NCBI RefSeq assembly: GCF_002278075.1
Contig: NZ_CP022989.1
Location: forward strand, 4,154,001 to 4,218,000
Source: Paraburkholderia aromaticivorans
GTDB lineage: Bacteria; Pseudomonadota; Gammaproteobacteria; Burkholderiales; Burkholderiaceae
Direction of reading: 5' to 3'
DNA length: 64,000 bases
Shown: piece by piece, positions 1 to 64,000 of the stretch
Layout of the letters: each line of letters opens with the position of its first letter
How positions within the stretch are numbered: position 1 is the first letter of the stretch
The notes under the pieces: generated by a model
Told to the model about the DNA's origin: nothing
What the model saw: the letters and a program-made list of their open reading frames with translations, nothing else
Database searches by the model: none
Position numbers and translations under genes: made by a program

Positions 1-446
1 TGGCCGGCGAGCGTCTCGTCATGCTCAAAGGGCAGATAGGCGAACGCGCGATGATGCACGCCAGGCAACAAGCGGTCAGCGCCGCTTGCGATCATCCGCT
101 GCGTGGTTTGCAATGCTTTCCGATCGGCAGCGAACGCGCGCGATGTGCCGCGATGGCAATTGCGGGAAAACTGGTCCAGCACGATGATGAGCGCCAACGC
201 GCCGAGCGGCGTTTCCATCCAGCTGTCGAGCGTGGACTCGCGGGCCGCGTCGATCAGGGCACCGAAGCGTTCGCGCAGCATCGTGTCGAAAGCCGCGTCG
301 CGTGAGAACCAGCGTTTGTGCGCCTTGCCGAACTCCGGCGTGCCCGGCGCGCCGAACCAGCAGTCGAGAACTTCGCGTGCCCGCTCAGGCAAAGCCGCAT
401 GATCCGGTGAAGCCGTGGCGCGCGTCTGGCCACGCTTTTCAGCCAT
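1..446 (-). CDS. DUF924 family protein, partial (C-terminus beyond the window)
   Basis: Reading the minus strand from an ATG at 446 gives an open frame to the window edge. It has the DUF924 signature order: VLDCWFGAPGTPEFG near residue 26, WFSRDAAFD, then LDQFSRNCHRGT and LPFEHDE at the cut end. DUF924 proteins are alpha-helical, TPR-like and of unknown function. The start overlaps the stop of the haemoglobin gene (AATGGCTGA), so the two are probably translationally coupled. Family assignment comes from recalled motifs; the role is unknown. Confidence 0.8.
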   Translation of the reverse strand, partial: MAEKRGQTRATASPDHAALPERAREVLDCWFGAPGTPEFGKAHKRWFSRDAAFDTMLRERFGALIDAARESTLDSWMETPLGALALIIVLDQFSRNCHRGTSRAFAADRKALQTTQRMIASGADRLLPGVHHRAFAYLPFEHDETLAG

Positions 447-852
447 TGCGATTGCGCATCCAGTCGGCCGTTTCGAAGAACGAGCCGAGCAGGCGCTCCC
501 TGAGCGGCTCGGCGAGACCGATATCTTGCATGGCCCACGCCATGCAACGCAGCCACTGATCCCGCTCGCCGGATGCGATCGCGAACGGCAGATGCCGCGC
601 ACGCAAGCGCGGATGACCGAACCGGCTGATGTAATGATCGGGGCCGCCCAACCATCCGCATAAAAACCAGAAGAACTTGTCGCGCGAACCGTCGAGCGAT
701 TGCGGATGCAAGGCCCGGATCCCGGCGAAATCCGCTTCGAGATCCATCAGGTCGTAAAAGCGGTCGACCAGTTCGCGCACGCGCGCCTCGCCGCCCACCA
801 GTTCGAAGGCCGTCGGCTGCGCCGCGGACACTTCGTCGTTCAGATCGCTCAT
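439..852 (-). CDS. Group II truncated haemoglobin (trHbO type)
   Basis: A 137-residue globin of the short 2-on-2 class. The segment FYDLMDLEADFAGIRALHP, the proximal His in RARHLPF and the Trp in RDQWLRCM fit group II truncated haemoglobins, which bind O2 or NO in the cytoplasm and are linked to oxygen handling and nitrosative or peroxide stress. A GTG two codons upstream is also open, but ATG at 852 gives the usual MSDLN start. It runs into the DUF924 gene with an 8-nt overlap, a pairing that suggests one transcript. The exact ligand role is not visible. Confidence 0.88.
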   Translation of the reverse strand: MSDLNDEVSAAQPTAFELVGGEARVRELVDRFYDLMDLEADFAGIRALHPQSLDGSRDKFFWFLCGWLGGPDHYISRFGHPRLRARHLPFAIASGERDQWLRCMAWAMQDIGLAEPLRERLLGSFFETADWMRNRNG

Positions 853-880
853 ACCCACTCACCAACCAGAAAATAAAGAA

Positions 881-3463
881 TCACGCGTCCCGCAGCGATT
901 GCAACGCGGGCCGCGCCAGCACATGCCGCAAGCTCAGCCAGCCGCCCACACCGGCACACGCTATGCCGGCGGCAATGCCCGCCGGCAACAGCCAGGGATC
1001 GAAGCTCAGATAAAACTCGAACACGCGCGTCGCCAGCACGTAGCCGATAGCCTGCGCGCCGAGCGCCGCCATCAGACCTGCCAGCGCGCCCACCGCCACG
1101 AACTCGGCGATCTGCACCGAACGCACCTGACGATGCGACGCGCCCAGCGCGCGCAGCAGCGCGGATTCTCGCATGCGTTCATCCCGCGTGCCGGCGAGCG
1201 CCGCGTACAGCACCAGCACGCCCGCCGCGAGGGTGAACGCGAACAGGAACTGCACCGCGCCGATCACCTGCTGCAACACGCGCTGCACCTGCGCGAGAAT
1301 CGGACCGGTGTCGATCGCCGTGAGGTTCGGGTAAGCGGAGATCAGGCCGTCGATGGTCGACTGTTTCTCCTGCGGCAGATGGAAGCTGGTAATGAACGTC
1401 GCCGGGAAATCCTGCAACGCGGCGGGCGGCATCAGCACGAAAAAGTTGACCTTGAACGAACCCCAGTCGAGCTTGCGCACGCTCGTCACGGGCGCGTCGA
1501 TCTGCAAGCCGGTCACGTCGAAACGCAGGACATCGCCGGGCTTCACGTTGATCAGCCTGGCCAGCCCCTGCTCGATCGAAATCTGCGGCGTTTTCGTGTC
1601 GCCGTACCATGTGCCGGCGGAAAGGCGATTGTCCTCGGGCAACTCGGTGGTGTACGACAGATTGAACTCGCGATCCACGAGGCGCCGCGCGTCGTCGCCC
1701 TTGAACGCGTCCGGGTTGACCGGCTTGCCGTTGATCGCCGTCAGGCGGCCTCGCACCATCGGCGAAAGCACCGTGCCCGGCACGCCGTGCGTGCTCAGAT
1801 ACTGCGTGACGGCATCGCGCTGATCGGGCTGGATGTCGATGATGAATTCGTTCGGCGCATCAGGGGGCGTCGATTTGCGCCAGCCGGCCACGAGGTCGTT
1901 ACGCGTCATCGCGATCAGCAGCAGGCACATCAAACCGATGCCGAGCGCGGTGATCTGCAATGCGCTCGCGCTGCTGCGCCGTTCGAGCGATGCCAGCGCA
2001 TAGCGCCAGCCGATCCCCGCATTCACGCGCTCGCTGCGCACCACGCTCGCCGCGCCCCACAGCGCCAGCCGCGCGATGCACGCGAACACCAGCAGCCCGC
2101 CCGCGAAGCCGCCCGCGACGATCCCGCCGAGCTTCAACTCGCCCGCCGCGACGATCAGCAGCGCGGCGAACAACACGATGCCGAGCGCGTAAGCCGCCCA
2201 TGCCGTGCGCCCCGCTTCGCCCCATTCGCGGCGCAGCACGCGCACCGGCGGCACGCGCGTAAGCGGCAACAGCGGCGGCAGCGCGAAGCCCAGCAGCAGC
2301 ACGAGACCCGCCGCGATGCCTTCGAGCGCCGGCCAGGCCGTCGGATACGGCAGCGCGACATCGATCAGACTGCCGAGCCACGTGAGCAGCGCGAGATGCC
2401 CCAGATAACCGAGCGCCACCCCAAGCGCGCCGCCGATCAACCCAAGCCCCACGAATTCGAGCGTGAAGAGCGCGCGCAGTGTCGCCTGACTGACGCCGAG
2501 GCAGCGCATCGCCGCGCAGCCGTCCAGATGCCGGCGCATGTATCGATGCGCGGCCATCGCGATCGCCACGGCCGCCAGCAAGGCGGTGAGCAGCGAGACG
2601 AGCGTGAGGAAGTGACTCGCGCGATCGAGCGTCTGGCGCACTTGCGGCTGGCCGTCCTGCAACGATTCGAGCGCGACGCCGCGCATCTTGCCGCCGTCCA
2701 CGCGCTCGTGGGCGAACTGCGCGAAACGCGCCACCGACTCGTCTTGCCCCGCGACCAGCAAGCGGTACGTCACGCGGCTGCCGTAGGTGACGAGGCCGGT
2801 CGATGGCACGTCGTCGGCGCGCAGCATCAGGCGCGGCGAGAAATTGACGAACGAGAACCCGCGGTCCAGTTCGCGCGTGATCACCGCGCCGATCGTGAAG
2901 CTGCGATTGCCGACCTTTACCGGGTCGCCGACACGCACCTTCAGCGCGTCGAGCAGCGCCTGATCGACCCACACGGTCCCCGGCGGCGGGATCGATCGCG
3001 CCGCGTAGTCCGCCGCGCCGGGCGCCGGGGCGATGCGCAACGCGCCGCGCAGCGGATAACCGGGCGACACCGCCTTGATGGCGGCGAGCCGCGAGACCGG
3101 CTGCGCGCCGGTCGAGTTGATCATGCTGGGAAAGATCGCCGTGCTGGCGGTATTCAGACCGAGCGCCCGGGCTTTCCCGGCGAACTGCGGATCGACCGGA
3201 TGATCGGCCCGCACGATGAAGTCGGCCGCGATCATGCGCCGCGCGTCGCGCTCGAGCCCCTGGTGCAGACGGTCAGCCAGAAAGCCGACACTCGACAACG
3301 CCGCCACGGCCAGCACCAGCGCCAGCAGCAGCATCGTCAACTCGCCCGCGCGCCAGTCGCGCGCGGTCATGCGAATGGACTGGCGCAACAGATCCCTGCC
3401 GCCGAACCGGCGCGTCGAAGGTAAAGCCACGCGCGCCGTCGAACCCCGTACCGTATCGCTCAA
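881..3463 (-). CDS. FtsX-type ABC transporter permease (YbbP-like)
   Basis: An approximately 860-residue inner-membrane permease built from two FtsX/MacB-like halves. There is one membrane segment near the N-terminus (LLLALVLAVAALSSVGFL), a large periplasmic region, a central block of membrane helices, a second periplasmic domain and a C-terminal three-helix FtsX domain ending in GVGGWLSLRHVLARPALQSLRDA. Such proteins pair with an ATPase of the YbbA/LolD type for export or release of lipoprotein, lipid or toxic compounds; no ATPase gene is adjacent here. The start chosen is TTG at 3463, with GGAG 9 nt upstream and a TTGA overlap with the preceding gene's stop. A longer open frame to 3538 would run 76 nt into that gene and is less likely. 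Confidence 0.85.
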   Translation of the reverse strand: MSDTVRGSTARVALPSTRRFGGRDLLRQSIRMTARDWRAGELTMLLLALVLAVAALSSVGFLADRLHQGLERDARRMIAADFIVRADHPVDPQFAGKARALGLNTASTAIFPSMINSTGAQPVSRLAAIKAVSPGYPLRGALRIAPAPGAADYAARSIPPPGTVWVDQALLDALKVRVGDPVKVGNRSFTIGAVITRELDRGFSFVNFSPRLMLRADDVPSTGLVTYGSRVTYRLLVAGQDESVARFAQFAHERVDGGKMRGVALESLQDGQPQVRQTLDRASHFLTLVSLLTALLAAVAIAMAAHRYMRRHLDGCAAMRCLGVSQATLRALFTLEFVGLGLIGGALGVALGYLGHLALLTWLGSLIDVALPYPTAWPALEGIAAGLVLLLGFALPPLLPLTRVPPVRVLRREWGEAGRTAWAAYALGIVLFAALLIVAAGELKLGGIVAGGFAGGLLVFACIARLALWGAASVVRSERVNAGIGWRYALASLERRSSASALQITALGIGLMCLLLIAMTRNDLVAGWRKSTPPDAPNEFIIDIQPDQRDAVTQYLSTHGVPGTVLSPMVRGRLTAINGKPVNPDAFKGDDARRLVDREFNLSYTTELPEDNRLSAGTWYGDTKTPQISIEQGLARLINVKPGDVLRFDVTGLQIDAPVTSVRKLDWGSFKVNFFVLMPPAALQDFPATFITSFHLPQEKQSTIDGLISAYPNLTAIDTGPILAQVQRVLQQVIGAVQFLFAFTLAAGVLVLYAALAGTRDERMRESALLRALGASHRQVRSVQIAEFVAVGALAGLMAALGAQAIGYVLATRVFEFYLSFDPWLLPAGIAAGIACAGVGGWLSLRHVLARPALQSLRDA

Positions 3464-4071
3464 TCGTGCCTGCTCCTGGCAAAGCGCGACACCATGTGCG
3501 TCGCCATGCCGCGAAAACCGCCCTGGACCCCGCGCCAAAGCCGCGGCAACGCCCAGCCGGCCAGCATCAGGAAGCCCACCATCAACACCAGAAAGATCAG
3601 CGGCACGAACAGCGCAAGCAGCATGCCGCCGACCACGAGCCCGTCTTCAGCGGTCGAGGTCACGACATTGGACACCGGTTCCGGCGACAGGTTGATCAGC
3701 GCGCGCGTGCCCGCCTTGGCGAGGTGCGCGGTGCCTGCCAGCGTGCCGCCCGCGAGCGCGGCCACGGTCAGCAGCGCCGGATCGGCATGGCCGAGCGCGC
3801 CGGCGGCCAGCACGGCGCCCGCGGGAATACGGATGAAGGTATGGACCGCGTCCCACAGCGAGTCGAACGCGGGGATCTTGTCGGCGAGAAATTCGGTGAC
3901 GGTCAAGACGCCCGCCACGCCGATGACCCACGGCGAGGACAAGGCGGACAGCGTATCGGGAAGATGGACGAGGCCGAGACGGGCGAACACGCCGGCCAGC
4001 AGGACCGTCAGATAGAGGCGCAGGCCGCTGCCCCATGAGAGGCCCGCAGCGAGCGAAAGTGATTCAAGCAT
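3460..4071 (-). CDS. DUF4126 family membrane protein
   Basis: A 203-residue hydrophobic protein with about five membrane segments, including a loop reading FLADKIPAFDSLWDAVHTFIRIPAGA that is characteristic of DUF4126. The family has no established biochemical role. Its stop overlaps the TTG start of the FtsX permease downstream, so the two are likely co-transcribed and coupled. It is followed upstream by a 258-bp spacer before sugE that contains no gene I can support. Confidence 0.82.
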   Translation of the reverse strand: MLESLSLAAGLSWGSGLRLYLTVLLAGVFARLGLVHLPDTLSALSSPWVIGVAGVLTVTEFLADKIPAFDSLWDAVHTFIRIPAGAVLAAGALGHADPALLTVAALAGGTLAGTAHLAKAGTRALINLSPEPVSNVVTSTAEDGLVVGGMLLALFVPLIFLVLMVGFLMLAGWALPRLWRGVQGGFRGMATHMVSRFARSRHD

Positions 4072-4329
4072 GGCCGCCTCCAGGCGCGCTGTGCGTGCCG
4101 GGCGCTTCGACGGCCCAATAATGGGGGCACCACACCGAAGTCGTCAGACCCGCGCCAAGCCGGCCGCGCCCAATGGGCCGCGGACAATGTCAGGTTGGAT
4201 TCGATCTCATTATAGCCACGTTAATTCGCAGAACGCAGAGCGGCGAATAAATGGCGGGCCTGGCGCGGGCGCGAGGCGAGCGGCGCCGAACCCCGCGAAT
4301 AGGCCCGGCCGCGGGTTCTGAAGGTGGGC

Positions 4330-4650
4330 TCAATGCCCGGAAGACAGCTTCAACCCGATCAATCCGATCACGATGAGCGCCGCGCTGGCGACCCGGGCAA
4401 CGGTCAACGCCTCGCCCATCATCACGATCCCGAAGATGAACGCGCCGACCGCGCCGATGCCCGTCCACACCGCGTAGGCCGTGCCGAGCGGCAACTGGCG
4501 CATGGCGACAGCGAGCAGCACGAAGCTGCCGAGCGCGGTCATGACCGTGAATACGGAGGGCCAGAGTCGGGTGAAACCGTCGGAGCTTTTAAGACCGGCT
4601 GCCCACGCGACTTCGAGCAAACCGGCAATCAACAGAAGAATCCAGGACAT
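4330..4650 (-). CDS. sugE: SugE/Gdx small multidrug resistance family guanidinium exporter
   Basis: A 106-residue four-helix SMR protein. It has the catalytic Glu in helix 1 ([16 protein letters not shown]) and the SugE-type [16 protein letters not shown] and [14 protein letters not shown] segments. SugE/Gdx proteins are dimeric H+/guanidinium antiporters in the inner membrane. A guanidine-II riboswitch directly upstream (4672-4710) independently supports guanidinium as substrate. The start ATG at 4650 has GGAG in its leader and the length is normal for the family. Confidence 0.93.
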
Positions 4651-4671
4651 GAGACAGCTCCATGATCAGAT

Positions 4672-4710
4672 GGGGCCGTCCCCGTTCGTGAAAACCGCAA
4701 GGTCGTCCTT
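4672..4710 (-). promoter_or_regulatory. Guanidine-II (mini-ykkC) riboswitch
   Basis: Read on the minus strand, the sugE leader holds two short perfect hairpins with the diagnostic ACGR loops: AAGG-ACGA-CCTT at 4710-4699 and GGGG-ACGG-CCCC at 4683-4672, joined by a 15-nt linker. This is the full mini-ykkC architecture. Guanidinium binding pairs the two loops and, in known examples, frees the Shine-Dalgarno sequence of the downstream exporter gene. The SD (GGAG) lies about 10 nt after the second hairpin. Confidence 0.93.
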
Positions 4711-4720
4711 ACGGACTGTA

Positions 4721-4726
4721 ATTATA
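4721..4726 (-). promoter_or_regulatory. Promoter -10 of the sugE transcript
   Basis: A perfect TATAAT on the minus strand lies about 11 nt before the first riboswitch hairpin, so transcription would start just ahead of the aptamer. No good -35 hexamer is seen at normal spacing. Confidence 0.6.
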
Positions 4727-4803
4727 CCAGGGTCGCCGGCGCGCCGCCGGCGGGTGCTCGTGGCACGACAGCGCGCCGACTGTGGCAAATTTCCCCCATA
4801 GCG

Positions 4804-5502
4804 TCAAACGGCGCCGACCAGCCGGTATCCCACCCCGGTTTCCGTGACGATATGTTCCGGCTGGGCCGGATCGCGTTCGAGCTTGCCGCGCAGATGCGCC
4901 ATATAGATGCGCAGATAGTGATGGCTTTCGACATGCGACGGCCCCCACACGTCGCGCAGCAACTGGCGGTGCGTGAGCACGCGGCCGGCATGGCGCACCA
5001 GCGTGGCGAGCAACCGGTATTCGATCGGCGTCAGATGAACGGCCACGCCGTCGCGACTCACCTGCCGCAGGGCGAGATCGACGGTTACCCCGCCGAAGCG
5101 CACTTGCGGCGACTCGTTCGCGCCGCCCTGATTGCGCCGCCGCATATGCGCGCGAATCCGCGCCAGCAGTTCGGACACGCCGAACGGCTTGGTCAGGTAG
5201 TCGTCCGCGCCGGCATCGAGCGCGGCGACTTTTTCGCTTTCCTGGGTGCGCGCCGACAACACGATCACCGGCAGTTCGCTCCAGCCGCGCAGCTCGCGAA
5301 TCACGTCCAGACCGTCGGTATCGGGCAGGCCGAGATCGACGATCACCAGATCGGGCTTGCGCGTCGCGGCTTCGACCAGCCCCTGCTTGCCGGTTTCGGC
5401 GTCGTGCACGGCGATGCCCTCGCCTTCCAGCGCCGTTCGCACAAAGCGGCGAATCTGCTTTTCGTCTTCGATCAGGACGACGGTAATGCTCGGGTCACTC
5501 AT
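4804..5502 (-). CDS. kdpE: KdpE, response regulator of potassium transport
   Basis: A 232-residue OmpR/PhoB-type regulator. The receiver domain (residues ~5-120) carries acidic residues IEDE near 11-14, phosphoacceptor Asp56 in LVIVDLGLPD and the conserved Lys in LTKPFG. The C-terminal winged helix includes LTPIEYRLLATLVRHAGRVLTHRQLL. It activates kdpFABC when phosphorylated by KdpD under low K+ or osmotic stress. ATG at 5502 overlaps the kdpD stop by 8 nt. A longer open frame would sit deep inside kdpD and is rejected. Confidence 0.96.
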   Translation of the reverse strand: MSDPSITVVLIEDEKQIRRFVRTALEGEGIAVHDAETGKQGLVEAATRKPDLVIVDLGLPDTDGLDVIRELRGWSELPVIVLSARTQESEKVAALDAGADDYLTKPFGVSELLARIRAHMRRRNQGGANESPQVRFGGVTVDLALRQVSRDGVAVHLTPIEYRLLATLVRHAGRVLTHRQLLRDVWGPSHVESHHYLRIYMAHLRGKLERDPAQPEHIVTETGVGYRLVGAV

Positions 5503-8332
5503 GGGTCGGCTTGGCAAGCGGGTTAGGAGTTGATTCGTCGTCGGTTTCGACATGCGTTGTCAAAGCATCGGCGCCTTCGTCTTCGAGCGCATCCGGTGCG
5601 TCGGGCGGCGTTTCCACGGGTAGCGTGAACCAGAAGCGCGCGCCTTCCACACGGCCGTCCGCCGACACGCGATTAAGCGCGCCGATTGTACCGCCGTGCG
5701 CTTCCACGATCGCGCGGCAGATCGCAAGCCCGAGACCGATGCCCGGCTTGGCCGATTCCTTCTCGCCGCGCGTGAATTTCTCGAACACGCGCGCTTCCAT
5801 GCCGGCCGGCAAACCGGGGCCGTCATCGTCGACGCTCACGCGCACGAACGACTTGCCGTCCGCGTCGAGCCGCTGCGCGCCGATCGTCAGAGGCGTGGTC
5901 GGCGCGGTGTATTTGGCCGCGTTTTCGAACAGGTTGGAAAAGAGGCGCTCCATCAGAACGGCGTCGAGATGCAGGAGCGGCAGATCGGCGGGCAGCTTCA
6001 CCTGCACCGGATGTTTCGCCAGCACGCGCTTGCACGCGCGCAGCGCCGCGCCCACCGTTTCTTCGAGCAACGTCCATTGCTGATTCAGTTGCAGACTGCC
6101 TGCCTGCAGGCGCGCCATGTCGAGCAGATTCGTGACGATGCCCGTCATGCGCAGCGCTTCCTCGTGAATCGCCTCGACCAGTTCGGCGTTGGGCTGCGTG
6201 CCGGGCGACTGCGCGAGCATCGACGAAAAGCCGACGATGGTCGTCAACGGCGTGCGCAGATCGTGCGAGATCGCCGACAACAACGAGTTGCGCAGGCGCT
6301 CCGATTCCATGTTGACGAGCGCATCGCGCGCGATGTCCACGTAATGCACCCGTTCCAGCGCCAGCGCGATCTGGGCGGCGAACGCGTCGAGCATGCGCTG
6401 CTGCTCGGGCACGTCGAGCTCGCCCTCGTTGCGCATCACCACCGCCAGCACGCCGCGGGTGCGCATCGGCGCCTTGAGCGGCAGGTAGAGCGCGGCGGCC
6501 GCCGGCAGCGTGTCGGTGCCGTGGCCGGCGGGCTTCTGCTGATCGTAGACCCACTGGCCGACGTCGCTATCGAGCATCTCGCCTTCGAGCGTGATCGCCG
6601 CGTCGGGATCCTCGATCTTCTGTTTGACCTGATCGGCGCTGTCCGGCAACAGAATCGCGACGCGCGCGCCGAACACCTCGCTCACATGACGGCTGCCGAT
6701 CCCGATGATCTGCTCCGTGGTCAGCGCCGCGGCCAGTTCGCGCGCCATCGCGTACATCGCGCCAGTGCGCTGCTCGCGGCGCCGCGCCACGCTCGCCTCG
6801 CGGCGCAGGCTCGAGGTGAGATGGCTGATCACGAGCGAGGTCAGCAGCATGCCGAAGAAGGTCAGCAGATACTGCGTATCGGAGACCGACAGCGACATGC
6901 GCGGCGGCACGAAGAAGAAATCGAACGCGGCCACGCTCATGAACGACAGCACCACACCCGGCCCGCGCCCGAGCTTCACCGCGGTGAAGATCACGCCGAG
7001 CAGATACAGCATGACGAGGTTGGTCAGATCGATATGGTCGATCAACTGGCTCGACAGCAGCGTGATGGCCGCGCAGATCGCCAGCGCGAAAGCGTAGGCG
7101 CGCGGCGGTGAGCGTCGTTCGCGCGCGGCGCTCAGCGCCTCGCGCCACGCGTTCGCGGTCGTGTTCAACAGATGCCGATGCTCGCCGCCGTCGCTGTCGG
7201 ACGAGGCGCGAATCAGCGTGAGATCGAGATCGCCCGCCTTTTCGGCGATACGTTCGCTGAGCGGCCGGCGCAGCCGGCGCGCCATGCCCGTGCGCGCCGA
7301 CGCGCCGGCCACCAGCTTCGACACGTTGCGGGCCTGCGCGTAGCCGATCAGCGCGGCGGCCGCGTCGGCGCCCGCCAGCGTCGCGGTTTCGGCGCCGAGT
7401 TCGGCGGCGAGCTTCAGCGCGTTCAAGGTGCGCTCGCGGCGCGCATCCGGCAAACGCTGCAGCGCGGGCGTCTCCACATAGACGGCGATCCAGTCGGCCT
7501 TCAGGCTGGCGGCAAGGCGTGCCGCCGCGCGCACCAGCATCGGCGCTTCCGGGCCGGGGCCGACGCACACCAGCAGACGCTCGCGCGCCTGCCAGATGCG
7601 CTGGATCGAACGGTCGGCCCGATACTCGCGCATTTGCGCGTCGACGCGGTCCGCGGTGCGGCGCAGCGCCAGCTCGCGCAGCGCGATCAGATTGCCTTTG
7701 CGGAAGAAGTTGCGCACCGCGCGCTCGGCCTGCTGCGGCAAATACACTTTGCCGTCGCGCATGCGATCGAGCAGTTCCTCGGCGGGCAGGTCGACCAGCG
7801 TGACTTCGTCGGCGCGATCGAACACACGGTCCGGCACCGTCTCCCAGACGCGAATGCCGGTGATCTGCCCGACCACGTCGTTCAAACTTTCGAGGTGCTG
7901 GACGTTGACCGTCGTGTAGACGTCGATGCCGGCGTCGAGCAGTTCGTAGACGTCCTGCCAGCGCTTCAGATGGCGCGCGCCCTGCACGTTCGAATGCGCG
8001 AGTTCGTCGACGAGGATCAGTTGCGGCTTGCGGGCGAGCGCGGCGTCGAGATCGAACTCGCCGAGCTTGCGGCCGCGATACTCGATCTGCGCGAGCGGCA
8101 ACACGTCGAGCCCTTCGAGCAGCGCCGCGGTTTCGCTGCGGCCATGCGTTTCGGCGATGCCGACCACCACGTCGGCGCCTTCATCGCGACGGCGGCGCGC
8201 GGCCTGCAACATTGCATAGGTTTTACCGACGCCCGCCGACGCGCCGAAAAAAATCTTCAGCCTGCCGCGCTGACGTCTTTCTTCGTCGCGTTGCAGCTTG
8301 TCGAGCAACTCATCGGGATCGGGGCGGTTCAT
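5495..8332 (-). CDS. kdpD: KdpD, potassium-sensing histidine kinase
   Basis: A 945-residue sensor with the full KdpD layout. The N-terminal KdpD domain has Walker A (GASAGVGKT, residues ~30-38), followed by a universal-stress-protein-like domain to ~370. Four membrane helices lie around 400-500 (SFMSVAAFDFFFVPPRMSL), then a GAF-like region. The kinase core has His in SHDLRTPL near 690, an N box (LFENAAKYTAP) and a G box (GIGLGLAICRAIVEAHGG). It senses K+ and osmotic state at the inner membrane and phosphorylates or dephosphorylates KdpE. It is separated from kdpC by a hairpin-containing spacer and coupled to kdpE downstream. Confidence 0.97.
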   Translation of the reverse strand: MNRPDPDELLDKLQRDEERRQRGRLKIFFGASAGVGKTYAMLQAARRRRDEGADVVVGIAETHGRSETAALLEGLDVLPLAQIEYRGRKLGEFDLDAALARKPQLILVDELAHSNVQGARHLKRWQDVYELLDAGIDVYTTVNVQHLESLNDVVGQITGIRVWETVPDRVFDRADEVTLVDLPAEELLDRMRDGKVYLPQQAERAVRNFFRKGNLIALRELALRRTADRVDAQMREYRADRSIQRIWQARERLLVCVGPGPEAPMLVRAAARLAASLKADWIAVYVETPALQRLPDARRERTLNALKLAAELGAETATLAGADAAAALIGYAQARNVSKLVAGASARTGMARRLRRPLSERIAEKAGDLDLTLIRASSDSDGGEHRHLLNTTANAWREALSAARERRSPPRAYAFALAICAAITLLSSQLIDHIDLTNLVMLYLLGVIFTAVKLGRGPGVVLSFMSVAAFDFFFVPPRMSLSVSDTQYLLTFFGMLLTSLVISHLTSSLRREASVARRREQRTGAMYAMARELAAALTTEQIIGIGSRHVSEVFGARVAILLPDSADQVKQKIEDPDAAITLEGEMLDSDVGQWVYDQQKPAGHGTDTLPAAAALYLPLKAPMRTRGVLAVVMRNEGELDVPEQQRMLDAFAAQIALALERVHYVDIARDALVNMESERLRNSLLSAISHDLRTPLTTIVGFSSMLAQSPGTQPNAELVEAIHEEALRMTGIVTNLLDMARLQAGSLQLNQQWTLLEETVGAALRACKRVLAKHPVQVKLPADLPLLHLDAVLMERLFSNLFENAAKYTAPTTPLTIGAQRLDADGKSFVRVSVDDDGPGLPAGMEARVFEKFTRGEKESAKPGIGLGLAICRAIVEAHGGTIGALNRVSADGRVEGARFWFTLPVETPPDAPDALEDEGADALTTHVETDDESTPNPLAKPTHE

Positions 8333-8453
8333 GCTCAGTGTTTTTCATCGTTGGGCGAGCGTCAATTCATGCATGGTGGCACGGCGGCGGCGCGGCCGCA
8401 AATGGCGACCGCGGCCGATGGCCGCCGCCGCGCAGGACATCGCCGCGTCAAAG

Positions 8454-8486
8454 GCAAAGGCGGAGTCGCGCGGACACCGCCTTTGC
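8454..8486 (-). terminator. Hairpin between kdpC and kdpD, possible attenuator or terminator
   Basis: A perfect 10-bp stem GCAAAGGCGG/CCGCCTTTGC with a 13-nt loop lies in the 179-bp gap between kdpC and kdpD. It is followed on the minus strand by CTTTGACG rather than a long T run. It could partly terminate or stabilise the kdpFABC transcript so that the structural genes outnumber the regulators. Confidence 0.4.
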
Positions 8487-8511
8487 GAAGCGAAGCGCTG
8501 TGGCTGATCGA

Positions 8512-9090
8512 TCAGCCGCGCTTCATCTCGTCCAGCGCGAGGTTCAACTGCAGCACGTTCACGCGCGGCTCGCCGAGAATGCCGAACTGACGGCCGCTCG
8601 TATAGCGGTCCACCAGCGCCTGCACGTCGTTCGGCGCGAGCTTGCGCGCCTTGGCGACACGCTCGATCTGATAAGCCGCGGCTGCGGGGCTGATCTCAGG
8701 ATCGAGACCGCTGCCCGAGGAGGTCACCAGATCGACCGGCACCGGCTTCGACATATCCGTGCCGGCGGCCTTCAGGGCGTCGATGCGGCCTTTGATTTCG
8801 TCGAGCAGCGCCGGGTTGGTCGGGCCGAGGTTCGAACCGCTCGAACCCTGCGCGTTGTACGGCATCGGGCTGGTGGCCGACAGGCGGCCCCAGAAGTATT
8901 GCGGCGCGTCGAACTGCTGGCCGATCAGCTTCGAGCCGACCACCTTGCCGTCCTGTTCGAGCAGGCTGCCGTTGGCCTGGTCGTGGAAGACCGCCTGACC
9001 GAAAGCGGTCATCACCGCCGGATAAGCCAGCCCCGTAACGGCGGAGAGCACCGCGAAAAGCACGATCAGCGGACGGAACAGATTTTTCAT
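8512..9090 (-). CDS. kdpC: KdpC subunit of the K+-transporting ATPase
   Basis: A 192-residue protein with one N-terminal membrane helix ([25 protein letters not shown]) and a periplasmic domain. It carries family segments [31 protein letters not shown] (split here only for description) and [14 protein letters not shown]. KdpC is the assembly and affinity-enhancing subunit of the KdpFABC complex. A GAGGAA Shine-Dalgarno precedes ATG at 9090. It lies 27 nt after kdpB in the operon. Confidence 0.96.
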
Positions 9091-9117
9091 GATGGATGAT
9101 TCCTCTAGTACAAGCGC

Positions 9118-11202
9118 TTAGACCCAACCGAACGCGGCCAGCACCATATCGATCAGCTTGATGCCGATGAACGGCACGATGATCCCGCCCAAACCGTAGA
9201 TCAGCAGATTGCGGCGCAACAGGATCGCCGCGCCAAGCGCGCGATAGCGCACGCCCTTGAGCGCCAGCGGAATCAGCAGCACGATGATCAGCGCGTTGAA
9301 AATCACCGCCGACATGATCGCCGAGGCCGGCGTGGCCAGATGCATCACGTTCAGCGCGTTCAGTGCCGGATAGGTGGTGGCGAACGCGGCCGGAATGATC
9401 GCGAAGTATTTGGCGACGTCGTTGGCAATCGAGAACGTGGTGAGCGAACCGCGCGTCATCAGCATCTGCTTGCCGATCTCGACGATCTCGATCAGCTTGG
9501 TCGGATTCGAATCGAGGTCGACCATGTTGCCCGCTTCCTTCGCCGCCTGCGTGCCGGTGTTCATCGCCACCGCGACGTCGGCCTGCGCGAGCGCCGGGGC
9601 GTCGTTGGTGCCGTCGCCCGTCATCGCCACGAGGCGCCCTTCGGCCTGGTGCGCGCGAATCGTGGAGAGCTTCGCTTCCGGCGTGGCTTCGGCGAGGAAA
9701 TCGTCGACGCCCGCTTCCGCGGCGATCGCCGCCGCGGTCAACCGGTTGTCGCCCGTCACCATGATGGTCTTGATGCCCATCTTGCGCAGTTCGGCGAAGC
9801 GTTCCTTGATGCCGCCCTTCACCACGTCCTTCAACTCGATCACGCCGAGCACGCGCGCGCCCTGCTCGCCTTTCTCGGCGACCACGAGCGGCGTGCTGCC
9901 ACGGCGCGCGACGTCGGCGACCGCGTGGTTGACTTCGTTCGGGAAGCGGCCGCCATTCGCTTCGACATAATGCTTCACCGCATCGGCCGCGCCCTTGCGG
10001 ATCTCCCGGCCAGGCAGATCGACGCCGCTCATGCGCGTTTGCGCGGTGAACGCGAGGAACACGGCATGCAGCGAGGCCATATCGCGTTGCCGGATGTTGA
10101 AGCGCTGCTTGGCCAGCACGACGATGCTGCGGCCTTCCGGCGTTTCGTCGGCGAGCGACGAGAGCTGCGCGGCATCCGCGAGCGCTTCTTCGGTCAGGCC
10201 CGGCGCCGGCACGAATTGCGAAGCCTGGCGATTGCCGAGCGTGATGGTGCCGGTCTTGTCGAGCAGCAGCACATCGACGTCGCCGGCCGCTTCCACGGCG
10301 CGACCCGAGGTGGCGATCACGTTCGCCTGCATCATGCGGCTCATGCCGGCCACGCCGATCGCCGACAACAGCCCGCCGATGGTGGTCGGAATCAGACACA
10401 CGAGCAGCGCGACCAGCGCGGTGATCGTCACCACGTGGCCAGCCTTCGCCGCTTCGACCGAGAACATCGAGAACGGCAGCAGCGTGGCGGTGGCCAGCAG
10501 CATCACGATCGTCAACGCGACCAGCAGGATGGTCAGCGCGATTTCATTCGGCGTCTTTTGACGCTTCGCGCCTTCCACCATCGCGATCATGCGGTCGAGG
10601 AACGCCTCGCCCGGATTCGCCGTGACGCGCACCACGATCCAGTCCGACAGCACGCGCGTGCCGCCCGTCACCGACGAAAAGTCGCCGCCCGACTCGCGGA
10701 TCACCGGCGCGGATTCACCCGTGATCGCCGATTCGTCGACCGAGGCGACCCCTTCGACCACTTCGCCGTCGGCCGGAATCACGTCGCCGGTCTCGACCAG
10801 CACGACGTCGCCCTTGCGAAGATCCGAGGCCGTCAGAATGCGGATCGGCGACTTCGGATGCGGCTCGTTCAACTTCTTGGCCATCACGTCTTTCTTCGCA
10901 CTGCGCAGCGACGCCGCCTGGGCCTTCGAACGGCCTTCGGCGAGCGCCTCCGCGAAGTTGGCGAACAGCACCGTGAACCACAGCCACAAGGTGACCGCGA
11001 GAATGAAGCCCGCGGGCGCCTCGGCCTGGCCGCCGAGCGCGGCGATCCAGAGAATGGTCGTGAGAATGCTGCCCACGTACACGCAGAACATCACCGGGTT
11101 GCGGAACTGCGTGCGCGGCGTGAGCTTCTTGAAGGAGTCCACGATCGCCGGGCGCAGCAGCGCCGGGTCGAACATGGACCTGGTTGCATTATGTTCAGTC
11201 AT
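9118..11202 (-). CDS. kdpB: KdpB, P-type ATPase catalytic subunit
   Basis: A 694-residue P-type ATPase. Phosphorylated Asp lies in DKTGTIT near residue 314, preceded by the [15 protein letters not shown] membrane segment. The actuator motif is TGES, and the nucleotide-domain hinge is MVTGDN and [21 protein letters not shown]. It powers K+ uptake through KdpA at the inner membrane. The length matches the family and the gene shows no disruption. It sits between kdpA and kdpC on the same strand. Confidence 0.97.
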
Positions 11203-11254
11203 TGAATCCTCGAATTTCCCGTTTGCGCGTGATCACTCGTTGTCATCGCGGGTC

Positions 11255-13060
11255 TCAATGGGCGCCCATCATCATCAGATGTTCGACACCCGGACCCAGC
11301 GCGAGCGCGGGCACATAAGTCAGCGCGCCGACCAGCAGCACCGTGCCGAGCAGCAGCACGACGAACAGCGGTCCATGCGTGGGCAGCGTGCCGCCGGTCA
11401 CGCCGATGCGCTTTTTCGCGGCGAGCGAGCCGGCAATCGCAAGCACCGGGACGATCGTGCCGAAGCGGCCGAACCACATCGCGATCGCCGTGAGCCAGTT
11501 GTAGAACGGCGTGCCCACGGTGAGGCCCGCGAACGCGCTGCCGTTGTTGTTGGCGGCCGAGCTGAACGCGTAGAGGATTTCGGAGAAACCGTGCGCGCCG
11601 GGGTTGGCGATACCGGCCTTGCCCGCGTCGCTCAACACCGCGATCGAGGTGCCCACCAGCACCAGCAGCGGCGTGAGCAGCACGACGATCGACACCATCT
11701 TCATCTCGTACGCCTCGATCTTCTTGCCGACGTACTCGGGCGTGCGGCCGATCATCAGGCCCGCCACGAACACCGCCAGCAGCGCGAACACGAGCATCCC
11801 GTACATGCCCGAACCCACGCCGCCGAAGATCACTTCGCCGAGCTGCATCAGCAGCATCGGATAGAGGCCGCCGATCGGCGTCAGCGAGTCGTGCGTGTTG
11901 GCGACCGCGCCGCACGAAGCCGCGGTGGTCGCGACCGTGAAGATGCCCGACTGCGCGATGCCGAAGCGCGTTTCCTTGCCTTCCGCATTGCCGCCCGACT
12001 GCAACGCATTGGCCGATTGATCGACATGCAATGCGGCGATGGCCGGATTGCCGCTCTGCTCCGCGCCGATTTCGCCGAACACGCAGACCGCGAAGGCGAT
12101 CGTCATGGCGGCGAGCACGGCCACGCCCTGCCTGCGGTCCGCGATCATGCGGCCGAACACGAGTGCGAGCGCCGCCGGGATGATCAGGATCGAGAAGATC
12201 TGCAGGAAGTTCGAGAACGGCGTCGGGTTTTCATACGGATGCGCCGAATTGCCGTTAAAGAAACCGCCGCCGTTGGTGCCGAGCATCTTGATCGCTTCCT
12301 GCGATGCAACCGGGCCCATGGCGAGCGTCTGCGTCTTCACGGGCGTATCGACCGTCACCGGATTGCCCTTGGCATCCTTCACCGGATTGCCTTGCGCGTC
12401 GAGCTTCGGCGCGGCATAGGTGGTGGTCTGCAAGGTCGGCACGTCTTCGTACGCCTTGAAGTTCTGGATCACGCCCTGGCTCATCAACAGCGCCGCGATG
12501 ATCGCCGACATCGGCAGCAACACGTAAAGCGTCACACGGGTCAGGTCGACCCAGAAATTGCCGATGGTCTGCGCGGTGTGGCGCGCAAAGCCGCGAATCA
12601 ACGCGATCACCACCACGATGCCGGTGGCCGCCGAGAAGAAATTCTGCACGGTGAAACCGAGCATCTGCGTTAGATAACCGACGGTTTGTTCAGGCGTGTA
12701 ATCCTGCCAGTTCGTGTTGGTCACGAAACTGACCGCCGTGTTGAACGCGCCGTCCACGGTCATCGGGCCGAACTGCTGCGGGTTGCCCGGCAGCCAGCCT
12801 TGCACGCGCAACAGCACGTAGAGGAACGCCACGCCGAGCGTGTTGAACGCGATCGTGGCGATCGCGTAGTGCTTCCAGCTCATTTCCGCGGCAGGATCGA
12901 CGCCCGCGATGCGATACAGCAAACGTTCGACGGGGCCGCCGAAGCGGACCACGCGCGAACTGCCGTCCATTACGGCGCTGAGATAGCGGGCCATCGGCAC
13001 CGCGGCTGCCAGCAGCACGACGATGAACAGACCCGCTTGCAGGACATTGTTCGAGTTCAT
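11255..13060 (-). CDS. kdpA: KdpA, K+-binding channel-like subunit
   Basis: A 601-residue membrane protein of the SKT superfamily. It has four selectivity-filter-like repeats, for example VSFVTNTNWQDY near residue 110, LGTNGGGFFNGNSAHPYENP near 230, and later Asn/Ser-rich loops (TTAASCGAVANTHDSL; FSSAANNNGSAF). It binds and passes K+ with very high affinity in KdpFABC. The start ATG overlaps the kdpF stop (ATGA), as is usual for kdp operons. Confidence 0.97.
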   Translation of the reverse strand: MNSNNVLQAGLFIVVLLAAAVPMARYLSAVMDGSSRVVRFGGPVERLLYRIAGVDPAAEMSWKHYAIATIAFNTLGVAFLYVLLRVQGWLPGNPQQFGPMTVDGAFNTAVSFVTNTNWQDYTPEQTVGYLTQMLGFTVQNFFSAATGIVVVIALIRGFARHTAQTIGNFWVDLTRVTLYVLLPMSAIIAALLMSQGVIQNFKAYEDVPTLQTTTYAAPKLDAQGNPVKDAKGNPVTVDTPVKTQTLAMGPVASQEAIKMLGTNGGGFFNGNSAHPYENPTPFSNFLQIFSILIIPAALALVFGRMIADRRQGVAVLAAMTIAFAVCVFGEIGAEQSGNPAIAALHVDQSANALQSGGNAEGKETRFGIAQSGIFTVATTAASCGAVANTHDSLTPIGGLYPMLLMQLGEVIFGGVGSGMYGMLVFALLAVFVAGLMIGRTPEYVGKKIEAYEMKMVSIVVLLTPLLVLVGTSIAVLSDAGKAGIANPGAHGFSEILYAFSSAANNNGSAFAGLTVGTPFYNWLTAIAMWFGRFGTIVPVLAIAGSLAAKKRIGVTGGTLPTHGPLFVVLLLGTVLLVGALTYVPALALGPGVEHLMMMGAH

Positions 13061-13149
13061 TCAATGTCCTCCGCGCGCAACAGCGCATAGACGAGGTAGA
13101 CGAACAGCAGCGCGGTCGCCGCGCCGGACAACCAGAGAATCCAGGTCAT
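13057..13149 (-). CDS. kdpF: KdpF, 30-residue stabilising subunit
   Basis: A 30-residue single-helix peptide beginning MTWILWLSGAATALLF and ending LLRAEDIE, the typical YLVYALLRAE KdpF tail. It stabilises the KdpFABC complex in the membrane. Its ATG overlaps the stop of the 37-codon gene upstream, and its stop overlaps the kdpA start, so the three reading frames are chained by ATGA overlaps. Confidence 0.92.
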   Translation of the reverse strand: MTWILWLSGAATALLFVYLVYALLRAEDIE

Positions 13150-13259
13150 GAGCGAGCTCCCTGCCCACGGCGGAACTGCATCAACTTCTCGCAGCCGGCA
13201 ATCAAACCAAAGGTCAGCGCGGCGAAAAGCACCAGCCCCCCGACATACAGCACATCCAT
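13146..13259 (-). CDS. Small one-helix membrane protein leading the kdp operon
   Basis: A 37-residue frame starting MDVLYVGGLVLFAALTFG and ending in a basic tail (QFRRGQGARS). It has one predicted membrane helix with a Cys just after it (AGCEKLM). GGAGAA lies 5-8 nt before ATG at 13259. Its stop overlaps the kdpF start (ATGA). Position and coupling suggest an accessory subunit or regulator of the Kdp pump; I recall similar unnamed peptides ahead of kdpF in other GC-rich bacteria, but the function is not established. Confidence 0.72.
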   Translation of the reverse strand: MDVLYVGGLVLFAALTFGLIAGCEKLMQFRRGQGARS

Positions 13260-13364
13260 TTTTGTTCTCCATTACACGGACTTTGGATAGGTGCAACGTT
13301 ATGCCGAACCGCGTAAAGGGCTGGTCAAAGATGGGAAGGCGCGTATAAAAATCGCGTAAACGGA
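13260..13364 (-). promoter_or_regulatory. kdp operon leader and probable promoter region
   Basis: This is the only space available for the kdp promoter. It is AT-richer than its surroundings and holds GATTTTTATACGCG and two TTTACGCG copies (minus strand, near 13353-13360 and 13309-13316), plausible KdpE-site half repeats. A weak TTGACC with CATAAC follows at wide spacing. No experimentally defined KdpE box can be matched base for base. Confidence 0.35.
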
Positions 13365-13398
13365 CAAGGCCGCTCCATCCTGCGATGGAACGGCCTTG
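13365..13398 (-). terminator. Stem-loop between qor and the kdp operon
   Basis: CAAGGCCGCTCCATC and GATGGAACGGCCTTG pair over 15 positions with one mismatch around a 4-nt loop. It lies after the quinone oxidoreductase stop and before the kdp leader on the same strand, so it most likely ends the upstream transcript. The T run after it is poor. Confidence 0.55.
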
Positions 13399-13519
13399 TG
13401 GCTGCGGGGCATGGTTGCGCGGCATGCCGCGCCGCTCCTGCTACTGCGTGAGGCGCGGCTTCGAGTGACGCGCGGTTTTTATCTGGCTGACCGAAGCTTT
13501 ATGCCATCGGGCTGACGAT

Positions 13520-14494
13520 TCACGGCAGCAGAACCGTCGACCCCGTCGTGCGTCGCCCTTCGAGATCCGCGTGCGCTTTTCCGACATCCGCCAGCGCGTA
13601 ACGCTGATTGATGCTCGTCTTCACCTTGCCCGACACCAGCATGTCGAACAGTTCGGTGGACATCGCCTCGTAGTCGCTACGTTTGGCGATATAGGTGAAG
13701 AGCGTCGGGCGCGTGAAGAACAGCGAACCGCGTCCGGCGAACTCCGACGAATCGATCGGCGGCAACGGCCCCGACGCGTTGCCGAAGCTCACGAACATGC
13801 CCAGCGGCGCAAGGCAATCGAGCGAGCCCGCGAACGTGTCTTTACCGATCGAGTCGTACACCACCGGCACGCCCGCGCCGTTGGTGATCTCGCGCACGCG
13901 TTTGGTGAAGTTCTCGCGCGTGTAGACGATCGCGTGGTCGCAGCCGTGCGCCGTGGCGATCTGTGCTTTTTCATCCGAACCGACCGTGCCGATCACCGTC
14001 GCGCCGAGTGCCTTCGCCCACTGGCACACCAGCAGACCGGCGCCCCCCGCCGCGGCCTGGATCAGGATCGTGTCGCCCGCTTTCACGGGATAGGTGCGGC
14101 GCAGAAGATATTGCGCGGTGAGCCCTTGCAGCATCGCCGAGGCGGCCTGCTCGTCGCTCACGGCGTCGGGCACCTTCACGACCTGCGCGGCCTGCAGCAC
14201 GCGCTCCTGCGCGTACGCGCCGGGCGGACGCGCCACGTAGGCGATGCGATCGCCCACCTTCAGACCGCTCACGCCCGAGCCGAGCGCCGTCACTTCGCCG
14301 GCCGCCTCCATGCCGAGACCGCCCGGCAACGGCAGCGGATACAGCCCCGTGCGGAAGTACACGTCGATATAGTTCAGTCCGACCGCCGTCTGCCTGACGC
14401 GGATCTCGCCCCCGCCCGGCTCGCCGACTTCGACGTCGACCCACTTCATGACCTCCGGGCCGCCGGTTTTATCGAATCGGATTGCTTTGACCAT
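13520..14494 (-). CDS. qor: NADPH:quinone oxidoreductase, zinc-independent MDR family
   Basis: A 324-residue medium-chain reductase. The N-terminal GroES-like half includes VGLNYIDVYFRTGLYPLPLPGGLG. The Rossmann half has the NADPH loop AAAGGAGLLVCQWAKALGA with TVGSDEK, typical of QOR rather than zinc alcohol dehydrogenases. It reduces quinones with NADPH in the cytoplasm. Two ATGs are adjacent. The second, at 14494, sits 5 nt after AAGGAG and is preferred; 14497 is only 2 nt away. Confidence 0.9.
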   Translation of the reverse strand: MVKAIRFDKTGGPEVMKWVDVEVGEPGGGEIRVRQTAVGLNYIDVYFRTGLYPLPLPGGLGMEAAGEVTALGSGVSGLKVGDRIAYVARPPGAYAQERVLQAAQVVKVPDAVSDEQAASAMLQGLTAQYLLRRTYPVKAGDTILIQAAAGGAGLLVCQWAKALGATVIGTVGSDEKAQIATAHGCDHAIVYTRENFTKRVREITNGAGVPVVYDSIGKDTFAGSLDCLAPLGMFVSFGNASGPLPPIDSSEFAGRGSLFFTRPTLFTYIAKRSDYEAMSTELFDMLVSGKVKTSINQRYALADVGKAHADLEGRRTTGSTVLLP

Positions 14495-14555
14495 CATGTC
14501 TCCTTGGGGTTGGGTGGGGTTGCGTGTGTCGTGCCGCGCGTGTGTTGCGGTGATC

Positions 14556-14945
14556 TCACACCTGTTGCGTGAGACGCAAGGTCAGCGAGTCGAGCACCAT
14601 TCGCGCGGTCGAAATATTGGTCGCGCACGGAATGTTGTGCACGTCGCACGCGCGCACCAGTGCGTTGATGTCCGGCTCGTGCGGCTGCGGCGTCATCGGG
14701 TCGCGCAGGAAGATCACCATGTCCACGCGCCCTTCCGCGAGCTGCGCGCCGATCTGCAGGTCGCCGCCGTGCGGGCCGGACAGCATCCGCTCGACCGCGA
14801 GGCCGTGCGCGTCGGCAATGCGCCCGCCGGTCGTGCCGGTCGCCACGATGTCGCAACGCTTGAGCGTGTCGACGTATTCGCCGGCCAGTTTGACGATGTC
14901 GTCCTTCTTATGATCGTGCGCGATCAGCGCAATACGGGTGGTCAT
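14556..14945 (-). CDS. mgsA: Methylglyoxal synthase
   Basis: A 129-residue enzyme converting dihydroxyacetone phosphate to methylglyoxal and phosphate, a bypass that relieves sugar-phosphate build-up. Family signatures are [10 protein letters not shown] at the N-terminus, the phosphate loop ATGTTGG, the [12 protein letters not shown] segment and catalytic-region [14 protein letters not shown]. It lies 58 nt ahead of qor on the same strand, so the two may be co-expressed. Confidence 0.95.
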
Positions 14946-15014
14946 GACGTAAGACTCCTGAAACCGTTGTGATTGTCGTTGTTGTTGTGATGATGGAAGC
15001 GCGGCGCGTGCCGT

Positions 15015-15794
15015 TCAGAACGTGCCCGGATAGGCGCCGCCGTCGATCAGCCAGTTCTGCCCGGTGATGTAGCCGGCATGCACGCTGCACAGGAACGCGC
15101 AGGCGCGGCCGAATTCATCGCGGTTGCCGAAACGGCCGGCGGGGATCGTTTTCATGCGCTGCTGGCGGGCGTCGTCGACGGAAATGTTCTGCGCCTTGGC
15201 CTGCGCCGCGAAGGTCACCGCGATGCGGTCGGTGTCGAATAGCCCCGGCAGCAGGTTGTTGATGGTCACGCCGGTGGGCGCAACCTTGCGCGCGAGGCCC
15301 GCGACGAAGCCGGTCAGCCCCGAGCGCGCGCCATTGGACAAGCCGAGCACGTCGATTGGCGCCTTCACCGCCGAACTCGTGATGTTGACGATACGCCCAT
15401 AGCCGCGCGCGCTCATCGAGTCGATGGTCGCGCGAATCAGCTCGATCGGCGTGAGCATGTTGCTCTCGAGGGCGCGGATCCAGTCTTCATGCGTGAAGTT
15501 GCGGAAGTCGCCCGGCGGCGGACCGCCCGCGTTGTTGACCAGAATGTCCGGCTGCGGACAGGCGACGAGCGCCGCGGCGCGGCCTTCCGGCGTGGTGATG
15601 TCGCATGCCACGGTCTTCACTTCCACGCCGCTTTGCTTGCGGATCTCCGCCGCGGTCGCTTCGAGCGTCTCGGCGGTGCGCGCCACGATCGTCAGGTTGA
15701 CGCCTTCCGCGGCGAGCGCTTCCGCGCAGCCGCGCCCCAGTCCCTTGCTGGCCGCGCAGACGAGCGCGGTGCGTCCTGCGATTCCCATGTCCAT
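15015..15794 (-). CDS. SDR family NAD(P)-dependent oxidoreductase
   Basis: A 259-residue classical short-chain dehydrogenase/reductase. It has an N-terminal cofactor loop with a variant ALVCAASKGLGRGCA, the NNAGGPPPG motif and the catalytic Ser of NITSSAVKAP. The usual YxxxK position reads LSNGARSG, so the Tyr and Lys are not obvious. The C-terminal ITGQNWLIDGGAYPGTF is typical. The family members I recall with this sequence style are annotated only as oxidoreductase. The altered active site makes the reaction uncertain. Confidence 0.85.
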   Translation of the reverse strand: MDMGIAGRTALVCAASKGLGRGCAEALAAEGVNLTIVARTAETLEATAAEIRKQSGVEVKTVACDITTPEGRAAALVACPQPDILVNNAGGPPPGDFRNFTHEDWIRALESNMLTPIELIRATIDSMSARGYGRIVNITSSAVKAPIDVLGLSNGARSGLTGFVAGLARKVAPTGVTINNLLPGLFDTDRIAVTFAAQAKAQNISVDDARQQRMKTIPAGRFGNRDEFGRACAFLCSVHAGYITGQNWLIDGGAYPGTF

Positions 15795-15866
15795 CCGTGT
15801 TCACCTCTTGAAGTTGTGCATCGTGAGAAGGCGCCGGGTCTGGGGCCCTTTCATGGCGAAGTTTCC

Positions 15867-15885
15867 CCGATTCTAGAAGAATCGG
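15867..15885. other. Perfect 8-bp inverted repeat in the SDR/upp intergenic region
   Basis: CCGATTCT-aga-AGAATCGG lies in the 241-bp space between the divergent SDR gene and upp. Having no T tract and sitting between divergent genes, it is more likely an operator or structural element than a terminator. Confidence 0.3.
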
Positions 15886-16035
15886 TGCCGGACTGTGCCG
15901 GGCCGCCGCAATCTCCGGTATCTTCGGAGCGCACTCTTTCGGTAAACTTGCGCCGTGGCGCGTCCGCCGGCCAGCCGTTTTGCGGCGGCGCGGCGCGCCG
16001 AACCGATCCCTCTAGCCGCCGCTTGCGCCCCCGCC

Positions 16036-16686
16036 ATGACTCAGGACAGCCGTTTCCCCAATCTCTTCATCCTCGATCACCCGCTGATCCAGCACAAGCT
16101 GTCGCACATGCGCGACCGGGACACCTCGACCCGCACGTTCCGCGAACTGCTGCGTGAAATCACGCTGCTGATGGGCTACGAAATCACCCGCAATCTGCCC
16201 ATGACCACGCGCCGCCTGACCACGCCGCTCGTCGAGATCGACGCGCCGGTGATCGCCGGCAAGAAGCTGGCGATCGTGCCGGTGCTGCGGGCCGGCATCG
16301 GCATGTCGGACGGGCTGCTGGAACTGGTGCCCTCGGCGCGGGTCGGCCACATCGGCGTGTATCGCGCGGAGGACCATCGCCCGGTCGAGTATCTGGTGCG
16401 CCTGCCGGACCTCGAAGATCGCGTGTTCATTCTGTGCGACCCGATGGTCGCGACCGGCTATTCGGCCGTGCACGCGGTCGACGTGCTCAAGCGCCGCAAC
16501 GTGGCCGGCGAGAACATCCTGTTCCTCGCTCTGGTCGCCGCCCCGGAAGGCGTGCAGGTGTTCCAGGACGCCCACCCGGACGTCAAGCTGTATGTCGCCT
16601 CGCTCGATTCGCATCTGAACGAGCACGCGTACATCGTTCCCGGTCTCGGCGACGCGGGCGACCGCCTGTTCGGCACGAAGAACTGA
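16036..16686 (+). CDS. upp: Uracil phosphoribosyltransferase
   Basis: A 216-residue salvage enzyme making UMP from uracil and PRPP. The PRPP-binding loop [12 protein letters not shown], the [15 protein letters not shown] segment and the uracil-binding C-terminal region [16 protein letters not shown] are all present. The start ATG at 16036 gives [21 protein letters not shown], the normal N-terminus. The upstream open frame starting at 15955 has no family support. Confidence 0.95.
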
Positions 16687-16720
16687 AAGCCGCTGCGAAA
16701 AGCGCGTGACGGCGTGCACC

Positions 16721-16753
16721 AAAGGCCGCCGCCGCGCACTTTTCGCGGCCTTT
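16721..16753 (+). terminator. Terminator after upp
   Basis: AAAGGCCGC and GCGGCCTTT form a perfect 9-bp stem about 35 nt after the upp stop, with T residues at the base of the 3' arm. Confidence 0.6.
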
Positions 16754-16755
16754 GC

Positions 16756-17164
16756 AGCGATGTCGCCCTCTGCCGCCCCCCTGCGGCGTGATAAAATTCG
16801 AATCCGCTCAAAGAGCGGCTCAACTTGCACCACCGCCTGGCGCACGGCGCCTTTCGCGGGGCCTGGCAGGCCGGCGCGGCATTTGTCGCGTGTAGTCTCG
16901 CCGCGTCGCCCCGCCCCAACCGCGCTGCCGAACCGCGGCCCCGCTAGCAGGGTCCGGCCGGGCGTGGCCAGGCGCGAGACGGCTAGCCACGTGTGGCCAG
17001 CCACGAACGGCAGACCTGGACAGTTAAGCACCGGGCGGATTGACATCGAGGCGCGCTAAACGCGAATACGCGCGAACCAGCGCAATTCAGCGCAAGCGCC
17101 CCCGAAAACGCAACGACAATTGCACAATGCGTGTGCCCCACTGGCGCGCGCGACGGAGAAAGGT
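16756..17164. other. Intergenic region, upp to yebC
   Basis: About 400 bp without a supportable gene. It contains TGATAAAAT (near 16789), a possible extended -10, followed by a short hairpin CCGCTC-aaa-GAGCGG, and a TGGCCAG-rich patch near 16960-17000. No RNA gene was recognised. Confidence 0.3.
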
Positions 17165-17893
17165 ATGGCGGGTCATTCGAAATGGGCCAACATCAAGCAT
17201 AAGAAAGCAGCGGCCGACGCCAAGCGCGGCAAGGTCTGGACGCGGCTCATCAAGGAAATTCAGGTCGCGGCGCGCATGGGCGGCGGCGACATCGACTCGA
17301 ACCCGCGTCTGCGGCTCGCCGTCGAGAAGGCGTACGACGCCAACATGCCCAAAGATAACGTCAACCGCGCGATCCAGCGTGGCGTGGGCGGCGTGGACGG
17401 CGCAAGCTACGAAGAAATCCGCTACGAAGGCTATGGCATCGGCGGCGCGGCGGTGATCGTGGACACCATGACCGACAACCGCACGCGCACGGTGGCGGAA
17501 GTGCGTCACGCGTTCTCGAAGAACGGCGGCAACATGGGCACGGACGGCTCGGTGTCGTTCATGTTCGATCACGTCGGCCAGTTCCTGTTCGCGCCCGGCA
17601 CGCCGGAAGACAAGCTGATGGAAGCCGCGCTCGAAGCCGGCGCCGACGACGTCGTCACGAACGAAGACGGCAGTATCGAGGTGCTGTGCCCGCCGAACGA
17701 CTTCCCGAAGGTGAAGTCCGCGCTGGAAGCCGCGGGCTTCAAGGCCGAGCTGGCCGAGGTGACGATGAAACCTCAGACGGAAGTCGAGTTCACCGGCGAA
17801 GACGCCGTGAAAATGCAGAAGCTGCTCGACGCACTGGAGAATCTGGACGACGTGCAGGAAGTCTATACAAACGCCGCGATCGCCGACGAATGA
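17165..17893 (+). CDS. yebC: YebC/PmpR family DNA-binding protein
   Basis: A 242-residue member of the YebC/TACO1 family. The hallmark N-terminus [14 protein letters not shown], the [13 protein letters not shown] segment and [18 protein letters not shown] are intact. Family members act as transcription regulators or aid translation of difficult sequences at the ribosome; which role applies here cannot be told. ATG at 17165 follows GGAGAAAGG. An upstream open frame adds 15 unconserved residues. Confidence 0.93.
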
Positions 17894-18133
17894 GCGTGCC
17901 CCGGCGGCGCGTAGCGCGACGGCTCCTGCCGAACCGCGCCACGCCGCCGGCCGGCCCTCGCGTCGTTGCTGAGCTGGCGTGCGAGTGACTCCGCACCGCG
18001 CTTCCACCCCGGTTTCGCACCGTGCCCTGCGCGCCGCCAATGGCTGCTGCGGGCTCAATGCAAACCTTGTTGTCATTCCACGGCTGAGCGTGCTGCGTCA
18101 GCCGTTTATGGTTTTTAAGTCTCGAGGATTCAC

Positions 18134-19408
18134 ATGAAGTTACTCGTCGTCGGTTCCGGCGGTCGCGAACATGCGCTCGCATGGAAGCTCGCGCAATCGC
18201 CGCGGGTCCAGCTCGTCTACGTGGCTCCTGGCAACGGTGGCACCGCCCAGGACGAGCGTCTGCGCAACATCGACATGACGGATCCGGCCGCGCTCGCCGA
18301 TTTCGTCGAACAGGAGCAGATCGCCTTCACGCTGGTCGGGCCGGAAGCGCCGCTGGCGGCCGGCATCGTCAATCTGTTCCGCTCGCGCGGTCTGAAGATT
18401 TTCGGGCCGACCAAAGAAGCCGCCCAGCTAGAAAGCTCGAAAGACTTCGCGAAGGCGTTCATGAAGCGCCACGCGATCCCAACCGCCGAATACGAAACCT
18501 TCGCCGACGTCGCCGCCGCGCATGCGTATCTGGACGCCAGGGGCGCGCCGATCGTCATCAAGGCCGACGGCCTCGCCGCGGGCAAGGGCGTGGTGGTCGC
18601 GCAAACGCTGGAAGAAGCGCACGCCGCGGTCGACATGATGCTGTCGGACAACAAGCTCGGCGACGCCGGCGCGCGTGTCGTGATCGAAGAGTTCCTCGCC
18701 GGCGAGGAAGCGAGCTTCATCGTGATGGTGGATGGCAAGCACGTGCTGCCGCTCGCTTCCAGCCAGGACCATAAGCGTCTGCTCGACGGCGATCAGGGCC
18801 CGAACACGGGCGGCATGGGCGCCTACTCACCCGCGCCGATCGTCACGCCGCAGCTGCATGCCCGCGTGATGCGCGAAATCATCCTGCCGACGGTGCGCGG
18901 CATGGAAAAGGAAGGCATCCGCTATACCGGCTTCCTGTACGCCGGCCTGATGATCGACGCGCAAGGCAACCCGAAAACGCTCGAATTCAACTGTCGCATG
19001 GGCGACCCCGAAACGCAGCCGATCATGGCGCGCCTGAAGGGCGACTATTCGAAGGTGGTCGAGCAGGCGATTGCCGGCACGCTCGATACGGTCGAACTGG
19101 AGTGGGACCGCCGCACCGCGCTCGGTGTCGTGCTCGCCGCGCACAACTACCCGGATACGCCGCGCAAGGGCGACCGCATCAACGACATTCCGGCTGAAAC
19201 CGCGGATTCGGTCACTTTCCACGCCGGCACCACGTTGACGGACGGCAAGCTGACCACCTCGGGCGGCCGCGTGCTGTGCGTGGTCGGTCTCGCGGATTCG
19301 GTGCGCAGCGCGCAGTCGGTTGCCTATGAAACGATCAACCAGATCTCGTTCGACGGCATGCAATACCGGCGCGACATCGGCTATCGTGCGTTGAACCGCA
19401 AGCACTAA
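18134..19408 (+). CDS. purD: Phosphoribosylamine-glycine ligase (GAR synthetase)
   Basis: A 424-residue ATP-grasp enzyme for the second step of purine synthesis, joining glycine to phosphoribosylamine. It has the N-terminal MKLLVVGSGGREHALAW, the family signature FKxx-like LYAGLMIDAQG and RMGDPETQP near the metal site, and ATP-grasp motifs IKADGLAAGKGVVVA and EEFLAGEEASF. GAGGA precedes the ATG. A strong hairpin follows the stop. Confidence 0.96.
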   Translation: MKLLVVGSGGREHALAWKLAQSPRVQLVYVAPGNGGTAQDERLRNIDMTDPAALADFVEQEQIAFTLVGPEAPLAAGIVNLFRSRGLKIFGPTKEAAQLESSKDFAKAFMKRHAIPTAEYETFADVAAAHAYLDARGAPIVIKADGLAAGKGVVVAQTLEEAHAAVDMMLSDNKLGDAGARVVIEEFLAGEEASFIVMVDGKHVLPLASSQDHKRLLDGDQGPNTGGMGAYSPAPIVTPQLHARVMREIILPTVRGMEKEGIRYTGFLYAGLMIDAQGNPKTLEFNCRMGDPETQPIMARLKGDYSKVVEQAIAGTLDTVELEWDRRTALGVVLAAHNYPDTPRKGDRINDIPAETADSVTFHAGTTLTDGKLTTSGGRVLCVVGLADSVRSAQSVAYETINQISFDGMQYRRDIGYRALNRKH

Positions 19409-19423
19409 GCCATTGCCCCACTT

Positions 19424-19462
19424 ACCCGCGTGCGGCGCCAACGGCGCTACACTGCGGGTTTT
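19424..19462 (+). terminator. Terminator after purD
   Basis: ACCCGC ... GCGGGT forms the base of a branched stem that includes GGCGCC/GGCGC pairing, followed directly by TTTT. It lies 15 nt after the purD stop. Confidence 0.65.
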
Positions 19463-19665
19463 CCCGGCGATACCGGTGCCCACCGCAGCATGTGGGCCGA
19501 CCCGGGCCCATGTGGGCTGAACGGAGCCAGGCGCATTCCGCCCGGCGCGAAAGACAAAAGACTGTAAGGCCGCGCCTTCAGGTTCCGCCCTGACGCGCAG
19601 GCGGCCATCACCCTTCACGACAAACCCGCGGCACGACGAGCGTGCCGCCCTCAGCATCTGCATTC

Positions 19666-20589
19666 ATGACCGAATCGAGCTACGACGCACAGGCCGTGCG
19701 CAGCTGGCTGCAAGGCCTGCAAACGCAGATCGCGGACACGCTCGGCGCGTTCGACGGCACGCCGTTCGCCACCGACGCCTGGCAACGCGCGCCCGGCGAA
19801 AAGCTGCGCGGCGGCGGCTGCACGCGGATTCTCGAAGGCGGCAATTTCTTCGAGCGGGCCGGCATCGGTTTTTCCGACGTTGCCGGCGACACCCTGCCGG
19901 GTTCGGCGAGCGCGGCGCGTCCGCAACTGGCCGGGCGCGGTTTCGAAGCGATGGGCGTGTCGCTCGTGCTGCACCCGCACAATCCGCACTGCCCGACCGT
20001 GCATATGAACGTGCGTCTGCTGATCGCGACCAAGGCCGGCGAAGCACCCGTGTTCTGGTTCGGCGGCGGCATGGATCTAACGCCGTACTACGGCTACGAG
20101 GAAGACGCGCAACATTTCCATCGCACCTGCCGCGACGCGCTGCAGCCTTATGGCGCGGACCTCTACCCGAGTTTCAAGCGCTGGTGCGACGAGTATTTCT
20201 TCCTCAAGCACCGCAACGAGCCGCGCGGCATCGGCGGGATTTTCTTCGACGATTTCTCGGCGCCGGGCTTCGATCAATCGTTCGCGATGCTCAAAAGCGT
20301 CGGCGACGCGTTCCTCACGGCGTACGTGCCGATCATCGAAAAACGCCGCAACATTCCGTATGGCCAAGCCGAGCGCGATTTCCAGGCGTACCGGCGCGGG
20401 CGCTACGTCGAGTTCAATCTGGTCTTCGACCGTGGCACACTGTTCGGGCTGCAAAGCGGCGGGCGCACGGAATCGATCCTGATGTCGATGCCGCCTGTGG
20501 TGAACTGGCGCTACAACTGGCAGCCCGAACCGGGCACGCCGGAAGCGCGTCTTTATAGCGATTTTCTCGTGCCGCGCGAGTGGGTGTGA
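19666..20589 (+). CDS. hemF: Coproporphyrinogen III oxidase, oxygen-dependent
   Basis: A 307-residue aerobic haem-biosynthesis enzyme converting coproporphyrinogen III to protoporphyrinogen IX. Recognisable blocks are [55 protein letters not shown] and [28 protein letters not shown]. The start is placed at ATG 19666 (MTESSYDA); an upstream ATG at 19642 adds eight unconserved residues. It is the first gene of a tight run to rng. Confidence 0.96.
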
Positions 20590-20638
20590 CGGGCCGCGCC
20601 CGCACCCTGCCCCCGCCGCCACGACAAAGGATCTCCAC

Positions 20639-21355
20639 CTGAAGCCGAACGCTCATCCTGTCGCCCTGCCTCGCCGGATCGGACTGCTCGGCGGCACTTT
20701 CGATCCGATCCACGACGGCCATCTCGCGCTCGCGCGGCGTTTCGCCGACGTGCTGCAACTGACCGAACTCGTGCTCCTGCCGGCCGGTCAACCCTGGCAG
20801 AAATCGGACGTGTCGCCGGCCGAGCACCGCCTTGCCATGACGCGCGCGGCGGCAAGCGAACTGGTGCTGCCGGGCACGACCGTGCGGGTCGCGACCGACG
20901 AAATCGAGCACGACGGGCCGACTTACACGATCGACACGCTGCAACGCTGGCGTGAACGCGAAGGTGAGGACGCATCCATTGCGCTCCTGATCGGCGCGGA
21001 TCAACTGGTGCATCTCGACACGTGGCGCGACTGGCGGCGCCTGTTCGAGTTCGCCCACATCTGCGCGGCCACCCGGCCCGGTTTCGACCTCACGTCGATT
21101 CCGCCGGCGGTCGCTCAAGAAATCGACGCGCGCCGTGCCCGCGCCGACGTTCTGCAAGCCACGCCCTGTGGCCACTTGCTGATCGATACGACGCTTGCGT
21201 TCAACGTTTCGGCCACCGACATTCGCGCGCATCTGCGCGAGCAGGTGAACCAGCGGCTTGCCCTCGCGGGCGGCGAACAGCAAGACCAGGCGGCGAGCCA
21301 TGTCCCCACCGCGGTGTGGGACTATATTCTTCAACATCATCTGTACCACCGGTAA
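20639..21355 (+). CDS. nadD: Nicotinate-nucleotide adenylyltransferase, apparent CTG start
   Basis: An approximately 238-residue adenylyltransferase of NAD synthesis. The nucleotide-binding [15 protein letters not shown] begins about 14 codons into the frame and the SATDIRAHL motif (ISxTxxR type) lies near the C-terminus. Between the hemF stop and the GTFDPIH motif there is no in-frame ATG, GTG or TTG. The only reasonable start is CTG at 20639, placed 8 nt after AAAGGA. An ATG at 20750 would delete the active-site loop and is rejected. Stop and the following rsfS start are 4 nt apart. Confidence 0.9.
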
Positions 21356-21359
21356 ATCC

Positions 21360-21818
21360 ATGGATATTCGCAAACTGCAACGCGTGATCGTCGACGCTCT
21401 CGAAGACGTCAAAGCGCAAGACATCAAGGTGTTCAACACCAGCCACCTGACCGCGCTGTTCGATCGCGTGATCGTCGCGAGCGGCACCTCGAACCGGCAA
21501 ACCAAAGCGCTCGCTTCGAGCGTGCGCGAGAGCGTGAAGGAAAACGGCGGCGAGATCATCAGCACCGAAGGCGAGGACATCGGCGAATGGGTGCTGGTGG
21601 ATTGCGGCGACGCGATCGTGCACATCCTGCAGCCGGCCCTGCGTCAGTACTACAACCTCGAAGAAATCTGGGGCGACAAGCCGGTGCGCATCAAGCTGTC
21701 CACGCCGGATCCGTTCGGCGGCGCGCGTTCGAGCGAACCCGACGAAGACGAGGACGAAGAGCAAGCCGCGCCGGCCGTGAAGAGGCCCGCGCGCAAAGCG
21801 CCCGCACGCCGCAAGTGA
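21360..21818 (+). CDS. rsfS: Ribosomal silencing factor RsfS
   Basis: A 152-residue protein of the RsfS/Iojap family, which binds L14 on the 50S subunit and blocks 30S joining when nutrients are short. Conserved segments are [42 protein letters not shown] and [10 protein letters not shown]. An acidic then basic tail (DEDEDEEQ, then [12 protein letters not shown]) is longer than the core family. Order nadD-rsfS-rlmH is the conserved proteobacterial arrangement. Confidence 0.95.
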
Positions 21819-21864
21819 GCGGGCTTCGCGCCACTCACCGTCATCGTTCGCGAATGCTTGCGCA

Positions 21865-22335
21865 ATGAAACTGCATATCCTCGCCGTCGGCCACAAGATG
21901 CCGGACTGGATCGCCACCGGCTTCGACGAATACGCGAAGCGCATGCCGCCCGAGCTGCGCATCGAGCTGCGCGAGATCAAACCCGAGCAGCGTTCGTCGG
22001 GACGGCCGGCGGACAGCGTGATGGCCGCCGAGCGGCTGAAGATCGAAGCCGCGTTGCCGAAGAACGCGCGCATTGTCGCGCTCGACGAGCGCGGCAAGGA
22101 CTGGACCACCATGCAGCTTGCCGGCGCCCTGCCCGGCTGGCAGCAGGACGGCCGCGACGTGGCGTTTCTGATCGGCGGCGCCGACGGACTCGACCCCGAT
22201 CTGAAGGCGCGCGCCGACATGTTGCTGCGCGTCTCGAGCCTGACCTTGCCGCACGCGATGGTCCGCGTGCTGCTCGCCGAACAGCTTTACCGCGCGTGGA
22301 CCATCACGCAAAATCACCCCTATCATCGCGTGTGA
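21865..22335 (+). CDS. rlmH: 23S rRNA pseudouridine-1915 N3-methyltransferase
   Basis: A 156-residue SPOUT methyltransferase modifying pseudouridine 1915 in helix 69 of 23S rRNA with SAM. The SAM-binding knot segments [11 protein letters not shown] and [20 protein letters not shown] and the C-terminal NHPYHR motif are complete. The start [13 protein letters not shown] is normal. Confidence 0.96.
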
Positions 22336-22679
22336 GCGAACGAGGCGGCGCGTGGAAACGCGCGGCTTGGTCGCGCGATGCCGGTCGAGCCTTGGTGTTA
22401 CCTGATAGCCGCGGCTTGCGGTCGCGCCTTCAGGCGCCTTGAATTGTGCCGTCAGTGTGCGCTGGGATGAGCGCTGGGTTGCGCATTGAGTCGCGCGATT
22501 CGTCGCCTTTCCCTGGTCGCATTTTCGGCCGCTGAGCGACATGCATGTTGGCGTGCATAACGGCATCCGCGTGTACGCGTCGTCATGCTCGCGCCGATGG
22601 CTTTCCCGACAAGACCCGTCGGCGCTCGGCCCGCAAGCCCGTCGCCTATCCCTGCAATCCGCTTCATCGAGACCTGTTC
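22336..22679. other. Intergenic region, rlmH to maf
   Basis: 344 bp with no supportable gene. It contains only short GC-rich inverted patches (for example GGCGCGTGGAAACGCGCG, GCGCCTTCAGGCGC) and an ATGCATG/GCATAAC patch near 22541-22562; nothing is recognisable as an RNA or operator. Confidence 0.3.
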
Positions 22680-23309
22680 ATGTCCACGTCCGCCGCATCG
22701 CTGCATCCGTTCGTCTACCTCGCTTCGCAAAGTCCCCGTCGCCAGGAGTTGTTGCAACAGCTCGGCGTGCGTTTCGAACTGCTGCTGCCGCGCCCCGATG
22801 AAGATGCCGAAGCGCTCGAAGCCGAGTTGCCCGGCGAGCGCGCGCACGACTATGTGCAGCGGGTGTGCGTCGCCAAGGCGCAGGCGGCCCGCGCGCGCCT
22901 CGTGGCGGGCGGCCATGAAGCGCGGCCGATTCTGGTTGCGGACACAACCGTCACGATCGACGACGCGATTCTCGGCAAGCCCGTCGACGCCGACGACGCG
23001 TTCGCGATGCTCACGCGCCTTGCCGGCCGCGCTCACGAAGTGCTGACGGCCGTGGCCGTGGTCGACGCCGCGGGCACGCTGCTGCCCGCCGCGCTATCCG
23101 TGTCGACGGTGCGTTTTGCTGCACTGCACGCAGAGGCGATCCGGCGCTACGCGGCAAGCGGCGAACCGCTCGGCAAGGCGGGTGCATATGGTGTGCAGGG
23201 ACGCGCCGCGGAGTTTATCGAGCATATCGACGGGTCCTATTCAGGTATCATGGGTTTGCCGCTTTTTGAATCTGCTGCCCTCCTGCGTGCAGCGCGCATC
23301 GACTTCTAA
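22680..23309 (+). CDS. maf: Maf-like nucleotide pyrophosphatase (YhdE type, dTTP/UTP)
   Basis: A 209-residue Maf/Ham1-fold hydrolase. [16 protein letters not shown] at the N-terminus, the catalytic Asp region [16 protein letters not shown] and the [31 protein letters not shown] signature identify it. The family hydrolyses modified or canonical nucleoside triphosphates and may limit septation. ATG at 22680 precedes the conserved start; 45 upstream in-frame codons lack conservation. Confidence 0.93.
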
Positions 23310-23318
23310 AATAACACC

Positions 23319-24788
23319 ATGAATGAAGAAATCCTGATCAATGTCACGCCGCAGGAAACGCGCGTCGCGCTCGTCCAGCAAGGCGCCGTCCAGGAACTTC
23401 ACGTCGAACGAACGCTGTCGCGCGGCCGCGTCGGCAACGTCTATCTGGGCAAGGTGGTACGCGTGCTGCCGGGCATGCAGTCCGCTTTCATCGACATCGG
23501 TCTCGAACGCGCCGCGTTCCTTCACGTGGCCGACATCTGGCATCCGCGCATTGCCGGCGAACCGCAGCATCAGGCGCCGCATCAGCCAATCGAAAAAATC
23601 GTCTTCGAAGGCCAGACGCTGATGGTGCAGGTCGTGAAGGATCCGATCGGCACCAAGGGCGCGCGCCTGTCCACCCAGGTGAGCATTGCCGGCCGCACGC
23701 TCGTGTATCTGCCGCAGGAACCGCATATCGGCATCTCGCAGAAGATCGAGAGCGAAGCCGAGCGCGAGGCGGTGCGCGCGCGTCTGACCGCCGTGCTGCC
23801 CGCCGATGAAAAAGGCGGCTACATTGTGCGCACCATTGCTGAAGACGCGACCAGCGAAGAGCTGGCCGGCGACGTCGCCTATCTGCGCAAGACGTGGGCG
23901 ACGATTCTGTCGCAAGGACAGCGGATGCCGCCCACGAGCCTGCTGTATCAGGATCTGAATCTTGCGCAACGCGTGCTGCGCGATTTCGTCAACGACGAGA
24001 CCTCGCGCATTCAGGTCGACTCGCGCGAGACGTATCAAATGCTGGCCGACTTCGCGGCCGAGTTCACGCCGGCGGTGTCGTCGAAACTGCATCACTACAC
24101 CGGCGAGCGGCCGCTCTTCGATCTGTACAACATCGAGGCGGAAATTCAGCGTGCGTTGTCGCGCCGGGTGGACCTGAAGTCGGGCGGCTACCTCGTGATC
24201 GACCAGACCGAAGCGATGACGACCATCGACGTGAACACCGGCGGCTACGTCGGCGCGCGCAACTTCGACGATACGATCTTCAAGACCAACCTCGAAGCCG
24301 CGCATACGATTGCGCGGCAATTGCGGCTGCGCAATCTGGGTGGCGTGATCATTATCGATTTCATCGATATGGAAAACGTCGAGCATCGCGATCAGGTGCT
24401 GGGCGAATTGAAGAAGGCGTTGTCGCGCGATCGCACGCGCGTGACCGTGAACGGTTTTTCGCAGCTCGGCCTGGTCGAAATGACGCGCAAGCGTACGCGC
24501 GAATCGCTCGCGCATGTGTTGTGCGAGCCGTGTCCGGTGTGCCAGGGCAAGGGGCAGGTCAAGACGCCGCGTACCGTGTGTTATGACGTGCTGCGGGAAA
24601 TTCTGCGCGAGTCGCGGCAGTTCAATCCGCGCGAGTTTCGCGTGGTGGCGTCGCAGCAGGTGATCGATCTGTTTCTCGAGGAAGAGTCGCAGCATCTGGC
24701 TATGTTGATCGACTTTATCGGCAAGCCGGTGTCGTTGCAGGTGGAGTCGAACTTGAGTCAGGAGCAGTACGATATAGTTTTGATGTAG
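23319..24788 (+). CDS. rng: Ribonuclease G
   Basis: A 489-residue RNase E/G-family endoribonuclease for 16S rRNA 5' maturation and mRNA decay. It has the N-terminal S1 domain with VGNVYLGKVVRVLPGMQSAF, the 5'-sensor region, the catalytic Asp cluster (TIDVNTGGYVG and IIIDFIDME) and the zinc-link cysteines CPVCQGKG. It lies 9 nt after maf. The last seven codons (QYDIVLM) plus stop coincide with the integration site of the 19-kb element; the stop present, TAG, is supplied by the element. Confidence 0.96.
   Translation: MNEEILINVTPQETRVALVQQGAVQELHVERTLSRGRVGNVYLGKVVRVLPGMQSAFIDIGLERAAFLHVADIWHPRIAGEPQHQAPHQPIEKIVFEGQTLMVQVVKDPIGTKGARLSTQVSIAGRTLVYLPQEPHIGISQKIESEAEREAVRARLTAVLPADEKGGYIVRTIAEDATSEELAGDVAYLRKTWATILSQGQRMPPTSLLYQDLNLAQRVLRDFVNDETSRIQVDSRETYQMLADFAAEFTPAVSSKLHHYTGERPLFDLYNIEAEIQRALSRRVDLKSGGYLVIDQTEAMTTIDVNTGGYVGARNFDDTIFKTNLEAAHTIARQLRLRNLGGVIIIDFIDMENVEHRDQVLGELKKALSRDRTRVTVNGFSQLGLVEMTRKRTRESLAHVLCEPCPVCQGKGQVKTPRTVCYDVLREILRESRQFNPREFRVVASQQVIDLFLEEESQHLAMLIDFIGKPVSLQVESNLSQEQYDIVLM
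24762..24787. repeat. attL core, 3' end of rng
   Basis: This 26-bp stretch recurs at 43841-43866 with one mismatch (CAG here, CAA there), and 20 bp (TACGATATAGTTTTGATGTA) are identical. It lies inside the last codons of rng. Immediately beyond it, GATATAG (24771-24777) and CTATATC (24797-24803) form an inverted pair, as core-type integrase sites often do. Confidence 0.88.
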
Positions 24789-24902
24789 GGTTTACCCTAT
24801 ATCAACCCGAATCACGCCATATCGCCAAGAGCCCCGCCCATCAAGGCTTCATCGTTTTCGGTGAATTTTCCCGTATCATCCTGAATCATGCGAGCGCGCT
24901 TT

Positions 24903-24930
24903 CAATTGGTAGCTAGATTGGTAGCTAGAG
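24903..24930. repeat. Left copy of a 28-bp direct repeat holding two tandem 12-mers
   Basis: CAATTGGTAGCTAG followed by ATTGGTAGCTAGAG: the 12-mer ATTGGTAGCTAG occurs twice in tandem (24905-24916, 24917-24928). The identical 28 bp recurs at 43749-43776. Position 10 nt before the int start suggests arm-type sites for integrase or excisionase, and possible autorepression of int. Confidence 0.75.
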
Positions 24931-24939
24931 TCAGGAGTA

Positions 24940-26181
24940 ATGCGGGTGGCAAAACGGCAGACCAACCTTCTTTCAGACGTTGAGCTAAAGCACTTTGTGC
25001 GCGCTCGCGTGCCCGTCGCGAAATCCGACGGTGCCGGCTTGACCTTCACACTATCGGCGGCCGGCACCGCCACATGGATTCTCCGGTTCAGTCACGGCGG
25101 CCGTCGCCACGAACTGACTCTCGGCGTGTATCCCGATGTGTCACTGACCGCGGCACGCAAACTTGCCGCATCGAAGCGCGTCGCTGTTCAGCAGGGTCTC
25201 AACCCAGCCGCGGAAAGACGGAAAGAAAAGGCCCGGAAGGATTGGACGGTGCGGCAACTGATTGCCGACTACGAAGAAAAGGTGATCCCCACCTTGGCAG
25301 ATAGCACCCAACGGAGCTATGGCCGAAACCTCAAACGAATTGAGAGCGGCATGGGCGCGCTCGCTTTGCGGGACGTATCGTCAGCGGACATCGTCGCGCA
25401 GATCGAGCGGGTAAAGGCAGGGTGGGTCGAGCTGTTCACACTTTGGTGCGTCCTGAAGGCGATCTTCAAGCATGCGGCAGGCAAGCGGCTGGTCGACACA
25501 ACGCCTTGCGCCGGCATCGTGCTGGATTCAATCATCGGCAAACGCCCCGAAGTCAAGAAACGACTGATGCTGACCGATGAGGAAATCGGGACGCTGATGA
25601 ACGCAAAGATGAACCCCGAGAACCTGCTGTCTGTGCGCGTGCTCCTCGCGACCGGCGTGCGCGCCTCTGAATTGTTTACGGCGCTGCGCGAAAACGTTTA
25701 TCTCGATGAGGCGCGCTGGCACATTCCAAAGAGTAAGACGGGCCCCGAGATGGACATTCCGTTAGCGCCCGCAGTGGTCGACTGGCTCCGACAACTCGAC
25801 GTACTAGCGGGCCAATCCAGCTATGTGCTGCCTGCACGGCTGCGCACACGCTTTGAGCGTTTTGACGGTGACGCGCACGTATCTAAAGATGCGATCCGCG
25901 AAGCTATTGACTTCTGGATCGACAACCACAAACCCAAGATCCGCCGTTTCACGCCGCACGATTTGCGCAGCACGATGAAAAGCCACATGCGCAAACTCGG
26001 CGTTGCGCGTGACATCAGCGAAATGTGTCTGAACCACAAGCTCGCCGGCGTAGAAGGCATCTACGACCAGCACACTTACTACGACGAACGGCGCGCTGCG
26101 CTCGAGCTTTGGGCCCGCTTCATCGCAACATGCCAGGCGGGCGAGAAATGGAATGTGACGCCGTTCAAAAAGACGGCATAA
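24940..26181 (+). CDS. int: Tyrosine-type site-specific integrase (P4-like)
   Basis: A 413-residue recombinase. It has an N-terminal DUF4102-type arm-binding domain (WILRFSHGGRRHELTLGVYPDVSL), a SAM-like core-binding domain near 100-190 and a catalytic domain with Arg near 241 (ATGVRASEL), Lys in IPKSKTG, HDLR near 345, His in LNHKL and Tyr380/381 in HTYYDER. It integrates and excises the element at the 3' end of rng. ATG at 24940 is 4 nt after AGGAG. The gene lies beside attL, as expected. Confidence 0.93.
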   Translation: MRVAKRQTNLLSDVELKHFVRARVPVAKSDGAGLTFTLSAAGTATWILRFSHGGRRHELTLGVYPDVSLTAARKLAASKRVAVQQGLNPAAERRKEKARKDWTVRQLIADYEEKVIPTLADSTQRSYGRNLKRIESGMGALALRDVSSADIVAQIERVKAGWVELFTLWCVLKAIFKHAAGKRLVDTTPCAGIVLDSIIGKRPEVKKRLMLTDEEIGTLMNAKMNPENLLSVRVLLATGVRASELFTALRENVYLDEARWHIPKSKTGPEMDIPLAPAVVDWLRQLDVLAGQSSYVLPARLRTRFERFDGDAHVSKDAIREAIDFWIDNHKPKIRRFTPHDLRSTMKSHMRKLGVARDISEMCLNHKLAGVEGIYDQHTYYDERRAALELWARFIATCQAGEKWNVTPFKKTA

Positions 26182-26272
26182 CGGTTTGCCGCGCCTAGCC
26201 CGACGGGGCGAATACCGGATGCCCTATCCGGTCGGCGCGGCTCCCATATAGGGCTTTGCTACAGGGCAAGCA

Positions 26273-27151
26273 ATGGAGAAGATCGAATTCGGAACGTCCG
26301 ATTTGCCGGATAATTTCAAGCTGAGCCGATACGATACTTGCGCCGGGTGGGGCGCGTCAGAATGGTGGCAGGCACTTGCCCATCGGCGCCCGATTCACGA
26401 TTGGTCTTACCTGACCCCGGAAGAGATGGCTGAGGACGAGGATAACCCCGACTTGCTCGACATTCTGCAAGGGAACGCCCTCGCTTTCCTTGAGAATCCG
26501 CAACCCATTGTTGAGGGTGAGAAGCGCCCGTTTCCGGCCTACGGCATGGATTGTCCAATTAGGGATCTTACTGGCGCAGACTATTACGACGGGTTATTCA
26601 AAATGAATAGCATGTGGTATGAGACTCACGCCGCTCTTGCGCGCCGCGCGTGTCACCGTGCCGACGTCATGCCGTTCGAGGAAATCGATGATGGGGCGGA
26701 CGGCCACAAAGCATTTTGGCAGCTTGAAAAGATTCCCGCGTGGGCACTACATCGCGAGGCGAGCGAGCCTGCAGACCGTTTTTGCATTCAGGTTCAACTC
26801 GGCGCGTCCGATGATGACCTGGTGAGCGAATTCAAGGCATGGCTCAAGCGCATCCGTAAAGAGGCGGAAATCCCACAGATACCTAAAGCGTTCGACGCCT
26901 CGCATTTCTCTGATTGGCATGAAAGGCGCCTACTGCCCTATCTGGATTTGACACTGTGGGCACGGTTGCATGGCGGTTCTTTCAATCTCACTGCGCTCGG
27001 ATATGCGTTATTTCCCGACGAAGCGCTGCGCGGCTCGAAGATGCGAGACGTAGAGCCAATGGTCCGGCGAACGATTGGACCCCGCGCTCGCTCTCTTATC
27101 AGCATAGAGGTTATCGCGACACTCAATCGCCAAGTATGGTCTTCGGCATAA
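26273..27151 (+). CDS. DUF6387-like protein next to integrase
   Basis: A 292-residue soluble protein starting MEKIEFGTSDLPDNFKLSRYD, with a Trp-rich early segment (WGASEWWQALAHRR) and C-terminal DASHFSDWHERRLLPYLDLTLWARLHGG. This pattern matches my memory of DUF6387, a family found beside integrases in many islands, with no known activity. It lies 91 nt after int on the same strand. It could help recombination or be cargo; the assignment is tentative. Confidence 0.65.
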   Translation: MEKIEFGTSDLPDNFKLSRYDTCAGWGASEWWQALAHRRPIHDWSYLTPEEMAEDEDNPDLLDILQGNALAFLENPQPIVEGEKRPFPAYGMDCPIRDLTGADYYDGLFKMNSMWYETHAALARRACHRADVMPFEEIDDGADGHKAFWQLEKIPAWALHREASEPADRFCIQVQLGASDDDLVSEFKAWLKRIRKEAEIPQIPKAFDASHFSDWHERRLLPYLDLTLWARLHGGSFNLTALGYALFPDEALRGSKMRDVEPMVRRTIGPRARSLISIEVIATLNRQVWSSA

Positions 27152-27309
27152 AAACCATGTGTTTTCTTTGCCGTCACAAAAATCCCCTCTATTCATGACG
27201 GCATGAAAACGGGGTTGCTCGTGCGACGGCACAAAATAACAGCCGTTATCGTGGCTCGCACCAACGACTTTTGATCTATTTAATCCGTGTTGCCCGCTCA
27301 TTTTGAATC

Positions 27310-27349
27310 AGCGCGGCGCAACACTAGACGGGCAGTGTCGCGCCGCGCT
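27310..27349. promoter_or_regulatory. 16-bp inverted repeat before the AlpA-like gene
   Basis: AGCGCGGCGCAACACT and AGTGTCGCGCCGCGCT are inverted copies with one mismatch around an 8-nt loop. The structure ends 14 nt before the ATG at 27364 and just overlaps the approach to the Shine-Dalgarno (GGAG). It may be an operator or an mRNA hairpin limiting translation. Confidence 0.55.
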
Positions 27350-27363
27350 CCACGGAGTGACAC

Positions 27364-27582
27364 ATGTCTGCCATCCTTACCAAGGCACTCGCTAACTGGG
27401 GCGTTCTGCCCAACGACGCGCACATCGACGTGCGCACCGTCGCCGTTCTCTTTGGCTGTTCCGTTCCCACCGTCTACCGCCGCGTGCGCGCCAAGCAGAT
27501 CCCGGCACCGCGCAAGTTCGGCTCTAGCACCCGCTGGAACGTCGGCGAGATCCGCGACGCTTTGACGCCGGAGGCCGTATAA
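27364..27582 (+). CDS. AlpA-like helix-turn-helix regulator/excisionase
   Basis: A 72-residue protein with a winged MerR/AlpA-type HTH: HIDVRTVAVLFGCSVPTVYRRVRAKQIPAPRKFGSSTRW is the binding core (given here as adjoining parts). AlpA-like proteins control integrase genes or act as excisionases in P4-like elements. It is followed without a gap by the PC4-like gene, and preceded by a 16-bp inverted repeat that is a candidate operator. Confidence 0.83.
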   Translation: MSAILTKALANWGVLPNDAHIDVRTVAVLFGCSVPTVYRRVRAKQIPAPRKFGSSTRWNVGEIRDALTPEAV

Positions 27583-27894
27583 ATGACGGCCAAAAAAATA
27601 GCCCACCAAGGCAAAGCCCAGGCAGGCCGGAACGACACCGCCAATTCTAGCAGCGACACCGAATATCTGGTGCGCTTTCTGGACGCTGTGAAAAATGCGA
27701 GCGAACGCCTGCGCGTCGACCTCAAGACCTACCGCGGCAATACGTACATCGACATCCGGGTGTGGTATGTGGATGCCGCCGGCCAGTATCACCCGTCGAG
27801 CAAGGGCGTCATGCTCAAGCCGACGCTGGCGCCTGAACTGCTGCGCGGCATCGCCTTGGCGGCTCAATCCTTCGATCCGAAGGGGGCAGCGTAA
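27583..27894 (+). CDS. PC4/p15-like single-stranded DNA-binding protein
   Basis: A 103-residue protein whose second half has the PC4 C-terminal fold pattern: RVDLKTYRGNTYIDIRVWY, then an acidic-polar turn with GQYHPSSKGVMLKP and a closing helix APELLRGIALAAQ. PC4-like proteins bind ssDNA as dimers. The N-terminal ~30 residues are polar and unstructured-looking. It starts directly after the alpA-like stop, so the two are coupled. A role in element replication or transcription is inferred. Confidence 0.72.
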   Translation: MTAKKIAHQGKAQAGRNDTANSSSDTEYLVRFLDAVKNASERLRVDLKTYRGNTYIDIRVWYVDAAGQYHPSSKGVMLKPTLAPELLRGIALAAQSFDPKGAA

Positions 27895-27980
27895 TGCACC
27901 GCGCATCCATCCACCGATCGCCAGCTCTCAGTGGGCCAGCGCACATTCCGCGTTACGCACGGATTGACGCACGTGGTCAC

Positions 27981-28010
27981 TTGACCGAAGGTACCCAAAG
28001 GGCCTACTAT
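27981..28010 (+). promoter_or_regulatory. Probable sigma-70 promoter before the XRE gene
   Basis: TTGACC (27981-27986) and TACTAT (28005-28010) at 18-bp spacing in the 213-bp gap after the PC4-like gene. It would drive the XRE regulator and possibly the long plus-strand gene run to 34.3 kb. Confidence 0.5.
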
Positions 28011-28107
28011 GAGTGTATGGGCTACGCGTTGTGCGCGGCCCGATTCTCCGAAAGGAAGCCCTTCATGAAGACCCTTCTTCGTGCGCTCAATTGCGCCTCA
28101 AAAAAAC

Positions 28108-28374
28108 ATGATCAATTACACTCCGCCGACTCCGGAGGAACTTCTCAAACTGAAGTCGGAGCTCGGCAAGAGCAGCACCGAAATGGCGGAGTTGTTTGGC
28201 GTCTCGACGGGACGCCAGTGGCGCAAGTACACATCATCGACCGAGCAGCGCGACATGGGGATGCATATGCTCTTCTTCGCGGTGGCTCAATTAGAACTCG
28301 ATCCAGAAGCAATGGAGCGAGTTTTTGCAAGGATGCGTGCAATCGGCGCGACCGTCGAGATCGACAAGCCGTAA
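28108..28374 (+). CDS. XRE-type phage regulator
   Basis: An 88-residue protein beginning MINYTPPTPEELLKLKSELG with an HTH-like SSTEMAELFGVSTGRQWRKY. The helix order and length match small Cro/XRE-like phage proteins. ATG at 28108 has no clear Shine-Dalgarno. An in-frame GTG at 28081 is a poorer alternative. An ATG at 28065 in another frame has a good SD (AAAGGAAG) and its frame runs over this gene to 28547, so translational coupling is possible. Confidence 0.7.
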   Translation: MINYTPPTPEELLKLKSELGKSSTEMAELFGVSTGRQWRKYTSSTEQRDMGMHMLFFAVAQLELDPEAMERVFARMRAIGATVEIDKP

Positions 28375-28547
28375 TCGATGCGGGCCACGCGCCCGCAACT
28401 CTCCCGCAAAACCTCACCTCATTCGTTAATCGCGCGTTGCACGACGCTTCGCTCGCATCGACGCCCAACGCTGCGATTGATCTGTTGGCCGACGCCTTGC
28501 TGGCACTGGCCGTCCTGGTGCACCCGGTAGAGGTGCCCCATGGTTGA
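28375..28547 (+). CDS. Possible small protein, start unresolved
   Basis: In the frame ending at 28547 the last ~40 codons read like a genuine protein (LTSFVNRALHDASLASTP, NAAIDLLADALLALAVLVHP) and the stop overlaps the next gene's ATG (ATGGTTGA). No in-frame ATG/GTG/TTG lies between 28375 and this segment. The frame is open back to an ATG at 28065, but its middle is antiphase to the XRE gene. It may be a C-terminal remnant or part of an overlapping gene. Confidence 0.3.
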
Positions 28548-28770
28548 TCGCAAAGACCTTGCCATCCGCGCGGCGAACCAGCTTTCCGAGAGCGCCCGCG
28601 GCCTGCGCTTCGCAAACGCACTTTTTCATACCATCCACTACGCAGTCGCTATGGGCCGTCCCGGCGCAATCGACGTCTCGTCACTGATGGAACTCGGCTG
28701 CGAAGTCACCGGCAACTATGGCGAACTCGCCGGCGAGGAAGCGGACTTCTTCTCGGGAGCGGCGGAATGA
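28540..28770 (+). CDS. Hypothetical protein, element-borne
   Basis: A 76-residue, mainly helical protein (MVDRKDLAIRAANQLSESARG; SLMELGCEVTGNYGELAGEEADFF). I do not recognise a family. Both ends overlap neighbours by 4-8 nt, which supports expression in the pre-primase operon. No membrane segment or metal motif is visible. Confidence 0.6.
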   Translation: MVDRKDLAIRAANQLSESARGLRFANALFHTIHYAVAMGRPGAIDVSSLMELGCEVTGNYGELAGEEADFFSGAAE

Positions 28771-29090
28771 CTGACTCTATCTTGAGTACGAAAGCATTGC
28801 ACCGCCTGATAGACAGTGCGGCCGGCGAATTTGCGGTTGCTGAAGAAACGCTCGTTGACCTCGGCGCCCTTTTCGAGGCAATTGTCGCCGCAACCAAGGG
28901 CCACGAGCTGGCTCATCGGTTGGCGGCGCTCGGCGCCCGGACTGCTGAAGAGTATCGCGACTCTTTCGAGGGAATGAAGGAGGGATACAACGAGCACTCC
29001 CGCAACATTGTGGAGGCGATGAAAGCGCACCGCAGTAAATGTCCGTACGTCTGCAGCGCTGAGTACTCCTCACAGGAATTCACAGCATGA
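28767..29090 (+). CDS. Hypothetical helical protein, element-borne
   Basis: A 107-residue protein starting MTDSILSTKALHRLIDSAAGEF, helical throughout, ending with two Cys in KCPYVCSAEYSSQEF. It is not recognised. It overlaps the previous gene and the primase by four bases each (ATGA), so the three genes are translated in a chain. A role in replication or its control is only inferred from position. Confidence 0.6.
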   Translation: MTDSILSTKALHRLIDSAAGEFAVAEETLVDLGALFEAIVAATKGHELAHRLAALGARTAEEYRDSFEGMKEGYNEHSRNIVEAMKAHRSKCPYVCSAEYSSQEFTA

Positions 29091-31303
29091 GCGCATATGT
29101 TGAAGAGGACCGCATCCGCGCTGCGCTGAGCCACGTTCCGGCCGATAGCCGGGACACCTGGGTGCAGATGGGCATGGCGGTCAAAGCCGAACTCGGCGAC
29201 GCGGGTTTCGATCTGTGGGATGACTGGTCGAAAATGAGCAAGGCCTACAGCGAGAGCGACGCGCGCGCGGTATGGCGTTCGTTCAAGGCGGGCGGCATCA
29301 CGATTGCCACCCTGTTCAAGGAAGCGATCGCCCACGGCTACGCCGAAAGCGAGCCGCTCAAGCCGCTCGACCCTGCCGAGGGCGCCCGCCGGCGGGCCGC
29401 GCGTGAGCAGCAAGCGAAAGAAGCCGCGGCGCAGCATGAGCGCACCCAGGCCGAAGCCGCCGCTACGGCGCACAAGCTATGGGAGGAAAGCGGCAAGGTT
29501 CGCCCCGACCACGCATATGTCTGCGCGAAGAAGATCAAACCGTACGGCGCGAAACAGTTGCGCCAGCAGCTCGTGATCAAGATCCAGGATGTCGACGGCG
29601 TGCACCATTCCGGCCAGTACATCCAGCCAGACGGCGCCAAGATATTCCAGACTGGCGGCCGTATCAGCGGATGCTTTGCGGCAGTGACAGCCGGCGCCAA
29701 GCCGAACGCCAGTACGCCCCTGCTGATCGCCGAGGGATTCGCGACCGCCTGTTCGCTGCACGAGGCGACCGGCTACCCAGTAGCCGCGGCGATGAACGCC
29801 GGCAACCTGTTGAATGTGGCGAAGGCGTGGCGGGCCAAGTATCCGCGCATGCGCATCGTGATCTGCGCCGACGACGACACCGAGACAGCGGGAAATCCGG
29901 GCATGACGAAGGCCACGGAGGCGGCGCGCGCGGTAGGCGCATTACTCGCCGTGCCCGACTTCGGCCCGGATCGCCCCGAGCGCTCCAGCGACTTCAACGA
30001 CCTGCACGCCCTCGACGGTCTCGACGCTCTGCGTCGCTGCATCGAAGCCGCGACTGCGCCCGGCGGCGTTGCCAAGCCCGCGGCGACTCGCCCGACCGCC
30101 CTGCTCACGCGCGCGAGCGACATCGTTCCGGAGGCAATCCGCTGGCTGTGGCCGGACTGGCTACCCGAAGGCAAGTTGACGCTGCTGGCGGGCTCACCTG
30201 GTACCGGCAAGACCACGCTGGCACTCGCCTTGTCTGCAACCGTATCGAGCGGCGGCAAGTGGCCTGACGGGACTGCGTGCGCGCGCACCGGTGACGTGCT
30301 TATCTGGAGCGGCGAAGACAACCCCGCGGACACGATCGTCCCCCGGTTGATGGCGGCCGGCGCCGACATGGATCGGATCCACATCGTCACCGGTAGCACT
30401 GACGCAAACGGCGAGATTCAGGCTTTCGACCCATCCAACGATATTCCCCTGCTGGCAGAGCGTCTCTCGGAAATGGGCGGCGCTGCAATGTTGATTGTCG
30501 ATCCGATCGTATCGGCGGTATCCGGCGACGCTCACCGGGTCAACGACGTGCGCCGCAACCTGCAAGCCCTGGTCGACATGGCGGCGGGCCACCGGTGCGC
30601 CGTGCTGGGTATCAGCCACTTTGCGAAGGGCACTAAGGGTAGCTCGCCGGCCGAGCGGGTTATCGGCTCTCAGGCGTTCGTGGCGCTCGCCCGCATGGTG
30701 CTGGTGGCAGGCAAAGACGAGGCTGCCGAGCGGCGCATCCTCGCGCGAGCCAAGTCCAACATTGCACCAGACGACGGCGGCGTGAGCTATACGCTCGAAA
30801 TGGCAGATGCGGGCGGCATTCAGGCAAGCCGGGTTGTGTGGGGCGACATGATCGAAGGTACGGCTCGCGACATTCTCGGCGACGTCGAGCAGCTGGACGA
30901 CGAAGAGCGAACCGGCCAGGACGAGGCTCGCGAGTTTCTCGCAAGCATTCTTTCGGACGGTCCGAAGCGCACACGCGAACTAAAAGCCGACGCAGACGGC
31001 GCTGGTTACAACTGGAAAATGATGCAGCGCGCGGCGTCGAAACTCGGCGTCGAGAAACGAAAAATCGGAATGAAAGAAGGATGGGAGTGGGCACTCCCGA
31101 AGGGGACAAGCTACGAAGAAGACACGAAGGGGACCGCTCTCTATACCGTGTCCCCTTCGGTAATCCATGTCCCCTTCGGCTCTGGCAAGGGTTTGCGGGC
31201 GGTCGAATTTCCGGCTTCTGCCGAAGGGGACATCGGAGAGAGAGTGACTCCTTCGGAGAATTTTCCTCAATCCGAGGCCGGCGAGCCGGAGGGCGACCTG
31301 TGA
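29087..31303 (+). CDS. Primase-helicase: PriCT-2, Toprim and RecA-like ATPase domains
   Basis: A 738-residue replication protein. Residues 1-80 resemble PriCT-2 (RAALSHVPADSRDTWVQMGMA; ARAVWRSFKAGGITIATLF). Residues ~205-310 are Toprim-like (LIAEGFATACSLHEATG; RIVICADDD; PGMTKATEAA). From ~350 a RepA/AAA_25 ATPase has Walker A GSPGTGKTT near 368 and Walker B-like MLIVDPIVSAV. It would prime and unwind element DNA, as the alpha/RepA-type proteins of phages and satellites do. The last ~80 codons are low in complexity and contain the iteron-like repeats at 31097-31234. Confidence 0.87.
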   Translation: MSAYVEEDRIRAALSHVPADSRDTWVQMGMAVKAELGDAGFDLWDDWSKMSKAYSESDARAVWRSFKAGGITIATLFKEAIAHGYAESEPLKPLDPAEGARRRAAREQQAKEAAAQHERTQAEAAATAHKLWEESGKVRPDHAYVCAKKIKPYGAKQLRQQLVIKIQDVDGVHHSGQYIQPDGAKIFQTGGRISGCFAAVTAGAKPNASTPLLIAEGFATACSLHEATGYPVAAAMNAGNLLNVAKAWRAKYPRMRIVICADDDTETAGNPGMTKATEAARAVGALLAVPDFGPDRPERSSDFNDLHALDGLDALRRCIEAATAPGGVAKPAATRPTALLTRASDIVPEAIRWLWPDWLPEGKLTLLAGSPGTGKTTLALALSATVSSGGKWPDGTACARTGDVLIWSGEDNPADTIVPRLMAAGADMDRIHIVTGSTDANGEIQAFDPSNDIPLLAERLSEMGGAAMLIVDPIVSAVSGDAHRVNDVRRNLQALVDMAAGHRCAVLGISHFAKGTKGSSPAERVIGSQAFVALARMVLVAGKDEAAERRILARAKSNIAPDDGGVSYTLEMADAGGIQASRVVWGDMIEGTARDILGDVEQLDDEERTGQDEAREFLASILSDGPKRTRELKADADGAGYNWKMMQRAASKLGVEKRKIGMKEGWEWALPKGTSYEEDTKGTALYTVSPSVIHVPFGSGKGLRAVEFPASAEGDIGERVTPSENFPQSEAGEPEGDL
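31097..31234. repeat. Iteron-like cluster, candidate replication origin
   Basis: CCGAAGGGGACA or close variants occur five times in 138 bp, in both orientations. The cores are GAAGGGGACA at 31099-31108, GAAGGGGAC at 31126-31134, TGTCCCCTTC at 31149-31158 and 31168-31177, and GAAGGGGACA at 31223-31232. They lie inside the 3' end of the primase-helicase gene, where the encoded protein is unconserved-looking. Cis-located origins near such genes are known in phage satellites. Confidence 0.6.
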
Positions 31304-31740
31304 ACATGTCCACTCTGATTGAGGAAGCCAAGGCCGCTGGCGTGCGCGTTTATCTGCGTGACGGGAAGGTGAAGCTGCGCGGATCGGATGAAGCGATGGA
31401 GGCAATTCGCGCGAAGCTCGCCCCGCACAAGGAGGAAATTCTCGCCTACCTGCAAAGCGCCGAGCAGCATGCAGCTGAATTTTGGCCGTGGGCGCCGTAT
31501 CTGACCGTCTCGGATGTCGAGCGATTCCGCACCGAGCTCGTGGCGATGATCGAGAAGCTGGCCGAAATGGAACAGTGGCCCGACGAACACCGCGACGACG
31601 TGCTGGCGCGGGCGATCCGCGGCCCGCTCGCCGACTTACTACCGAATCTGCACCATTTCAACCAACGATTGACGGAAGCGACCGCCGAGGCGGCGGCGCG
31701 CGAAGCCGTCGATAAACGCACCTGGAGGTTTGACCGATGA
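31300..31740 (+). CDS. Protein with TubC-like N-terminal docking domain
   Basis: About 146 residues. The first ~55 (STLIEEAKAAGVRVYLRDGK, then VKLRGS and LAPHKEEILAYLQ) match the TubC_N docking fold, a small alpha-beta unit also seen in mobile-element proteins. The rest is helical (FRTELVAMIEKLAEMEQW). GTG at 31300 overlaps the primase stop (GTGA) and lies 6 nt after GGAGGG; ATG at 31306 is the alternative. Function in the element is unknown. Confidence 0.65.
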   Translation: MNMSTLIEEAKAAGVRVYLRDGKVKLRGSDEAMEAIRAKLAPHKEEILAYLQSAEQHAAEFWPWAPYLTVSDVERFRTELVAMIEKLAEMEQWPDEHRDDVLARAIRGPLADLLPNLHHFNQRLTEATAEAAAREAVDKRTWRFDR

Positions 31741-31937
31741 ACATCGAGCAGGAATTGAAGCTGTTGGACAACGTGGCGGACCGGTTTCGCCGGTATCGCG
31801 TACCGAACAATGATGCAGTGCTGGCCCAGGCGCTGATTGACGAGCTGCAGGACGGCGCGAACGGACTGACCGAGGGCGGCCGCGTGACGCTGATTTACGT
31901 GGCTGCATCCCTGCTGGCGCGCATCGACGCCACCTAA
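31737..31937 (+). CDS. Hypothetical 66-residue protein
   Basis: Starts MNIEQELKLLDNVADRFRRYR and ends LLARIDAT; two helices are predicted. It overlaps the preceding stop by 4 nt (ATGA), so it is coupled. Not recognised. Confidence 0.55.
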   Translation: MNIEQELKLLDNVADRFRRYRVPNNDAVLAQALIDELQDGANGLTEGGRVTLIYVAASLLARIDAT

Positions 31938-31950
31938 ACACGCAGTAGAA

Positions 31951-31968
31951 CTGGCGGTGTACCGCCAG
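31951..31968 (+). other. Small perfect hairpin after the primase gene group
   Basis: CTGGCGG-tgta-CCGCCAG, 13 nt after the stop at 31937, without a T tract. It may be a weak terminator or mRNA-stabilising stem. The rest of the 127-bp gap has a TAGTACTAAT patch that could be a -10. Confidence 0.35.
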
Positions 31969-32064
31969 GTGTAGCCCGTCCGGCGCAGCGAGTGAAACCA
32001 ATGCACCGGATACAGCCCTAAGTAGTACTAATCGCAACGTGGCATTGCCACATAGGAGATTCAC

Positions 32065-32286
32065 TTGAACACAGCAGATACACGCCAGGCCATTCACGAA
32101 ACCCTTGAGCGGATTCGGACGGTTCCCGACGCCTTGATGCGCGCTCGCGATCACGGCGACAAGGCCCAATCTCAGGACCATGTGATCAAGCAGCTTATCG
32201 CCGACATGAACGCCCGCATTGACGCAGTGCAAGCGGCCCTCTTGACCATGGTCGTTCCGGATACGCCTCCGGCGGCGGGGCAATGA
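32065..32286 (+). CDS. Hypothetical 73-residue protein, TTG start
   Basis: Begins TTG-AAC-ACA (MNTADTRQAIHETLERIR) 5 nt after TAGGAGA, the only suitable start. It is a helical acidic protein with DHVIKQLIADMNARIDAV. It overlaps the next gene by 4 nt. Not recognised. Confidence 0.55.
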   Translation: MNTADTRQAIHETLERIRTVPDALMRARDHGDKAQSQDHVIKQLIADMNARIDAVQAALLTMVVPDTPPAAGQ

Positions 32287-32483
32287 CGATGAAGGACGAC
32301 GCAACCAAGGCCGGGATCATCGGCCGACCGATGGGAATGCCGCGCAAGGCGCTGGAGAAAATTGGAAAGACCAGCCCGGCGGCGAAGGCAGTAAGCGCGC
32401 TGGTGAACGGCGGCACGACTCTCGAAGAGAAGCGCCGCATCGTCCGCCGGATGCAGATGGACCAACTGAACAACCGAAAGTGA
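32283..32483 (+). CDS. Hypothetical basic 66-residue protein
   Basis: MTMKDDATKAGIIGRPMGMP then a Lys/Arg-rich helical tail (EKRRIVRRMQMDQLNNRK). The strongly basic character suggests nucleic-acid contact, but there is no named motif. Its ATG overlaps the previous stop. Confidence 0.55.
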   Translation: MTMKDDATKAGIIGRPMGMPRKALEKIGKTSPAAKAVSALVNGGTTLEEKRRIVRRMQMDQLNNRK

Positions 32484-32493
32484 GGAAGTAAAC

Positions 32494-33057
32494 ATGCAGA
32501 CCATTTATGAACTCTCGCCCGAGTACAAGGCAGCGTTCGACACTGTCAACAAAATGCGTGCTCGCATCGACGAGCTGAATCAGCTGGAGGGCGTCCAGCG
32601 GATCGCCCTCGCCGAGGGTCCCGCCATAGTTCAGCATGCAGCGACGCCGCGCGATTTGGCGTTGAAAGTCCTGAACGGCGAGGCCGCCGACAATTCGCAG
32701 CGCGACGAATTCGAAAAGATGCGCGCGGACAACGCCAAGACAAAGGCCGACCTTGAAATCCTTCAGCGCGGGGTGATGCCCAACCACGAAGCAATGTCGA
32801 TCTTGCGCCAACGCGTGACCGCAGGGCGGATGAAACAGGATGACGTGCGCCGCGCGACAGAGAAGGTCGCCAAGGCGGCCCTTCAGATGGCGGCGGCTCA
32901 GAAGGAAATCGCCAACCTGTGCCTCGATCTGACGTCCGCCGGCTTCGAGGATTTCAGCGAATCCATGCTGTTCAGCATCGAGCCGAATGTGACCGTACCG
33001 GACGCGCTGGAGGTGTACGCAAAGCGCATCCGGGGCGTCGCAGGTATCGCCGAGTAA
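32494..33057 (+). CDS. Hypothetical coiled-coil protein
   Basis: A 187-residue largely helical protein. Residues ~10-35 (YKAAFDTVNKMRARIDELNQ) and ~130-165 (ATEKVAKAALQMAAAQKEI) look coiled-coil. AGTGAGGAAG precedes the ATG. It lies in the unrecognised block between the primase and the tail remnants. Not recognised; possibly a structural or scaffolding-like accessory protein. Confidence 0.55.
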   Translation: MQTIYELSPEYKAAFDTVNKMRARIDELNQLEGVQRIALAEGPAIVQHAATPRDLALKVLNGEAADNSQRDEFEKMRADNAKTKADLEILQRGVMPNHEAMSILRQRVTAGRMKQDDVRRATEKVAKAALQMAAAQKEIANLCLDLTSAGFEDFSESMLFSIEPNVTVPDALEVYAKRIRGVAGIAE

Positions 33058-33087
33058 CCCAACCTATCACCCGACAGGAGCATCAAT

Positions 33088-33345
33088 ATGGCAGCAACAA
33101 CACCGATCACCTGGAATGAGCCGACTACCGCCAAGGCGGCGCTCGCCGGCGTACTCGACGAGGCAGGCGGCATTACCGTTCTCGTTCGCATCGACATACA
33201 CAATCCGCACGCGAAGAACACATGGGCGCCGTACCGAACGGCCCGCTTTGCCCCCGGCGCGGACGGCGGTCCGGACTACTGGTACGACTCGACGTTTGGC
33301 ATCCAACTGCATAACGCCGTTACCGGCTGGGCGTTGCCGGAATAA
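33088..33345 (+). CDS. Hypothetical 85-residue beta-rich protein
   Basis: MAATTPITWNEPTTAKAALAG then a beta-type core with aromatic residues (WAPYRTARFAPG; PDYWYDSTFGIQLHN). ACAGGAG precedes the ATG. Not recognised; composition differs from the helical neighbours. Confidence 0.55.
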   Translation: MAATTPITWNEPTTAKAALAGVLDEAGGITVLVRIDIHNPHAKNTWAPYRTARFAPGADGGPDYWYDSTFGIQLHNAVTGWALPE

Positions 33346-33376
33346 ACGCCCAGTCCAACTTTTTGAGAGATACGAA

Positions 33377-34261
33377 ATGATGAAATTCTTCAATCGAGCC
33401 GACCTGAACAAGGACGACGAAAAGCGGATCCGCGAGATCCTTAAAAGCCCGGAGATCGAGTCAATCCTTGACCGTGCCGAACAGGCGGCGGTCGCGCATC
33501 GCGCCGAGCTTCGAAGGAAGCTTGACACGGTCGCAGAACGCCACGAAGCAGCAATTGCGGAGGCAGGCAAGGCGCACGCCGCAGCAATCCGGCACCGCGA
33601 AGAATCGGAGGAACAGCAGCGGCGCGCTTGGGAGCTTCAAATGCAGGCTGGCGGCGCCGAATATGCAGCGACCCATATCCGCGATGCCGAGAAAAATAAA
33701 TTGCTTGCGGAACTCATGGGGACGGCCGATGCGCGGCTCCGCGACTTCGGGGATCTGCTCGGCAACCAGTGGCAGGCGCTTCGCCACTTGGGTTCGATTA
33801 CTGAGTACAAGCACAAGTCGTGGACCGGCCAAACCACGGTCGAATACTCGACCAATACGGCGGAGGTGAATGCGCTTATGGCTCAGATCGAGGCAGCACA
33901 GGCAGCCATCAAAGAAATGGCGCTGCTGCCGTTGACTTCGGCAGAGGTGGCAGAGCGCCTGACCGCATTGACTCACGAGTTTCAGCCGAAGCTGGAGGCG
34001 TTCGCGCTCCCCTGCCCGCGGCTTAATGAGAAAGGCGAGGTCGAGCTGAGCAAGGAGCGAGTGGGTCTCGATGACACGCTGCGCGCGAACGGTTTGCCGA
34101 CAGATGCCGCGCCCAAGGCAGGGCCGGCGCCGCGTGTTGTGCGGGAGCCTGCGCGCCAGCACAAAGCGCCCACGCCTGCCCGCGCGGTGACTTCGGCCAC
34201 CGGGAAGGCAGCCGCAGCAGTGACAACGGCGAAGCGCGTGTTCAAGGGACTGCGCGTCTGA
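33377..34261 (+). CDS. Hypothetical long coiled-coil protein
   Basis: A 294-residue protein starting MMKFFNRADLNKDDEKRIRE. Residues ~30-110 form a charged coiled coil (RAELRRKLDTVAERHEAAI; HREESEEQQRRAWELQMQ). A middle domain carries DFGDLLGNQWQALRHLG. The Pro/Ala/Lys-rich tail is flexible. An upstream open frame from 33116 overlaps the previous gene and is rejected. Not recognised. Confidence 0.58.
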   Translation: MMKFFNRADLNKDDEKRIREILKSPEIESILDRAEQAAVAHRAELRRKLDTVAERHEAAIAEAGKAHAAAIRHREESEEQQRRAWELQMQAGGAEYAATHIRDAEKNKLLAELMGTADARLRDFGDLLGNQWQALRHLGSITEYKHKSWTGQTTVEYSTNTAEVNALMAQIEAAQAAIKEMALLPLTSAEVAERLTALTHEFQPKLEAFALPCPRLNEKGEVELSKERVGLDDTLRANGLPTDAAPKAGPAPRVVREPARQHKAPTPARAVTSATGKAAAAVTTAKRVFKGLRV

Positions 34262-34277
34262 TCTGACGATGCGGAAT

Positions 34278-34305
34278 CCGTGCCGTCGAACTCACGACGG
34301 CACGG
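34278..34305 (+). terminator. Perfect 11-bp stem-loop between gene blocks
   Basis: CCGTGCCGTCG-aactca-CGACGGCACGG, 16 nt after the coiled-coil gene. There is no T tract, so it may be rho-assisted or a structural element. It separates the unknown small-gene block from the tail remnants. Confidence 0.45.
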
Positions 34306-34333
34306 CTCAACATAACTGACAGGGTTTCATGAA

Positions 34334-34747
34334 ATGCTGACCAAAGAGCAAATTCTTGCGGCGCGGAACCGCAAGACCGAATACGTCGCAATCACCGGCC
34401 TAGGAGACATGCTTGGCTTGCGCTCAATGTCCGGTGCGGAGCGCGACAGCTATCTCGATCTGGTGCGCGGCGCGCCGGCGGGTGATAGCTATGCTGACGC
34501 GGCTCTCATCGCCCGCACGGCGGTCGACCTTTCCGGAAGCCTCATTTTTTCGGACACGGACATCGCGCCGCTGCTCGAGCTCGACGCAACCTTGCTGGCC
34601 GATCTCGCCGACGAAGCCGCGCGGGTCAACCGAATTGACAGGGATTCGAGCAGCAACGGCACACTCACACGGAACGGCGCCGCAACTCTCGTCCACGACA
34701 ACAACGGAACGCTCCGCACGCGTTCGGGGGTATGGAAATGCCAGTAG
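34334..34747 (+). CDS. Tail assembly chaperone-like protein, probable chimera
   Basis: 137 residues. Positions 1-100 follow the pattern of siphophage tail assembly chaperones: MLTKEQILAARNRKTEYVAI, MSGAERDSYLDL, a central LSGSLIFSDTDIAPLLELDA and ADLADEAARVNRI. The remaining ~37 residues (DSSSNGTLTRNGAATLVHDN, NGTLRTRSGVW) look unlike a chaperone and more like the beta-rich C-terminus of a tail fibre or tip protein. The overlap with the next gene also matches that context. I infer an in-frame fusion by deletion; homology was not tested. Confidence 0.6.
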   Translation: MLTKEQILAARNRKTEYVAITGLGDMLGLRSMSGAERDSYLDLVRGAPAGDSYADAALIARTAVDLSGSLIFSDTDIAPLLELDATLLADLADEAARVNRIDRDSSSNGTLTRNGAATLVHDNNGTLRTRSGVWKCQ

Positions 34748-35064
34748 GACTTCAGGCGTGGGACGAGAACGGCAATCTCATCTTCGATGGGACATACCGG
34801 GTGATGCGAATCGTCAACTCGGTGTATCTGGACGGGTCAGTTCCTAATGGGAGCCTGCCGCCCAATGACATCCTGAAGCAAGGCGGCTGGGTGTCTTTTC
34901 AGCCGGATAACACTTGCGGAGACGGCTATCTATCCGGGGGCGTCATTACCCCGCGATTCTCGATTGACCAGAACACCGGCATCCTAAGTTGGTCGTATGC
35001 CGCAAAAAACAGCGCGCAATACGACATCTATCAGAAAGGCACGCTCTTTTACGGAGCCAGCTAA
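34738..35064 (+). CDS. DUF6453-like phage tail-region protein
   Basis: A 108-residue beta-rich protein starting MPVGLQAWDENGNLIFDGTY. Short phage proteins with the MPxGLQxxDxxGxL opening sit directly after tail tip genes, and I recall them as DUF6453. ATG at 34738 lies about 9 nt after a GGGGG patch; ATG 34732 is an alternative. It overlaps the chimeric gene by 10 nt. Function unknown, probably part of, or produced with, the tail tip. Confidence 0.58.
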   Translation: MPVGLQAWDENGNLIFDGTYRVMRIVNSVYLDGSVPNGSLPPNDILKQGGWVSFQPDNTCGDGYLSGGVITPRFSIDQNTGILSWSYAAKNSAQYDIYQKGTLFYGAS

Positions 35065-35116
35065 AGCCGCGTAAACTTTGCCTGGCAACCAGATCAAACA
35101 ACAAATGGGGAATCAA

Positions 35117-35956
35117 ATGAAAAAGATGGTGGTGGCAATGCTCACTGCGGCTGTGTCGTTGACGGCCTGCGGGGGTGGCGGGGACGGAGGCGGCTCTCAA
35201 CCTGCAGCAAAGGCGCTGACGATCTCGATGTACGGCAAGCCGCTTGTGTCGGCCTCGTCCGGCGCGGCGGCCCATGCGCAATTGGTCGCAGTGGCGCGCG
35301 CTGCATCCACGCCGGCCGCCGGCGCATCGGATGCGCAAGCTACGGTGCAAACGCTTCAGGATGCGCTCGCGGCGCGCGGCGTGACAGCCAACGTCACCGC
35401 GCAGGTGATGGACGGTACGACGCTGCATCAGATTGTCATGGGAGTGGATAACGGATTGCCGCCGACGCCTGACCAATTCAAGACTGATCCAAGCGAATGG
35501 ATGGTCGTCAATTTTCAGCTTGACGACATGGTGACACCGGCCACGGACCCCGCTCAGCGGTTGGCAATTCAGCAGTTCGTCCAAGACCTGACAGTGTTCG
35601 CACAGCGCGCGGCGGTTTCTGGCAAGGCGGTATTCGCCGTAAATCCTATTCCCACTTGCGACACGGAATTTTCGGCAGCCAGAGGGCTAAGTAGCGCAAT
35701 GACCGAAGCATCAACCAACGGCGCGCCGCTGCGCTTCATCGGTGAATATGGCGTCGCCTTTCTGTTCGGCGGCCCCAAAGTGGTGGCCATAGCCAGCTCA
35801 CCGGGCATTGAGCATTTCGGATCCGACTGTCGCACCCCCGACGCGTATATCCAGAACATACAGATCCAGTCGATTGCCGACACCATCGCCGAGGGTTACA
35901 AGGAGGCGGCGGCAACTCCCAGTGCTGCAAGCGGCGCATCGGTGAGCGGAATGTAG
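35117..35956 (+). CDS. Lipoprotein with degenerate SGNH-hydrolase-like fold
   Basis: A 279-residue protein with a signal peptide and lipobox (VSLTAC, then GGGG), so exported and lipid-anchored. After it ALTISMYGKPL occupies the place where related phage lipoproteins have a YGDST nucleophile block. Later blocks WMVVNFQLDDMV, GKAVFAVNPIPTCD and GIEHFGSD resemble SGNH blocks, the last retaining the Asp/His-like region. ATG 35117 has GGGGA 7 nt upstream. It may be an inactive esterase or a binding protein; the fold call is inference. Confidence 0.5.
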   Translation: MKKMVVAMLTAAVSLTACGGGGDGGGSQPAAKALTISMYGKPLVSASSGAAAHAQLVAVARAASTPAAGASDAQATVQTLQDALAARGVTANVTAQVMDGTTLHQIVMGVDNGLPPTPDQFKTDPSEWMVVNFQLDDMVTPATDPAQRLAIQQFVQDLTVFAQRAAVSGKAVFAVNPIPTCDTEFSAARGLSSAMTEASTNGAPLRFIGEYGVAFLFGGPKVVAIASSPGIEHFGSDCRTPDAYIQNIQIQSIADTIAEGYKEAAATPSAASGASVSGM

Positions 35957-35975
35957 GACCAGAAAGCGTATCAAC

Positions 35976-36013
35976 AAGAGCCCGCACGGTTCACGTCGCG
36001 CGGGCTCTTTCGT
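35976..36013. terminator. Bidirectional terminator
   Basis: AAGAGCCCGC ... GCGGGCTCTT with inner ACG/CG pairing, T-rich on the plus side (TTTCGTT), between the convergent lipoprotein gene and the minus-strand regulator at 36019. Confidence 0.75.
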
Positions 36014-36018
36014 TGCGG

Positions 36019-36267
36019 TTACCCGAAAAAGGTGGATTTCGGTTCAAGTGCGTCGTGTCCATCCCAAGTCAAACGAACCTTGCCGTGGTCGAATACCTCC
36101 ACCAAGCCTCTGTCATCAAGGATGCGGACGTGGTGTGTAATGGCGTCGTGCTTGGTTTCATCGCCACCCGATAGCGTGTCGCGAAGCTTGTTGGCTGTCA
36201 GATATTCTCGATCGCTATCTTCAAGAGCTTTCAGTATCGCTTTTGCAAGCGTGTCGTCACGTTTCAT
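36019..36267 (-). CDS. Small winged-helix protein, DUF2513-like
   Basis: An 82-residue protein from ATG 36267: MKRDDTLAKAILKALEDSD, TKHDAITHHVRILDDRGLVEV. This is the pattern of the DUF2513-type winged-helix phage proteins (MKRDxxLxxxIL, then HHxxxLxxxGL). GAGGGA lies 5 nt before the ATG; an in-frame start at 36306 adds 13 basic residues. It may regulate element genes. Convergent with the lipoprotein gene. Confidence 0.6.
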   Translation of the reverse strand: MKRDDTLAKAILKALEDSDREYLTANKLRDTLSGGDETKHDAITHHVRILDDRGLVEVFDHGKVRLTWDGHDALEPKSTFFG

Positions 36268-36539
36268 TTTTCCCTCTAGCTTTTTGGACCGGCCCTTCCG
36301 GCGCATCGATTCTACAGCGGGCCATACCGGCTGAGCGTTTGGTTGGAGCGCAGAGTGAACCGCAAGCTATCGACGCTCAAGCGCGCATTCAGGCGGCGAA
36401 CATCAACCGCGTTGCAACACTTAAAGCCAAGGCAGGCACGACGCCGCGGGTGTGTGGCGATGGTCATAAAATTGAATCGCAAGCTTGTCGACAACGAAGA
36501 GCAAAAACGGGCGCGCGTTTACCGCATCGGACCGAGTTC
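36268..36539. other. Spacer left of the IS1182 copy
   Basis: 272 bp. A plus-strand frame reads SEPQAIDAQARIQAANINRV then VATLKAKAGTTPR, like part of a phage protein, but it lacks a convincing start and is cut by the insertion sequence. Probably a remnant. Confidence 0.3.
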
Positions 36540-36543
36540 GGCC

Positions 36544-38151
36544 GATTCTGTTGAAAAAGTCGTGTTTTGGTTTGGGTCCCGGGCTTCGGCAGTAAGTTTC
36601 GAGTTGGGGAGTTCAGCGAGGCGGCGGTCTTGCAACGTGCGACGCCCCCCGTTTCTCGTCATGTAGCTGCCTGGTTTGCCTGCTTACCTTCAGGCGTGAG
36701 CCACTTGGCCATTCTTCGCAGATTTTGCGCAGTTGCTGCCATCAGAAACTCATCATGGGCACCGCTTGGACCACGCAGTCGCAAGCGATCAAGTTTGAGA
36801 ATGCGCTTGAGGTGAGCGAAGAGCATTTCCACCTTCTTTCGCTGCCGGCGCGACTGTTTGTATTCGGGGGTTGCCGCGATGCGTCGAGCCTCATCGCGGG
36901 CGGCTTCATGGATGCTGCGCGTGATTTTGCGAAACGACATATTCGGGCAGCATTGATTCTTAATCGAACATCGGTTGCAGTTCTTTTCGCTCGATCGATA
37001 CACGATAGTGTCGGCTTTCGTGATGTGCGTGCGTGGATTCTTCAGTGGACGCCAGTCGCAGCGCAGCGCGTTCCCTGCAGGACATCGATACTCGTTGGCC
37101 TCTTCATCCCAGATGAATTCGCTACGAGAGAATGTATTGTCCTTGCGCTCTGTTTTATCCCAGACTGAAACGTGCGGCTCAATTTGTTTCTCTTCAACCA
37201 TCCAGCCAAGCAGTGCTGCTGTGCCGTATGCGGTGTCACCTACCAGTCGGCGAGGCTTCAGGTCCCGTTGGTGTTGAACACGATCGATCATTGTCCTGGT
37301 TGATTCGACCTCTTGTGACCGGTTCGCCGGCGTCGCTTCAACATCCACAATGATCCCTGCCTGCAGATCGATCAGGTAATTCGTCGAGTAGGCAAAGAAC
37401 GCAGGACCGCCCGGAGCGGCCGTCCATCGTGCAGCAGGATCAGTCAGGGATATCTTCTTTGGAGGTGCCGAAGACGATGCTGGCTCGGACGTATCTGCGG
37501 CCACCGGATTGGCTTGCTCCAGTGCCTCAAGATATTCCCGCACAGCGCGGCTCTGGCCGTCGGCACGTCCCCAGTCGATAGGCTCGGTTCCCGGCACTCC
37601 GCGAGCAGGACTCGCGTCCGCCTTGATGATGCTTGCGTCAATGGCGAATCCCTCGCCCTTGACGAGGCCCTCGGCCATGCAACGACTCAGCACAGATTCG
37701 AATACGTGGCGCAACAGGTCGCTATCGCGAAAGCGACCGTGACGGTTCTTTGAGAACGTCGAGTGTTCCGGTACGGCGTCTTCCAGACCCAGGCGGCAGA
37801 ACCACCGGTATGCGAGGTTCAGATGCACCTCTTCGCATAGACGTCGCTCGGACCGGATGCCAAAGCAGTAACCCACGATCAACATGCGAATCATGAGCTC
37901 CGGGTCAATCGATGGCCGACCCATCGGGCTGTAGAACGGCGCGAGGTGTCGGCGCAGATCTCGCAGATCAAGGAAGCGATCGATGCCTCTCAACAGGTGC
38001 GATTGCGGGACGTGGTTATCGAGGTTGAACGAGTAGAAGAGCTTGTCCTGTCCGCTATCCAGTCGACCCATCATGACGATTCGCTCCCGTCGTTTGATGT
38101 CTTCCAGGATACCCAACATTCCGCATCGCCGCCGACTTTTTCAACAGAATC
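36544..38151 (-). mobile_element. IS1182-family insertion sequence, 1608 bp
   Basis: Perfect 19-bp terminal inverted repeats GATTCTGTTGAAAAAGTCG (36544-36562) and its complement (38133-38151) enclose one transposase gene. GGCC is duplicated outside each end (36540-36543, 38152-38155), a 4-bp palindromic target duplication. It appears complete. Confidence 0.88.
36659..38074 (-). CDS. IS1182-family transposase
   Basis: About 471 residues. N-terminal DUF772-type region (LDNHVPQSHLLRGIDRFLDL; YCFGIRSERRLCEEVHLNLAYRW), DDE catalytic core (FAIDASIIKADAS; RRLVGDTAYGTA), a cysteine-containing insert (NCNRCSIKNQCCP) and the C-terminal KKVEMLFAHLKRILKLDRLRLRG with the catalytic Glu. ATG at 38074 follows GGGAG; an in-frame ATG at 38119 is also possible. 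The frame is intact, so the element could be active. Confidence 0.9.
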   Translation of the reverse strand: MMGRLDSGQDKLFYSFNLDNHVPQSHLLRGIDRFLDLRDLRRHLAPFYSPMGRPSIDPELMIRMLIVGYCFGIRSERRLCEEVHLNLAYRWFCRLGLEDAVPEHSTFSKNRHGRFRDSDLLRHVFESVLSRCMAEGLVKGEGFAIDASIIKADASPARGVPGTEPIDWGRADGQSRAVREYLEALEQANPVAADTSEPASSSAPPKKISLTDPAARWTAAPGGPAFFAYSTNYLIDLQAGIIVDVEATPANRSQEVESTRTMIDRVQHQRDLKPRRLVGDTAYGTAALLGWMVEEKQIEPHVSVWDKTERKDNTFSRSEFIWDEEANEYRCPAGNALRCDWRPLKNPRTHITKADTIVYRSSEKNCNRCSIKNQCCPNMSFRKITRSIHEAARDEARRIAATPEYKQSRRQRKKVEMLFAHLKRILKLDRLRLRGPSGAHDEFLMAATAQNLRRMAKWLTPEGKQANQAAT

Positions 38152-38385
38152 GGCCATGTTCCGTCGTTCGGATCCAAAGGGCGAATGTCCGCTAGAGAAT
38201 GACGAGCGGACCCGCGGACCCGCGAAACCGCAATCGCGATGAATAATCGATGGTTTTTGTGCCAGAGTCGTGCGAAATTACGCGCCGCATCAACACATGG
38301 TGCAGCTGGTGGCATAACGCGGGCTGTCGCTTGGAGGGAAAGGCCAGTCCAGGTGACGGATCTTTTGCTTTTCTTTTAGAGACTG

Positions 38386-39030
38386 CTATGGCTGCGGTGC
38401 GCTCCCACTGTACCAAGCGAGTATTAGAGCGGGGTCGATTCCATTGAAACTGTATGGAGTCATGTGAATCTGCCCATCTCTGACTAGATGCGCCATCGGG
38501 TACTTTACGTCTCGCGGATAGTTTGGTCCTCGATTCACCGAGATGAGAAGCCTAAGGATGGGCCATAACATGCATGCGTAACTGATTGGGTCTTCATCTT
38601 CGTCACCAGGAAAGAGCGTGCCGGAAATAATCCCGCACAAGGCGCCGTTTTCGTCGAACACGGGACCGCCGCTCATTCCGCCGTCGAAGCGGGCCGCAAT
38701 GCGGTAGCAGGGGAAAGTGAAGTTTCCAGCGGGCTGCCCGCTCGGCAAGATTTCTTCAACCACTCCAGTTGACGCCGTCGGCTTATCGTTCAACTCCATA
38801 TGGTAGTTCCCGTCGTCGGCTGGTCGTGTGCTGACCTCCGAACTGTGATACCCAAAGGCTGCAAGCGGAGTACCAACAGGTGGAGGACCGAACACAAGCG
38901 GGGGGCTTCGCCAATTCAACATAGTGCCTGGGCTGCTTCGGAATAAGGCGAGATGCAGGACAGAGATGTCAGTATCCGGGCTGTTCCATGCGGCTACGAC
39001 TTGATATACGACGTACTTTGGACCGGGAAG
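38386..39030 (-). pseudogene. Trypsin-like serine protease, C-terminal part (split gene)
   Basis: 214 codons plus stop with the Asp region NSPDTDISVLHLAL and the Ser loop RFDGGMSGGPVFDENGALCGIISG-type segment of chymotrypsin-fold proteases. The frame begins exactly at the boundary of the 39031-40962 insertion sequence, with LPGPKYVVYQVV. The missing N-terminus with the catalytic His lies at 40963-41205. Joining the two halves without the element gives one uninterrupted frame of about 295 codons. It is cytoplasmic-looking (no signal peptide). Confidence 0.8.
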
Positions 39031-39285
39031 TATCTGATCTCGAGAGTGCCGACTTCTCGCTTGTTTTTTCTCGGACTCGCTCCGGCCTCGGCGCTTTTCA
39101 TCTGAACACCGATCCATTTCCTGGTGATGTGATCCGGCGTGGCCGGTTGCCTTCGTGCACCAGATTCATCGTCAGGCGGCAGTGATCAAACTCACGTTGC
39201 TCTATTCCTCAATCAATGCCTTGTTGATGCTCTCGTAGTTGACTTGCAGGGGCTCACATCGCTCAGCGCATCGCCCACGAAGGAC

Positions 39286-39474
39286 TCAGTGCGGATCTTC
39301 CTGTCCCGCGTATCGCTCGTCTGTCAGTATGCCCCGAACTGGTTCGGGAGGGCCTTGCAATGGGGGGGGGGTGAGTGACCCCGCGCGTCTTTCATCTATC
39401 GCGGCGAGCATCGCCTTGATCGTCTCAATGAGTCTTTCGATTTGAAGGAGCCGTTTGTGCTGCCTATATTGCAT
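39286..39474 (-). CDS. Possible 62-residue protein inside the IS, uncertain
   Basis: A minus-strand frame starting MQYRQHKRLLQIERLIETIK and continuing through the 10-G tract (as PPP) to EDPH. The helical N-terminus looks protein-like, but plus-strand frames over the same bases are also open and no Shine-Dalgarno is convincing. It could be an IS accessory peptide or chance. Confidence 0.3.
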   Translation of the reverse strand: MQYRQHKRLLQIERLIETIKAMLAAIDERRAGSLTPPPLQGPPEPVRGILTDERYAGQEDPH

Positions 39475-39519
39475 ATTCTATGCGATACTTCGTAGTGCAA
39501 AATAATGTAGAGAACAACA

Positions 39520-40920
39520 ATGAAACTCTGGACGGCTTGGTGGGACGCGATCTGGCTGCTACGCCCAGCGTTTTCTCGCCTGCGCAGCTTCATGTGGTTC
39601 GCAACTGTCGTCGCTGGCTTGACTGTGCGCACCGAGTTGCTGGGCGTGACCAGCATCGTGCGGGCTCTCAAACTGCGGCCAGCCCTGTACAACAAGCTGC
39701 GTGACAGCCTGCATAGCGACGCCGTGCAGCTCGATCAGCTTTCAGCGCTGTGGACCCAGACGGTGCTGCGCCTGTTCCCTGACCCGCTACGCGTCAATGG
39801 CCGACTGGTTTTGGTCGGCGATGGCATCAAGGTGGCCAAGAGCGGCAGGAAGATGCCCGGCGTCAAGCTGCTGCATCAACAGTCCGACTCCAACACCAAG
39901 CCCGAATACATCATGGGGCACTCGATGCAGGCGGTCAGTATGCTTGTGCGGGCCGCCCAGAGCGTCTTCGCCGTACCGCTGGCCGTGCGTATTCACGAAG
40001 GTCTGGTGTGGTCCAACCGCGATCGGCGTACCTTGCTCGACAAGATGATCTCGCTGCTTGGCATCGTCTCGGTGCAGCAGCCGTTCTACTTCGTGGCCGA
40101 TGCCTACTACGCTGCTGGCAAGATCGTCAAAGGCCTGCGCGATCGGGACAACCACCTGGTCACACGCGTGAAGTCCAATGCAGTCGCCTGTGCCCCGTAC
40201 GTGCAGCAGGGACCGCGCAAACGGGGGCGTCCCAGGCGCTACGGTGAGAAGATCAAACTCAAATCGCTACTGGCTGATCCCCAGGCCTTGCAATCCGCCC
40301 CCAGTCCGGTCTATGGCGAGCACAATGTCACCATTCACTATCGGGTCTGCGATCTGCTGTGGCCGGCGTACGGTCAGCTGGTTCGCTTCGTGGCAGTGAC
40401 TCACCCAAGCAGGGGTTCGTGTCTGCTGATGTGCACCGACCTCAGTCTGGATGCCGTCGAGATCATCCGCCTGTATGGATTGCGCTTCAAGATCGAGTAC
40501 AGCTTCAAACAGGCGGTGCATCGGATCGGCACATTCGCGTACCACTTCTGGATGCAGGACATGAAGCCGCTCGCCCGCCGAAACGGCGATCAATACCTTC
40601 ATCGCGAGTCACTCGAGTACCGCAACGCCGTCAAGCGCAAGATCCACGCGTACCACGTCTTTATGCACGCTGGCATCGTCTGTCAGGGACTGCTTCACTA
40701 TCTGGCAGCGGTGTTCCCTTCACAGGTCTGGAGTTCCTTTGGATCCTGGCTGCGCACTATCCGCCCCGGCATCCCTCCATCGGAGTTGGTCGTCGCCAAC
40801 GCACTACGTCAATGCCTGCCCGAATTTCTCGTGAATAGCGCCAAAACCCATTTCTTCGCAAAATTCATCGCAGAAAGGCAGGACCCCGACACATTCGAGA
40901 TGTTCCGCCTGGGCACATAG
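39520..40920 (+). CDS. IS4-superfamily-like DDE transposase
   Basis: A 466-residue transposase starting MKLWTAWWDAIWLLRPAFSR. DDE-type blocks: LVLVGDGIKVAKSGRKMPG (first Asp), FYFVADAYYAAGKIV (second Asp) and IIRLYGLRFKIEYSFKQAV with the Tyr-Arg-Glu pattern of IS4-like enzymes; the usual Lys spacing is not met exactly. The C-terminal His-rich AYHFWMQ and LLHYLA segments are family-like. The frame is intact. The family name is approximate. Confidence 0.82.
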   Translation: MKLWTAWWDAIWLLRPAFSRLRSFMWFATVVAGLTVRTELLGVTSIVRALKLRPALYNKLRDSLHSDAVQLDQLSALWTQTVLRLFPDPLRVNGRLVLVGDGIKVAKSGRKMPGVKLLHQQSDSNTKPEYIMGHSMQAVSMLVRAAQSVFAVPLAVRIHEGLVWSNRDRRTLLDKMISLLGIVSVQQPFYFVADAYYAAGKIVKGLRDRDNHLVTRVKSNAVACAPYVQQGPRKRGRPRRYGEKIKLKSLLADPQALQSAPSPVYGEHNVTIHYRVCDLLWPAYGQLVRFVAVTHPSRGSCLLMCTDLSLDAVEIIRLYGLRFKIEYSFKQAVHRIGTFAYHFWMQDMKPLARRNGDQYLHRESLEYRNAVKRKIHAYHVFMHAGIVCQGLLHYLAAVFPSQVWSSFGSWLRTIRPGIPPSELVVANALRQCLPEFLVNSAKTHFFAKFIAERQDPDTFEMFRLGT

Positions 40921-40962
40921 CCGAAAAACCACGCCTGAATTCGGCACTCTCGAGATCTGATA

Positions 40963-41205
40963 TAGGCGCACGGAATATTTCGTGATTTCTTTTGCGCCGT
41001 CCTCTGCGTCTTCGACGCCGAATTTGGTCGTAATTTCGTCGAGTACGTGTTTTGCGGTCAACGCGACGAATGATCCGATAACCGTGGCGGTCCCAATGAC
41101 ATAGGAGTCGCCACCTTCGAATTCAACTAGGACCCGTAGAGCGATTTCAGACGCTGGCGTGTCTGAAGGTTGTGCCACGAAAGTAGATTTCTTGTGGATC
41201 GGCAT
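40963..41205 (-). pseudogene. Trypsin-like serine protease, N-terminal part (split gene)
   Basis: 81 codons from ATG 41205 (MPIHKKSTFVAQPSDTPASE) to the IS boundary, with the catalytic His in VALTAKHVLDEI preceded by SYVIGTATVIGSF, the usual beta-strand before His57. Beyond 40963 the frame runs into the IS inverted repeat and antisense transposase sequence. The C-terminal part is at 38386-39030. No signal peptide is present. Confidence 0.78.
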
Positions 41206-41853
41206 AGTGGTACGGAGGCGGCGTCGTTAGCTAAGGTTCGCTGCTTGCGTCCGTTTTGGTATCGGCTAACCGGTACGGGAGCGTGTCTATCAGCGCGGCG
41301 AAATGGAATCAACCTATTCTATCGCTTGACGTTCGCAAGAATTTGCATCGCGCCCAAATCAACCGACTTTAGCTTTTCGGGCACCACTACAAGATTTCGG
41401 CGCTGATCCTCCCGTGCCGGCCTTTGAGCGGACATTGGTGCGTCGAATCTGAACGACTTCTGTGGGTCGATGGCTGCCCGACGAACGCCATCGGACGCCA
41501 GCCGTCGGCATTGACCGCAGCGTATATCCGTAGTGCCCGACGCGCCGGCACTGACTCACGTTTCGTATCCATTCGACTGCCACAGGCACTCTGAGCCGAT
41601 GGCGTCCACTGGTTCAGGGTCGCTGTGGCGAAGAAGTGGCGAACGACACCTCGCAAGGCCATGCCAGCGCTGACGATGCGCATTCCTGTGAGTCATCTGT
41701 TCGGCGGCGCCGACGCGAGCGCGGTCTCATCGACGAGCAGACGCTCGTTGGTACGATCTAGCATCGGTTGCTGGCAACTGCCGTCGACGCCCCGGAGATA
41801 CAATCCGAGATGCGGTAGCCATCAAATGCGCGGGGTTTTAGGAGTTATCAGCC
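41206..41853. other. 648-bp stretch without a supportable gene
   Basis: Short frames exist on both strands but none has a start signal and protein-like composition together. The part around 41410-41590 (GAGCGGACATTGGTGCGTC; GTCGGCATTGACCGCAG) looks like decayed sequence. It may include the promoter of the protease gene near 41220-41300. Confidence 0.3.
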
Positions 41854-42081
41854 ATGGAATGGACCGACACGCGACCCGGAGCGCCAGGATACTACTGGGT
41901 GCGATTTACGGACGACCGGACGCCGAAGCTAACCGTCGGAGAAGTCGCCGACGTGCCCGGCAACGGTTCGCGGCAGTTAGTCGTAATCCTTCTGGGTGAC
42001 GATGAGATATTGGAGCTGGATGATTCGTTCTTCGACCACGCACTGTTTGCTGGACCGATGCAACCACCGCCGATGGAATAA
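41854..42081 (+). CDS. Hypothetical 75-residue protein
   Basis: MEWTDTRPGAPGYYWVRFTD, then an acidic C-terminal half (DDEILELDDSFFDHALFAGPM). This resembles small phage-borne proteins with a 'W..T.P..PG.YWVR' opening that I have seen unannotated. TAGGAG lies upstream of the ATG. No function known. Confidence 0.55.
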   Translation: MEWTDTRPGAPGYYWVRFTDDRTPKLTVGEVADVPGNGSRQLVVILLGDDEILELDDSFFDHALFAGPMQPPPME

Positions 42082-42173
42082 CTACACCGTTCTTCCATGA
42101 CAGCCAACACCAGCGGCATTGCAACGCTCGAAGCTGAGGGGAGACGACGCCACACATACGCGATGACAAGTGG

Positions 42174-42380
42174 ATGAAGACGCGGCAGCGCATCGCTGTC
42201 GAGCAGCATATCAAGTGCAAGCGCTGCGGCTGCGTGTGGTTGCCTTGGCGCGATCAGGTCGACCACGACGTGCCGCTCGAGCAGGGCGGCAGCAACGATG
42301 ATGAAAACCTCAACCTTGTGGGCGTTGAGTGCCACAACACGAAGACAGCACAGGAGGCAGCGGCACGCGCGCGAGGCTGA
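42174..42380 (+). CDS. HNH endonuclease, short or 5'-truncated
   Basis: 68 residues with the HNH zinc-finger core: CKRCGCVW, the catalytic VDHDVPLEQGGSNDDENL and CHNTKT. HNH nucleases next to terminase genes help phage DNA packaging. The frame is open upstream of the ATG (RDDKW before MKTRQRI) but no better start is found, so the N-terminus may be lost. A G-rich patch (GGGGGTGGGGG) at 42425-42437 follows, in the place where terminase or cos-like sequences occur in related phages. Confidence 0.72.
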   Translation: MKTRQRIAVEQHIKCKRCGCVWLPWRDQVDHDVPLEQGGSNDDENLNLVGVECHNTKTAQEAAARARG

Positions 42381-42641
42381 ACGCGGCCGTCCTGCGGCCT
42401 GCTGATGGCCTCTGCGACGACGTTGGGGGTGGGGGTATCGAATCTCTGGCGTTTCGCATGCCGGGAAACCGACCGTTCCCTCACGCAGAGAAAAAATCGT
42501 CCGTGGAGCTTTTTGTTAAAGCCTTTAACAACCGCGAATCGCCGCCAAAGCCTTTCCAGTCAAGCCAATAGGTCATATTGGCGGCGCGGACGGTCTGTTA
42601 AAGATGTTAATGTTCTGGAAACGACCGGGAGGTACGCAACT

Positions 42642-42848
42642 ATGCGCAATACGATTAAGACGCGGTCGGGCCGCGTGCTCGAATTGCCGACGCCCGAGGA
42701 AAACGAGGCAATCAATCGCGGCATTGCCGCCGACCCAGATACGCACGAAGCGTCGGATGAGGACTTCAGAAAGATGAGGCGCCGCAGCGCCGCCCCGACT
42801 CAATGCTTACCAAGAAGCGCAGGCAGGTTTGAGAATAAGCGCAACTGA
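42642..42848 (+). CDS. BrnA-like antitoxin-type protein, orphan
   Basis: 68 residues: MRNTIKTRSGRVLELPTPEE, NEAINRGIAADPDTHEASDEDFRKM. The opening and the ENxAINxGIAADxD pattern resemble small antitoxin-like proteins of the BrnA group. GGGAGG lies 10 nt before the ATG. No RelE/BrnT-like toxin gene is next to it; the downstream space is taken by the minus-strand gene, with which its end overlaps. The last ~16 residues look unlike the family. Confidence 0.5.
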   Translation: MRNTIKTRSGRVLELPTPEENEAINRGIAADPDTHEASDEDFRKMRRRSAAPTQCLPRSAGRFENKRN

Positions 42849-43522
42849 TAGATTTTCCATCTCGCGCAGATAGTCGCCCACCGGCTTGGTCTATGCGCCG
42901 CGAATTGAGGGCTTCGCCCCCGGTGCGGCACGAAATCACGCGGTATGGCTTCGATGCCGTCAAACATCGATGGCTGGCACTCTGCCACGATCTCCGCTCG
43001 ACGTAATCGCGAATCAAGCATTCCGACCGTGATTGCCAAATGGGTTGCGAGCGTATCGCGATCGCCGTCAAAGTGATCCAGCGAGCGAAAATATGCGACT
43101 GCTTCGGCGAACCTGCCCGCCAAGTAACTCTCGCGCGCTCCCCACTCTTGCACAAGCTCCATCGCTTGTTCTGGTTCATAGGCGTCCGGCGCGGTCAGCC
43201 GGGCCGCTATGGAATTTGGAATAAAGTCGCCGTCCTCGTGCGTTTGTTCGTGATCGAGTTGGACCGCGAACCGCATTTCCCGATTCGCAAACTTGCCGAA
43301 CGCTTTGCGAAGCTTCGACAGGATTGCCTGCTGGAAGATCTCGTCCTCGGGTTCATACTCGACACCGTGCTCTTCGCGAATATCTTGAGCCGCCAACCAC
43401 GCTTCAGTCTTCAGGTCATCGACGGACTGTTCTCCGCGGGTTCCATACGCGATGCGCTGGATCTGTCCGAGCAGTGGCGAAATGAGCCGCGCAAAGAAGG
43501 AATTGTCTCGGTTGGGTGGCAT
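42800..43522 (-). CDS. Hypothetical protein, possibly sigma-factor-like
   Basis: 240 residues starting MPPNRDNSFFARLISPLLGQ. The N-terminal part (SVDDLKTEAWLAAQDIREEH) and a later helix pair (RDTLATHLAITVGMLDSRLRRAEIVAE) are spaced like region 2 and an HTH of sigma-70-type proteins, but the match is weak. The C-terminus (FAAHRPSRWATICARWKIY) is basic. GAGACAATT lies upstream with a poor SD. It could instead be an unrelated element protein. Confidence 0.45.
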   Translation of the reverse strand: MPPNRDNSFFARLISPLLGQIQRIAYGTRGEQSVDDLKTEAWLAAQDIREEHGVEYEPEDEIFQQAILSKLRKAFGKFANREMRFAVQLDHEQTHEDGDFIPNSIAARLTAPDAYEPEQAMELVQEWGARESYLAGRFAEAVAYFRSLDHFDGDRDTLATHLAITVGMLDSRLRRAEIVAECQPSMFDGIEAIPRDFVPHRGRSPQFAAHRPSRWATICARWKIYQLRLFSNLPALLGKH

Positions 43523-43577
43523 GCCGGAATACTAGCGGCAAACATCTGGTACGACCAGGTCTGCACGTCTTGTCGGC

Positions 43578-43676
43578 ATGGCGACGCGAAAAATCGAGGC
43601 GGCCGCAGTGCTGATGCCCTACCACCATGAGCGGCTCGCCGACGACGAGGATGAGGACGAAGACGAGAACGACTGA
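43578..43676 (+). pseudogene. Terminase-small-subunit-like C-terminal scrap
   Basis: 32 codons: MATRKIEAAAVLMPYHHERL followed by an acidic run (ADDEDEDEDEND). The AAxxLMPYxHxRL pattern is typical of the end of phage terminase small subunits. No upstream coding sequence or start signal remains. A strong terminator follows. Confidence 0.4.
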
Positions 43677-43706
43677 CCCAGTTCTAATCTGGAGCAGTTA
43701 TCGAGG

Positions 43707-43736
43707 CCCGCCGGAGAGATCCGTGCGGGTTTTTTT
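43707..43736 (+). terminator. Rho-independent terminator near the right end of the element
   Basis: CCCGCCGG-agagat-CCGTGCGGG with one bulge, directly followed by seven T residues. Confidence 0.85.
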
Positions 43737-43748
43737 GTACCCGGGTCG

Positions 43749-43776
43749 CAATTGGTAGCTAGATTGGTAGCTAGAG
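43749..43776. repeat. Right copy of the 28-bp direct repeat
   Basis: Identical to 24903-24930, with the 12-mer ATTGGTAGCTAG at 43751-43762 and 43763-43774. It lies 70 bp inside attR, in the same orientation as the left copy. An inverted pair TATCCGT/ACGGATA follows it before the core. Confidence 0.75.
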
Positions 43777-43840
43777 GCTTTTTTCCCCTTCTTAATATCC
43801 GTAAAACAACCGACGGATAAGGTTTTTCATGGATTTAGTC

Positions 43841-43866
43841 GAGCAATACGATATAGTTTTGATGTA
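43841..43866. repeat. attR core, displaced 3' end of rng
   Basis: GAGCAATACGATATAGTTTTGATGTA followed by A, so this copy also encodes EQYDIVLM with a TAA stop. It matches 24762-24787 except for one synonymous base. What lies to its right is the original chromosome downstream of rng. Confidence 0.88.
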
Positions 43867-44200
43867 ACCCCCCGACTCCGCCGTTTCGTTGTCCTCCCAC
43901 TAAAATCCGCGTTGCGCTGCCGGTGCGATTTCCAGCACATCGACAGCGCGCGGTGCGCGCCGCTCCGATATGCGCGCCTTCGGGAACGCCGAGCTTCCGC
44001 AAGTATCGCCGGAAGACGGCCCCAAAAAACACCCCCTCCTGCAGTACCCCGGAGCGGCGCGCACGCGCCGCGCACCGTAGCCCCGCCTCATCGCCCGACC
44101 GAACCCCCTTTTTTCCCCCTTGCCCTGCTTCGGCAAATAGGCGTATAACCATCCCACTGGATGTTAACTGGATGGCATACAGATGCCTCCCGGAGTGCAA
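43867..44200. other. Intergenic region between attR and the RHH gene
   Basis: 334 bp of former rng downstream sequence. It has no supportable gene. It includes C- and T-rich runs (CCCCCTTTTTTCCCCC-like near 44104-44122) and ATGTTAACTGGATGGCAT (44161-44178), a short region that may hold the promoter of the next gene. Confidence 0.3.
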
Positions 44201-44626
44201 ATGCCCAAACTCAGCCTCATCGACACCTCCCGCCCCAAAGGCGGCGAGACCGAAAAAATCACCATCAACCTCGGTCCGATCGACCTCGGCAAGATCGACC
44301 TGCTGGTCGAAGAAGGTTTTTACTCGAACCGCACCGACCTGATCCGCACGGCGATCCGCAACCAGCTCGCCGAGCATGCGCAGGTCGTCTCGGAAACGGT
44401 GACGCGGCGTGCCCTGGTGCTCGGGCTGCAACATTTCACCCGCCAGGATCTCGAAGCGGCGCAGGCCGCGCACGAACAACTCGACATTCATGTGCTCGGC
44501 CTCGCCAGCATCGCAGCCGATGTGCCGCCCGAACTCGCGGCGGCCACGATTGCATCGGTGGTGGTGCTCGGCGCCTTTCACGCATCGCCCGCGGTCAAGG
44601 CGGCGCTTGCCGGCCGCATCAGCTAG
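44201..44626 (+). CDS. Ribbon-helix-helix (CopG-type) regulator
   Basis: A 141-residue protein. The N-terminal RHH domain reads EKITINLGPIDLGKIDLLVE, then EGFYSNRTDLIRTAIRNQL, the strand and two helices of the fold. The C-terminal ~60 residues are a hydrophobic helical domain (VLGLASIAADVPPELAAATI) perhaps for oligomerisation or ligand sensing. ATG at 44201 follows CGGAG. It sits 90 nt before the esterase gene and probably regulates it. Confidence 0.8.
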   Translation: MPKLSLIDTSRPKGGETEKITINLGPIDLGKIDLLVEEGFYSNRTDLIRTAIRNQLAEHAQVVSETVTRRALVLGLQHFTRQDLEAAQAAHEQLDIHVLGLASIAADVPPELAAATIASVVVLGAFHASPAVKAALAGRIS

Positions 44627-44716
44627 GCACGACACTCAACTCATTACCGTGACTGAAGCAGTGACCCATCGGTCGACTTGCTCATCCACGCCCCACACAG
44701 GCCAACGCACACCATC

Positions 44717-45823
44717 ATGAAGATGAACGAAGATTTCCTGAAATCGATGAAAGACGCCTTCGAGCTCTTGCGCACGAAGGGCCCGCAGGAAGCCACGACG
44801 GCGGTTCAGCGCGCGCTCTCGGGCGCCAACCAGGCTCACGCGAACCACGCACAACCTGCGTACACGCCGTCCAACGCCAACGAATGGACGCAAGCGTGGA
44901 CGCTGATGCAAACGCAGATGCAAACGCAAGCGAGCCCCGCTCCGCACGCCCCCGCCGCGCCGGTCTTCGACGCCGACACGCCGGGCACCTTCAGCACGCA
45001 TACGTTCAGCAACGCGGCCGGACAACGTCAATACAAGCTCTACGTGCCGGCTGTCTACACCGGCGAGCCGTTGCCGCTGATCGTGATGCTGCACGGCTGC
45101 ACCCAGAACGCGGACGACTTCGCCGCCGGCACGCGCATGAACGAAATGGCCGAGCGTCACGGTTTCATGGTCGTGTATCCGAATCAGGCGCAAGCGGCCA
45201 ATCATTCGAAATGCTGGAACTGGTTCAAGCCCACCGATCAGCTGCGCGACCAGGGCGAGCCGTCGTTGATCGCCGGCATCACGCGCGAGGTGATGGGACG
45301 CTATCGCGTGGACCCGGCGCGTGTGTATGTGGCTGGCCTGTCGGCGGGCGGCGCGATGGCGGACATCATGCTGAAGACTTCGCCCGATCTCTACGCGGCG
45401 GCGGGCGTGCATTCGGGCCTCGCCCACGGCAGCGCGAAAGACTTGCCCTCGGCGCTCGGCGCGATGAAAGGCGCCAAGATGCAACGCAATCGCGCGCGTG
45501 AGACGCCGCAACGTCCACTCATCGTGTTTCATGGCGATGCGGACGCGACGGTCCATCCGTCGAACGCCGCCGACATCGTCGCGCCGTTCGACGCCGACAC
45601 CACCACCGTCAGCGCGCAATCCGGCGCGGCGAGCGGCCAACGCGCCTATACGCAGCACCGGCACGTCGCGGCGAACGGCGTGGAAGCGGAATACTGGTCG
45701 ATTCACGGCGCGGGTCACGCGTGGGCCGGCGGCAGTCAGCGCGGTTCTTACACGGATCCGTCCGGCCCCGATGCCGCCGCGGAAATGGTGAAATTTTTCC
45801 TCGCCCATCCGCGCCGCGACTAA
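44717..45823 (+). CDS. PHB depolymerase/esterase family hydrolase
   Basis: A 368-residue alpha/beta-hydrolase of the Esterase_phb group. It has IVMLHGCTQNADDFAAGT (oxyanion loop), the nucleophile box GLSAGGAMADIM, the Asp in HGDADATVHPSN and the His in GAGHAWAGG. There is no signal peptide. The first ~75 residues are polar with the phasin-like opening MNEDFLKSMKDAFELLRTKG, suggesting granule association. It may act on polyhydroxybutyrate or related esters. ATG at 44717 is chosen over 44678. Confidence 0.88.
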   Translation: MKMNEDFLKSMKDAFELLRTKGPQEATTAVQRALSGANQAHANHAQPAYTPSNANEWTQAWTLMQTQMQTQASPAPHAPAAPVFDADTPGTFSTHTFSNAAGQRQYKLYVPAVYTGEPLPLIVMLHGCTQNADDFAAGTRMNEMAERHGFMVVYPNQAQAANHSKCWNWFKPTDQLRDQGEPSLIAGITREVMGRYRVDPARVYVAGLSAGGAMADIMLKTSPDLYAAAGVHSGLAHGSAKDLPSALGAMKGAKMQRNRARETPQRPLIVFHGDADATVHPSNAADIVAPFDADTTTVSAQSGAASGQRAYTQHRHVAANGVEAEYWSIHGAGHAWAGGSQRGSYTDPSGPDAAAEMVKFFLAHPRRD

Positions 45824-45897
45824 GCCGGCACATCGGCAGCGACCCACGAACGCAGGCGTGCTATGCGAAAATGCGACGTACCGTTCGTGGAGCACGC

Positions 45898-48273
45898 ATG
45901 GCAGACCTTACCTCTTCCACGTCTTCGACAGTCGAAGCCGACTGCGCGAGAGAACCCATCCACATTCCGGGCGGCATCCAGCCGCACGGCTTCCTGTTCA
46001 GCATCGCCGCCGACGGCACGCTGCTGCAAGTCAGCGCCAACATCGCAACGTTGACGGGTGCGCCCGCCGAGCAGGCGCCGGGCCAGCCGATCGCGCGCAT
46101 CGTCGGTGACGAATGGGCCGCGCGCATTGTCGAGGCGCTGGCCGCGCATCAGGAAGACGGCATCCCGCTCTATGTCGGCTCGATGGGCGACCCGCGCGCG
46201 CCGGCCGCCGGCGCGCGCGCCACGCCGTTCGCGATGATCGCGCATCGTCATCAGGGCATCGCGATCGTCGAGCTCGAACCCGCGCGCGGCACGCTCGACG
46301 TGTTCTCGTCGATGTACCCGCTGGTGCGCACGTTCATCAACCGTCTGCAGGAAGTGCAAACCGTCGAGGGCCTCGCGCAGCTCGCGGCCGACGAAGTGCA
46401 GCGCATCACCGGGTACGGCCGCACGCTGGTCTACAACTTCGACAGCACGGGCAGCGGCCACGTGATCGCCGAGCACGTCGAGCCGGGTTACGCCTCTTAC
46501 GCGGACCAGCACTTTCCCGGCTCGGACATTCCCGCGCAAGCGCGCGCGCTCTATGTGCGCAACCGCATCCGCCTGATCGCCGACGCCGACTATCGGCCCG
46601 CGCCGCTGGTCCCGCCGCTGCACCCGTCGACAGGCCGGCCGACCGACCTCACCTATGCGTCGCTGCGCAGCGTCTCGCCGGTGCACGTGCAATACATGAG
46701 GAACATGGGCACGCTGTCGTCCATGTCGATGTCGATCGTGGTGCGCGGCAAACTGTGGGGCCTGATTTCCTGCCATCACGACACCGCGCGAGTCCCGCCT
46801 TTCGAAGTGCGCACCGCGTGCGAGCACATCGCGCAGGTTCTGTCGCTGCAGATCGAAGCCAAAGAGGAACACGCGCAAGCGGAGTACCGGCTGGAACTGC
46901 GCCGCACGCTCGCGCGCCTGCTCGCCGCGATGGCCAACACGGAGAGCTTCACGGACGCGCTCGCCAACGACCCGAAGGATCTGCTCGGGCTGACCGCATC
47001 CGACGGCGCGGCGATCGTCTTCGATGGGCGTGTGCTGCTGGTCGGCACCACGCCTTCCGAGCCGGAAGTCGCGAAGCTCGTCGAGTGGCTCGACACACGG
47101 GTGGACGACACCTTCGACACCGACGCGCTGGCCACCGCCTGCCCGGTCTTGCCGGCCAATCCGGACTACGCGGGCCTGCTCGCCGTGTCGATATCGAAGC
47201 TGTTTCGCAACTACGTGCTGTGGTTTCGCGAGGAAGTCGTTCAGACAATCAAGTGGGCGGGCGATCCGCGCGCGAAGCTGGCGGGTTTGTCCGCCTCGCT
47301 CTCGCCGCGCGAGAGCTTCGCGGTCTGGACCGACACCGTGCGCGGACGCTCACTCGCGTGGCGTCCCGCCGAACTCGAAATCGCCGTGGAATTCCGGACC
47401 GCATTGCTTGGCATCGTGCTGCGCCGCGCGGAAGAACTCGCGCAACTGGCGCTCGAACTCGGGCGCGCCAACAAGGAACTCGAAGGCTTCTCGTACACGG
47501 TGTCGCACGACTTGCGCGCGCCGTTGCGGCACATCGTGGGTTTTGCCGATCTGCTGCGCGAAATGGAAAGCGAGCGCCTGTCTGAACGCGGCAGTCATTT
47601 CGTGGAGCGAATCATTTCGTCGGCGCGCTTCGGCGGCAAACTGGTCGACGATCTTCTTGCCTTTTCGCAGATGGGACGCGCGGCGCTGCGTCCGCAATCG
47701 GTCGATCTGCAAGCCATGACCGATGCGCTGATCGACGACGAAACGAAAGAGACGCCCTCGCGCAATATTGCATGGCGTGTCGGCAAACTGGGTCACGTCA
47801 CCGCGGACGCCGTGCTGATGCACGTGGTGCTGCGGAATCTGATCGAGAACGCGGTAAAATTCACGGCAACCCGCGAGCAGGCGGAAATCGAAATCGGCCG
47901 CTATGCGGGTGAAGGCGAACTGGCAGGCCAGGACGTTTTTTTCGTCAAGGACAACGGTGTCGGTTTCGACATGCGCTACGTCGATAAACTTTTCGGCGTG
48001 TTCCAGCGTCTGCATCGTATTGAAGAATTCGGCGGCACGGGCATCGGGCTTGCTGGCGTCAAACGCATTGTCGAGCGGCATGGTGGCAAAGCCTGGGCGG
48101 CCGGCGAGATCGACAAGGGCGCGGCCGTGTATTTCTCGCTGCCTCATGTATTCATTGCCGACGCGAGCCAGGGCGAAGAGTCCGCCGCGGCGGCAGTCGC
48201 GCGGCTGACCGCATTGTCGCCGGGCAAGCGCTTCCGCCCCGTGCCGAAGGAGTCGAAAGATGAACCGAAATGA
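45898..48273 (+). CDS. bphP: Bacteriophytochrome histidine kinase
   Basis: A 791-residue red/far-red photoreceptor. The PAS domain carries the biliverdin-binding Cys16 (EADCAREPIHIPGGIQPHG). The GAF domain has the phytochrome DIP-type motif in HFPGSDIPAQARALYVRN and LRSVSPVHVQYMRNMG. The PHY domain has the tongue SPRESFAVW. The kinase has His near 537 (SYTVSHDLRAPL), N box (LIENAVKFTA) and G boxes. ATG at 45898 follows GGAG. It overlaps the response regulator by 14 nt. A 59-codon upstream extension runs into the esterase gene and is rejected. Confidence 0.95.
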   Translation: MADLTSSTSSTVEADCAREPIHIPGGIQPHGFLFSIAADGTLLQVSANIATLTGAPAEQAPGQPIARIVGDEWAARIVEALAAHQEDGIPLYVGSMGDPRAPAAGARATPFAMIAHRHQGIAIVELEPARGTLDVFSSMYPLVRTFINRLQEVQTVEGLAQLAADEVQRITGYGRTLVYNFDSTGSGHVIAEHVEPGYASYADQHFPGSDIPAQARALYVRNRIRLIADADYRPAPLVPPLHPSTGRPTDLTYASLRSVSPVHVQYMRNMGTLSSMSMSIVVRGKLWGLISCHHDTARVPPFEVRTACEHIAQVLSLQIEAKEEHAQAEYRLELRRTLARLLAAMANTESFTDALANDPKDLLGLTASDGAAIVFDGRVLLVGTTPSEPEVAKLVEWLDTRVDDTFDTDALATACPVLPANPDYAGLLAVSISKLFRNYVLWFREEVVQTIKWAGDPRAKLAGLSASLSPRESFAVWTDTVRGRSLAWRPAELEIAVEFRTALLGIVLRRAEELAQLALELGRANKELEGFSYTVSHDLRAPLRHIVGFADLLREMESERLSERGSHFVERIISSARFGGKLVDDLLAFSQMGRAALRPQSVDLQAMTDALIDDETKETPSRNIAWRVGKLGHVTADAVLMHVVLRNLIENAVKFTATREQAEIEIGRYAGEGELAGQDVFFVKDNGVGFDMRYVDKLFGVFQRLHRIEEFGGTGIGLAGVKRIVERHGGKAWAAGEIDKGAAVYFSLPHVFIADASQGEESAAAAVARLTALSPGKRFRPVPKESKDEPK

Positions 48274-48721
48274 AGGACCAAGCGTGCTAAGACCGATCCT
48301 GCTGGTTGAAGACAATCCGAACGACGTGGAACTCACGCTGATCGCGCTGGAAAAAACGCGCCTCGCCAATCCCGTCGTGTCGTTGCGCGACGGCGAAGAA
48401 GCGCTGCAATATCTACGCCGCGAAGGGCAATGGGCGAATCGCTCGGAAGACAACCCCGCGGTCATTCTGCTCGACAAGAAGCTGCCGAAGATCGACGGTC
48501 ACGAGGTGCTGAAGGCCGTGCGTACCGACGACAAGCTCAAACGCATTCCGGTGGTGATGCTGACGTCGTCGCGTGAAGAGAGCGACCTGTTGCGCAGTTA
48601 CGATCTTGGCGTGAATGCCTATGTGGTGAAACCGGTTGCGTTCGACGACTTCATGGCGGCCATCAACGACCTCGGCATGTTCTGGGCTGTGCTGAACGAA
48701 CCGCCGCCCTATCCCCGCTGA
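48260..48721 (+). CDS. Single-domain response regulator (phytochrome partner)
   Basis: A 153-residue receiver-only protein: acidic pocket VEDNPNDVE, phosphoacceptor Asp in VILLDKKLPKIDG, Thr/Ser in VVMLTSSREE and Lys in AYVVKPVAFDDF. It follows AAGGAG and overlaps bphP, so it should receive phosphate from BphP. This Rcp1-like subclass has a long alpha4 region (LRSYDLGVN). With no output domain it must act through protein contacts or phosphotransfer. Confidence 0.93.
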   Translation: MNRNEGPSVLRPILLVEDNPNDVELTLIALEKTRLANPVVSLRDGEEALQYLRREGQWANRSEDNPAVILLDKKLPKIDGHEVLKAVRTDDKLKRIPVVMLTSSREESDLLRSYDLGVNAYVVKPVAFDDFMAAINDLGMFWAVLNEPPPYPR

Positions 48722-48797
48722 CCGGAGCACGAGGCACATTCATCGGCGCGCCCTCGCTTGCCGGCGTGAGCAGCACGCCGCATGACGCCGCGACCGC

Positions 48798-50456
48798 CTA
48801 GCGGTATGCCGGCAACCTGACGCGGAACGTCGCGCCCTGCCCCGGGCCGCGGCTCTCCGCGGTAATCGTGCCGCGGTGCAGATCCACCAGATTTTTGACG
48901 AGCCACAGCCCGAGACCGAGGCCCGCGACGCGCCCCGACCCCTCGGCGCCAAATTGCTGAAAGCGCTCGAAAACCCGCTCCAGCGACTCCCCGTCCAGAC
49001 CGAGTCCGGTATCGCGCACCGCGAGTTCGACGCGCTCGCCATCCGCCCGCACCGAGAGTTCGATCGTGCCTTGTGCGGTGAACTTCACCGCGTTCGACAC
49101 GAGATTCCACACCACCTGTTTCATCCGGCCTTCGTCGGCGAGCACCATGGCCGAGGTGAGATCGTCCGCGATCAGCCGCAAGCCCTTGGCTTCGGCATGC
49201 ATGCGCATGTCTTCGACGACGATCCCGGCCAGCGCGCCGAGGTCCACCGGCTGCAAATTGACCGACAGCTTCCCGGTCACGATCGCCCCGCTGTCGAGCA
49301 GATCGTCCACCATATGCGAGAGCTGCCGCGCATTGCGGCTGATCACGCCGGTGGCGCGCGCGAGATGCGAAGGGTCGGCCGCGCGCTGCAACAGGTCGGT
49401 CCATGACATGATGGCCGACAGCGGCGAGCGCAGTTCGTGGCTGACGGTGGTGACGAAATGATCCATCGCCATGGCAAGACGCTCGCTGTGTTCGCGCGCA
49501 CGTTTCTCGGACGCGGCGATCTCGCGCTGCTCGAGCTCCGCTTCCTTGCGCGACGTGATGTCGAGCGTGAAGCCGATGACGGTGCTCAACGTGCCATCCG
49601 GCAGGAACCGGCCGACACCGCGCACCAGAATCCAGCGCACCGCGCCGCTCGCCCAGCCAATCCGGAAGTCGACTTCGAAATGGTCGTGAGCCGCCAGCGC
49701 GTGATGCATCGCATCGCGCAAACGGCCGCGGTCTTCGGGATGCACGACCTCGCCGAACAGACGCTGTTCGGTGAGCAGCGCGTCCGGAGTCAACCCGAGG
49801 TTCGACTTGCATTGATCGGTGCATTCAATCGCGCCGGTTGCCGGATCGAGCTCCCACGCGCCCAGTTGCGAAAACGCCATCGCAATCTGAAAGCGTTCCT
49901 GATGCTCGCGCAATTGCGCTTTGGCCTCGTCTGCGAGGAGTTGCCGCAGTTGCGCCTGCGAGCGCAGCTTCGCGCGTTCGCGCTGATCGCGTTCATAGTC
50001 CGAGACCCGCTCGGTCACTTCGCTCACGCGCAGCGCGATCGTGCCGCCTTGCCCATGACGCGCGCCCAGCTGGCTCGCCTTGATCTTCCAGTAACGCGGC
50101 ACGCGTGATTCGTTCGACGCCTCGCCATCGGACCTGGCGTCACGGCGCTCAGGCATCTCGTAACGAAACAGCGGCGACCATTTCGATTCGCCAGGCGACA
50201 GATCGCGTAACACGCCGATCAGCCACGCGCGCCGCGCTTCACGCTGCTCGGCCGGTCCGAACTGATTGACGTCGAGAATCGATTTGCCCTGCAGATCGCA
50301 CAACGACTGGCCCGTCAGGTCGAGATAGCGCGCGTTGGCGAGCAGGATCTCATAGCGATGATTCAGAATCAGATAGGCGTCGGGGAGCGACTCGAATGCG
50401 ATCGCTGCGTCGAACTGGTGCGACGGCGAGGAAAGATCCTGGAGGCGGCTATCCAT
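48798..50456 (-). CDS. PAS-domain sensor histidine kinase
   Basis: A 552-residue soluble kinase. PAS 1 near 15-130 (AIAFESLPDAYLILNHRYEILLANARYL region), a coiled-coil linker, PAS 2 near 185-310 (FSQLGAWELDPATGAIECTD; VIGFTLDITSRKEAE), HisKA with His near 340 (VTTVSHELRSPLSAIMSW), then HATPase boxes (NLVSNAVKFTAQG; GLGLGLWLVKNLVDLH). No membrane segment. The start at 50456 lies 20 nt after the haem oxygenase gene on the same strand. It may sense redox or oxygen state or cross-talk with the phytochrome pathway. Confidence 0.88.
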   Translation of the reverse strand: MDSRLQDLSSPSHQFDAAIAFESLPDAYLILNHRYEILLANARYLDLTGQSLCDLQGKSILDVNQFGPAEQREARRAWLIGVLRDLSPGESKWSPLFRYEMPERRDARSDGEASNESRVPRYWKIKASQLGARHGQGGTIALRVSEVTERVSDYERDQRERAKLRSQAQLRQLLADEAKAQLREHQERFQIAMAFSQLGAWELDPATGAIECTDQCKSNLGLTPDALLTEQRLFGEVVHPEDRGRLRDAMHHALAAHDHFEVDFRIGWASGAVRWILVRGVGRFLPDGTLSTVIGFTLDITSRKEAELEQREIAASEKRAREHSERLAMAMDHFVTTVSHELRSPLSAIMSWTDLLQRAADPSHLARATGVISRNARQLSHMVDDLLDSGAIVTGKLSVNLQPVDLGALAGIVVEDMRMHAEAKGLRLIADDLTSAMVLADEGRMKQVVWNLVSNAVKFTAQGTIELSVRADGERVELAVRDTGLGLDGESLERVFERFQQFGAEGSGRVAGLGLGLWLVKNLVDLHRGTITAESRGPGQGATFRVRLPAYR

Positions 50457-50476
50457 AGGCGAGTTCCGGTCGCGCT

Positions 50477-51175
50477 TCAATCGGCATTCACGCAGGCAGC
50501 CGTGGCGGGGCACCGTGCGAGCTCGATCAGACGGTCGAACGCATCGGCCGCGCCGCGGCACGCTTCGTCAATCAGGGTGGCTGTGTCGACTTCTGCCGCC
50601 ATCGCACGAAGGAAAACCTGCCAACGCGCGCCGAGCGAATCTCGCCCCGCGCTCAGATACTCGAGCGGATGCGGTGCGAGGCGGTCCTTCAGTTTCGCGT
50701 ACAGCACCGCGCCGCCTAGCTGCGAGCCTTCGATCACGTAGCAGATGCCCCAGCGGCGGGCCGCGCTGGCGTCGCCGCGCCAGGCACGCGCGACGGTCGG
50801 CGCCGGCATGCCGGCGCGGTCATGAGGATCAACCGAGGGATGCGAGAGATCGGCAGCGATCAGCGCGAGGCGATCGAAGCGCGCCGGCAGTACAGGTGAA
50901 TGCGCCGGTAAATGCGCCGGTGACTGCGGCCCGTCGCCGAAGCTGCCGAGCCAGGCTTCGAGCGGCACCAGCCAGTCGCGCAGAATCGCCAGATGCGCGA
51001 GGTAGTCGCGCAGCGCCACACTGTTCACCGACAGCGGCATGATCTCGTGCAGCAGTTCATGGCGCTCCGCGGTCGCGGCGCGCAGCGCGCCCAGCACGCC
51101 GGGTGCGCCATCTTTTCCGCTCGACGAGCGGCTGGCGGATTCAGGTGGGTCGATCAAACGGGTCCGGTTCAACAT
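50477..51175 (-). CDS. bphO: Haem oxygenase-like protein (BphO type)
   Basis: A 232-residue protein with the haem oxygenase helices: proximal His in TAERHELLHEIMPLSV near residue 35, and the distal-helix-like GICYVIEGSQLGGAVLYAKL. It would cleave haem to biliverdin, the chromophore of the neighbouring phytochrome. ATG at 51175 is chosen because the helix A region starts soon after; a longer open frame to 51430 is rich in Arg/Ala and overlaps the MscS gene. It heads a two-gene unit with the PAS kinase. Confidence 0.85.
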   Translation of the reverse strand: MLNRTRLIDPPESASRSSSGKDGAPGVLGALRAATAERHELLHEIMPLSVNSVALRDYLAHLAILRDWLVPLEAWLGSFGDGPQSPAHLPAHSPVLPARFDRLALIAADLSHPSVDPHDRAGMPAPTVARAWRGDASAARRWGICYVIEGSQLGGAVLYAKLKDRLAPHPLEYLSAGRDSLGARWQVFLRAMAAEVDTATLIDEACRGAADAFDRLIELARCPATAACVNAD

Positions 51176-51333
51176 GAATGAGCAGATTCCGATTATAGAG
51201 GCGACCGCGCCGGCGGCGCGAGACACCTTTTGCACGGGGTGCCTCGCGCGAGCAGGCGCGTTCCAGGCAACGGGCAGCCACCCGGCCACCATCGACCAAC
51301 CGTTGAGCAGCACGATCAAACGCGCGTGGCGCG

Positions 51334-52143
51334 CTAAGCCGCGACCGGACAACCCGCCTGTTCGAGCGCGGCCTGCGCGTGGTCGTGCAGGTCGTCGCTG
51401 GTGAGCGACGCGTCCGGTGTGCGCACCCATGCGGCGATGCGCAGCGTCGCGCCGCCATCGTCGGGATAGTCCGCCACCGTGACGACCGGCGCGAGCGTGG
51501 CACCGCCCAGCACACGCGGTTCGTCGGCGACGAGCTTCTTCAACTCGCCGATCGCGGCGTCGACATCCTTACGTTGCGCGAGGCCCACTTCCACCTCGAT
51601 ACGCTGCGTTCCGCCGCTGCTGTAATTGATCACCGGATTGCTCCAGATCTGGCTGTTCGGCACGAACACGGCATTGCCGTCGCCGCGCTCGATGCGCGTG
51701 GTGAAGAGCCCCACTTCGCGCACGATACCCGCTGCCGCGCCGCTGCCTTCGATCACGTCGCCGACGCGAAACGGCCGCAGCATCAGCAACATCATGCCGG
51801 CCGCAATATTTTGCAGCGTGCCTTGCAACGCGAGTCCAATCGCAAGGCCGGCCGCGCCGAGCACCGCGAGCACGCTCGCGGTCGCGATACCGATTTCGCT
51901 CAGCGCAGCAACGAAAACCAGCACGCGCACCGCCCACGTGCCCATGGCGGCCAGCATCGGCGCGAGCGTCGGGTCCGCATGCGTGCGCGCCAGCGCGCGG
52001 GCGAACATCGTGCCGACGCGATTCGACAGCCACCAGCCGACCACGAGGATCAGCACGGCCATCACGATATGGAGAGCGTCGTGAGTGAGCGTGACGAGCA
52101 ACGACGGCTGGAAGTGAAAGAGTCGGTTGAGGAGATCGTTCAT
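51334..52143 (-). CDS. mscS: Small-conductance mechanosensitive channel, MscS family
   Basis: A 269-residue channel with three membrane helices. The pore-lining TM3 has the Gly/Ala pattern AVLGAAGLAIGLALQGTLQNIAAGMMLL, followed by the beta domain RPFRVGDVIE and FVPNSQIWSNPVINY. It releases solutes on hypo-osmotic shock. The length and start (MNDLLNRLFHFQPSLL) are normal for compact MscS proteins. Confidence 0.94.
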   Translation of the reverse strand: MNDLLNRLFHFQPSLLVTLTHDALHIVMAVLILVVGWWLSNRVGTMFARALARTHADPTLAPMLAAMGTWAVRVLVFVAALSEIGIATASVLAVLGAAGLAIGLALQGTLQNIAAGMMLLMLRPFRVGDVIEGSGAAAGIVREVGLFTTRIERGDGNAVFVPNSQIWSNPVINYSSGGTQRIEVEVGLAQRKDVDAAIGELKKLVADEPRVLGGATLAPVVTVADYPDDGGATLRIAAWVRTPDASLTSDDLHDHAQAALEQAGCPVAA

Positions 52144-52344
52144 CTTGAGTCTTCGTTCCGTTGCGGTATGGATGTCCTGACGCAGGGAAGCAGAATACGT
52201 TCCCGCCCTTTACATGTTGTGCGACGAGGCACGCGACTTGCTCGCGCTTGCGAAGCGCCGCGGAGCAACCCCGCCAAGCCTCATCGGCAAAGGGGTTTTA
52301 CGGGGGTGGTTCACGGCGTCTGGATCCATGCAAAGGAGCACCTC

Positions 52345-52560
52345 ATGTCCCGACATCTGAAGCCTGAAGATCGCGTGAGCTGGAACACGCCGCGAGGCGT
52401 CACGCACGGGAAGGTCGTGCGTGTCATTTCCGCCCATACGACCGTGGACGGCAGAGCCGTCAATGCGTCGAAAGACGACCCGCATTACGAAGTGGAAAGC
52501 GAGAAAAGCGGCAAGCGGGCTGTTCATCGCGGCGACGCGCTGCATCGGATCGGGAATTGA
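52345..52560 (+). CDS. DUF2945 (hypervirulence-associated TUDOR) protein
   Basis: A 71-residue single-domain protein: KPEDRVSWNTPRGVTHGKVV, then DDPHYEVESEKSGKRAVHRG. It is the SH3/TUDOR-like DUF2945 fold, commonly found as a stand-alone stress-linked protein. AAAGGAG lies 7 nt before ATG 52345. A much longer in-frame extension is antisense to mscS and not real. Confidence 0.87.
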   Translation: MSRHLKPEDRVSWNTPRGVTHGKVVRVISAHTTVDGRAVNASKDDPHYEVESEKSGKRAVHRGDALHRIGN

Positions 52561-52695
52561 ACGAAGACAGGCGTGCCTGATGCGATTTGTTACGGATGGC
52601 TAAGCACAAGATGGGCAACGGATCGATGCCGCGGCGATCGGTAACGATCGGCAGCGCTTGCCGGCGCGGCATCGAGCCGCCGGCAAGACCGCGCT

Positions 52696-54402
52696 TCAGT
52701 GCGTGCCCAACGGCCTGAGCAGATTACGCAACGCCGCCACGGTAATCGGACGCGAGAACCAGAAACCTTGCGCTTCATCGCAACCGAGCGCTTCGAGTTG
52801 CGCGGCCTGCTCCGCCGTTTCGACGCCTTCGGCCGTGACGCGCAGTTTGAGCGCATGCGCCATTGCGATGATGGCGCCGACCAGCGCCGCGCACTGCGGA
52901 TCGGTGCTCATGCGCATCACAAACGAGCGGTCGATTTTCAGGCGATTCAGCGGAAAACGCGTCAGATAGGCAAGGCTCGAATAACCCGTGCCGAAGTCGT
53001 CCACGGCCACTTCCACGCCCAGATCGCGCAACGCAAACAGCGTCTGCAAAGCTTGCTCGGTGTCGCCGAGCAACACACCCTCGGTGATTTCCACTTCAAG
53101 ATACGAAGGGTCGAGCGCCGCATCTTCCAGTGCTTCGCGGATCGTCTGGAACAGGTTCTGCCGCTGGAACTGCTGCGGCGACACATTCACCGCGAAGCGC
53201 GGCAACGTGCCGGTCAGCCGCAGCAATTTGCCGGCGTCGCGGCACGCGGTCCGGATCACCCATTCGCCGATCTGCTCGATCAAGCCCGCCTCCTCCGCGA
53301 CCGGCACGAATTCGACCGGGCTGATCAAGCCGCGCTGCGGATGATTCCAGCGCAGCAGCGTTTCCACTTGCGCGATGCGGCCGTTGGAGAGCGTCACCTG
53401 GGGTTGATACACCAGATGCAGTTGCTGACGCGCGATCGCTTCGCGCAGCATGGTTTCGAGTTCGAAGCGGCGCGCGGCCTGGCCTTCCAGCGCGGCGGAA
53501 AAGCGTCGCACCGCATTGCCGTTCACGGCCGAAGCCGCCGACAACGCCACGCCCGCGCGGCGCATCAGCGTAGGCGCGTCGCCGCCGTCGGCCGGATAAG
53601 CCACGATGCCGATGCTCGCGGTAATGTTCAACGTGGTGCCGGCGTAATCGATCGCTTCGGCGATGCGGCCGAGCGCTTCGGCGGCGAAGGCATCGGCGGC
53701 CGCGCCGGTTTCGTTGACCAGCAGGGCGAACTGCGTGCCGCCGATCGAGGCGATCGTACCGTCGTTGGGAAAGAGACCGCGCAAGCGTTCACCGACGATC
53801 TGCAGCACGAGCTCGGCCGCGTGCAAACCGAGCGCATCGCGCAGTTTGCGCAGATGATCGAGCTCGGCGATCAGCACGGTAAAACCGCTGCCGCTGCGCT
53901 GGCAACGCGCGATCGTCAGTTCCAGCCGTTCGGTGAAAAGCGTTTGATTCGGCAATCGGGTCACGCCGTCGTGATGCGCGACGTACCACAGGCGCGCTTC
54001 CGATTGCGCGTAACGCGTCATGTCGATGGCGATGCCCACGTAGCGCGCCGGCCCGGTGGCAGGACCAGGATGGGCCGGCCCCGCGACGAGCGGCGCCAAC
54101 GCCAGCACCACGCGAATCGGTGTGCCGTTGCGCCGCAGGAAACTCCATTCGCCTTCATAGCGCGAGGTCACCGTTGCCAGCGGCGGCAGTTCCGCGCGAC
54201 GCCTCGCGAATTCGGCCGGATCGAACAAAGACTCGAAGTTGCGCCGGCCGACCAGTTCTTCCGCGGTCAATCCTGTTAGCTTTTCGAAAGCGGCGTTGAC
54301 GGAATCGAACGTGCCGTCCGCAGTGCAGATGAACATGCCGCAAGGCGCCGAGGCTAGCGCGGCGTCGCGCGTACGCGATTCGGCGTAGAGGTGGTCTTGC
54401 AT
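52696..54402 (-). CDS. PAS-GGDEF-EAL protein, likely c-di-GMP phosphodiesterase
   Basis: 568 residues. A PAS domain (APCGMFICTADGTFDSVNAAF) spans ~15-135. The GGDEF domain near 150-300 has a degenerate signature (SIGGTQFALL instead of GGDEF), so no cyclase activity is expected. The EAL domain has ETLLRW (ExL), the catalytic residues in EITEG, DDFGTGYSS, LKIDRSF and TAEGVET, and QGFWFSRP. It should hydrolyse c-di-GMP, with the PAS and GGDEF-like parts as sensors. No membrane segment. Confidence 0.92.
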   Translation of the reverse strand: MQDHLYAESRTRDAALASAPCGMFICTADGTFDSVNAAFEKLTGLTAEELVGRRNFESLFDPAEFARRRAELPPLATVTSRYEGEWSFLRRNGTPIRVVLALAPLVAGPAHPGPATGPARYVGIAIDMTRYAQSEARLWYVAHHDGVTRLPNQTLFTERLELTIARCQRSGSGFTVLIAELDHLRKLRDALGLHAAELVLQIVGERLRGLFPNDGTIASIGGTQFALLVNETGAAADAFAAEALGRIAEAIDYAGTTLNITASIGIVAYPADGGDAPTLMRRAGVALSAASAVNGNAVRRFSAALEGQAARRFELETMLREAIARQQLHLVYQPQVTLSNGRIAQVETLLRWNHPQRGLISPVEFVPVAEEAGLIEQIGEWVIRTACRDAGKLLRLTGTLPRFAVNVSPQQFQRQNLFQTIREALEDAALDPSYLEVEITEGVLLGDTEQALQTLFALRDLGVEVAVDDFGTGYSSLAYLTRFPLNRLKIDRSFVMRMSTDPQCAALVGAIIAMAHALKLRVTAEGVETAEQAAQLEALGCDEAQGFWFSRPITVAALRNLLRPLGTH

Positions 54403-54899
54403 CGCGCCAGCCTTTTGATATTCCTGAGTAGTGGAAGCGATCGAACGTGATTTTGACGCGCGCGCAAACAGTCAAGCCCCGACACTCCGGTCCGGCGTCC
54501 CGGGCGACCGTGCGTATGATAACGGCTTTCGCGCGCGCCCCGACCTCGGCGCACTCGCATTCTTCGCGCCAATCGTTTCCCTTGGTGTAATCCCCGATCG
54601 TTGCCGCATCGGCGGCGAACGCTACCGCACGCCAGTGGCGGCCGCGCATCGTGCAGCCGTGGCAATCGGAACTGCAGTGGCGAGGGGAATGCGCAAGAAG
54701 GTTGAAACGTCAGCGCAGTCGCGCTCGTGCAGCACGTGCATGTCTGCAGAACCCGGTGGAGGTTCGTCGCATTCAGGTGCAGCCCCCGAGCGCGCGCAGA
54801 GGACGATAGCGGGATGCGGTGCGCCGCCCCATCCGCTGAATTGCACCTACGCGGTGTACTGACAAGCACGGGGTGCCGCAGCACCGCTACCGGGTAATC
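54403..54899. other. Intergenic region upstream of the EAL gene
   Basis: 497 bp. No supportable gene. It has a possible -10-like TATGATAA (54517-54524) and a pair AGGTGCA (54775-54781)/TGCACCT (54843-54849) that could form a long-range stem. No c-di-GMP riboswitch motif was found on either strand by eye. Confidence 0.3.
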
Positions 54900-55409
54900 T
54901 CAGGAAGCCGACGCGGCGCGCGGCAACGCGGCCTCGATAAACACTGCGCACAGCGCTTCCATGCCCTTCGCGTCTTCTTCGTCGAAGCGCGCGACGACCG
55001 GGCTGTCGACATCCCACACGCCGATCAGCGTGCCGTCCGGCGCGACGAGCGGCACGACGATTTCCGATTGCGAGGCCGAATCGCAGGCGATATGCCCGGG
55101 AAACTCATGCACGTCGCGCACCACCTGCGTCTGACGGGTTTGCGCGGCCGTGCCGCATACGCCCTTGCCGAGCGCGATACGCACGCACGCGGGCTTGCCC
55201 TGGAACGGCCCGACAACCAGTTCCCGACCGTCGTGGAAATAGAAGCCGGCCCAGTTCAGATCGCTCAGGGAGTGGAACACGAACGCGGAAAAATTCGCAG
55301 CGTTGGCGATCCAGTCGGTTTCGCCGGCGAGCAGCGAGCGCGCCTGGCCGATCAGTTCTTCGTAGTGCGCGGCTTTGGGCAAATGCGAGGCGGAGGAGAC
55401 TTCGAACAT
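54900..55409 (-). CDS. msrC: Free methionine-(R)-sulfoxide reductase (GAF fold)
   Basis: A 169-residue GAF-domain enzyme. The fRMsr pattern is clear: DWIANAANFSAFVFH, LNWAGFYFHDGRELVVGPFQ, the three cysteines in KPACVRI, GKGVCGTAA and FPGHIACDSAS, and SEIVVPL. It reduces free L-methionine-R-sulfoxide in the cytoplasm using thioredoxin-type donors. The catalytic cysteines are all present. Start MFEVSSASHLPKAAHYEELI is normal. Confidence 0.93.
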   Translation of the reverse strand: MFEVSSASHLPKAAHYEELIGQARSLLAGETDWIANAANFSAFVFHSLSDLNWAGFYFHDGRELVVGPFQGKPACVRIALGKGVCGTAAQTRQTQVVRDVHEFPGHIACDSASQSEIVVPLVAPDGTLIGVWDVDSPVVARFDEEDAKGMEALCAVFIEAALPRAASAS

Positions 55410-55598
55410 GACGGCGTCCGTGATGAAAGCGGAAAGAGAAACAGCGAGTCGTGCAGTTTAAAGCAAGCTGTCGTTTCGTTCACGCCGCGCATCGGCGCCG
55501 CGCCGCGCGCCCTGGCTCGTTCCTGCCGGTTCCGTCAGACCCGCCAGCTGTCATTCAACGCCGAAGCCGACGGGGATGAATCCGTTGAAAATCGACCA

Positions 55599-56021
55599 TC
55601 ACTCGACGCCGACGATCACGCTCGAAGCCTTGAAAATCGCCGTCGCCGCTTTGCCGTTCGCGAGACCGAGGCGATCGACGCTCTCATTGGTGATGATCGC
55701 CGCGATCCGCGCGCCGCCGGCGCCGATCGTCACCTCCGAATTCACCGCGCCCTTCGTGACCGCCGACACCGTACCGGCGATGCAATTGCGCGCCGACACC
55801 TGGTCTTTGGTCACGTCGACCATCACGATCACCGAGGATGCCTTGACCAGCGCGAACGCCTTCTTGCCCACCGCGAGGCCGAGCGAACTCGCGCTGCCGT
55901 GCGTGATGATCGAGACGATTTCCAGACCATCCTGGGTGCGCAGCGTGACTTCGTCGTTCACGGCGCCGTGGATGAGTCCGGTGACTTCGCCGGCAAACTG
56001 GTTGCGTGCGCTGGTTTGCAT
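55599..56021 (-). CDS. mop: Molbindin: two TOBE (Mop) domains
   Basis: A 140-residue protein made of two ~70-residue TOBE repeats: ARNQFAGEVTGLIHGAVNDEV with SSVIVMVD, then ARNCIAGTVSAVTKGAVNSEV with SSVIVGVE. Di-Mop molbindins bind molybdate/tungstate oxyanions in the cytoplasm for storage or homeostasis. ATG at 56021 lies 6 nt after AGGAG; an upstream frame to 56426 lacks family support. No mod transporter is adjacent. Confidence 0.92.
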   Translation of the reverse strand: MQTSARNQFAGEVTGLIHGAVNDEVTLRTQDGLEIVSIITHGSASSLGLAVGKKAFALVKASSVIVMVDVTKDQVSARNCIAGTVSAVTKGAVNSEVTIGAGGARIAAIITNESVDRLGLANGKAATAIFKASSVIVGVE

Positions 56022-56280
56022 GTTGATCTCCTGAGCATGCCGCCTCGCAATGAGCATTGTCGAGGCGAAGCGTTTGGGTAGGCAGCGAGTGTAGCGGAAC
56101 GCTCGCCGGTTGCGGCGGCCCGCGCGTGAAGCGCGGTACCGCACAGGCGCGCATGACCACGCGAACCCTGATGAAAGCACGTGAGCGTCGCCTTTGACCG
56201 GCCTAACGCGGCGCCCGCCACCTGCGCCTGAACGCGCCGACACCGTATCATCGTGCCCTCGACCTTCTTCGCGCAATCTC

Positions 56281-57936
56281 ATGCCTGCTGCCGCTCTATC
56301 CCGCCTCGCCGCCGCATGGCCGAATGCCTGCCGCGCCGCCGTGCTGGGCGCCGCCCTCGTGGCGGTCGCCGCCTGCAGCAATCCGTCGCCCACGCGCGAC
56401 GCACACGCGCCGCTCGACACGGTCACGCTGTTTCCGATCGCCGGCTACGACCAGAACGTCGATCACTGGCTGGAACCGGACAGCCCGGGCTACGACCAGC
56501 CGTTCCTGAGCCCCGCGGATCAGCAGGCGCATTTCCGGGTTCTTTACGCGCGCTACTTCGGCACCGCCGCCACCGCGCCCTCGCCATGGAATGCCAGCTT
56601 TGTGGCGACGCGGGTCTATCGCCAGCAAGGCGCGGACATTGCCGCATTGCAGCAGCGGCGTCTCGACAAATTCGACAACACCGGCAAGAGCGGCGCGGGC
56701 ATCGGCTATGGCGAAAACTTCCGGCCGCACGACAAGGCGTGGATCGAAGCGATCGCGCAAAACATGAATGTCGCGCAATTCAGGCAGACGCCCGTTTACC
56801 GGCCCGAGCGCCGCGCGATCGCCACCGGCAACCTGATGGTGCGCGAACTGCCGACCACCGACCCGTCGTTCTACGACCACCGTCTGGCCGGCGAAGGCTA
56901 TCCGTTCGACAACCTGCAGATTTCGGCGGTACGGCCGGGCACGCCGCTCTACGTGCTCGGCGGCACAGTCGACGGCGCGTGGCTCTATGTGCAGACGCCC
57001 GATGTGCAGGGCTGGGTGCGCAGCGACGGCGTCGGCATGGCCGACGACCGCTTCGTCGACACATGGCGCGCCGCAACAGGCAAATCGCTCGGCGCGGTGA
57101 TCGTCGCGTCGGCGGCAGTGCGCGACAGCCGCGGCGTGTTCCGTTTCGACGCACCGGCCGGCACGCTGCTGCCGCTCGTCGCGGCCGAAGCCGCACGGCC
57201 GGCGCCGGCAAAACGTGCCGTCAGCGAGGCGGGCAACGCGAGCCTATCAGCCAACGCAAGCGGCACCCGCGGCACGGCCGGCACCCCGCCGACGCGTCAG
57301 GTGCTCGTCCCGGCTCGCAACGCGGACGGCGAGGCGCTGATCCGCACCGCGATCCTGAGCGACGCGCAAATCGCGCCGATACCGCTTGCCGCCACCCCGC
57401 GCCATCTCGCGATGCTGATGAAGACGCTGATCGGACGGCCGTACGGCTGGGGCAATAGCGGCCTTTACAACGACTGTTCGTCGGAACTACAGAGCATTTT
57501 CGCGGCGTTCGGCGTCTGGCTGCCGCGCCATTCGTCCACGCAAATGAGCGCCGGGCGCATGATCGACCTGTCGTCCTCCACGCCCGCGCAGCGGCTCGAC
57601 TATCTGGCGCAGCACGGCGAGCCGTTGCGTACGCTGATCTACATCGGCGGCCATGTCATGCTGTATATCGGCAACACGACCCGCAACGGCAACGCGGTGC
57701 CGGTCGTCTATCAGGACGTGTGGGGCTTGCGCCCCGCCGACAATAGCCGGCGCGCGGTGATCGGCGGTTCGGTGATTTTGCCGCTTTTCGAACACATTCC
57801 CGAAGACGCCACGCTGCAATCGCTCGCCGCCACGCCGACGTTCCAGATCAGCATTCTCGGCGCGCCGCCGGGCTCGCCTGGCTCTACCCCGGAGCCGTCC
57901 GCCGCGCCGCAGGAAGAGGACAATCCCGCAGGCTGA
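56281..57936 (+). CDS. NlpC/P60-type SH3-domain lipoprotein
   Basis: A 551-residue exported lipoprotein (signal peptide with lipobox VAVAAC, then SNPS). It has an N_NLPC_P60-like region with the NMNVAQFRQTPVYRPERRAI block, then SH3-like domains (NLMVRELPTTDPSFYDH; PGTPLYVLGGTVDGAWLYVQ). The C-terminal papain-like domain has catalytic Cys in YNDCSSELQSIFAAFG and His in YIGGHVMLYIG. It should cleave peptidoglycan peptide bonds in the periplasm. The Pro-rich tail is disordered. ATG at 56281 gives the best signal peptide. Confidence 0.88.
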   Translation: MPAAALSRLAAAWPNACRAAVLGAALVAVAACSNPSPTRDAHAPLDTVTLFPIAGYDQNVDHWLEPDSPGYDQPFLSPADQQAHFRVLYARYFGTAATAPSPWNASFVATRVYRQQGADIAALQQRRLDKFDNTGKSGAGIGYGENFRPHDKAWIEAIAQNMNVAQFRQTPVYRPERRAIATGNLMVRELPTTDPSFYDHRLAGEGYPFDNLQISAVRPGTPLYVLGGTVDGAWLYVQTPDVQGWVRSDGVGMADDRFVDTWRAATGKSLGAVIVASAAVRDSRGVFRFDAPAGTLLPLVAAEAARPAPAKRAVSEAGNASLSANASGTRGTAGTPPTRQVLVPARNADGEALIRTAILSDAQIAPIPLAATPRHLAMLMKTLIGRPYGWGNSGLYNDCSSELQSIFAAFGVWLPRHSSTQMSAGRMIDLSSSTPAQRLDYLAQHGEPLRTLIYIGGHVMLYIGNTTRNGNAVPVVYQDVWGLRPADNSRRAVIGGSVILPLFEHIPEDATLQSLAATPTFQISILGAPPGSPGSTPEPSAAPQEEDNPAG

Positions 57937-58089
57937 CATCAGGACCGCGCGCCTGCCGCAAGCGCGGCGTCGAAAATATTTTTTCCGGAGTGTCGATTCG
58001 ACAGTGGCGAACTCGTCGCAACGTTGAAGGCCTGACTCACCCAGTCGGTCTTTCAACTCACGAACCCGTTACTTCAAGGAGTCGCCGTC

Positions 58090-58554
58090 ATGTCGAGCAA
58101 CGCTGTCAAACCGATCCCCGACGGGATGCACTCGCTCACCCCGTATCTGATCTGCGCCAACGCCGCGCAAGCCATCGCGTTCTACGCGAAGGCCTTCAAC
58201 GCCGTCGAGCAGGTGCGCCTGCCCGGCCCGGGCGGCAAGGTCATGCACGCCACCCTGAAGATCGGCGATTCGATGCTGATGCTGACCGACGAATGGCCGG
58301 AACACCAGTCATTCGGCCCGAATTCGCTGAAGGGCACGCCGGTCACGATTCACCACTATGTGGAAGATGTCGACGCCAGCTTCAAGCAGGCCGTCGAGGC
58401 CGGCGCGACCGTCGTGATGCCCGTCACCGACATGTTCTGGGGCGACCGCTACGGCCAGTTGAAAGACCCGTTCGGCCATAGCTGGTCGCTGGCCACGCAC
58501 AAGCGCGATCTGAGCGCGCAAGAAATCCAGCAAGCCATGGCCGCCATGAAGTAA
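58090..58554 (+). CDS. VOC family protein (PhnB-like glyoxalase fold)
   Basis: 154 residues with paired beta-alpha-beta-beta-beta units: LTPYLICANAAQAIAFYAKAF and GTPVTIHHYVEDVDASFKQA, ending DPFGHSWSLATHKRDLS, typical of the PhnB-like VOC group. Such proteins are metal-dependent enzymes or binding proteins of unknown substrate. GGAG lies 10 nt upstream of the ATG. It forms a pair with the next VOC gene 36 nt downstream. Confidence 0.88.
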   Translation: MSSNAVKPIPDGMHSLTPYLICANAAQAIAFYAKAFNAVEQVRLPGPGGKVMHATLKIGDSMLMLTDEWPEHQSFGPNSLKGTPVTIHHYVEDVDASFKQAVEAGATVVMPVTDMFWGDRYGQLKDPFGHSWSLATHKRDLSAQEIQQAMAAMK

Positions 58555-58590
58555 CGGGCGGCCCGTCCGGCGAGAAGGAGGAGCAAACTC

Positions 58591-59061
58591 ATGCAAAAGA
58601 TCGCACCGTGTCTGTGGTTCGACGGCAAGGCGGAAGAAGCGGCACGCTTCTACACGTCCGTGTTTTCCGATTCCCGCATCGCCACGACGATGCATTACAC
58701 GGACGCCGGTCCGGGCCCGAAAGGCGACGTGCTGGCCGTCACGTTCGAGATCGAAGGCCAGGAGTTCATGGCGCTGAACGGCGGTCCGCAGTTCACCTTC
58801 ACGCCGGCAATTTCGCTGTTCGTGCACTGCAAGTCGCAGCAGGAGATCGACCACTACTGGACGAAGCTCTGCGACGGCGGTAAGCCGTGGCAATGCGGCT
58901 GGCTGCAGGACCGGTTCGGCGTCTCGTGGCAGATCGCGCCGGACGTGCTCGGCGAGATGCTGCGCGACCCGGACACCGTCAAGGCGAGCCGTGTAATGGC
59001 GGCCATGATGAAAATGGTCAAGCTGGATATCGCGCCGCTCGAAGCGGCGTATCGCGGTTAG
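58591..59061 (+). CDS. VOC family protein (3-demethylubiquinone methyltransferase-like fold)
   Basis: 156 residues: MQKIAPCLWFDGKAEEAARF, NGGPQFTFTPAISLFVHC, GGKPWQCGWLQDRFGVSWQI. This is the PF06983-type VOC subgroup, once misnamed 3-demethylubiquinone methyltransferase. No methyltransferase motif is present. AGGAGGAG precedes the ATG. It is probably transcribed with the preceding VOC gene; substrate unknown. Confidence 0.88.
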   Translation: MQKIAPCLWFDGKAEEAARFYTSVFSDSRIATTMHYTDAGPGPKGDVLAVTFEIEGQEFMALNGGPQFTFTPAISLFVHCKSQQEIDHYWTKLCDGGKPWQCGWLQDRFGVSWQIAPDVLGEMLRDPDTVKASRVMAAMMKMVKLDIAPLEAAYRG

Positions 59062-59186
59062 CCGTGTGACGGAGCGTGCGGCCGGTGCAGATTTGCCATG
59101 GCTGCACGGCCACTAACGTAGCCGGGGCGCAAGACCGCCATCTTTGATAGGATCGGTCTCGACCCATAAACGGCGGGACATGAACG

Positions 59187-60395
59187 GTGCGCGTCAACCA
59201 TCAGGCTTTCTTCTGCTCGCTGTTTGTCGCGCGTCTCGCCGATCAGGTTCTGCTGTTTCTCGTGCCGCTCGTCGTCTTCCAGACCACGCACCAGATTTCG
59301 TGGTCGGGGCTTGCGTTCTTTATCGAAACCTTGCCCCGCTATCTGGTGTTTCCTTTTTTCGGCGCCTTGTGCGACCGCGTCTCGCCGCTCAGATTGATGC
59401 GCGTCAGCCAGACCGTGCGCGCGCTGGCGTGTTTCGGCGGCGTGCTGGCTTACGCGCTGTTCGGCGGCATCGGCTGGCTGATCGCGCTCTCGGCCGTGTG
59501 CGGCGTGTTGACGAGCCAGGGGCTGGTCGCGCGCGAAGTCATGCTGCCGCAGATCTTCAGCACGCAGCAGTTTCAGCGTGTGCTCGCCTATTCGCAGTTG
59601 GCCGATCAATTGGGTTTCGTGCTCGGTCCGATGCTCGCCGCGCTGCTGCTCGGCTTATGGCGTTGGGAGTGGGTAGTCGGCGCGACCGGTGCGCTGTTTC
59701 TGCTCGCCGATGGCGCGCTGCTGCTGTGGCAACGCACGAGCGGTTTCCGCGCCGCCGAGCCGCCGCCCGCCGCTGCCGGCCACTGGACGCGGCCCATGCG
59801 CATCGCGTTGCGTCATGTGCTGGTGCTGCCCGGCCTGAAGAAAATCGTGCTGCTCGCCGCCGCCGAAAATCTGGTGATCGGCGTGACGCTTGCCACGTCC
59901 GCCGCGATGGTGACCGGCTTTCATGCGCAATCGAATCACTACTATGCCGGGCTGCAAACCGCCGGCGCCGTGGCCACCGTGCTGATTCTGTTGACGATCG
60001 CACGAGCCGCATGGACGGCCCGGACCTTGGGCCTCGTCGCTTTCGTTTCGATCTGCGCGGGCGGCGTGATCGCCGGCGCAAGCGCGGCGCCGTGGGGCTA
60101 TGCGCTCGGCTTCCTGCTGATCGTCGGCTTCGACAAGATGTTCAACGTGTACATCCGCGGCGCGCGGCAGCAAATCATTCCGCCACAGGACTACGGCAAG
60201 ACGACGGGCGTGGTGATCCTGCTGAACAACATGACGCAACCGCTCGCCGGCTTGCTGGTGAGCGTGTTTTCGACACGGGCGCAAACCGGCCCGCTGATCG
60301 TGATGCTGTCGCTGACCATGGGCGGCATAGGCGCGGCGGTGTCGGTCGGCGCGGCGCTGGCGCGCCGAAAGCGCGCGCTGGCGCTTGGGGAATGA
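59187..60395 (+). CDS. MFS transporter
   Basis: A 402-residue, 12-helix major facilitator, starting with GTG (MRVNHQAFFCSLFVARLADQ). The loop 2-3 signature region reads FFGALCDRVSPLRLMRVSQT and the acidic DQVLLFLVPLVVF helix 1 is typical of small exporters. Helices continue to GAALARRKRAL. Substrate unknown. It lies alone on the plus strand, convergent with the transglutaminase genes. Confidence 0.88.
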   Translation: MRVNHQAFFCSLFVARLADQVLLFLVPLVVFQTTHQISWSGLAFFIETLPRYLVFPFFGALCDRVSPLRLMRVSQTVRALACFGGVLAYALFGGIGWLIALSAVCGVLTSQGLVAREVMLPQIFSTQQFQRVLAYSQLADQLGFVLGPMLAALLLGLWRWEWVVGATGALFLLADGALLLWQRTSGFRAAEPPPAAAGHWTRPMRIALRHVLVLPGLKKIVLLAAAENLVIGVTLATSAAMVTGFHAQSNHYYAGLQTAGAVATVLILLTIARAAWTARTLGLVAFVSICAGGVIAGASAAPWGYALGFLLIVGFDKMFNVYIRGARQQIIPPQDYGKTTGVVILLNNMTQPLAGLLVSVFSTRAQTGPLIVMLSLTMGGIGAAVSVGAALARRKRALALGE

Positions 60396-60459
60396 TGCCG
60401 CGCCGGCTCACGTGAGCGCCCCCGTATGAACGCCCGAGAGGTCTTTATCCGCAACGCGC

Positions 60460-61263
60460 CTAGACCGGCTCGCACACCACTTCGAACTTCAGCAGTTTCG
60501 TCGGCCCGAAGGCATTGCTGATCGCCACGTCGGCCGCGTCGCGCCCGCGCGCCATCAGCACGCGTCCCGTGCGCGGCGCATTGTTGCGCGGGTCGAAGGT
60601 CTGCCAGCAGCCGCCTATATACGCCTCGAACCACGCGGCGAAATCCATCGTGGCGTAAGGCGGCGGCAGGCCGACGTCGCTGATATAGCCCGTGCAATAA
60701 CGCGCCGGGATATTCATGGCCCGGCATAGCGCCACGGCCAGATGCGCGAAGTCCCGGCACACGCCCTTGCGCTCTTGCCAGGCTTGCCACGCGGTCTTGG
60801 TCGGCCGCGCGAAGTCGTAGCCGAACACGATGTGGTTGTGCACGTAGTTGCAAATCGCATCCACACGCCCGCGGCCGAGCGGCAGCGTGCCGAAGGTCTG
60901 CCATGCGAATTCGGAGAGCAGATCGGTTTCGCAATAGCGGCTGCCCAGCAGAAACACCAGCGTATCGTCAGGCAGCATTTCCACCGGATGCTGCTCGGTG
61001 TACGGCGGCCGTGTCTCCGGCTCGGACGACACCTCCAGCACCGCGCTCGTCGAGAACGAGACTTTTCCCGGCGGTGCCACGAGCCGGCTGCACAGGTTGC
61101 CGAAGCTGTCGCGATACTGGCGGATCGGCACCGCCGGATCGACCATCAGCAGATCGGGATTCAGCACTTCTTTCGCATGCGAATAGTGGGTGTTCAACAT
61201 CAGCAGCATCGGCGTCGGTTGCACACACTCATAGACCAGTTCGTACCCAACGCGCAATTTCAT
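60460..61263 (-). CDS. Transglutaminase-like protein, variant active site
   Basis: 267 residues. The N-terminal beta domain (MKLRVGYELVYECVQPTPML) is followed by a transglutaminase core with Cys in RKGVCRDFAHLAVALCRAM. In the usual His position the sequence reads MDFAAWFEAYIGG, then WQTFDPRNNAPRTGRV. The Asp-bearing FDPR is kept, so the triad lacks its normal His. This class is cytoplasmic and probably a peptidase. ATG 61263 has an AAAGGG region upstream; 61290 is an alternative. It is followed on the same strand by the second copy's gene start 104 nt away. Confidence 0.85.
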   Translation of the reverse strand: MKLRVGYELVYECVQPTPMLLMLNTHYSHAKEVLNPDLLMVDPAVPIRQYRDSFGNLCSRLVAPPGKVSFSTSAVLEVSSEPETRPPYTEQHPVEMLPDDTLVFLLGSRYCETDLLSEFAWQTFGTLPLGRGRVDAICNYVHNHIVFGYDFARPTKTAWQAWQERKGVCRDFAHLAVALCRAMNIPARYCTGYISDVGLPPPYATMDFAAWFEAYIGGCWQTFDPRNNAPRTGRVLMARGRDAADVAISNAFGPTKLLKFEVVCEPV

Positions 61264-61366
61264 CGCAGCGCCCTTTTCCAGTTGAAACATTCAGTTGACG
61301 TGCGAACACGTTTCGATTCGAGCCTGCGGAACACTCAACGTGCTCTTGTTCGCCCTTGCTGCACAC

Positions 61367-62266
61367 TCATGCGCCTTCCGTCACACTCACATCCACCTGC
61401 AAGCCGCGGAACGAACGCGGCGCGCCGTGCCACGTGCCCCATAACGGCAGCGCCTGGTAGGCGTTCCACGCCACCGCCACGCGAATCAGATGGCGGTTGC
61501 CGACAATACTGTTGGTCGGATCGAAATCGACCCAGCCGGCGCCCGGCAGATAGATCTGCAGCCACGCGTGCGTCGCGCCGCCGCCCTGGGTGGCGTCGTG
61601 CTCCGGCACGAACAGATAGCCGCTCACGAAACGCGCCGCGAGACCCAGCGAGCGCACCGCGTCCATCATCAGCACGGCGAAATCGCGGCAACTGCCGCTG
61701 CGGCTGCGCAAGGTGTCACCCGGGCGATTCACGCCTTTTTCCGTGCGGCGCACGTAAAGGAACGTGCTCTTGATTTCGAGCGTCATGGCACGTAACAGCG
61801 TCATCGTGCTGCCGGCGCCAGCCGTGCCGCTCTTCGTCGCGCCCGCCGCGGTGGGCACGAAACGGCGCGCCCATTCGTCCACGTCGCTGTCCGGATACGG
61901 GCGGCTGCGTGCGTTCACGAGATCGGACGCTTCCTCGTTCGTGTACGCGAACGGCCAGTTCACCGCGTACGGTTCGAGCGCGTAATCGGGCATGGGCGTT
62001 TCGAAGTGCTCGAGCGTCACTTCGCTGTCGAAGCGCAATTCGCGCGCCTTGTCCGCGAAACTCGCGACCGCCACCGAGTTGTCGAATACGTCGTGCAGCC
62101 AATGCAGCCGCGTCGGCGTAGGTGTGATCACCAACTGGTTGGTAACGAGGCGCAAGTCATGGCTCGCACGCGGACGGAACATCATGCGATGCTCGCCGAA
62201 GCGCACGGGTTCCGAGTAACGGTAGACACTGACGTGGCGCACCGTGAATCGCTGCGGCTCATTCAT
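61367..62266 (-). CDS. Transglutaminase-like cysteine peptidase
   Basis: 299 residues. The N-terminal domain VRHVSVYRYSEPVRFGEHRM matches the bacterial transglutaminase N-terminal domain. The core has Cys in SGSCRDFAVLMMDAVRSLGL, His in GATHAWLQIYLPGAGW and Asp in DFDPTNS, a complete catalytic triad. Such soluble proteins are thought to be proteases and often occur with partner copies, as here with the gene at 60460-61263. Length is normal. Confidence 0.9.
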   Translation of the reverse strand: MNEPQRFTVRHVSVYRYSEPVRFGEHRMMFRPRASHDLRLVTNQLVITPTPTRLHWLHDVFDNSVAVASFADKARELRFDSEVTLEHFETPMPDYALEPYAVNWPFAYTNEEASDLVNARSRPYPDSDVDEWARRFVPTAAGATKSGTAGAGSTMTLLRAMTLEIKSTFLYVRRTEKGVNRPGDTLRSRSGSCRDFAVLMMDAVRSLGLAARFVSGYLFVPEHDATQGGGATHAWLQIYLPGAGWVDFDPTNSIVGNRHLIRVAVAWNAYQALPLWGTWHGAPRSFRGLQVDVSVTEGA

Positions 62267-62652
62267 CTGACCACCCGATGAATGCCGCTGGGCTCGTCCT
62301 GTCCATCGCGTTCACGCTTGTAAAAAACCACAGCCGCAGCAGGCGAAGAGCGCGCCGCGCGGTTTTGATCTTCAGAGAGCCACGGCCGCGTTCCGGTGTG
62401 GTCGAGTGGTCTGATCGACAAACTGACCGACGGGGTCAGCATACACCCGCCATATTGGTTGAAAACACTCATTTGGGGCTGCGTCGCGCAACCGGAGTTA
62501 TCAACAGATTCTGTTCGCAAATCTGTGCATAACTATCCGGCAAAAACTGCAAGTCATTGATGCCTTTGCCATTTTTACCGCGAGGTTGACGTTGTGCAGC
62601 GCTCGCCCCCGAGCGCGCCGCAATCGCGCTTCAGCGCCGCTTCACTGTCGCT
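62267..62652. other. Intergenic region upstream of the transglutaminase genes
   Basis: 386 bp between the transglutaminase and the membrane-protein gene, both on the minus strand. It is AT-richer around 62440-62580 and contains the inverted DnaA-box-like pair at 62497-62533. No gene is supported. Confidence 0.4.
62497..62533. promoter_or_regulatory. Inverted pair of DnaA-box-like sites
   Basis: GTTATCAACAGATT (62497-62510) and AATCTGTGCATAAC (62520-62533) are 14-bp inverted copies with two mismatches. Each contains a 9-mer close to the DnaA box TTATNCACA: TTATCAACA (one mismatch) and, on the minus strand, TTATGCACA (exact). Confidence 0.5.
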
Positions 62653-64000
62653 TCATTCACGCACCGTGCGAGGCGCGGTGTCCTCGGCAACGTGCGCGTG
62701 ACGCGCCTCTTCGCGCCATTGCTGGCTCGAGCGAACCATTCTGCGCACCGCGAGGCGCGCCATCTTGACCCAGCCCGAGGGCCGCGGGTCCGCCAGCATG
62801 CTGAGGGCGCGCGCGTAGTCGAGCGTGAGGCCGGGCGTCCATGCCATGGTGGCGGCTCGCTTGCGCACCTGCGCGGCGACCCACAACTCCGGTGTCGTGA
62901 TCACGCGCAGAAACGGCCGCCATCCGCCGAGACCGCCCCACACGCGCGCCGATGCCCCTTCGATCGCCGCCTCCAGTGCGCGCGAGACACTGCTCGAACA
63001 GTTGCGGTGCGTGAGGTTGTACGTCGTGTCCTGCCGATACGTGTCCCAGAAGCGACGCAGCCGGACCGGATCGTAATTGCGGATGCGCACCTGCACGGTC
63101 GAAGGACACCACGCTTTCGACTCCGTCGCGTAATCGGGCTGGAACAGCCCCGGCACGTCGTTCTCACGCGTGGCGCGCAAAAGCCGCGCGAAATCGTCGG
63201 GCGAGCGGTCGATCTCGACGCCCGGATACAGGCTGATGTAGATGCCCTCGGGCGATTCGAGCGCGGCATGTCCGGTCGAGATCACACCGTTGCGATCCAC
63301 CGCCGCGATATAACGATCCACGATCGGCTGCCGCCGCGCTTCGCTTTTGGCCGAACCGACCGGCGTCCACACGTGCACGGTCAGGGCGGCTTCGTCGGCG
63401 GCGGGCGGGCCGTCCCATTCGTGGGCGATCACGCGGCTGGCCGCGAGCTCGCTCGCGGCGGCGAGGCCGGCATCCGCCGGGGAGGCGTTCGCGGCAAGCC
63501 CACCGTTCGCGGCGACCGCCGGGTTCGAGGCGAGCCGGCGCACCCGTGTGCTCAGCAGGATCATGTTCCAGCCGCCAAAGATCAGGCCGAGTCCGAGACA
63601 GTACGGCACCGTGCCGACGTAGTGCGTCGGATAGGGCTGATAGAAGAAAATCGCCAGCGCGATTTCGACCGCGCCGCCGATCATCGCGAGCCGCCAGGTG
63701 CGATAGCGGACCACTTTGGCCGAGACGATCTGCAGCAGGCCGTCGGCGAAAAAGAGCGTGCCGAAGATCATCGACAGAATGAAGTTGCCGTGCTCGTGGC
63801 CGATGAGAATCAGCGCGGCCGCGGTGGCGAAGGCAATGCCTTTCACGTAGCGCAGCGTGCGTTGCCCGCCCATGCCGGTCCAGGCGACGGCCAGCGTGGC
63901 GAGCCCCTCCAGCAGCAGGAGGAACGCGAACGGTGTGATGGGAAAATAGAGCGCGCTGTCGAGCGCGTCGATGAATACGAAGATGCCGAGCAGCAGGCTG
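62653..64000 (-). CDS. HdeD-like membrane protein with C-terminal His/Asn-Cys domain, partial (N-terminus beyond the window)
   Basis: At least 448 codons, open to the window edge. The visible N-terminal half has paired membrane helices (FVFIDALDSALYFPITPFAF; FATAAALILIGHEHGNFILS; GTLFFADGLLQIV) like the HdeD/DUF308 family. From ~residue 190 a soluble domain begins (VHVWTPVGSAKSEARRQPIV), with YISLYPGVEIDRSPDDF and TYNLTHRNCSSSVSRALEAA, a His...Asn-Cys pattern of papain-like folds. It might be a membrane-tethered hydrolase. The ATG at 63873 is internal. Confidence 0.72.
   Translation of the reverse strand, partial: SLLLGIFVFIDALDSALYFPITPFAFLLLLEGLATLAVAWTGMGGQRTLRYVKGIAFATAAALILIGHEHGNFILSMIFGTLFFADGLLQIVSAKVVRYRTWRLAMIGGAVEIALAIFFYQPYPTHYVGTVPYCLGLGLIFGGWNMILLSTRVRRLASNPAVAANGGLAANASPADAGLAAASELAASRVIAHEWDGPPAADEAALTVHVWTPVGSAKSEARRQPIVDRYIAAVDRNGVISTGHAALESPEGIYISLYPGVEIDRSPDDFARLLRATRENDVPGLFQPDYATESKAWCPSTVQVRIRNYDPVRLRRFWDTYRQDTTYNLTHRNCSSSVSRALEAAIEGASARVWGGLGGWRPFLRVITTPELWVAAQVRKRAATMAWTPGLTLDYARALSMLADPRPSGWVKMARLAVRRMVRSSQQWREEARHAHVAEDTAPRTVRE

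Follow-up and report, generated by a model that had tools for sequence, protein, structure and literature searches.

Genomic islands that integrate in icd or in tRNA genes carry an attP that restores the target gene, according to the excerpts of that account at our disposal (PMC10111431). Among integration targets in general, 33.8% are tRNA or tmRNA genes, 43.4% are coding sequences and 22.8% are intergenic, with the coding figure pooling 3' ends with other coding positions (PMC12424338). We analyzed a 64-kb stretch of the Paraburkholderia aromaticivorans genome (hereafter the window) in which an element follows the end of rng. The original prediction read this locus as an integrated element that targets rng and replaces its end, which our analysis upholds; its added claim that protein-coding targets are rarer than tRNA genes finds no support in the figures above. 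Our best explanation, to which we assign a probability of roughly 0.93, is that the window holds a site-specifically integrated, satellite-like element worn by insertion sequences, from a tyrosine-integrase family that uses the rng 3' end, restores it and occurs in two polarities. At the level of sequence, it is backed by the direct-repeat core, the integrase, paired arms at near-constant distances, the recurrence of this anatomy in many hosts, and empty sites in relatives of a different carrier.

Direct repeats and arm motifs bound the element

Direct reading confirmed the predicted bracketing of 19.1 kb by a duplicated rng 3' end. TACGATATAGTTTTGATGTA occurs exactly twice in the window (24768-24787 and 43847-43866, spacing 19,079), for which the chance expectation of a 20-mer repeat within 64 kb is about 0.002 (about 2e9 pairs over 4^20). 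When one mismatch is allowed (G/A at 24767/43846), the repeat is 26 bp long, the last 20 bp being exact. A 221-bp query over the left copy matched the whole 8.9 Mb genome at these two places alone. The enclosed element, 19,079 bp long, opens with a tyrosine integrase gene (Table 1); its GC content per kb is 0.55-0.66, compared with 0.61-0.71 outside. ARAGORN detected neither tRNA nor tmRNA genes in the window. Inside both ends lies an exact 28-bp repeat, absent from the original prediction, that consists of two copies of ATTGGTAGCTAG.

We infer that the integrase binds these GTAGCTA arms together with the core and exchanges strands at TACGA, within the Tyr-Asp codons. If the position is common to the family, exchange would map to TACGA, whose left bound is the G/A mismatch at 24767 and whose right bound comes from attL/attR differences in genome G002 (GAT vs GAC) and in P. 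nodosa (ATA vs ATC). The attP would bear a copy of the rng sequence past the exchange point, so that after integration rng would end in element-borne codons and stop, the protein unchanged, and the original rng end would be displaced to the far side of the element. In some members, the core would be turned over between arms that stay, with the rng end still in frame, which would place the integrase at the far end of the element.

Table 1. Positions of the element's features and of neighboring genes in the window
Feature	Position	Strand	Basis or remark
Target gene rng (RNase G, 489 aa), open to its stop	23319..24788	+	NCBIfam NF008689, Pfam RNase_E_G
attL core, 26 bp, one mismatch to attR	24762..24787	+	sequence read directly
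Putative strand-exchange region TACGA	24768..24772	+	assumes one position across family
Putative element-supplied rng end (rest of D codon, I V L M, stop)	24773..24788	+	
P arm, tandem GTAGCTA; GTAGC starts +141/+153 from core TAC	24903..24930	+	28-bp repeat; distances kept in relatives
Tyrosine integrase (start maybe GTG at 24946)	24940..26181	+	Pfam Arm-DNA-bind_3, Phage_integrase; phrog_1
DUF6387 protein adjoining int	26273..27151	+	relative behind int in 11/80 related loci (tblastn)
AlpA/excisionase-like HTH protein	27364..27582	+	HTH_17; phrog_66; TIGR01764 excise below its cut-off
PC4-domain protein	27583..27894	+	
phrog_20491 protein, weak match to transcription regulator family	28081..28374	+	relatives in L223, L229
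Primase-helicase	29087..31303	+	PriCT_2, Toprim_3, AAA_25
Two ORFs, no assigned function	32494..34261	+	also in P. nodosa element, in swapped order
Phage-tail-like ORFs	34334..35064	+	tail assembly chaperone-like phrog_344 1.5e-17; phrog_2427 (unknown function) 2.2e-15
IS1182-family transposase	36659..38119	-	NF033551 417.5 bits, cut-off 270
Trypsin-like ORF (38386-39117) and ORF 40804-41205	38386..41205	-	Trypsin_2 on first ORF only
IS701-like transposase ORF between those two ORFs	39520-40920	+	NF049999 155.5 bits, below cut-off 170
Distal-end gene, no family match	42800..43522	-	
P' arm; GTAGC at -92/-80 from core TAC	43749..43776	+	same 28-bp repeat
attR core	43841..43866	+	sequence read directly
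Putative displaced original rng end, stop TAA	43852..43867	+	flank common to displaced copy of G122
RHH_8 regulator, chromosomal neighbor for comparing rng sites	44183..44626	+	Pfam

The same anatomy recurs across an integrase family

From a scan with ten related integrases, we kept 80 related integrase loci. The rng gene lies directly upstream in 33 of them (whole or cut by the contig end) and an rng-like core alone in two (L241 and L284); the core is inverted in 12 (class B), and 33 have no rng core. In class A, all 33 rng frames stop at one common codon. On the integrase tree, the 36 rows with other or unassigned targets are split from all 49 rng rows by a branch with support of 100/99. Four class A integrases (L258, L284, L287 and L291) have stops, long branches and an unsure placement. 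Relatives with the rng site are islands, satellite-like elements and viral contigs in several Pseudomonadota families, the satellite-like elements being as small as 12 kb and the IMG/VR contigs as long as 49 kb; of the 37 IMG/VR contigs retrieved with the same integrase profile, 23 have rng before int. Plasmid and phage relatives at E 1e-60 or better amounted to one record each, both below 44% identity.

Arm spacing varies little. Measured from the axis between TAC and GA, the int-side arm lies at 137.5-139.5 bp in 27 of 33 class A but 2 of 12 class B loci, and at 124.5-126.5 in 10 of 12 class B loci. The class A outliers are three loci at 127.5-128.5, L245 at 150.5, L291 at 94.5 and L243 with none. 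The P' distance is -92/-80 in the window and in the metagenome contig L319, and -91/-79 in P. nodosa. In L319, P' arms, core and P arms precede int, with no rng match in 18.9 kb; judged by this arrangement, it looks as an unintegrated attP would look.

The element appears to supply the end of rng

The upstream gene scores 691.8 bits against NCBIfam NF008689 ribonuclease G (cut-off 594). As predicted, the left copy stops with TAG and the right copy with TAA, in the same frame and with the same terminal residues (Y D I V L M stop). By itself the difference between TAG and TAA is weak evidence and proves nothing: among 140 relatives, the stops are TAG in 76, TAA in 40 and TGA in 24. Element traces are present in only 13 of the 140 genus relatives, and TAG ends rng in eight of these 13, with no enrichment, so we rejected TAG as a mark of occupation. 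Moreover, both core copies in the window carry ATA, and element-borne and host codons are therefore inseparable inside its 20 bp.

Comparison with relatives supported the predicted replacement of the rng end, through the element-side TAG in relatives, the shared flank on the TAA side and the empty-site comparison in P. nodosa. TTGATGTAGGGTTTACCC with TAG ends rng before related integrases in P. nodosa (L222), Caballeronia arvi (L223) and Burkholderia sp. D-99 (L229), and TTGATGTAG plus GGGTTTACCC are found in related elements too. The displaced core copy of the nearest relative, G122, likewise ends in TAA, and the flank behind it agrees with the right flank of the window at 71% over 352 columns. 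The RHH_8 neighbor is matched in 85 of 144 genus genomes, not always adjoining rng.

P. nodosa offers the cleanest proof of replacement. Its attR, the displaced rng end, matches the uninterrupted rng end of a related species (L189) at 310 of 320 positions, and the rng ends of L173, L217, L203, L208 and L202 at 302-308 of 320. Its attL reads ATA GTT TTG ATG, as opposed to ATC GTG CTC ATG in the host, and its working rng carries four synonymous, element-side base changes. G002 has the same attL/attR pattern, and no integrase was found there. In the empty-site comparison proposed in the original prediction, an empty site continuous with the displaced end exists for P. nodosa and G002; in the lineage of the window the flank is shared only with the occupied G122. 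No empty site of P. aromaticivorans or of G122 was seen, the nearest relative being itself occupied.

Taken alone, the window would also fit a crossover between GTA and G/A, where the 20-bp core ends on its right side, because its copies are identical up to GTA; the element would then merely follow an unaltered rng, with no replacement codons from the element. We regard this as highly improbable. In P. nodosa and G002, attL already departs from attR to the left of this crossover, and the host type is found in the displaced copy; class B attR sites diverge already left of TAC; and the window's TTGATGTAGGGTTTACCC recurs in other elements.

Two further candidates were rejected. For element-derived scars in the rng of relatives, terminal codon choice was not clearly unusual among the 140 relatives; for an element-supplied rng terminator, 6 of 33 class A loci (18%) had a terminator-like hairpin after the core, compared with 71 of 660 shuffles (11%), and the feature is not general. 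The window has no terminator-like hairpin behind the core.

Two polarities at one gene end

In class B, rng lies at the far end of the element in all five genomes checked (four of four class B genomes, plus G122). The arms of G122, itself class B, at +79/+91, are the mirror of -92/-80 about the axis between TAC and GA. The attP core has probably been turned over in place several times about this axis, with the arms fixed and the rng end always on the correct side. Such reversal may be enabled by a quasi-palindromic core that has the rng tail as one of its halves. In 8 of 17 elements, the other half is more similar to TATTGTTTTGATGT than shuffled sequences are (p 0.02 or less), but not in the window's own element (p 0.20), and the host tail half matches at 9 to 14 of 14 positions in the 140 relatives; the inverted-repeat core is suggestive only.

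Alternatively, the two polarities could be old, separate lineages that each adopted rng as a target, with no core reversal. Nine of 14 class B rows do form one well-supported group, and the arm distance common to 10 of 12 class B loci is about 12 bp below that of most class A loci. However, the five other class B rows are placed among class A rows, and holding them together was rejected (p-AU 3.2e-6, for a group named after the tree had been seen). L039 (class B) and L229 (class A) are sisters (100/96). On the tree of 50 of the 85 rows the class label needs six changes, three of which are forced by the starred branches alone. The int-side flanks past the core also still agree, by eye, between G122 and the window (GTTTACCC.ATATCA). 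Separate adoption is thus quite unlikely, and we favor reversal of the core in place.

Satellite-like gene content

The integrase has both Arm-DNA-bind_3 and Phage_integrase domains, the domain set of P4-type (DUF4102) tyrosine integrases; we take Arm-DNA-bind_3 to be equivalent to DUF4102 and P4. The primase-helicase has relatives in the C. arvi, Burkholderia sp. D-99 and Pandoraea loci and is absent from the P. nodosa element. The two ORFs on either side of the IS701-like transposase ORF were presumably once one gene. Relatives of the distal-end gene occur in 4 of 140 genus genomes (L117, L128, L139 and L218), no more than 19 kb behind rng. Pfam recognized neither the relaxase nor the type IV secretion genes of an integrative conjugative element among 25 scanned element ORFs, and ten proteins gave only weak PADLOC matches to defense genes.

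In combining int with AlpA-like and primase genes at a small size, the element resembles PICI and P4-like satellites. Since Pfam recognized no packaging-hijack gene among 25 scanned element ORFs, we do not file the element as a member of either group. The segment could instead be the decayed remnant of a full prophage, its tail genes left after deletions and insertion sequences. Consistent with decay, two transposases lie within the window's element, 18 of the 23 IMG/VR contigs with rng before int span 35-49 kb (known by length alone), and the P. nodosa element encodes a peptidase of the S49 family, to which phage head proteases belong. Yet the elements of P. nodosa (16.2 kb) and G122 (12.4 kb) are also small. 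Both have an open integrase together with a replication gene and some tail genes, and no capsid, portal or large terminase gene was recognized among their 11 and 5 scanned ORFs, respectively. We therefore consider a decayed prophage possible but doubtful, and retain the satellite-like reading.

Discussion

RNase G acts in RNA decay and rRNA maturation, and rng joins the genes that integrating elements must keep working. Repeated in-place reversal of the core, if true, would amount to a natural experiment in which the direction of integration can be related to core sequence and arm geometry; close pairs of the two classes, such as L229 and L039, make polarity reversal testable. Integrases of the rng end are further candidates as tools to insert DNA at a conserved chromosomal site while keeping the gene. 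We found no paper joining RNase G, integration site, genomic island and Burkholderia; among the matches listed, represented by titles and abstract openings, none mentioned rng as a target or a switch of polarity at a single attB.

Burkholderia phage BcepC6B, whose integrase is 41.8% identical, is the sole phage record at E 1e-60 or better. Like the window, it has the arm motif GGTAGCTAG on both sides of a presumed core; unlike that of the window, its core reads like the start of a gene (ATGAAAATCGCAACTTG) that we take to be xth. P4-like and PICI satellites, to the extent that the descriptions at hand cover them, share with the window a small element with an integrase, an AlpA-like protein and a primase in one direction, but the relatives described here carry a tape measure and other tail genes, and no packaging-hijack or capsid-remodeling gene was recognized.

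The dusA integrases, in the parts of their description available, are likewise a family that keeps to a single protein-coding gene in many bacteria, found in cargo-diverse islands and prophages and leaving an element-derived gene end, although dusA is struck at its 5' end and rng at its 3' end; the word "orientation" is absent from the main text of that paper as available (PMC4482086). As in the islands of icd and tRNA genes, going by the excerpts of that account, the attP replaces the part of the gene past the crossover and the gene stays functional (PMC10111431). Unlike in those islands, the target here is rng, the last codons alone are replaced and two polarities occur at one target.

Probable replacement of the rng end by the element

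The two copies of the rng 3' end on which the original prediction rested were recovered in the window sequence, spaced 19,079 bp apart (see the table), with a tyrosine integrase that has an arm-binding domain adjoining the left copy. A second exact repeat, 28 bp long and consisting of a tandem of ATTGGTAGCTAG, lies inside both element ends. Both core copies have the rare Ile codon ATA, which is present at this rng position in 4 of 140 relatives, including P. nodosa with its element.

That an element of this kind replaces the end of rng, as had been proposed for the window, was borne out in P. nodosa, where the integrase adjoins rng (class A) and a second core lies 16.2 kb away. The displaced copy with its flank was of host type, agreeing with the uninterrupted rng of locus L189 at 310 of 320 aligned positions and with those of L173, L217, L203, L208 and L202 at 302–308 of 320. 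The working rng differs, reading ATA GTT TTG ATG; the uninterrupted relatives with the nearest ends read ATC GTG CTC ATG. Genome G002 showed the same attL/attR pattern, with other codons, around a 1.9-kb segment in which no integrase was found. Combined with the window's own G/A mismatch, these differences would place strand exchange within TACGA, if its position is the same in all members. The rng frames of all 33 class A loci terminated at the same codon position.

In the window, TAG is followed by GGGTTTACCC, a context that recurs in three related elements (P. nodosa, C. arvi, Burkholderia sp. D-99). The flank behind TAA matched that of G122, the nearest relative, at 71% over 352 columns, and the displaced copy of G122 likewise ends in TAA. 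From these shared contexts we infer that TAG is the element's stop codon and TAA the host's. The rng stop codon varies among the 140 relatives (TAG in 76, TAA in 40 and TGA in 24).

Coordinates of features in the window and in related loci
Feature	Locus	Position	Remark
Core repeats	window	24762-24787; 43841-43866	attL; attR
28-bp exact repeat	window	24903-24930; 43749-43776	
Core copies with ATA	window	24773-24788; 43852-43867	
Short coding remnant	window	~43594-43676	
61-aa ORF	L160 (P. nodosa)	14035-14220	
Phage tail genes	L160	10040-12883	tape measure
Phage tail genes	L081 (G122)	7181-9935	tape measure, baseplate hub
Arms on both sides of core	L319 (metagenome contig)	~7300-7620	no rng match
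Partial second rng end	L220	G043:C2 585204-588285	
Upstream gene	L269	9055-9810	ZapD (Pfam)
xth-like core	L339 (phage BcepC6B)	1690-2010	

rng as the target of an integrase family

Scanning the genome collection with an alignment of ten related integrases gave 88 pattern matches, 85 of which encoded a relative. Among the best 80 of these 85, rng lay directly upstream of int with its last codons forming the core in 33 loci, which upholds rng as the target; two had only an rng-like core, 12 had the core inverted and 33 showed none. In an unrooted tree of 85 rows, a branch with support 100/99 separated the 49 rng rows from the 36 whose targets were different or could not be assigned. According to the row labels, several of which are metagenome bins, the hosts of rng rows include Burkholderiaceae, Oxalobacteraceae, Alcaligenaceae, Azonexaceae, Rhodocyclaceae, Zoogloeaceae, Sphaerotilaceae, Comamonadaceae and Nitrosomonadaceae. 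A family-level sample gave matches in 17 of 398 genomes at E 1e-90, and an order-level sample of 399 genomes gave one additional integrase match at E 1e-120, likewise behind rng.

Within the genus, 140 of 143 relatives were read. Traces of an element, either integrase remnants or paired arms where these would be expected, were detected in 13 of the 140; paired arms were present in 8 of 140 relatives versus 6 of 6817 control windows. Locus L109 has two cores with integrase remnants behind each, genome G040 has three cores, and some rng sites of the genus look tandem or decayed. At L220, a partial second rng end (83% over 253 bp) lies 2.8 kb behind the first.

Two polarities

The integrase adjoins rng in class A, which includes the window, and lies at the far end from rng in class B. 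For class B, rng was at the opposite end in all four genomes asked (G324, G345, G366 and G225), and also in G122. The P' arms of the window and of the attP-like L319 are at -92/-80, and those of P. nodosa at -91/-79; those of G122, at +79/+91, mirror -92/-80 about the axis between TAC and GA. For class A, 27 of 33 loci had the int-side arm 137.5–139.5 bp from this axis (outliers: three loci at 127.5–128.5, single loci at 150.5 and 94.5, and a further locus lacking the arm); the class B distances were 124.5–126.5 bp (10 of 12) and 137.5–138.5 bp (2 of 12). Judged by these sequence positions, the arms hold their places in both polarities.

When 50 of the 85 rows (14 of 14 class B, 30 of 35 class A and 6 outgroup) were placed on a tree, the A/B label required six changes, three of them forced by starred branches alone. 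Grouping five scattered class B rows together was rejected (p-AU 3.2e-6, for a group named after the tree had been seen).

Element type

In the window, the integrase is followed by AlpA-like, PC4 and primase-helicase genes, a set shared with C. arvi and Burkholderia sp. D-99, and partly with Pandoraea and P. nodosa. The elements of P. nodosa (16.2 kb) and G122 (12.4 kb) both have a DUF3987 or VapE-like replication gene and a tape measure gene, joined by a baseplate hub gene in G122 and by an S49 peptidase gene and a gp10-like gene just below its cut-off in P. nodosa. No capsid, portal or large terminase was recognised among the scanned ORFs of these two small rng elements. The window element, with a tail-chaperone-like ORF, a phrog_2427 ORF and two transposases, is satellite-like, not a proven satellite. 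Near its right end, a short remnant encoding ...LMPYHHERLADDEDEDEDEND resembles, by eye, the end of the 61-aa ORF carried by the element of P. nodosa.

Among 37 IMG/VR contigs matched by the integrase profile, rng preceded int in 23, one was class B (L303) and one was L319, which looks like an unintegrated attP; 12 fell into none of these groups, in three cases because int stands at the very start of the contig.

Other targets and known systems

By eye, 14 of the 33 loci without an rng core lie behind a gene ending in ...CNL-stop, and 11 were short or undetermined. The 14 belong to a sister branch of the integrase, located at the 3' terminus of a cell-division gene that was identified as ZapD in the one locus checked. 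The remaining eight have upstream sequence that we take to be the start of xth; the cores upstream of int in BcepC6B, L263, L264 and L272, of a different sister branch, presumably correspond to the first xth codons. A purine-rich stretch and an ATG precede the core of BcepC6B, so the phage may provide a new start for the gene. In L047 and L050, int is more distantly related (about 44%) and is preceded by a different sequence that looks coding (...LTSIEINGTD...) and may be a further protein-coding target.

The original prediction had held protein-coding 3' ends to be rarer targets than tRNA genes; this is not supported by TIGER/Islander, in which coding targets at all gene positions taken together make up 43.4% and tRNA/tmRNA 33.8% (PMC12424338). 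The word "rng" does not occur in the passages searched of PMC12884075 and PMC10111431, the latter of which states that attP usually bears a replacement for the disrupted gene part. The nearest parallel to the rng family that we met is the dusA integrase family (PMC4482086).
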